The translations under genes were made by a program, and so were the position numbers. Below are positions 1-23,038 of a stretch of DNA of 23,038 nucleotides, piece by piece (within the stretch, counting starts at the first letter, position 1; every line of letters begins with the position of its first letter). The notes beneath the pieces are model-generated. The model was not told the DNA's origin. It saw nothing but the letters and a program-made list of their open reading frames with translations, and searched no databases. The DNA is from a virus, in the IMG/VR virus record IMGVR_UViG_3300034375_003579, positions 1 to 23,038 of that record; one strand, 5' to 3'.

Positions 1-44
1 TGCTTGACGATTAAACCGTTAACAAGCGTTTTTGTGTTTTCCAT
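1..44 (-). CDS. Start of an unidentified gene, cut by window edge
   Basis: An ATG at 44 opens a frame reading MENTKTLVNGLIVK and running off the left edge. Only 14 residues are visible, so no family can be assigned. It begins 36 bases after the stop of the annealing-protein-like gene and is read in the same direction, so it is probably the next gene of the same early operon. No promoter element is visible in the AT-rich gap at 45-80. Confidence 0.6.
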   Translation of the reverse strand, partial: MENTKTLVNGLIVK

Positions 45-80
45 GTTAAAAAATTAAAAATTAATGTTAAAAAAAAATAT

Positions 81-578
81 TTACGCGCTAAATTTTTGCA
101 CGATTTTTTCGCGTTGTTGCGCGCTGACTTCAAATTTTTCAAACACCTTTTTTGCTTGATGCGGTGTTCCATTCAAAGTTTTTTCCAATTGTACATTTGT
201 CAATTTTGGTTTTGCTTGCGGTTTGGTTTGTTTGGATTGATTGTTGACCGCGTTTGCGACTTCTTCAGCCGACGCAATCGACGTGTCAATTCCGATTCCT
301 AAATAACCAAGCGCGCGTCCAAGTGCGGACGTGAAACCGTTTTCAACAAATGACGTTTTATTTATATAAGAACTGTCGCGATATTCTTGCGAATGCGCCG
401 ACGCTTTTTCAGCGCCGTTGTCATCAACAATAGTGACTTTGAAAATTCCTTCCTTCTCGTCTATTGAAACAACTGATTCAACAATTGACCAACCTTTGAA
501 TTGTGGTTGATTATTGAAGTGAATCAATCGTTCATTGACTGGAATGTATTCCTTTCCCTTGATGTTGATTTTCTTCAT
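81..578 (-). CDS. Putative Erf/Rad52-like single-strand annealing protein
   Basis: The 165-residue product resembles phage proteins of the Erf-like single-strand annealing group, which promote pairing of complementary DNA strands during phage recombination. The basis is a block at about residues 72-107 (NKTSFVENGFTSALGRALG followed by GIGIDTSIASAEEV). That matches my memory of an ENxxTSAxGRALGxLGIG signature in such proteins, but no search was possible. A Lys/Gln/Pro-rich linker (about 112-125) leads to a charged C-terminal segment, giving the two-part form common in annealing proteins (core plus linker and tail). The start is ATG and overlaps the end of the upstream HTH gene by 47 bases in another frame. 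A generic DNA-binding role is the alternative. Confidence 0.5.
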   Translation of the reverse strand: MKKINIKGKEYIPVNERLIHFNNQPQFKGWSIVESVVSIDEKEGIFKVTIVDDNGAEKASAHSQEYRDSSYINKTSFVENGFTSALGRALGYLGIGIDTSIASAEEVANAVNNQSKQTKPQAKPKLTNVQLEKTLNGTPHQAKKVFEKFEVSAQQREKIVQKFSA

Positions 579-933
579 TGTTCAAAAAAATTAGACGGTC
601 AAATCCCGCATTGACCAATTTGTTCATTTCATTAATCGTAATCGAACCGGGATTTTCGACACGACTTTTAAGCGTTGGCATTGTACAATCAAGGATTTTG
701 CACACGTCAAAACGTTTTATTTTTAAGCGTTGCAATTCTTGTTTAAAATGCCATTCAAATATTCCATTCATACTTTCAAAATTTTGAATGATAGTGTTTA
801 ATTTTTGAAATGTCAATTCTTGACTTTCATGCCAAAAATCGAATTGCGTTTTTGCAGTTCGAAAAGTTGACAACACTTCGGCGATTTCGTTTCGCGAAAG
901 TGTGATTGTGATTTCATTTTTGTTCATAATCAT
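532..933 (-). CDS. Helix-turn-helix DNA-binding protein (putative)
   Basis: The product has 133 residues. Its N-terminal half (about 8-60) is helical and charged with no recognisable family. Residues about 66-112 look like a Cro/CI-type helix-turn-helix: LQRLKIKRFDVCKILDCTM, then a recognition-like helix TLKSRVENPG and SITINEMNKLVNAGF. It may be a regulator at the boundary between late structural genes and early genes, but no operator was identified. Two starts are possible, ATG at 933 and ATG at 927. A near-match to the -7 element (CAAAATAA on the plus strand at 944-951) lies 10 bases upstream, just after the terminator at 984-1001. The last 15 residues overlap the next gene. Confidence 0.6.
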   Translation of the reverse strand: MIMNKNEITITLSRNEIAEVLSTFRTAKTQFDFWHESQELTFQKLNTIIQNFESMNGIFEWHFKQELQRLKIKRFDVCKILDCTMPTLKSRVENPGSITINEMNKLVNAGFDRLIFLNNEENQHQGKGIHSSQ

Positions 934-983
934 TGCGAATTTACAAAATAAATTTTAAAATAAAAAAATATGTTTCAATAAAA

Positions 984-1001
984 AACCGCCCGAAGGCGGT
1001 T
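984..1001 (-). terminator. Intrinsic terminator after the gene at 1007-1348
   Basis: On the minus strand AACCGCC and GGCGGTT form a 7-bp stem closed by a TTCG tetraloop, with TTTTTTATTG directly after it. It starts 5 bases past the stop codon at 1007. The C(UUCG)G loop is an especially stable RNA loop, so this is a strong candidate. Confidence 0.9.
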
Positions 1002-1006
1002 GATTT

Positions 1007-1348
1007 TTAAGATGTTTTTTCCCGAATCAATTCGAGAATTTCCCGTGCATTTGAATAAGCGTTCCAAGAATAATAAGTTTCCGTTGAATCTAAACGCATA
1101 TTAATTTCAGGAATCCAAAGGTCATAACCATTATAAGTTCGCGAACCGCCGCTTGTGTAATAACGATAGCCGGAAGGTTTTGACCATTTTTGGGTTGAAG
1201 TTTCATGACAAATGTTGTCAATCCCAAGTTCGTCCAAAAGGCGCGCAACCATTTTCAATGAAGGCATTCTTGTTCCTCTTGTATCGGTTGCCTTCAATTC
1301 CAATCTTTCAAGTGTTTTGTAATTTTTTAAATTTTTAAGATTTTTCAT
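1007..1348 (-). CDS. Hypothetical protein, 113 residues, own transcription unit
   Basis: I do not recognise this protein. It has a basic, repetitive N-terminus (MKNLKNLKNYK), a short helical segment (SLKMVARLLDELGID) and a Tyr/Ser/Gly-rich middle (YRYYTSGGSRTYNGYDLW). It has no transmembrane segment or signal peptide. The frame is open up to 1585, but ATG 1348 is the sensible start: the longer version would run back through a promoter and a terminator into the tail-tip gene. The gene is a monocistron with a Bacteroidota-type promoter at 1367-1396 and a terminator at 984-1001, so it can be expressed apart from the tail genes. This is consistent with an accessory (moron-like) gene, which is inference. 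Confidence 0.7.
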   Translation of the reverse strand: MKNLKNLKNYKTLERLELKATDTRGTRMPSLKMVARLLDELGIDNICHETSTQKWSKPSGYRYYTSGGSRTYNGYDLWIPEINMRLDSTETYYSWNAYSNAREILELIREKTS

Positions 1349-1366
1349 TGTTTTAATTTTATAGTA

Positions 1367-1396
1367 CAAATATAAAAGAATTTTTTTAATTACAAA
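1367..1396 (-). promoter_or_regulatory. Bacteroidota-type promoter for the gene at 1007-1348
   Basis: Minus strand shows TTTG (1396-1393), an 18-base spacer and TATATTTG (1374-1367), an exact TAnnTTTG -7 element. The ATG at 1348 is 18 bases beyond the -7 box. It sits directly downstream of the terminator at 1422-1449. Confidence 0.75.
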
Positions 1397-1421
1397 AGTT
1401 TTTTTAAAAAAAAATAAAAAA

Positions 1422-1449
1422 ACCCCCGCATTCAAAAGAAATTGGGGGT
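1422..1449 (-). terminator. Intrinsic terminator closing the tail gene operon
   Basis: On the minus strand ACCCCC and GGGGGT form a 6-bp GC-rich stem, extendable by one G-U pair, around a loop of about 16 bases. A T-rich tract (about 1421-1401) follows immediately. It lies 29 bases beyond the stop of the tail-tip gene at 1479 and ends the late tail transcript. Confidence 0.85.
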
Positions 1450-1478
1450 CAGCAAACAAGGGAAGGGACGTTTGTGTC

Positions 1479-3671
1479 TTATTCAAATGTTTGATTGAAA
1501 GTTGAAGAAACGTCGTCATCTTGATTTGGAACGTGCATGACAACTGAAACGGTGTTTGCTTTGACGTTGTATTCCATTGAATCAATCATACATGAAACGG
1601 GTTCGTGTGTTGCATATTCATTTGAAACCGGGACATTGACAAATGATTGTTCAGTAATTGCAAAAACGTCACCAACATTTGATTGATAATCGTCGTCAAT
1701 CACAATATAGTTTGGCGAACCCGTGACAACTTGTGTGACTTGAATTTCTGTTGTGATTGGACTTGACGGATTTCCGCCAGTAACATAATCGCCGACACTA
1801 ATGTCAGCAACTGAATCATTTGTGTATATTCGATTTTCTTCTTGTCCGCCGTTTACATATTGAATAAAAACTTTTGTAAAGTCAACCCAAATTTTATTCC
1901 TTGGCGAAATTGGCGTTTTTATATTATTGTAAAACGTTCCTTCATACCTTGATAAAAAAGTTCTAAAGTCGTTAATTTTTTGTTGTGTTGTAAGTTCTTC
2001 AAATGACAACAATGTCCCACTTCTTGCGCGTTGTGCTGACGTCAAACCTTGAATGTCATTGTATTTGTTTTCTAATTTTCTTGAATTGATTGTCAATTCC
2101 CTTGATGAAATTTCATTTTTAAAAAAGTCTTCATCTTTTTCAAACCTAATGTCATCAAAATACAAATGCGTCATGTTTGTTCCGCTATGTTTGTAAGGTA
2201 AATAAAAAATCAATTTAGTGACGCAATTTATTCTTCTTTGTGTTTCTGTTGTTGTGACATTAAAACTTTGCCAAGAATTTGCGGTGTCAACTTCAAATTG
2301 ATTATTTGGCGCAGTTGAAACCCATTCTTCATTTTCGGTGTCCCAAAATTCAGACACTTGCGAAAGTGTTCCAAAATTGTATATTCTTTCGATATTGTAA
2401 TTAATAGCAAAAGGAACTGACGAACCGGTTCCAAGTGTTCCGTTTAGATAGTAGTTAAAACTGTAATTGACCGAACTATCTTTTGAAAACGTCAAGGTGT
2501 CACCAGGGTCATTTGACGCCCCCAAAAACATTTGTGTAAATGTTGAAGAACTATTTGTTGATTGATTTGTTCTTATTGAATGCGTTCCTTTTAAAGCGTA
2601 GCCAAATTCACCGATTTCGGCGCGACTGGAAGTGATTGTCCAATTGTTTGTTGGTAATTCAAAAAACGGGTCGTTGTTTTGTATTTTTCCAAAATCATTT
2701 CTTGACAATAAATTTGCAGTTGTTTCAATAATTTTTGTCGGCGGTATGTATTCAACAATTAAATCATTGTTTATTGGTGTCAAATCGGTTTTTGTTTTAA
2801 TTAAAACATCTGTTCCTGAAGAATTAAAAACAAAGCTTCCATTGTTTAAATAAACCGCAAATTCAGGATTTTCAGAACCTTCAGTTTGCAACATTTTTGT
2901 TTCCGCATTTCTGATGTTTGACGAAATTGTACCGTCAACTTGGTCATCAAAAAAATCATGGTCAAGATATTCCGAATTGTTTATGACATACCAATTGCCA
3001 TGTGATTGAAAAATTCTTGCGTTTATTTTTTTGCATACATTTTCAATAAATGTTTTACAATCAACAACCTTCAAATCATTTGTGTATTTTGAAAAAGTAT
3101 TTCCGCCCGAATTATCAAATACATTTGTTCTGAATCCCGTACTTATATAAACATTCAATTCAAGGTTTGTTTTTGCAATTGCATCAACAATAAAATTTAA
3201 AATCAAATCCCTATTAATCACGCCGGTTGCCAATTGAAAACCGTCGGTGTTTCTAATTTCCATGAATTGCGTTGACAAAAGTCCAATCCCGTCATGCGCT
3301 TGTATGCTAATTTCAAAAGGTGTTGATTGAAGTGATTGTTTGTATGAATCCGTCACAATGAACCCCGCCCAGTATAATCGATAAACATCGGCGTCGTCTT
3401 TGTAGTAAATTTTGACCTTAAATTCTTCTTCATTAAATGCGTAAAAATTATCATATTGAACCGTGTCGGTGACAAATAAATTTAACGTACAAGTCGAACC
3501 AATGATTGGCGAATAAAAGTCGTCGTCGCCTTCCCACTTAATAGAAACCGGGTCGGCGGTTCCAATTAATGGCAACACCGTTCCTGAATAGCCGTCTTTT
3601 TCAATTTCAATTTTTTTTGCGTTTCCCAAAACATCGGAAAATTCAAGTCGATATTTAACCCCGTAAGCCAT
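1479..3671 (-). CDS. Tail tip/baseplate protein with CBM-like insert (putative)
   Basis: The 730-residue product follows the tape measure gene by 4 bases, the position of distal-tail and tail-hub proteins in long-tailed phages. It opens with MAYGVKYRLEFSDVLGN, and residues about 1-140 form a beta-rich segment (YWAGFIVTDSY, FEISIQAHDGIGLL) typical of tail-tip proteins in Bacteroidota phages as I recall them. Residues about 325-512 look like a carbohydrate-binding jelly-roll: an NNWTITSS opening, a GTHSIRTN strand and a closing LYFDDIRFEKDE. The rest (about 513-730) is beta-rich and may fold back on the hub. No other tail-tip gene is in the window, so this protein may combine distal-tail, hub and receptor-contact roles. 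No peptidoglycan hydrolase motif was seen. Confidence 0.65.
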   Translation of the reverse strand: MAYGVKYRLEFSDVLGNAKKIEIEKDGYSGTVLPLIGTADPVSIKWEGDDDFYSPIIGSTCTLNLFVTDTVQYDNFYAFNEEEFKVKIYYKDDADVYRLYWAGFIVTDSYKQSLQSTPFEISIQAHDGIGLLSTQFMEIRNTDGFQLATGVINRDLILNFIVDAIAKTNLELNVYISTGFRTNVFDNSGGNTFSKYTNDLKVVDCKTFIENVCKKINARIFQSHGNWYVINNSEYLDHDFFDDQVDGTISSNIRNAETKMLQTEGSENPEFAVYLNNGSFVFNSSGTDVLIKTKTDLTPINNDLIVEYIPPTKIIETTANLLSRNDFGKIQNNDPFFELPTNNWTITSSRAEIGEFGYALKGTHSIRTNQSTNSSSTFTQMFLGASNDPGDTLTFSKDSSVNYSFNYYLNGTLGTGSSVPFAINYNIERIYNFGTLSQVSEFWDTENEEWVSTAPNNQFEVDTANSWQSFNVTTTETQRRINCVTKLIFYLPYKHSGTNMTHLYFDDIRFEKDEDFFKNEISSRELTINSRKLENKYNDIQGLTSAQRARSGTLLSFEELTTQQKINDFRTFLSRYEGTFYNNIKTPISPRNKIWVDFTKVFIQYVNGGQEENRIYTNDSVADISVGDYVTGGNPSSPITTEIQVTQVVTGSPNYIVIDDDYQSNVGDVFAITEQSFVNVPVSNEYATHEPVSCMIDSMEYNVKANTVSVVMHVPNQDDDVSSTFNQTFE

Positions 3672-3675
3672 TTTT

Positions 3676-6156
3676 TTATTTTATACGTCCACGATTTGTT
3701 TCGGCGCGTTGTAATGCAACAACAAGGTCTTGACCACGCAATTGGAATGAACCGCCAACGTCAACTTGTTGCGCGCCCCTTGGTTCAATCATTGATTTTA
3801 ATCGGTCAAGCGGTGCAACAACTTCAGGATTTTGACGTGCGCCCGCATATTCCCCGAACATTCCAAGTGTTGGTGTTGATACAATACCACCGTTTGCAAA
3901 CTTTGGAACCTTTTTAAATGCACCCGAAATCGCGGCGGTTGCCCCAGCAATAAGCGCTGGAAGTACGAACGCGGCAAATGGTCCGGCGGCGGCGGCGGAT
4001 TGTGCGGCACCCTGAACCGCAAACCCCATTGATTGCGCTAATGACACCGCAATAAATTGCATCGCATTTGTAATAAAAGACGAAAGAAATGAACCAAACG
4101 CCCCGTCAGCAAGTCCAAGGGATTCGACAATTGATTGTCCCATTGCGCCAAATGCGTCCGAAATACCTTGTCCCATTTGTTCCGAAATAGATTTCATTTG
4201 ATTCATCTTGTTGACTGTTGCATCAATCCCAGCATGTAATTCTTCAAAATCTACGTCGTCAATAAATTCAACCGCATTCGGGTCAAACGCTTCGGCTTCA
4301 GGCGTTCCAAATACACTTGAAAATGTTGGGTCAGCTTCACCGCCCGTTGCAGTCGTTGCGCCCGTTGCAGTTGCGCCAGCCCCGCCAACTGTAAAGATTC
4401 CGGCGACTTTGCTTTTAATTGAAGAAACAACATTGTCAAGTCCTTGTTGCAATCCTTCTTCAGTCACGTTCGCAATCTTTTGCGGACGCATAGATTTTTC
4501 AAATGCTTCGGTAAAGTTTTCAGCCCCTGAAGTTCCAATGTCGGCAAACACGTCTTTGACATTTTCCGCCGTGTCGGTAACACCGTCAATGAGAACATCA
4601 CTAATTCCCGCAAGTCCTTCTTTTATCATGGTTGGACTTAATGAAAAAGCACCTTGCACAATTTTTCCAACATTTGAAAAAAGTCCCTTGATAAAATTCG
4701 CGGCAATTTTGAATTGATTGATTAAGCCATTGACAAGCGCGACACCGGCGTCAAATATTGTTTTAAATAACGCAACAAACCCTTCAATGATTAAACGAAA
4801 CGCCAATGATTCATTGTAAAGGTCAATAAAATAGTTTGCAACGTCAACAAGCGTCTTTTTTACAACGCCCCAGTTTTGAACAACAATTGTTGCAACCGCC
4901 GCAAGTGCGGCAACAACAAGTCCGGCGGGCGTTAGTATCGCACCAAGTGCCGTTGCTAATGCACCCGCAACACTTAAAATTGCCGGAAGTGCCGCGGCAA
5001 TTGCAGTCAGTCCCAAAACCAAACTTTGGGTTTGTGGATTCAAGTTCATAAAAGATTGAACCAATCCTTGAATAAAACTTGTGAATTTTTGAATGTGTGG
5101 CAATACCGCTGACAATAAGGTTCCGCCAACTTCTGTCAATGAATTACGAACACCGGTCAATGCTTTTTGCAATTGAAACGATGCGGATTGTGAAGTTGCG
5201 TCAAATGCGGTTGCCGTCGCGCCTTGAACCTTGTTCATTTCCGCAAAGATTTCACGGGTTGAATCTACGCCCGCACCTAATAAATCCATGACCCCGGACA
5301 ATGCACGAACGTTTCCAAATACCTTTGCGGCGGCTTCGTCATTGCCTTCAAAGTTTGTTTTTAAAATTTCAAGGGTTGCCAATAAACCGTCTTCACGAAT
5401 TGTTTTACGAAGGTCAGCCGACGACAATCCCATTCCGGAAAGTGCATCTTCAGCTTCTTTTGTTGGTTTCAATAAACCATTAAGGATTCCACGCAATTGT
5501 GTTGATGCAACCGCGGCGTTCGTACCCGTTCGGGACATTGCCGCAAATGCCGCACCCACTTCGTTGAATGAAACACCCATGTTTGACGCGATTGGCAAAA
5601 CTGAACCCATTGCGCCAGCAAGTTCAGATGATTCAAGTTTTCCTTCACGAACGGCGGCAACCAAAACGTCAGTTGCGTCCGATGCCCCCAAGGTGTCCGC
5701 GCCGTAAGCATTCATTGCGGACGTTGCAAGGTCGGCAACAGTTGCGGTGTCACCAAGTCCAACCGCGGCGGCTTTCAAAGATGCGTTCAAAACGTTCATT
5801 GCTTGTTCACCTTCCAAACCGGCGGACGTAATAAAAAACAATGCGTCAGCGGCTTCCGATGCTGAACGTCCCGTGTCGGTTGCCATTTGTTTGGCGGTTT
5901 CACCCATTTTGGCAACTTCATCACCCGCGATTCCAACAAGGGATTCAATCTTTGTCATTGACTTGTCAAAGTCAACCGCAAGTTTTACCGATGCACCAGC
6001 AACCAATGTCAACGGCATTGTCAAGTTTCTTGAAATTTTTGAACCTATTGCTTGCGCCTTTGAACCAAAGTTTTTCAAACGTGCGCTTGTCTTATTAAGT
6101 GCCGAATTCAGTTGCGACGCGTCGCCCGTCAAGACGACTTTCAATGTGTTTGACAT
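3676..6156 (-). CDS. Tail tape measure protein
   Basis: The protein sets tail length and lies inside the tail tube. With the ATG at 6156 it has 826 residues; a GTG at 6171 would add five. The first 330 residues carry the TP901-type tape measure core, with DFDKSMTKIESLVGI, MNAYGADTLGASD and GTNAAVASTQLRGILNGLLKP recognisable. Residues about 375-430 are strongly hydrophobic (SLVLGLTAIAAALPAIL and neighbours) and a second hydrophobic stretch lies near 715-760. The C-terminus has the common ending FANGGIVSTPTLGMFGE and NPEVVAPLDRLKSM. ATG is preferred because GTG 6171 falls inside a -7 promoter box. By the usual 1.5 angstrom per residue rule the tail would be roughly 120 nm. A 272-base untranslated region precedes it. 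Confidence 0.95.
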   Translation of the reverse strand: MSNTLKVVLTGDASQLNSALNKTSARLKNFGSKAQAIGSKISRNLTMPLTLVAGASVKLAVDFDKSMTKIESLVGIAGDEVAKMGETAKQMATDTGRSASEAADALFFITSAGLEGEQAMNVLNASLKAAAVGLGDTATVADLATSAMNAYGADTLGASDATDVLVAAVREGKLESSELAGAMGSVLPIASNMGVSFNEVGAAFAAMSRTGTNAAVASTQLRGILNGLLKPTKEAEDALSGMGLSSADLRKTIREDGLLATLEILKTNFEGNDEAAAKVFGNVRALSGVMDLLGAGVDSTREIFAEMNKVQGATATAFDATSQSASFQLQKALTGVRNSLTEVGGTLLSAVLPHIQKFTSFIQGLVQSFMNLNPQTQSLVLGLTAIAAALPAILSVAGALATALGAILTPAGLVVAALAAVATIVVQNWGVVKKTLVDVANYFIDLYNESLAFRLIIEGFVALFKTIFDAGVALVNGLINQFKIAANFIKGLFSNVGKIVQGAFSLSPTMIKEGLAGISDVLIDGVTDTAENVKDVFADIGTSGAENFTEAFEKSMRPQKIANVTEEGLQQGLDNVVSSIKSKVAGIFTVGGAGATATGATTATGGEADPTFSSVFGTPEAEAFDPNAVEFIDDVDFEELHAGIDATVNKMNQMKSISEQMGQGISDAFGAMGQSIVESLGLADGAFGSFLSSFITNAMQFIAVSLAQSMGFAVQGAAQSAAAAGPFAAFVLPALIAGATAAISGAFKKVPKFANGGIVSTPTLGMFGEYAGARQNPEVVAPLDRLKSMIEPRGAQQVDVGGSFQLRGQDLVVALQRAETNRGRIK

Positions 6157-6170
6157 GGATAAGTTTTCCA

Positions 6171-6178
6171 CAAAAATA
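6171..6178 (-). promoter_or_regulatory. -7 promoter element before tape measure gene
   Basis: Minus strand TATTTTTG matches TAnnTTTG exactly and is preceded by AAATTTCG, the context seen at the portal and fibre promoters. The ATG at 6156 is 14 bases downstream. No TTTG is visible at the -33 distance, so it may be weak or need an activator. Confidence 0.5.
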
Positions 6179-6245
6179 CGAAATTTATTGCGGTGTTTTT
6201 TTGTAGGAATTCACGTCGTTTTTATACTAAAAAACGTGTTTTTTT

Positions 6246-6307
6246 AAAAAAGGGTAAAATCCATTTTAAAGCGGTTTTCGTGCGTTTTAAGCGCATTTGA
6301 CCCTTTT
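6246..6307 (-). terminator. Large hairpin with U-run upstream of tape measure gene
   Basis: On the minus strand AAAAGGGT (6307-6300) pairs with ACCCTTTT (6255-6248). After a one-base mismatch AAAT/ATTT extends the stem. The apical part is about 36 bases, and TTTTTT ends the structure at 6246-6251. This has terminator form but a long apical loop, so efficiency is uncertain. It lies between the tail chaperone stop codon and the tape measure promoter element. Confidence 0.5.
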
Positions 6308-6431
6308 GGCATATATATATATAAAAAAAAATAGTTCGTGAAATAGGCGCAATTTTCCTTCGTAGGAATTTAAAGGTTTTTTTGATTTTAAAAATGTTTT
6401 TTTAATTTAACATAAAACAAAAAAAGGGTCA
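6298..6431 (-). promoter_or_regulatory. Possible anti-terminator pairing in chaperone-tape measure gap
   Basis: TGACCCTTTT (minus strand 6431-6422, containing the TGA stop of the frameshifted chaperone) is perfectly complementary to AAAAGGGTCA (6307-6298). The latter is also the left arm of the terminator-like hairpin at 6246-6307, so the two pairings exclude each other, as in an attenuator. The gap 6157-6428 has no credible coding frame. It also holds a 5-bp hairpin TTCCT/AGGAA near 6354-6367, an ATATAT tract (6311-6322) and two copies of GTAGGAATT on the plus strand (6203-6211, 6362-6370). Confidence 0.4.
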
Positions 6432-6773
6432 TTTTTTTGACTGGTTTTTTTGCTTCATTTGTTCAACACGTTTCAAAAATTCCATTGCTTGTTTTGGTTC
6501 TGACTTTGGTTTTCCACGTTCCAAATAAACGTCTTGTGGCAATGGGAAAAGTTTGTCGGGCGTTATCATTTGCGCACGCTTTGAACAATTAATGTTGAAC
6601 AACATTGTTGCAACATAGCGCGTTCGTTCCCATTCCAAATTTTGTTTGATTGTATGCGCTTCGCCAAGCAATTGATTTTCCGCCCAAGTGTATGACCAAA
6701 AATCTTTTGGTTGAACCCCGACTTGCCCGATGTAGTAGTCAAGCAAATGATTCCAAGTAAGTCGGGTATTTAC
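6429..6773 (-). CDS. Tail assembly chaperone, frameshifted C-terminal part (GT-like)
   Basis: This frame encodes the C-terminal extension of the tail assembly chaperone. It has no ATG and remains open upstream into the preceding gene. A ribosome slipping -1 at GGGAAAG (6779-6773) would continue from residue 126 of the 6770-7150 product with VNTRLTWNHLLDYYIGQVG and end at TGA 6429, giving a fusion of about 240 residues. A TTG at 6746 could be called as a start, but that would cut off RLTWNHLL, which belongs to the same conserved-looking block (LTWNHLLDYY, DFWSYTWAENQLLGE, WERTRYVATML). The extension in lambda gpGT binds the tail tube protein while the shared N-terminal part binds the tape measure, and the gene order here (tube, chaperone, tape measure) fits that role. 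The last residues are Lys/Gln-rich. Confidence 0.8.
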   Translation of the reverse strand, partial: VNTRLTWNHLLDYYIGQVGVQPKDFWSYTWAENQLLGEAHTIKQNLEWERTRYVATMLFNINCSKRAQMITPDKLFPLPQDVYLERGKPKSEPKQAMEFLKRVEQMKQKNQSKK

Positions 6774-6779
6774 TTTCCC
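6717..6779 (-). promoter_or_regulatory. Programmed -1 frameshift site: GGGAAAG plus downstream stem
   Basis: The zero frame reads TCG GGA AAG TAA, so the heptamer G GGA AAG (6779-6773) sits directly before the stop. It has the X XXY YYZ form and is identical to the slippery site of lambda G/T. Six bases later CCCGACTT (6766-6759) can pair perfectly with AAGTCGGG (6724-6717), an 8-bp stem with a 34-base loop at a normal distance for a stimulatory structure. After the shift, the frame continues into the 6429 reading frame with no stop. Confidence 0.9.
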
Positions 6780-7150
6780 GACGCTTTTGTGGATTTTGTG
6801 ACGTTGCGTTTTATGCCCGCGTTCAAGTCGTTACCAAGAATTTTTGATTCGGTCATTGCTTCAACAATGCTTTCAAGTTCATTTGCGTCAAGGTCTTCAA
6901 GCCAAGCGCCAACCGTGAAAATTGTGAAGTCAATTTCGTTTCCTTGTTCTTGTTCATTCGCCAATAATGCAGAATAAACAAGGGCGCGTATCGCAGTTAT
7001 TGAAACGCCCCCTTGGAAAACATTACCAATTTGGTCAATAGGCAAATTCAATTCGTCGGTGAAGTTTGCCCAAAAATTCATGCTAAAATGCAACGTGCGG
7101 TTTTTCCCACCAAGTTTCACGGTGTAAAACCCCCTTTTTCTGTTTGCCAT
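6770..7150 (-). CDS. Tail assembly chaperone, short form (G-like)
   Basis: The 126-residue product is read from ATG 7150 to TAA 6770. It contains FYTVKLGGKNRTLHFSMNFWANF near the N-terminus and a helical acidic middle (FTVGAWLEDLDANELESIVEAM), a composition typical of the small tail chaperones of long-tailed phages. It lies between the tail tube genes and the tape measure gene, the standard place for this function. The short form is made by normal termination; a minority of ribosomes should shift at GGGAAAG just before the stop to give the long form. It would coat the tape measure before tube polymerisation and not be part of the finished virion. Assignment rests on position, size and the frameshift rather than a recognised motif. 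Confidence 0.8.
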   Translation of the reverse strand: MANRKRGFYTVKLGGKNRTLHFSMNFWANFTDELNLPIDQIGNVFQGGVSITAIRALVYSALLANEQEQGNEIDFTIFTVGAWLEDLDANELESIVEAMTESKILGNDLNAGIKRNVTKSTKASGK

Positions 7151-7172
7151 TATAATCCCCTTTTACGTTATT

Positions 7173-7610
7173 TTAGTTTGTGTCCTTTGTAATCGCACCG
7201 GTCAATGTAATTGAACCCGTATATGAAACGGGACTTTCCATTTCCGCGCTGATTTCAACGCTTGATAAAAATCCGTCAGCTTGATAAATTGCGTCGCCAG
7301 TTTCTTCAGTTCCAAAAGAAACGTCAAGTTTGGTTCGTGCAAGTAAAAAGTCAGCCAGGTCAATTGCGTTCTTTGGTGTTGGTGAACCACTTTCATCGTA
7401 AACAACCAAACCGTCAAAAGAAATTTCCCCGGAAATAACACCCGCAATGTGTTCAGCGAATCCGCCTGAATCTTTGGTTGTAGCTTCGGGCAAATCATTT
7501 GAAAGTGAAATTGAACACGAAGTCGTGTGACCAACTTTCGCAAGTGTACCGCCGTTTGTATCAAGTTTTACAATTAAGTCGGTTCCGTTAAAAACTCCAG
7601 ATGTTGCCAT
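7173..7610 (-). CDS. Major tail tube protein, copy 2
   Basis: The 145-residue product resembles tail tube proteins of the TP901-1/Tuc2009 type. It opens with GTDLIVKLDTNGGTLAKVGH, then TTKDSGGFAEHIAGVISGEIS, and ends with SAEMESPVSYTGSITLTGAI, the alternating strands of a tube subunit that stacks as hexamer rings around the tape measure. It is clearly paralogous to the protein at 7651-8121: shared VGHTT, TxKDSxGF, GVxSG, LADxLLxRT, GFxxSVE and AEME. It lacks that protein's Trp/Asn-rich tail. It has its own promoter at 7628-7655 and is followed by the tail chaperone gene, so I favour it as the main tube subunit. Confidence is higher for the family than for which copy is major. Confidence 0.85.
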   Translation of the reverse strand: MATSGVFNGTDLIVKLDTNGGTLAKVGHTTSCSISLSNDLPEATTKDSGGFAEHIAGVISGEISFDGLVVYDESGSPTPKNAIDLADFLLARTKLDVSFGTEETGDAIYQADGFLSSVEISAEMESPVSYTGSITLTGAITKDTN

Positions 7611-7627
7611 GGTTTAAAAATTTTATA

Positions 7628-7655
7628 CAAATATACGTATTTTAAAATTGTCAAA
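7628..7655 (-). promoter_or_regulatory. Promoter between the two tail tube genes
   Basis: Minus strand has TTTGACA starting at 7655, a 16-base spacer after TTTG, and TATATTTG at 7635-7628. The ATG at 7610 is 17 bases further on. Part of the -33 region overlaps the last codons of the upstream paralogue. Confidence 0.7.
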
Positions 7656-8121
7656 CATTGTTCCAATTTATGTCAACTTGATTCCAAATGTCATTTGCAA
7701 AGTTCCAAATTTCACCGTCAGTTTCATCGATAATTGAATAAAGTCCGGTCACGGTAATTTCAAGGTCATACGACGTCACGGCTTCCATTTCCGCAACTTC
7801 TTCAACACTTGTGACAAATCCTTCGCCCTGAAAAACAAGTCCTTGTGCGCCCGTAGCTTGTGACAAAAAGAATTCAGCGCGGGTGCGCGTCAATACCATG
7901 TCCGCAAGTTCTTCAAAGTTTACGGCGTCGTCATAATTAGTGAAACCCGTTGCAGTAAGTTGACCCGAACGAACGCCGGGCAATAATTCTTGAAACCCAA
8001 GTGAATCTTTGTTTGTGCTTTCAACAAGGTCAACGTCCAACGTCAAGGCAACACCCGTTGTGTGACCAACCGCGATGTCGCCTTTATACAACAAAAAAGT
8101 TGTTCCGTTGATTGGATTCAT
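7651..8121 (-). CDS. Major tail tube protein, copy 1, with Trp/Asn-rich tail
   Basis: The 156-residue product aligns along its length with the tail tube protein at 7173-7610 (VGHTT, ESTNKDSLGFQE, GVRSGQ, LADMVLTRTRAEF, GFVTSVEEVAEMEAVTSYDLEITVTG). The two arose by tandem duplication or play paired roles, for example tube plus a variant ring at one end. It has an extra C-terminus of about 25 residues rich in Trp and Asn (WNFANDIWNQVDINWNNV) that its paralogue lacks; this could be surface-exposed. ATG 8121 lies one base from the stop of the 8123-8317 gene, so it is co-transcribed with it. Either copy could be the major tube subunit. Confidence 0.8.
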   Translation of the reverse strand: MNPINGTTFLLYKGDIAVGHTTGVALTLDVDLVESTNKDSLGFQELLPGVRSGQLTATGFTNYDDAVNFEELADMVLTRTRAEFFLSQATGAQGLVFQGEGFVTSVEEVAEMEAVTSYDLEITVTGLYSIIDETDGEIWNFANDIWNQVDINWNNV

Positions 8122-8122
8122 A

Positions 8123-8317
8123 CTACAACAATTCCTTTAAAGCAGTCACAAACGCTTGTTTGCCGAATTCAAGTTGTTCCAAGTTAAACTTTGAATTTAC
8201 AATTTTGCGGTCTAAATCCGCAATGTGATTGACGTGTGCTTTTTGTTCATCTGTCAAGTCTTCAAAAAAATATTCTTGGTCGTCAATCATTATAGGGGTC
8301 TTTTCTTTTTTTCCCAT
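8123..8317 (-). CDS. Small DUF6447-like protein
   Basis: The 64-residue product starts MGKKEKTPIMIDDQEYFFEDL, followed by a helical part containing HIADLDRKIVNSKFNLEQLE and ending ALKELL. The plan (basic start, xIDxxEYxxEDL, then an antiparallel helix pair with LDxxI) resembles the small phage family I know as DUF6447, whose function is unknown to me. It sits between the fibre-linked small gene and the tail tube genes, and its stop is one base from the next ATG, so it is probably a late gene. The assignment is from memory of the pattern, not from a search. Confidence 0.6.
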   Translation of the reverse strand: MGKKEKTPIMIDDQEYFFEDLTDEQKAHVNHIADLDRKIVNSKFNLEQLEFGKQAFVTALKELL

Positions 8318-8342
8318 GATATAAAAATTTAAAAATTAATAA

Positions 8343-8657
8343 TTAAGATAATTGCAAATTGACGTGTGTCGGGTTTGCAATAAGTTCAAGTTGCGAATCA
8401 AGTCCCGCTTTTAATGAATCAACATCAAGGTTTGCTTCAAGCCAACCTTCAACGTCAGATTGTGCTAAAGAATCAAATTCAATGAATGATTCAGCTTCAG
8501 GCGCTTCAAGTCCAATTGACCCATAAACGTCCGCAACATTTTCATTTGCGTCGGTTGCTTGCAATCGCCAATGAACAGTTTCAATGACGTTTTGCATGCC
8601 GTCGCTTTCGATTTTTGCTTCGAGGTCACCAATGACCCAGGAATAAGTATTTGCCAT
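8343..8657 (-). CDS. Small DUF7936-like phage protein
   Basis: The 104-residue product contains YSWVIGDLEAKIESDGMQNV, VIETVHWRLQATD, VYGSIGLEAP and FIEFDSLAQSDVEGWLEANLD. This arrangement (W near the start, a VHW motif, a YGS motif, then an LT/LA-x-x-x-V-x-x-W segment) matches a small family common in marine phages that I recall as DUF7936. Its role is unknown; it usually sits near structural genes. It begins 3 bases after the fibre gene and is followed by an AT-rich 25-base gap. It has no transmembrane segment and its composition is acidic. Confidence 0.65.
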   Translation of the reverse strand: MANTYSWVIGDLEAKIESDGMQNVIETVHWRLQATDANENVADVYGSIGLEAPEAESFIEFDSLAQSDVEGWLEANLDVDSLKAGLDSQLELIANPTHVNLQLS

Positions 8658-8660
8658 TTT

Positions 8661-11600
8661 TTATGAATTTATTTGTGATTTTAAAGTTTGTATTTCTGTC
8701 TTCAATTCGTTTATCATTTCTTGTTGTTCTTGTATTGCTTTCAATAAATATGTTGGTAAATCACCGTAGGAAACCCCGTCAATTTGCGGTTCGTCAAAAC
8801 CTTCAATTTGTCTTTTGAAAACAAGTTCAGGTAAAACGTCAACAACTTCTTCAGCAATTAAACCAGTTGCATCTTCATTTGTACCTTTGACTTTAAATTT
8901 TACAGTTCTAAGGTTCATCAACTTGTCAATCTGACTGCCAAGGTTTTCGACTTCTTCTTTGTACCTCAATGATGAACTTTGATAATACAATTCTTTTGTT
9001 GAAATATTAAATCTAATTTGAGGATTTGAAACCGATGTACTTGCAAGCAAATCATAAACAAAAAGTCCGCCGTCTGCGGCAATGCGCATTCGTTCGCTTG
9101 CGCCGCCACCAGCTATAAATTGAATTTCACCGTCATCTGTTCCTGACCTTAATGTTAAAAGGTTTGTTGTTACGTTTCTGTATAAAGTATTTTGTCTTGC
9201 CCCGGTTGAACTTTGTGTTCTTAATCCTCCAATCGCATCTGTGCCGCTTGTTTCAACATAAATCCAATTTTCATTTGGTTGAAATGTGTGTAATTTAACC
9301 GCCGGCGAAGTTGTTCCAATCCCGACATTGCCAGTCCCGTCGTCAATTCGTATTCTTTCAGTTCCTGAATCCGTGAAAATCAAATCACCGTCAGCATTCA
9401 CACCAAGTCCCCATTGTTCAGCGCCCGACGCTTCTTGAATTACTATTGCGGTGTTGTTTGTATTTGTTTTTACCGCAATGTTACCGTCGGCAATGTTGTC
9501 GCTTGAATCACAATCACCAACTTCAAGTGTTGTGTTTGGCGAAGTCGTGCCGATTCCAACGTTGCCAGAGTTATCTTGAATAACTACATCCCCTCCCGTG
9601 TTATCTCTAATTGTATTAGCGTAAACAATGCCGTCAGTTTGAATGTTGCCGCCTAAAACTGTTAATTTATGCCCTGGCGAAGTTGTACCAATGCCGACTT
9701 TGCCGTCGTTGTTTATTCTCATTCTTTCGGTACCGCCTGAATGTCCGCTTGTTGCAAATTTAATTAGATTATCAGATGCAATTTTTAGTTGCCCATTATT
9801 TGCAACAGTTAACTTTGCCGCGCCAGGTTGTAATGATGCGGTTCTTTCTATTAAGATAGAGGTATTGCCAGTTGTTTCAAACTTTGCTACATCAACAGAA
9901 CCGGTTGTGGCAACATGAAGTTTTTTACTTGGCGAAGTCGTTCCGATTCCAACATTGCCACTTGAATCAATTCGCATTCTTTCGCTTGTGCTTCCCGCAA
10001 AAAATCTGATATTTGTGCTTGCATTTGTTCTTGAAGCAATTAATAAGTCACCATTGCCACCCCCCGCACCTGAAGTTGCCGATGCAATATATCCTTTGAC
10101 TTGCGCAGTGGGGATTGCGCTGACGCTTGATATTTCAACCCCTAAATTTGAAGAACCCGCAACACCAAACGACCCCTTTCCTACAACCTCAAAATTTGTA
10201 TATGGCGAAGTCGTTCCGATTCCAACATTGCCAGCGCTAGTGATGCGCATTCTTTCAGTATATGACGAACCGTTTATGAATCTTAGATTGCCGCCAGCTG
10301 ATGTACCGATATTAAAATTATTGCTTGGGTCTAATTCAATTGCAGTTCTTTCAGTTCCGGCACTATTTCTGAATCTTATTTCATCATTATTTTGCAATAA
10401 TATATTGCCGTCTATTTCTAACTTTTGACTTGGCGAAGTCAATCCAATTCCAACGTTGCCGTTTTGAAAATATGATGTGCCGTTTCCTCTGATGCTAAAT
10501 ATTTCAGTTGTATCTTGTTTTCTTACAAGCAAAGGCGCGTCACCTGAATCAACGCCCGCAGTTATTATGACACCGCTTGAACTTGCATTGTTTTGAAACC
10601 AACCCGCCCAACCAGCAGTTGACCGAATGTTTCTTATTCCGTCACCTACAACGTCAAATTTGAATGAAGGCGAAGTCGTTCCGATTCCGACTTTGCCGTC
10701 TGAAGTTATGCGCATTGATTCATCTAAATTCTCATCATTTTGTGTAGTAAAAAACGCTAAATTGGTACTACTGTCAGAGTCAGATGATGCCTTTCTTATT
10801 GCCGCAATACTAGCGCCAACTAAACTATTGCCTGGTGTTGAACTATCATTGCCCGCTATTCTAAACTTAATACCAACACCCTCACCCCCGGCTTGGTTTA
10901 TAGAATTTCCGTCATCTCTTGATGAAACAGTAAGTAAATAATCTATTGCTGAAACGGCTGATAATTGTTTGCTGATTTCTAAAGAAGAAACCGGCGAAGT
11001 CGTGCCAATTCCGACGTTGCCAGATGAATTTACTCTTAATTTTTCAGTATTATTTGTAAAAACTTGAAAAGTGCCACTTTGAAGTTGTAAGATTTTAGAT
11101 GTATTTTGATAAACATAATAAGAATGGTTTGAACCAAATTTAAATTGATTGTTTCCGTATTCAGTTACATATTCATTACCATTATTATGTAAAAAGCTAA
11201 TTTTTAAAGCCATGAAAGGATTTGAGTCACCGTTTGCTTGTGAACCGTAAAGTTCCAATTTTGTGTCAGGCGAATCCGTTCCAATTCCGACTTTGCCGCC
11301 GTTGGGCTGTATTGCTAAATTATAAGTTGTAGCTGTGCCATCTGTTCTTTGTGAACTTATATAGCCAACCCCGCTAGAATTAGCACCAATAGCAACTCCA
11401 TAATTATCGTCAGAAGTGCTATTGCCAAAAACAGCAGCTGCCGTATTAGAACCGGCTGTTGGTATTGTAGTTCCACCTTTGGACACTTGAAGTCCAGCGG
11501 CCGGTGAATCCGTTCCAATTCCGACTTTGCCGTCTGACGTGATTCGCATCACTTCAGCGCTATCGGTTGTGAATTTAAAAACTTGTGAATCTAAATGCAA

Positions 11601-11894
11601 AAAAGCATATCCGTTAGCGTCATCGTAGTCGCCAATTTTGACGCTTAAATCTGATATTTTTAAAGAATCAATCCCATTTGGCGTTGTGACATAAACTTCA
11701 CCGTCAACATCAAATTTCCCCCTTGGTGAACCTTGTCCGATTCCAACCGCGCCGCCCGTTCCTAAATAAACATTTGAAGAATTTCCAAGCCCGTCGGTGA
11801 TTAGTTTATAACTCCCACCAAGCGGGTCATTGTCGGTTGTTTTTAAAAGCCCGTCGTAAGTATTTTTTATTCTTTTGTCAGTAAGTGAAGCCAT
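8661..11894 (-). CDS. Tail fibre with C-terminal S74 intramolecular chaperone
   Basis: This 1077-residue fibre or appendage should bind the host receptor. The N-terminal segment (SLTDKRIKNTYDGLLKT) probably anchors it to the virion. The shaft has eleven copies of a (K/N)VGIGxxSP motif, mostly preceded by ERMRI-type strands and followed by a KLEV-type strand, spaced 46 to 108 residues apart with variable segments between. From about residue 970 it has the S74 chaperone domain seen in endosialidases and T5 L-shaped fibres, including SSLRYK, TGLIAEEVVDVLPELV and YGDLPTYLLKAIQEQQ, ending in a coiled coil. S974 and K979 fit the Ser-x4-Lys dyad, so autocleavage near 973/974 and trimer assembly are expected. 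ATG 11894 follows a -7 box at 11911-11918. Confidence 0.9.
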   Translation of the reverse strand: MASLTDKRIKNTYDGLLKTTDNDPLGGSYKLITDGLGNSSNVYLGTGGAVGIGQGSPRGKFDVDGEVYVTTPNGIDSLKISDLSVKIGDYDDANGYAFLHLDSQVFKFTTDSAEVMRITSDGKVGIGTDSPAAGLQVSKGGTTIPTAGSNTAAAVFGNSTSDDNYGVAIGANSSGVGYISSQRTDGTATTYNLAIQPNGGKVGIGTDSPDTKLELYGSQANGDSNPFMALKISFLHNNGNEYVTEYGNNQFKFGSNHSYYVYQNTSKILQLQSGTFQVFTNNTEKLRVNSSGNVGIGTTSPVSSLEISKQLSAVSAIDYLLTVSSRDDGNSINQAGGEGVGIKFRIAGNDSSTPGNSLVGASIAAIRKASSDSDSSTNLAFFTTQNDENLDESMRITSDGKVGIGTTSPSFKFDVVGDGIRNIRSTAGWAGWFQNNASSSGVIITAGVDSGDAPLLVRKQDTTEIFSIRGNGTSYFQNGNVGIGLTSPSQKLEIDGNILLQNNDEIRFRNSAGTERTAIELDPSNNFNIGTSAGGNLRFINGSSYTERMRITSAGNVGIGTTSPYTNFEVVGKGSFGVAGSSNLGVEISSVSAIPTAQVKGYIASATSGAGGGNGDLLIASRTNASTNIRFFAGSTSERMRIDSSGNVGIGTTSPSKKLHVATTGSVDVAKFETTGNTSILIERTASLQPGAAKLTVANNGQLKIASDNLIKFATSGHSGGTERMRINNDGKVGIGTTSPGHKLTVLGGNIQTDGIVYANTIRDNTGGDVVIQDNSGNVGIGTTSPNTTLEVGDCDSSDNIADGNIAVKTNTNNTAIVIQEASGAEQWGLGVNADGDLIFTDSGTERIRIDDGTGNVGIGTTSPAVKLHTFQPNENWIYVETSGTDAIGGLRTQSSTGARQNTLYRNVTTNLLTLRSGTDDGEIQFIAGGGASERMRIAADGGLFVYDLLASTSVSNPQIRFNISTKELYYQSSSLRYKEEVENLGSQIDKLMNLRTVKFKVKGTNEDATGLIAEEVVDVLPELVFKRQIEGFDEPQIDGVSYGDLPTYLLKAIQEQQEMINELKTEIQTLKSQINS
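9304..11754 (-). repeat. Eleven degenerate direct repeats inside the fibre gene
   Basis: A block of about 30 bases, plus-strand form GGCGAAGTCGTTCCGATTCC and continuing to TTGCC, recurs with starts near 9304, 9538, 9676, 9931, 10204, 10432, 10669, 10993, 11269, 11503 and 11725. Each copy encodes GxVGIGxxSP. Intervals are multiples of three (138 to 324 bases), so recombination between copies would keep the frame and could change shaft length. The copies differ at third positions, showing they are old or under codon-level drift. Confidence 0.9.
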
Positions 11895-11910
11895 GAAATC
11901 GAAATTTTTA

Positions 11911-11918
11911 CAAATTTA
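11911..11918 (-). promoter_or_regulatory. -7 promoter element before the fibre gene
   Basis: Minus strand TAAATTTG matches TAnnTTTG, preceded by AAATTCG as at the portal and tape measure genes. The ATG at 11894 is 16 bases downstream. No convincing -33 TTTG at the usual spacing was found. Confidence 0.5.
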
Positions 11919-11938
11919 CGAATTTACAATTTGACTTT

Positions 11939-12370
11939 TTATTTGTGACGGTTATTCCCCATGACTTTTTCAATGCCACGGCTTCCAAAGTAAGCGCCAA
12001 CAATTAATGACAAAACACCTTGGATTGATTCAAGCGGGTATTCTAAAAACCAACCCGTCACGTATGCAAGCGAAAAAAAGACAAGTGTCAAAGGGCGCAC
12101 GTTTTTTGTCAACCAAGTTCCCGTTGCTGACATGTCGGATTGCCAACGCTTTGTGACTTCTTGCATTTCAACCAAATCCATTTCCAGCATCTTCAGCGCG
12201 GTTTCTTTATCCGGTTGGGGTATTGTGTCGTCTTTTTCAATTAAACGCTTTACAACGCCCAAAACGCCCGAATCCGGCAATACGTCGTCAAGTCCCGAAC
12301 CAATGGTTGAACCGATTTGATTCAAGAATTTTCCGACTTTCGTTTCTTTGAACGACTTTTTTTTAGACAT
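11939..12370 (-). CDS. Holin-like membrane protein (3TM holin family type)
   Basis: The 143-residue product has a soluble N-terminal half (ending about residue 80) and two predicted transmembrane segments at about 92-109 and 114-131, followed by a short basic tail. The segment WLTKNVRPLTLVFFSLAYV, preceded by WQSDMSATG, is the pattern I associate with the Holin_3TMs family. Holins perforate the inner membrane at lysis and let the endolysin reach peptidoglycan; the adjacent amidase supports this. The frame is open to 12472, but ATG 12370 (MSKKKSFKETKVG) is chosen: it leaves only an 8-base overlap with the amidase, and the extension has no domain character. Other non-holin membrane roles cannot be excluded. 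Confidence 0.75.
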   Translation of the reverse strand: MSKKKSFKETKVGKFLNQIGSTIGSGLDDVLPDSGVLGVVKRLIEKDDTIPQPDKETALKMLEMDLVEMQEVTKRWQSDMSATGTWLTKNVRPLTLVFFSLAYVTGWFLEYPLESIQGVLSLIVGAYFGSRGIEKVMGNNRHK

Positions 12371-12800
12371 TGTGTGCGTCGTTTTGGTTTGTAATATGTT
12401 TGTATTCTTCAACGGCGTCAAAACTTGGACATGCCTTTGTCGAAAAATTATTGTGACCATAGATTCCCGCATGCGGAAACATTCCCTTCAGTTGCCAAAG
12501 TAGTTCCTCAAGTGCCAAGCATTGTTCCGGCGTTCGGGTGTCAATCCAATTTTTCATTTCTTTGTCCATTCCGCCAACGTAACAAACGCCAATTGAATGA
12601 CGGTTTTTTCCTTTGCAATGCGCGCCAATTTTTTCAATTGGTCGCCCGTCTTCAATGCACCCGTCAAGTCCAATGACAAAATGATAACCAATGTCAGAAA
12701 ACCCGCGTTCCAAATGCCAACGTCGAATTTCGTCAACACTTGTTTCACGTCCGGCGGGTGTTGCCGTACAATGAACAATGATTTGGTCAATTCTTCTCAT
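12363..12800 (-). CDS. N-acetylmuramoyl-L-alanine amidase (endolysin)
   Basis: The 145-residue product is a single-domain, zinc-dependent amidase of the PGRP/T7 lysozyme (Amidase_2) type that cuts the bond between N-acetylmuramic acid and L-alanine in peptidoglycan. Expected residues are present at T7-like spacing: zinc ligands H10 (IIVHCTAT), H116 (YGHNNF) and C124 (KACPSFD), and catalytic Y39 (IGYHFVI) and K122. The lengths match T7 lysozyme closely. There is no signal peptide and no wall-binding domain, so export depends on a holin, here the next gene. The start overlaps the stop of the upstream tail-completion gene as ATGA, indicating translational coupling. Confidence 0.95.
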   Translation of the reverse strand: MRRIDQIIVHCTATPAGRETSVDEIRRWHLERGFSDIGYHFVIGLDGCIEDGRPIEKIGAHCKGKNRHSIGVCYVGGMDKEMKNWIDTRTPEQCLALEELLWQLKGMFPHAGIYGHNNFSTKACPSFDAVEEYKHITNQNDAHNV

Positions 12801-13234
12801 ATTTGAAACACGCGGTTTGATAGTTCCATAATCGAACGAAAATAAGTTTTGTCAATCATGTCGTCTTCAACATAGGAAATTGATTCGATTTGTGAAGTGT
12901 ATATTTTAAAACCATTTGAACCAAGGTCAACATAACCCCCCGAACGTGTGCGTACGATTTGCGCAATTTTGTCGGTGATTATATTGCAATCAAGTTCACC
13001 CCCGGTGTCGGAATCAAAACGCGTATTGACTTCGATTCGTGTGATGACTTCGGTGTTGTATGAATCACGATTGTTGTCAATTTCGTTTGTTTCAAGTGAA
13101 TAAACACGAATGTAAGGAAACGTTGCATTTGAAGGGACGCGCCCATAAACCGGGACGTCAACCGAATCCAATTGAACATTCCCGTCAAGGGCGTCAAGGA
13201 TTCCTTTGCGAACAAAACGAATTGGGTCTTTCAT
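12797..13234 (-). CDS. Tail completion/terminator protein (putative)
   Basis: The 145-residue product starts KDPIRFVRKGILDALDG and contains VPVYGRVPSNATFPYIRVYS, ending ISYVEDDMIDKTYFRSIMEL. This layout (helix, YDxVP-like loop, FPYI strand, RxxxxEL final strand) is that of the tail terminator and DUF3168-like proteins that cap the tube and join it to the head. It overlaps the HK97 gp10-like gene by 4 bases upstream and the amidase by 4 bases downstream. Position after the gp10-like gene and before the tube supports the role; the family call is from pattern only. Confidence 0.75.
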   Translation of the reverse strand: MKDPIRFVRKGILDALDGNVQLDSVDVPVYGRVPSNATFPYIRVYSLETNEIDNNRDSYNTEVITRIEVNTRFDSDTGGELDCNIITDKIAQIVRTRSGGYVDLGSNGFKIYTSQIESISYVEDDMIDKTYFRSIMELSNRVFQI

Positions 13235-13680
13235 CTTACAATGTTTTTAATTTTACGATTCATGTTTGACAACATGTCGCGTAATGCTTCACGCGCTGAA
13301 TTGTACAAATAAGGGCGCGCCGGCAAATCCACTTTCTTTTTTCCCCTGAATTTTTCAGCATAAGATTCAGGAATTCCAAGTTCTTTTAGTTCTGACAAAT
13401 CAACTTCACGCCCCGTTCCGAATTCAACATAGGGCGCGTATTTCATACCAGCTTCAACAACGGCTTGGTCACCTTCTCGTTGTGCTTTGATTGACTTCAT
13501 CAAATCACCCGTGTCACGCGGGACACGTTCTTTTGCAAGTCGTTGCGTTGTAAGTCCCCACGTTCCAACCTCATTTGACAATTCTTGTTTTGACAATCTG
13601 AACAAACGTTTCATTTTTTGGTCAAGTTCTTTCAAATCAACCGGGTCAACATAAACACGTGAATATTGAAACTTTGCCAT
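13231..13680 (-). CDS. HK97 gp10-like tail completion protein
   Basis: The 149-residue product shows the HK97 gp10-like signature: RVPRDTGDLMKSI at about 52-64, YAPYVEFGTG at 81-90 and ARPYLYNSAREAL at 121-133. Proteins of this family act in completing the tail end or joining it to the head. A basic Lys-rich segment FRGKKKVD lies between the motifs. The start ATG shares its last base with the stop of the upstream head-closure gene (13680), and the end overlaps the next gene by 4 bases, so the run of connector genes is translationally coupled. Confidence 0.9.
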   Translation of the reverse strand: MAKFQYSRVYVDPVDLKELDQKMKRLFRLSKQELSNEVGTWGLTTQRLAKERVPRDTGDLMKSIKAQREGDQAVVEAGMKYAPYVEFGTGREVDLSELKELGIPESYAEKFRGKKKVDLPARPYLYNSAREALRDMLSNMNRKIKNIVR

Positions 13681-14003
13681 TATATTTCAGTCGCTTTGAT
13701 TGTTGTAAAAAAGTCTTCAACCGAATCAATTCGGTCGTTGATTCTCATTTTTTCGCTTGACCCGTCAAATTGTAAAATGTCCGAATCCAAAATTTGGTCA
13801 GCGGTCTTTTTCCTGAATTGCAATTCAATTTCAAGTTTACGTTGCCGCAAACCGCCTTCTTGTTCGATTTCCCCGCGTTTCTCGACTTGATTGCACCAAA
13901 CCGTCGCAATTGTTGATTCGCTTGATGTAAACCCCCCAAAACCGTCCGCGGACTTTGTAAGGCGCAAAATCTTAATTCGCGAATTGAAATCACCGCTTTG
14001 CAT
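13680..14003 (-). CDS. Head closure protein (SPP1 gp16-like)
   Basis: The 107-residue product has the small beta-barrel pattern of phage head-tail joining proteins: FNSRIKILRLT at the start, DGFGGFTSSESTIATVWCNQVE, then IELQFRKKTADQIL and a strand pair MRINDRIDSV. These proteins sit below the connector and close the head pore. It shares one base with both neighbours, the connector gene at 14003 and the gp10-like gene at 13680. The size is normal for the family. Confidence 0.85.
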   Translation of the reverse strand: MQSGDFNSRIKILRLTKSADGFGGFTSSESTIATVWCNQVEKRGEIEQEGGLRQRKLEIELQFRKKTADQILDSDILQFDGSSEKMRINDRIDSVEDFFTTIKATEI

Positions 14004-14548
14004 TATACAAACATTTGTTTGTGTGAAGACAAAATCGACTTCACGTTTGTCGGGATTTCACTTAATATGCGCCCGCCTTCAACAAAGTCAGCACGATTGT
14101 CATAATAAGTTGAAACCATTTGAAGAAGTGCTTGTTTGATTAAATCGTCCGACAATCCCGCCGTTGTGTAAGTGATTAGAACTTCCTTTGCAAAAGGCGT
14201 ATTTGAACCGGACAAAACTTGATTGACACCACTTGTCAAAATGATTTGTTCTTTGTTCAATCCCTTTTCCTCATATTCCGCCGTTTGACCCTGAACGGTC
14301 ACGCTTGAAATTGACGCAACGGGCGCAAAAGGAATCTGAATGAATCCTTCGGCTTTGTCCATGTAATATTTGCGTTGTTTTGCAACTATGTCGCGCGAAA
14401 TATAATTTTCACACCAAATGCGCGCTTGAACAATCATGCGGTCAATCAACGTGTCGTCAGCGGTTGTGTCTATACGAACGTAGTCTTTAACGTCTGAAGT
14501 TGTAATCAATTCCGAACCCGTTGTCGATACGATTTCAATTTGTCGCAT
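14003..14548 (-). CDS. Head-tail connector protein (HK97 gp6-like)
   Basis: The 181-residue product has the helical bundle of the gp6-like connector family: TTSDVKDYVRIDTTADDTLI followed by IDRMIVQARIWCENYI near the N-terminus, a central beta insert with IPFAPVASISSVTV, and a C-terminal helix pair (DLIKQALLQMVSTYYDNR). It binds the portal as a ring and receives the head-closure protein. The stop and start codons are shared with the neighbouring genes by one base (14548 and 14003), marking a tight operon driven from the promoter at 14753-14781. Confidence 0.9.
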   Translation of the reverse strand: MRQIEIVSTTGSELITTSDVKDYVRIDTTADDTLIDRMIVQARIWCENYISRDIVAKQRKYYMDKAEGFIQIPFAPVASISSVTVQGQTAEYEEKGLNKEQIILTSGVNQVLSGSNTPFAKEVLITYTTAGLSDDLIKQALLQMVSTYYDNRADFVEGGRILSEIPTNVKSILSSHKQMFV

Positions 14549-14733
14549 TATTCTTCGCTTTTAGGTTCTTCTTTTTTTGCCTTTTTTGCTTTGGGTTTTG
14601 GTTCTTCTTTGTGTTCTTCGCAGTAACCTTTTGAAACCCATGCAGAACCCGTGATTGCGCCAACTGTGTAAATTTCACCAGCTTCAAACAAGTTTGAACC
14701 GTGCTTGATGCGCTTTGTCATTTTTACTTTCAT
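14548..14733 (-). CDS. Small protein with Lys/Glu-rich tail
   Basis: The 61-residue product begins VKMTKRIKHGSNLFEAGEIY and ends in a charged tail of Lys, Pro and Glu from residue 41 (KEEPKPKAKKAKKEEPKSEE). The N-terminal part looks like a small beta fold (FEAGEIYTVGAITG, WVSKGYC), as in short proteins found just before connector genes in HK97-like modules. I cannot assign a function. It is the first gene of the connector operon, with a promoter 20 bases upstream and one shared base with the connector gene. Confidence 0.75.
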   Translation of the reverse strand: MKVKMTKRIKHGSNLFEAGEIYTVGAITGSAWVSKGYCEEHKEEPKPKAKKAKKEEPKSEE

Positions 14734-14752
14734 GATTTGTGATTTTATTTAA

Positions 14753-14781
14753 CAAAAATACAAAAAAAAACGCCGAACAAA
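14753..14781 (-). promoter_or_regulatory. Promoter for connector/tail completion operon
   Basis: Minus strand TTTG (14781-14778), 17-base spacer, TATTTTTG (14760-14753); ATG 14733 lies 19 bases further. The TTTG is the loop of the upstream terminator hairpin. Confidence 0.75.
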
Positions 14782-14794
14782 TTCGACGCTTTTT
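14766..14794 (-). terminator. Intrinsic terminator after the nuclease gene
   Basis: Minus strand AAAAAGCGTCGAA, loop TTTG, TTCGGCGTTTTTT: about 12 pairs including two G-U, with the T-run in the distal arm. It starts about 27 bases past the stop at 14821. Confidence 0.9.
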
Positions 14795-14820
14795 CCTAAT
14801 GAAACAATGAAAAAATCTTA

Positions 14821-15192
14821 CTAATTGAAGAATGGTGCAAAGTTATTAAAAAAATTCGAATACTTTCCGCCGGGAATAAACCTGAAGGCGCGTTGTTCTT
14901 CATTTGGAATAATGAAAAAACCGTCAAAAACATAAATCGCAAAAACGTCAACCAAATCTTTTGTGTAAAAATTTCCAGTCGTTCGCATTGTTACGTGAAC
15001 CCCTTTTTTGACTTCAGATTGTACCCGTTCATTTGCATTTTTGATTTGTACTTTTGAAAGCCGCCCTTCATATTCAACAATACAATCGTATCTTGACGAA
15101 TCAAGCAAAGGCATTGAAACGTTCAGTCCGCATTCCATTGCGGCGGTCGCGAATTTGTATTCAGCGAAACAACCTTTTTGGTTGGTGTTCAT
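14821..15192 (-). CDS. Stand-alone PD-(D/E)XK-type nuclease (putative)
   Basis: The 123-residue product has the compact layout of PD-(D/E)XK endonuclease-like proteins: a first helix with KGCFAEYKFATAAME (E11), a strand pair with SRYDCIVEYEGRL (D36) and KVQIKNAN (Q49, K51). The usual acidic residue of the ExK motif is Gln here, a variant known in parts of the superfamily. It may cut or process DNA, for example as a resolvase or a homing-type nuclease, but substrate cannot be told. Terminators lie on both sides (15225-15252 and 14766-14794) and a possible weak promoter at 15213-15244, so it is a single-gene unit inside the structural region. A catalytically inactive DNA-binding role is an alternative. 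Confidence 0.7.
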   Translation of the reverse strand: MNTNQKGCFAEYKFATAAMECGLNVSMPLLDSSRYDCIVEYEGRLSKVQIKNANERVQSEVKKGVHVTMRTTGNFYTKDLVDVFAIYVFDGFFIIPNEEQRAFRFIPGGKYSNFFNNFAPFFN

Positions 15193-15212
15193 TTGTTTTT
15201 GTTGGTTGTAAC

Positions 15213-15244
15213 CAAATTACAAAAAAAACCCGCTGAATGTTCAA
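15213..15244 (-). promoter_or_regulatory. Weak candidate promoter for the nuclease gene
   Basis: Minus strand TAATTTG (15219-15213) is one base short of TAnnTTTG, with TTG at 15244-15242 and a 22-base spacer. ATG 15192 is about 20 bases downstream. Confidence 0.3.
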
Positions 15245-15252
15245 CGGGTTTT
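15225..15252 (-). terminator. Intrinsic terminator after the small-gene operon
   Basis: Minus strand AAAACCCGTTGAA and TTCAGCGGGTTTT pair over up to 13 positions (one G-U), followed by a T-run to 15221. It lies 36 bases after the stop at 15288. Confidence 0.9.
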
Positions 15253-15287
15253 CAACAATTAAAACCAAATAGAAAAATAATGAAAAA

Positions 15288-15437
15288 TTAAAAATCCGAC
15301 TTTTGCCGAATGCGGTGTTCAAGGTCTTCGATTCTTTTTGAAATCCTTGACAAAAAAATCTTATCATGAACGGTCATGAAATCCGATTTCGATTCCAATT
15401 CCTTCAACTGTTCTTTTATTTGCTGAATAAGTGTCAT
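15288..15437 (-). CDS. Very small coiled-coil protein, 49 residues
   Basis: ATG 15437 to TAA 15288 encodes MTLIQQIKEQLKELESKSDF followed by a second charged helix (LSRISKRIEDLEHRIRQKSDF). Heptad-like Leu/Ile spacing suggests a short coiled coil or helical hairpin. It overlaps the stop of the 36-residue membrane protein gene by 4 bases (ATGA), so it should be translated with it. No function is recognisable. It is below usual gene-finder length limits, but the coupling and the downstream terminator support it. Confidence 0.65.
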   Translation of the reverse strand: MTLIQQIKEQLKELESKSDFMTVHDKIFLSRISKRIEDLEHRIRQKSDF

Positions 15438-15544
15438 AATACAATCGTATCAAACCAAGCGGCGAACGCAAGGAATCCAACAATCAACGCGCCAACACCA
15501 ATTGTGAAAACGCCGACGTAAATCATTTGTTCAAATTTATTCAT
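15434..15544 (-). CDS. Single-pass membrane miniprotein, 36 residues
   Basis: ATG 15544 to TGA 15434 encodes a 36-residue protein beginning MNKFEQMIYVGVF. Residues about 8-30 form one transmembrane helix rich in Gly, Val, Ile and Ala, flanked by a short charged N-terminus and a hydrophobic end (AWFDTIVL). Both ends overlap neighbours as ATGA (15544-15541 and 15437-15434), strong evidence of a coupled operon. A membrane-acting role such as lysis timing or superinfection exclusion is possible, but nothing in the sequence decides this. Confidence 0.7.
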   Translation of the reverse strand: MNKFEQMIYVGVFTIGVGALIVGFLAFAAWFDTIVL

Positions 15545-15738
15545 CGTCCCAACGCTTTAAAAATTTCATTCAACAATTTGTCATTGACGGTGTGTTGGTT
15601 TCTTATGACTTTGTCAAGCAATGATTTTAAACATGAAACTTCATGCCCTAATTTGTCGGCACGTCTGTTTGAATCATTCCATAAATCAAAATAGTATTGA
15701 ACCATTTTTTCGTTGCTTATTCCTTTTATGTTTTTCAT
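15541..15738 (-). CDS. Hypothetical protein, 65 residues
   Basis: The product (MKNIKGISNEKMVQYYFDLW at the start, then RRADKLGHEVSCLKSLLDKV and a C-terminal amphipathic helix) is helical and charged, with no membrane segment. I do not recognise a family. It is the second gene of the small-gene operon, separated by 11 bases from the 70-residue gene before it and overlapping the 36-residue membrane protein gene by 4 bases. Confidence 0.65.
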   Translation of the reverse strand: MKNIKGISNEKMVQYYFDLWNDSNRRADKLGHEVSCLKSLLDKVIRNQHTVNDKLLNEIFKALGR

Positions 15739-15749
15739 TGTTTTAAAAT

Positions 15750-15962
15750 TTATACGAATTGAACAAATGTATCAATATATCTTGAAGGGTCGTTTTTCAT
15801 TCTGTAAAGAATAGACAAATCATAAGAAAATTCATTTTGCAATTTTGCTTTGTAGATTGTAGCAATTCTTCGTTCAACGTTGTTGACAAATTTGTTTCTA
15901 ATTTCTTTGTCGTTTAAACCTTTTTTGATTTTAATGTCAGATAAAAAATTCATTTGTTTCAT
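15750..15962 (-). CDS. Hypothetical protein, 70 residues, first of small-gene operon
   Basis: The product starts MKQMNFLSDIKIKKGLNDKE and continues with NKFVNNVERRIATIYKAKLQ and SILYRMKNDPSRYIDTFVQF. It is basic and helical with no transmembrane segment; no family recognised. A strong Bacteroidota-type promoter ends 12 bases before ATG 15962, giving a leader of only a few bases. It heads a four-gene run ending at the terminator 15225-15252. Confidence 0.65.
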   Translation of the reverse strand: MKQMNFLSDIKIKKGLNDKEIRNKFVNNVERRIATIYKAKLQNEFSYDLSILYRMKNDPSRYIDTFVQFV

Positions 15963-15974
15963 TATTTAATACCC

Positions 15975-16005
15975 CAAAGATAAAACAATTCTTTTAAATA
16001 CCAAA
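15975..16005 (-). promoter_or_regulatory. Promoter for the small-gene operon
   Basis: Minus strand TTTG (16005-16002), a 19-base spacer and TATCTTTG (15982-15975): close to the best Bacteroidota consensus in the window. ATG 15962 is only 12 bases past the -7 box. Confidence 0.8.
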
Positions 16006-16059
16006 TTTTTTTTCAAAAAAAAGTAAAATTTTTTATTTGTACGAATATAAAGCACAAAA

Positions 16060-16086
16060 AAAAGGGACACAAATGCGCCCCTTTTA
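16060..16086 (-). terminator. Intrinsic terminator after the major capsid gene
   Basis: Minus strand AAAAGGG and CCCTTTT form a 7-bp stem that extends inward through GCGCA/TGTGT with two G-U pairs, followed by a T-run to about 16056. It lies 20 bases past the stop at 16106. Confidence 0.9.
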
Positions 16087-16105
16087 TGGTCTATTTGCTT
16101 ACTTA

Positions 16106-17266
16106 TTAAGCAGTTTCAAGCGCGGCTTTGTCAACGCTGAAATCACCGTTCACAAATGCGTTTGGTAGGTAATTAGTCAATGCAACTCTTTCCATTACAC
16201 GAACAGTCACGAAACCGTCACGAATGTTTGTGCCGTCTTCTCTGAAGAATTCAACAGAAACATTGTCACGAACCCAAAGTTGTGTTCCAACATTAAAGTT
16301 TCCGATTAAGTATTTGTCGGAAGTGATTGCAGTTGAAAGAACTACGGGAACGCCGTTGATACGTGGTTCAAGTCCTTGATACCATTGGTCTTTCAAATAA
16401 TTGTTGTTTGAATCTTTCAATAACAATATTTTGTGAAAGTCCGTTGGGTTTATCATAATGTAGTTGGCTTGATAGTTTGCAAGTGCAAGCTGGTTCATTG
16501 CAACCGTGAGAACGTCAAATTCATTTGCGCTTTCAATTGCGTTAGCGAATCCGCCAGCCGCAAAGTCAGTTGAATCGGTGATGATACCACTTAATTGTGG
16601 GGCAACTCCGGTTCCACTTAAAATTTGTGTGTCCTCAACTTCCAAAAGTTTTTCAGGCGCACGCGCTGACAAATAGCTTGTCAATTGTGGCGTATCTGCA
16701 AGCATTTCTTCAGAGATTCGGAAATAACTTCCAATTTTCTGAACGTTGGCATCACTTGCAGTCATATCGAAATCGGATTGCGCAAGCGTAGAACCTTCGG
16801 CAGTTGCCGCGGCGCCATTGTCATACGCGCTTTCCTTTACGAAACGAACAACGTCAGATTGTGTGCTTCCGACTGGAATAAGTTGACGAACGTGCGTTGA
16901 ACGCGTTGGGTCAAACTTATATCCCGCAACTCTATCCGCTGGAATTACTTCACCGGTATATGAATTTGCAGTTGTCATGTCACCCGCTTTGATGTCAAAT
17001 TTTGCGGAACGCGCATTTCCGTTTTTAAGGGCGTCAAGCGCACCTTCGGAAATTGCTTTTGTAAGTGAATTTTTGAATGATTTTGGTTCACGACTTTCAT
17101 TGAATTTTTTAGTCGCTACTTCTTGGGCGTCAATTCTTGAATTCAGTTCGTTGAATTTTTCAGTCAACGCGTTGAATTCGTCTTTGTTAGTTGACGCAAC
17201 GTTTTCAAATTTGACTTCGATTTCTTTTGCAATCGCGTCAATTTGAGATTTTGTGTTTTCTTCCAT
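16106..17266 (-). CDS. Major capsid protein, HK97 fold
   Basis: The 386-residue product forms the capsid shell. Residues about 1-60 are a charged coiled coil, the scaffolding-like delta domain; cleavage would be expected somewhere near residues 85-100, just before TTANSYTGEVIPADR. The rest has HK97-family features: FVKESAYDNGAAATAEGSTLAQSDFDM (a strand and E-loop region), KIGSYFRISEEMLADTPQL (spine helix), and a C-terminal P domain with YIMINPTDFHKILLLKD and IRDGFVTVRVMERVALT. ATG 17266 lies 2 bases from the stop of the prohead protease gene, so both share the promoter at 17967-17994. It is closed by a terminator, as expected for a highly expressed unit. Confidence 0.95.
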   Translation of the reverse strand: MEENTKSQIDAIAKEIEVKFENVASTNKDEFNALTEKFNELNSRIDAQEVATKKFNESREPKSFKNSLTKAISEGALDALKNGNARSAKFDIKAGDMTTANSYTGEVIPADRVAGYKFDPTRSTHVRQLIPVGSTQSDVVRFVKESAYDNGAAATAEGSTLAQSDFDMTASDANVQKIGSYFRISEEMLADTPQLTSYLSARAPEKLLEVEDTQILSGTGVAPQLSGIITDSTDFAAGGFANAIESANEFDVLTVAMNQLALANYQANYIMINPTDFHKILLLKDSNNNYLKDQWYQGLEPRINGVPVVLSTAITSDKYLIGNFNVGTQLWVRDNVSVEFFREDGTNIRDGFVTVRVMERVALTNYLPNAFVNGDFSVDKAALETA

Positions 17267-17268
17267 GA

Positions 17269-17952
17269 TTAAATTTTTTGAAGAAGGTTCAACATATAAT
17301 TAAAAGGTTCAGCAGCGTCAACCTCGTTTTTCGGCAACGTGGTTTCCTCAACCGGCGTTGTGAATTGTTCAAACAATGATTTTAGCTTTAAAAGTTCGGC
17401 TTCAATGGACAATCCCATTTCGTCCGAAATATTGCCTTTGCGTATTAGCTTGGCAAGTTTTTCAAAACGTTCACAATGTTGCTTTGTCAACGCTTCATTT
17501 TTTACATCAAGGATTTTCGCTTGGTCATTGGCGGCAATTGTGACCGCGCTTATTTCGTATAATTTGACCTCTGATATTTCGCGAATTTCCCCTTTTTGTT
17601 GTTTTTGTATTGGCATAATTCCAACCGAATTTTCGGTGATGACGCCGGCTTTCATTAGTTCAATCGTGTCCATTCCAAGTTGCGTTTTTGCAACCTCGGC
17701 AACGAAAACAAGTCCCTTGTCGTCTTCATATAGTTCAACCATTTTTCCAATTGGTTTGAACATGTCGTGTTGGTATAAGTATTTGACACGTTCGCCGTTT
17801 TCTTCAATGGTCTTTTTATATGCACCTTTGACAATCACGTCGTTGTCAGAATCTTTATTTCCAAAATAAGAACCGTAACCCTTGACAATGCCCGCCTTTT
17901 CATCGGCGTCTAGCAATTCCCCAACGGGCGCGGTTTTGAATAAAATAGACAT
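17269..17952 (-). CDS. Prohead protease, HK97 type (family S78)
   Basis: The 227-residue product is the serine protease that trims the capsid protein N-terminus during head maturation. Expected residues are visible: H62 in YLYQHDMFKPIGK, S109 in GVITENSVGIMPI and an acidic E133 in VKLYEISAVTIAA, with spacing like HK97 gp4. The C-terminal part (about 150-227) is helical and likely acts as a scaffold-like tail. The frame is open to 18033, but ATG 17952 (MSILFKTAPVGE) is right: it starts the family core and leaves a short gap containing a promoter element. It is directly followed by the capsid gene. Confidence 0.95.
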   Translation of the reverse strand: MSILFKTAPVGELLDADEKAGIVKGYGSYFGNKDSDNDVIVKGAYKKTIEENGERVKYLYQHDMFKPIGKMVELYEDDKGLVFVAEVAKTQLGMDTIELMKAGVITENSVGIMPIQKQQKGEIREISEVKLYEISAVTIAANDQAKILDVKNEALTKQHCERFEKLAKLIRKGNISDEMGLSIEAELLKLKSLFEQFTTPVEETTLPKNEVDAAEPFNYMLNLLQKI

Positions 17953-17966
17953 ATTTTTATTTTTTA

Positions 17967-17994
17967 CAAATTTACAAATTTTTAATTTAGACAA
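17967..17994 (-). promoter_or_regulatory. Candidate promoter for protease-capsid unit
   Basis: Minus strand TTG (17994-17992), 17-base spacer, TAAATTTG (17974-17967). ATG 17952 is 14 bases downstream. The -33 part lies inside the end of the minor head gene. Confidence 0.6.
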
Positions 17995-18892
17995 TTGACG
18001 AAGTTCCCGCGCCGGACAAGCCAACACCAACACCCGTCAATCCTTCACGCGCTTGCGCACCTTCAACCGGAATTGGAATGATACCGCAACGACAATTGAT
18101 TCGATTTGCCCCCGAACCTGAAGGGTCACCGGGGCGTCGCATTTTATCACTTGAAATTTCAGTCGGCACGTCAAAAAACCCGTCAAAAGGAATATCCGGG
18201 TGTCTTTCCATTTCAACGTGGTCGGCTTTGTCGCCGTTAAAAAAAGAACGCACACGACCGTCGCGCGCAGTTATCCAACGCTTTTTCAATTGGTCGGGCG
18301 GAAACAAGGTTGTTGCGCCTTTTTCAACACCAAGGTTTGCCGCGTTTGTCGCTTCAGTACGAACCAACCGACGTGCTTGGAAATCTGAATATCGTGTGAA
18401 CTCTGAACGTAAAATCCGGGCGCGCGCCGCTTCACCAAGTGAATTGAATTCAGGGTCTTGCATTCTTCTTTGTAAAATCTTTTTAAGTGTTGCAAGCGCA
18501 GTTCCTTGAACCAAAACGACTTGCGTTCCGGCATGTTGTAAGGCGTAAGCATTAAACGCTTGTTGAAATACGTCTTCAAGTTTTTCCGAATCAAATGCCT
18601 TTGGAATATACCGCCGAAAATTGTCTGCATACCACTTGGCAAAGTCCAAACCGATGTCAGTATAAATTGCAATGTAAATGTTTGTCCAATCGTCGGTTTT
18701 GAAAATCCCTTCAGTTTGAATGTTGCTTGTTTGAATGAAGGTGTCAATCGCTTGAAAATAGTTTCGCTTGTAGAAACGCTTTAAACGCGCGACAAGGCGG
18801 TTTTCAGCACGTTCCAAACGCTTTGAAAAAGCCGAACGCCAATCGTCAACGAAATCTTTTTTGACAATTTCTTTTTCCCTCAATGCTTGCAT
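17987..18892 (-). CDS. Minor head protein, Mu F/SPP1 gp7-like
   Basis: The 301-residue product belongs to the head morphogenesis proteins injected or packed with DNA and needed for portal-related assembly. Its N-terminal half is helical and basic. The C-terminal half carries the family motif chain: RLVRTEATNAANLG (about 175-188), RWITARDGRVR (205-215), a histidine-containing loop (DHVEMERHPDIP) and PGDPSGSGANRINCRC (254-269) with the conserved paired cysteines C267 and C269. The last 25 residues are Gly/Ala-rich. A TTG at 18919 would extend it by nine residues, but ATG 18892 is one base from the preceding stop and is preferred. Confidence 0.9.
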   Translation of the reverse strand: MQALREKEIVKKDFVDDWRSAFSKRLERAENRLVARLKRFYKRNYFQAIDTFIQTSNIQTEGIFKTDDWTNIYIAIYTDIGLDFAKWYADNFRRYIPKAFDSEKLEDVFQQAFNAYALQHAGTQVVLVQGTALATLKKILQRRMQDPEFNSLGEAARARILRSEFTRYSDFQARRLVRTEATNAANLGVEKGATTLFPPDQLKKRWITARDGRVRSFFNGDKADHVEMERHPDIPFDGFFDVPTEISSDKMRRPGDPSGSGANRINCRCGIIPIPVEGAQAREGLTGVGVGLSGAGTSSIV

Positions 18893-18893
18893 C

Positions 18894-19259
18894 TTATTTT
18901 TTTGTGTTTTTGAATTCAAAGTTCACGCCCGAAATGGAAAGTTTTTCAATCACTTCGGTTTGTAAATCGCGCAACGTTTTTTCAATCTTGTCTTTTTCGT
19001 CAATGATTTGCGCAACTTGTTTTTCCAAACTTTCGTTTTTCGCTTTCATTTTAGAAACTTCTTCAGGGTCTTTGCCAACAAAAGTTGCAATCACAACAGA
19101 TAATGAACCGACAAGCATTCCGACAATCACTTTGAAAATGTCGTTGTTTGATTCCGGGATTTGATAAAAAGCTAAAAACAACAAAAGTCCCATGACGAGA
19201 AAAAATATAATTCCCGCACCAATATAACCGCGCAATTCTTTGTCTTTGTAAATGTTCAT
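18894..19259 (-). CDS. Two-transmembrane protein with coiled-coil tail
   Basis: The 121-residue product has two hydrophobic helices, about 12-33 (GYIGAGIIFFLVMGLLLFLA) and 42-61 (FKVIVGMLVGSLSVVIATFV), joined by a short loop, then a long charged coiled coil (about 65-105). I do not recognise the family. The topology is that of a membrane hairpin with a cytoplasmic coiled coil. ATG 19259 is preferred to a TTG at 19277 because it leaves a one-base gap from the previous stop. It lies in the run of envelope-type genes between portal and minor head protein, so it is expressed with the head genes, although its job may be at the membrane. Confidence 0.75.
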   Translation of the reverse strand: MNIYKDKELRGYIGAGIIFFLVMGLLLFLAFYQIPESNNDIFKVIVGMLVGSLSVVIATFVGKDPEEVSKMKAKNESLEKQVAQIIDEKDKIEKTLRDLQTEVIEKLSISGVNFEFKNTKK

Positions 19260-19260
19260 T

Positions 19261-19590
19261 TTATCGTATTTTATCAATGTAGGTTTGTATTTCGTTTACA
19301 TCAACGTCAAGTGAAAATGACAAATCCGCCGTCCATTGTTTGACGGGTTTTGAACCTTTGTAAACAACAACAATTGGAACGGTTTTGATATTGGATTTCA
19401 TTTGACTGTTTTGATTTTCAAGCCAACCAAATTGAACTTTGCAACCAATTAATCCATTCAAGTTGATTGTTTTATTTTGATTCCAACGGGCGTTGATTTG
19501 TAAGACTGTTATTTCGTTGCTTTCAACTGGCGCATGGACTGATTTGATAGGAACAAACAAAGCCAACAATACAAGCAACAAAGTTTTCAT
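19261..19590 (-). CDS. Secreted thioredoxin-like protein lacking CxxC
   Basis: The 109-residue product starts with a signal peptide (MKTLLLVLLALFVPIKSVHA; possible cleavage after VHA, residue 20). The mature part looks like a thioredoxin fold: a strand EITVLQINARWNQNK, then FGWLENQN and the cis-proline motif IKTVPIVVVYKGSKPVKQW (TVP at 70-72), ending in a helix EIQTYIDKI. The redox CxxC is absent (RWNQ lies at that place; only C50 is present), so disulfide exchange is unlikely and a binding role is more probable. The product would act in the periplasm or at the envelope. It is 1 base from both neighbouring genes. Confidence 0.7.
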   Translation of the reverse strand: MKTLLLVLLALFVPIKSVHAPVESNEITVLQINARWNQNKTINLNGLIGCKVQFGWLENQNSQMKSNIKTVPIVVVYKGSKPVKQWTADLSFSLDVDVNEIQTYIDKIR

Positions 19591-19591
19591 T

Positions 19592-19870
19592 TTAGTTGGT
19601 TTTTAATTCATACAAACGCGCTTCAATGATTTCAAGTTTTTCAAAGTTTTTTTCAATAAGTTCCCGGTTGTTCATTATTTCCGAACGAATCGCATTGTCT
19701 TTCAAATCGTATTCTTGACGCGAAATGACGGGTTCGGGTTGCAACATTGCTTCATTGATTTGCGCTTTTAAATTAAAATAAAAACCCGTCGCAATAATAA
19801 GTCCGCCCGCCAACGAAATGATTGTTTCGATTGACATATTGAATTTAGTTTCTTTTGATAGTTCTTTCAT
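19592..19870 (-). CDS. Single-pass membrane protein with coiled coil
   Basis: The 92-residue product has an N-terminal transmembrane helix (about 13-33, IETIISLAGGLIIATGFYF) followed by a charged coiled coil at about 50-90 (IRSEIMNNRELIEKNFEKLE). The layout recalls inner-membrane spanins and other small phage membrane proteins. I do not call it a spanin because no outer-membrane lipoprotein partner is encoded next to it. ATG 19870 is chosen over a start at 19912, as it follows the preceding stop by 5 bases. It is followed after 1 base by the thioredoxin-like gene. Confidence 0.75.
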   Translation of the reverse strand: MKELSKETKFNMSIETIISLAGGLIIATGFYFNLKAQINEAMLQPEPVISRQEYDLKDNAIRSEIMNNRELIEKNFEKLEIIEARLYELKTN

Positions 19871-19875
19871 TTTTA

Positions 19876-20148
19876 TCAAATTAAGTAACAAATAATTTTT
19901 CCATGCGAACAACTTATATTGTCAAAGTGTCCAACAATATCGCACGCCGCTTCAACGTTTGTGATTGTTATTGAAGAATCACCGCCGGTTGTATTGTTGT
20001 CGGCGGTAAAACTTGAATTTTTTAATGGACGTATTGTGTGAAAGTATTCACCCGCGGGCGTTGAATCCCCGGATTCCAAAACGCGACAACCAAATTGTCC
20101 AAGGTTTGCTTTTTGCCATATATGCGAAAATCTTAATTCATTAGCCAT
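19876..20148 (-). CDS. Small protein after portal, function unknown
   Basis: The 90-residue product begins ANELRFSHIWQKANLGQFGC and ends with a beta-rich part (GDSSITITNVEAACDIVGHF, then DNISCSHGKIICYLI). Repeated Cys (C21, C69, C80, C87) and short strands suggest a small beta fold, perhaps a virion decoration or accessory protein. No family is recognised. Its ATG lies 2 bases beyond the portal stop and it leads the run of envelope-type genes. Confidence 0.65.
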   Translation of the reverse strand: MANELRFSHIWQKANLGQFGCRVLESGDSTPAGEYFHTIRPLKNSSFTADNNTTGGDSSITITNVEAACDIVGHFDNISCSHGKIICYLI

Positions 20149-20150
20149 TT

Positions 20151-22397
20151 TTATTCGTTTTCAAGTTTAGACAATGTTTCTTTGACCCAATTACGCATTG
20201 AAGTCCCGCCCCAAAGATTCCATGCAACAAAACCGTTGTCCTTCCATGGCGTTTCCTTGTATTGTTCCGCGATTTTTTCGTTGCCTTCATGACGTGCAAA
20301 AAATGAATTGATTCTTCGCAACATGTCAACATTCAAAGGTGCGCGTTCAGATATCATGCGCGCCCTTCGCCAACCCGTTGGGGTTCCCGCGCGTACTTCG
20401 TCGCCGTATTTTTCGCGCCACTCAATCATTCGTTTTGCGTTGTTGGTTGCGCTTTGTGGGTAATTGTCAAACGTGTGACCGTCTTTTTCTTCTTCTTCTT
20501 TTGAACTCATTGGGTGTCCCTCGGGTAACAAATCGGTGTCGTGTTTTCCTGAACGGAACTTTCCATTTCTAAGTGCAAACAAATAAGAATTCACACGCGC
20601 CATTGCCCATTGCTGGGGTGAAGAAACATTCGGTCGAACCGATTGTGGGTTGGTTCTGTACGCGCCAATACCACGTTCATAAACTTCAAACAACGTGTCA
20701 ACGTCAGTTGATTTGTCAGGGTTGTTGTCAACTTCGTCGTTGTGTTCTTCAACCTTCTTTTTAAGTGCGGCTTTCAATCGCGCTGAAATCTGTTTTTCTT
20801 CTTCTTCATCGTGATAATTCTTTTGCGCTTCAATCGCGGCTTCATACGCTTCATGCGAATCAAAAGGCATGTAAACTGTTTCGCCGTCAAATGAATGTTG
20901 GTGGTGTGAAGGTTTTCCGCCAAGTTCAACCGCACGCGCTTCAGCTTCTTCAACTGTTGTAAACACGTCGGTCATTCCCGGGACAAGCGCCTTGAATAGC
21001 TTGACCATTTCGTCAATTGGCTTGTCGTCTTTCGGGTCTTCAATAGGGTCAGGGTCAGGCATTTCAACACCAACGTTTTGTGTTGGAATAAGGTTCGCCG
21101 GTATGTAATAGTCATCAAGTGCCGGGGTGTCTTCATCTTGACCGTATGACATCGCAACACGTTTTTCGTTTGGCGTCAACCACCACGCTTGCGTCAATTG
21201 TCCAACGACTTTTTCCGTTTCTTCTTGCAATTCAGGAATTGTTGTGAAGTCAAAGTCAAGGAATAAATTGTCACCAAACTTTGGAACCAACCAACGGTTC
21301 AATTCGTCGCGTACTTTGACAAGTTCAGGAATGATTGCATTTTGATACAATGCCTTTTTGGCTTCCTTCATGTTGTTGTAAGTAGTTGATTCGGTGTTGT
21401 TTAATAGTTGAACCGGGACGTTGTAAACATTACACAAATCCTTGATTGATGCGTTGTATTGTTCAATAAGTGACACGTCAGCGGCGTTCAATCCGAAGTT
21501 AACCCAAGACAATTTTTTTGGTGTTATTATTACATCACCCGCATTGTTTGAACCTTGGAATTGTTGGCGGAATTTGTCTTTCAATTGTTGCGCTTGCATT
21601 TCATTAAGGTCGCCTTCTTCACTCATTAAGACACCACGCGCCGTTTGGTTTTGTAAATACTTTACACCAGTTGTGACGGCTTCATTGTTTGTTGTAAGTG
21701 AACGAAGTCCAGCACGCAAAGGCGATTGACCGTACAAATGCGAACCCGTCCCGTCATAATACGGGTTGAAATCCTTGATGTGACAAATGTCGTCAGCGGG
21801 CAAATCAAATGTCCCGTTGTATTCAATTCGATATCCTTTGACCGGTTGCATAAAACCGCCCGAAACAATTTCCATGACTTGCGACGGCATGACATAAAGT
21901 TCAGAATAACGCCCTTGATTCATTCCGGTTTCCGGTGCAATTCCGTAGATGTATCGGTTGCCGGTAAGTTTTCCGAATGCAATCAATTCAGTCAAAAATG
22001 AATTGTAAGATTGCGAAGGGTTTGGACGTTCCAATAGTTCATGCAATGGCGTTCCTTCCAATTCGTTCAACGCTTGTTTTCTTAGGATTTCCGCTTTGTA
22101 AAGTGCGCCGGAATCAATTGTCCCGCTTGTCAATGCCTTGTATCTTTTTAGGTCGTTTTCATTTGTCTTTTCGTACACTTGAAACGGAATGGTTGTTGCC
22201 GCTTTTGTTATGATGTTGACAAGTGAATAGATTGTCGCGTTCTTTCGATACCCTTGTTGAATATATGAATCATCGTTTTCAGGATTCCAAACTATTGATT
22301 CACCTAAATATTGATAAATTGCCTTGTTGTACGCTTCGGCAGTTTGTTGCGCGTTTTTTGTGATTAGATTTGAAAGGCGTTGAAGTAGTGATGCCAT
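20151..22397 (-). CDS. Portal protein fused to extra C-terminal modules
   Basis: The 748-residue product is the dodecameric DNA portal with an unusual extension. Residues about 1-445 form the HK97-type portal: ATIYSLVNIITKAATTIPFQVY, TPLHELLERPNPSQSYNSF, GNRYIYGIAPETG and a QYNASIKDLCNVYNVPVQLL helix block with LLNNTESTTYNNMKEA. After an acidic Asp/Pro linker, a module at about 478-525 reads EAEARAVELGG, SFDGETVYMPFDSHEAYEAA. A second at about 565-640 contains ERGIGAYRTNP and SSPQQWAMARVNSYLFALR. A third at about 650-745 has NAKRMIEWREKYGDEVRAGT, GWRRARMI, NSFFARHEGN and ETPWKDNGFVAWNLWGG. I recall modules two and three from marine phage head proteins, function unknown. Usual HK97-type portals have about 400 to 500 residues, so some 290 are extra. 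Confidence 0.9.
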   Translation of the reverse strand: MASLLQRLSNLITKNAQQTAEAYNKAIYQYLGESIVWNPENDDSYIQQGYRKNATIYSLVNIITKAATTIPFQVYEKTNENDLKRYKALTSGTIDSGALYKAEILRKQALNELEGTPLHELLERPNPSQSYNSFLTELIAFGKLTGNRYIYGIAPETGMNQGRYSELYVMPSQVMEIVSGGFMQPVKGYRIEYNGTFDLPADDICHIKDFNPYYDGTGSHLYGQSPLRAGLRSLTTNNEAVTTGVKYLQNQTARGVLMSEEGDLNEMQAQQLKDKFRQQFQGSNNAGDVIITPKKLSWVNFGLNAADVSLIEQYNASIKDLCNVYNVPVQLLNNTESTTYNNMKEAKKALYQNAIIPELVKVRDELNRWLVPKFGDNLFLDFDFTTIPELQEETEKVVGQLTQAWWLTPNEKRVAMSYGQDEDTPALDDYYIPANLIPTQNVGVEMPDPDPIEDPKDDKPIDEMVKLFKALVPGMTDVFTTVEEAEARAVELGGKPSHHQHSFDGETVYMPFDSHEAYEAAIEAQKNYHDEEEEKQISARLKAALKKKVEEHNDEVDNNPDKSTDVDTLFEVYERGIGAYRTNPQSVRPNVSSPQQWAMARVNSYLFALRNGKFRSGKHDTDLLPEGHPMSSKEEEEKDGHTFDNYPQSATNNAKRMIEWREKYGDEVRAGTPTGWRRARMISERAPLNVDMLRRINSFFARHEGNEKIAEQYKETPWKDNGFVAWNLWGGTSMRNWVKETLSKLENE

Positions 22398-22413
22398 GAA
22401 AGAAAATTTTGTT

Positions 22414-22440
22414 CAAATTTACGAAATTTTAAATGACAAA
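22414..22440 (-). promoter_or_regulatory. Candidate promoter for the portal gene
   Basis: Minus strand TTTG (22440-22437), a 15-base spacer (short) and TAAATTTG (22421-22414), with AAATTTCG before the box. ATG 22397 is 16 bases downstream. The -33 part lies in the last codons of the terminase gene. Confidence 0.5.
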
Positions 22441-23038
22441 GAATTCGTTTCGATTTTTGTATTTCGAATAAAGTCCATATCGCAACGCGTCGGTTGCATG
22501 ATTGTGTTTGTCCACGGGTTTGTTGATTATTGTCCCGTCCTTTAATTCTTCCCAAACGTATTTCATTTGTTCGGATTTGACGTTGGTTGCTTTGTTGGAA
22601 ACATAGAAATCAAATTCCTTCATAAGTGAAATCCCGGCATTGATTGAACCCGCGCCCTTGATTGCCCCCTTTGCTAAAATTCCCATTTGTTTTAATTCTT
22701 CAATTGATTTTGGTTCGGCGGAATCACAATACATCAAAAGGTCATCAAGTTCCAACGACTTCAAATGATTTGCAATGTCACGGTTTGTCATTCCGGTTTT
22801 GTACAATACTTCTTTGACAAACACTTTGTCGTTTTTCTTTGCAATCAAACAAATTGCCGTCGGGTCATTTGTATAGCCAAAGTCACAACCCATGAACCAA
22901 TCAAGTTCGTCGGGAAATTCCGATTCGTCAATGTAGTTCCAATCGCGAAAGATTTGTCGTTGACTGAACACCGCACGTTGCCCTTCGCCATATACACGCC
23001 AAAAGTCCGGGTCGCGTTTTTTCAAACGTTCCAATTCC
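22429..23038 (-). CDS. Terminase large subunit, C-terminal nuclease half (partial)
   Basis: About 203 residues are visible; the gene continues past the right edge, where the frame is still open (the first in-window codons give ELERLKKRDPDF). The part shown is the RNase H-like nuclease domain that cuts concatemeric DNA during packaging: the first acidic residue in FMGCDFGYTNDPTA, the second in LMYCDSAEPKS and the third in HNHATDALRYGLYS. Numbering from the first Leu after the edge Glu, these are D51, D104 and D182. The ATPase half is outside the window. It ends 31 bases before the portal ATG. Confidence 0.95.
   Translation of the reverse strand, partial: ELERLKKRDPDFWRVYGEGQRAVFSQRQIFRDWNYIDESEFPDELDWFMGCDFGYTNDPTAICLIAKKNDKVFVKEVLYKTGMTNRDIANHLKSLELDDLLMYCDSAEPKSIEELKQMGILAKGAIKGAGSINAGISLMKEFDFYVSNKATNVKSEQMKYVWEELKDGTIINKPVDKHNHATDALRYGLYSKYKNRNEFFVI

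Follow-up and report, generated by a model that had tools for sequence, protein, structure and literature searches.

Absence of GATC from a marine phage genome fragment and changing short-word avoidance among its relatives

A stretch of phage DNA 23,038 bases long, an IMG/VR record that we call the window, does not contain the tetranucleotide GATC, and the question is what removed it. The absence had been claimed by an initial annotation made from the letters alone, and a program count gave zero on either strand. Several tens of sites had been anticipated there, in agreement with the 42 expected from a second-order Markov model, 58 from a first-order model and 81 from base composition. GATC has the lowest observed/expected ratio among all 256 tetranucleotides of the window, and at 0/42 counts as eliminated (observed/expected under 0.1, 15 or more sites expected). 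The loss covers coding and non-coding DNA, as had also been noted: GATC is missing from all three coding frames and from the 2,522 non-coding bases. Codon usage is ruled out as its cause since 48.2 coding sites are expected when synonymous codons are shuffled, and the loss thus exceeds any codon-usage effect. The single GGCC was again found at 11499..11502, with 35 expected. The initial list of words was incomplete, as it missed the absence of GAGC/GCTC from either strand, where base composition predicts 108, the scarcity of CTAG (4 occurrences) and the depletion of GAG/CTC, AG/CT and TA.

The window and its near relatives

The record is the packaging, head and tail part of an HK97-type phage of approximately 30 kb, a size derived from near relatives, one of which (G001) contains 28.5 kb of such a genome. 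All genes judged real lie on the minus strand of the window. In descending order, these encode the C-terminal part of the terminase large subunit, open at the window edge (22429..23034; PHROG 5653, 4.3e-39, and Pfam Terminase_3C), a portal protein with a DUF5824-like C-terminal part (20151..22397; Pfam Phage_portal 1.8e-57, DUF5824 1.4e-6), a MuF-type head morphogenesis protein (17987..18910; PHROG 2468, 1.7e-25), a head maturation protease (17269..17949; PHROG 80, 8.1e-47) and the HK97-type major capsid protein (16106..17266; Pfam Phage_capsid 4.6e-39). A PDDEXK_5 small nuclease-like protein (14821..15192; Pfam PF11645, 8.2e-14) is placed between the capsid and adaptor genes, and is followed by the head-tail adaptor (14003..14548; PHROG 442/40), a tail completion or neck protein (13231..13680; PHROG 5), an N-acetylmuramoyl-L-alanine amidase (12363..12800; Pfam Amidase_2, 3e-14), a tail fibre-like protein with a C-terminal Peptidase_S74 chaperone (8661..11894; Pfam PF13884, 9.2e-8) and the tape measure protein (3676..6153; PHROG 991, 4.5e-79).

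G001, a near-complete genome of the window's clade, encodes a DnaA-like HTH protein, a VRR-NUC nuclease, a DUF3799 PDDEXK protein and a Toprim/DnaB-like primase-helicase; neither a DNA polymerase nor a methyltransferase was found among the genes examined, and the lack of a methyltransferase is consistent with a phage that does without the sites instead of protecting them. No integrase was noticed among the genes examined, by inspection rather than by a family-wide HMM test, and a scan of one genome collection gave no convincing prophage copy. Site avoidance is stronger in non-temperate phages. The one match in that scan was a phage-like contig of the family (L179, PBPJ01000031.1; capsid 58% identical) within a Woesearchaeota MAG, where it is probably contamination. 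Both G001 and G002 (L161-L168) carry a 10-N gap, at 28466-28475 and 1495-1504 respectively, and from about 30 kb on consist of DNA with a very different signature. Both contigs appear to be chimeric, each scaffold joining two phages, and the foreign part was left out of the avoided-word lists for the window's clade.

Loss of different words in different clades

The major capsid protein was used to fetch relatives, 160 loci being collected from portal and capsid searches, and the portal protein was used for a tree of 60 rows. Every fetched member of the window's clade (capsids at least 92.7% identical; L001-L007, L069, L081-L096) lacks GATC. Other clades have ordinary numbers of GATC but are without CATG, CCGG, GGCC, CTAG, CGCG or GCGC. 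The minimum number of changes on the portal tree was 5 for GATC, 6 for GGCC and 7 for CATG; CCGG, CTAG and CGCG each needed 3, and GCGC needed 1. With at least five changes, loss of GATC shifts from relative to relative, as is to be expected of host pressure. A search for degenerate palindromes extended the lists of avoided words to GATC, GGNCC, RGSCY and CASTG in the window's clade, CATG and CTNAG in clade 9, GGCC, CATG, CCGG, GTSAC and GANTC in clade 1, and RGNCY, CCWGG, CGCG, CCGG and GCSGC in clade 10. Individual genomes avoid 2-18 such palindromes, against none in Markov simulations and 0-7 in four cultured flavophages. The lists are rich in Type II-like specificities, and many of the words correspond to enzyme specificities of the kind catalogued in REBASE. 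Accessory genes share most of their genomes' signature and contain none of the eliminated words, compared with about 37 expected by our sum over eight genomes.

RGNCY or AGNCT is avoided in clades 3, 10, 5b, 5c and 5e (L171-L174, L188-L195), for example 0/129 in G014, 0/72 in G007 and 0/59 in G016, and we know of no enzyme with either specificity. G014 carries a C5-type DNA methyltransferase-like gene (L190:12783-13418; Pfam) that has a look-alike, by sequence, in G016 (G016:14839-15471; L194/L195). An N6/N4-type DNA methyltransferase-like gene is present in G009 (L180:6754-7554), with related genes in G007 and G011; the signature of these N6/N4-type genes is milder than that of the rest of their genomes, as if they had been acquired later.

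Elimination of this kind is not confined to the family. In 60 random viral contigs chosen by one shared 14-mer, and therefore a rough sample only, 12 strongly avoided one or more 4-base palindromes. Compared with these controls, the family has more 4-base palindromes that are eliminated altogether (p 6e-7). A general avoidance of palindromes beyond that of other phages was rejected, the summed 4-, 5- and 6-base palindromes giving p 0.92, 0.52 and 0.14. Two of the control contigs, L229 and L237, have no ACGT, with 32 and 19 expected. GATC is a known recognition sequence (Sau3A in PMC6532042; also PMC6286503). Near-complete site elimination has been described in about a tenth of phage genomes, and GATC was under-represented in 46/46 phages whose hosts encode corresponding enzymes (Rusinov et al. 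2018, PMC6286503), while staphylococcal phage K is without GATC and evades Sau3A (PMC6532042). Together with the eliminations in the controls, these reports make the GATC loss one of a known kind, and it is a clear-cut new instance of a strategy already described for phages. The window has in common with the cases of PMC6286503 a ratio under 0.1 at 15 or more expected sites and palindromic Type II-like words, GATC among them; unlike those cases, its clade avoids 5-6 words at once (one relative up to 18), and 2-3-base words are depleted too. Complete elimination of GATC in a tailed phage is shared with phage K, although that genome is 140 kb whereas the window is a 23 kb fragment of about 30 kb, from a marine phage with a probable Bacteroidota host that has also lost GGCC and other words.

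Selection, mutation and the proposed reader of GATC

Of the possible causes of the loss, we propose selection by a restriction activity that reads GATC, which has the best support. Most likely this is a phage of marine Bacteroidota whose lineage was purged of GATC, and very nearly of GGCC and some degenerate palindromes such as RGSCY, GGNCC and CASTG, because unmodified DNA was cut at these words in the hosts it encountered, favouring the survival of variants with fewer sites. The host is suggested by the context of translation starts. In G001, Shine-Dalgarno-like sequences precede 0/28 genes, upstream regions are 48% A, and the motif TTTG-N-TAnnTTTG occurs 9 times compared with 2.8 in shuffles. 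A missing Shine-Dalgarno sequence, A-rich upstream regions and this motif are traits of Bacteroidota, and the start context points to a host in that phylum. A search for tRNAs as a host signal gave a single tRNA-Gly, in one relative only, and neither a host nor a GATC-specific enzyme was found in the analysis. The suggestion in the initial annotation that GATC loss is itself an indirect clue to the host can be kept as a weak one; the missing Shine-Dalgarno sequences and the richness in A of the upstream regions are more telling.

Recent substitutions bear on whether the pressure is selective. At the tips of the window's clade, 672 substitutions were set against an expectation that preserves the type of substitution, its codon position and whether it is synonymous, and that uses the actual flanks. 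No GATC was gained, with 16.4 gains expected, and GAGC was gained once (15.7 expected). For GAG there were 23 gains against 70.5 expected and 11 losses against 2.4, while the control palindromes CATG, GTAC, ACGT and GCGC were gained at or above approximately the expected rate. Gains of GGCC were not suppressed (4 vs 4.6 expected), and pressure on this word may therefore be past or weaker.

The initial annotation had named selection against restriction of the MboI/DpnII type. Its first element, restriction pressure at GATC, is supported by the clade-wide absence, the at least five changes on the tree, the loss in all frames and in non-coding DNA, the lack of gains at the tips and the parallel losses, by sister clades, of other sites resembling Type II specificities. 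Its second, the assignment to MboI/DpnII, goes beyond the data, as methyl-dependent (DpnI-type) or phosphorothioate readers of GATC would leave the same trace; we infer that GATC was read by a restriction activity of the host, or by one resembling restriction. There is a small chance that the reader was non-classical, that is a methyl-dependent Type IIM enzyme (DpnI-like), a phosphorothioate (Dnd-type) system or mismatch-repair signalling. GATC is named as a phage-avoided Type IIM site in PMC6286503, and sequence statistics do not distinguish such readers from MboI-type cleavage; that GGCC, RGSCY and CASTG-like words were lost at the same time points instead to a set of ordinary Type II pressures, and nothing more specific stands against a non-classical reader.

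Another possibility, which we regard as quite improbable, is that base composition, codon usage or mutational bias removed GATC without any restriction. The genome does have an extreme short-word bias (AG 0.53, TA 0.46 and GAG/CTC 0.09 of expectation), and context-dependent mutation could also be the reason why depleted words are gained less and lost more often at the tips. Yet GATC is at 0 against 42 with trinucleotide frequencies accounted for and at 0 against 48 after codon shuffling, and the 4-base word that is lost varies between sister clades. Furthermore, gains of depleted words at the tips exceed losses (TA 111:44, AG 133:87), which is not the balance expected at mutational equilibrium, and between clades these words change to many others (AG to AA, TG, CG and GG), which argues against one mutational channel. 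The tip test and this varied replacement make mutational bias unlikely as a sole cause, and along with the accessory-gene result they favour selection, although context-dependent mutation may have contributed to the depletion of the 2-3-base words. Avoidance of the words that a nuclease of the phage itself cuts, for example PDDEXK_5, so that host DNA could be degraded safely, is most improbable: PDDEXK_5 is present in 13/13 family genomes compared and diverges faster (median identity 42%) than capsid or portal (67-68%), but a number of other small structural genes diverge just as quickly, and the 2-18 unrelated palindromes avoided per genome are more than one small nuclease would read.

Short words and the genome signature

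The proposed restriction pressure at GATC does not explain the much wider depletion of shorter words (GAG/CTC, AG/CT and TA), and this depletion, with the swings in signature between clades, is the unexpected part of the data. Over both strands of the window the count of GAG/CTC is 50, where dinucleotide frequencies predict 270. The values of GAG/CTC and AG/CT lie below those of all 60 random viral contigs (control minima 0.24 and 0.66). Throughout the window's clade GAG is low whatever its flanks, with GAGC nearly zero, and 4-6-base sites therefore do not account for the depletion of GAG. Avoidance of Shine-Dalgarno sequences was ruled out as its cause by the loss on both strands. Clade 1 shares the deficit of CTC, but there GA is low and AG is normal, and in clade 10 a deficit of GAC is partly composite, RGACY being found once with 464 expected from composition while other contexts are milder. 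The nearest characterised phages, the Cellulophaga and Flavobacterium siphophages phi17:1, 11b, snusmum and phi10:1 (portal and capsid about 27-34% identical, Bacteroidota hosts), are unlike the window in having ordinary AG (0.96-1.12) and TA (0.84-1.03), with 0-7 words avoided over 28 kb.

The signature is uniform along G001, and the mean absolute dinucleotide difference (delta*) within the window's clade is 0.012-0.035. Between clades, whose capsids are 70-93% identical, its median is 0.258 and its maximum 0.408, compared with a median of 0.150 for unrelated viral contigs; G006 and G007, with capsids 93% identical, still differ by 0.189. Restriction sites of four to six bases do not obviously explain these differences. 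Depletion of 2-3-base words indicates that another force also shapes the window genome, and this force could contribute to the 4-base losses. One explanation, which we put forward tentatively and think rather less likely than not, is that besides restriction sites there is selection against 2-3-base words (GAG/CTC in the window's clade and in clade 1, its sister, and different words in the others), through a host defence or a constraint at the DNA level that has a very short specificity and switches between clades. If so, the view of the dinucleotide signature as a slowly changing family trait would be overturned. The short-word depletion and the swings between clades bear on the extent to which genome signature can serve for binning, kinship and host prediction. 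The family provides a natural experiment in which close phage relatives have been purged of different words, and the restriction pressures on uncultured marine Bacteroidota are thereby legible in the DNA of their phages.
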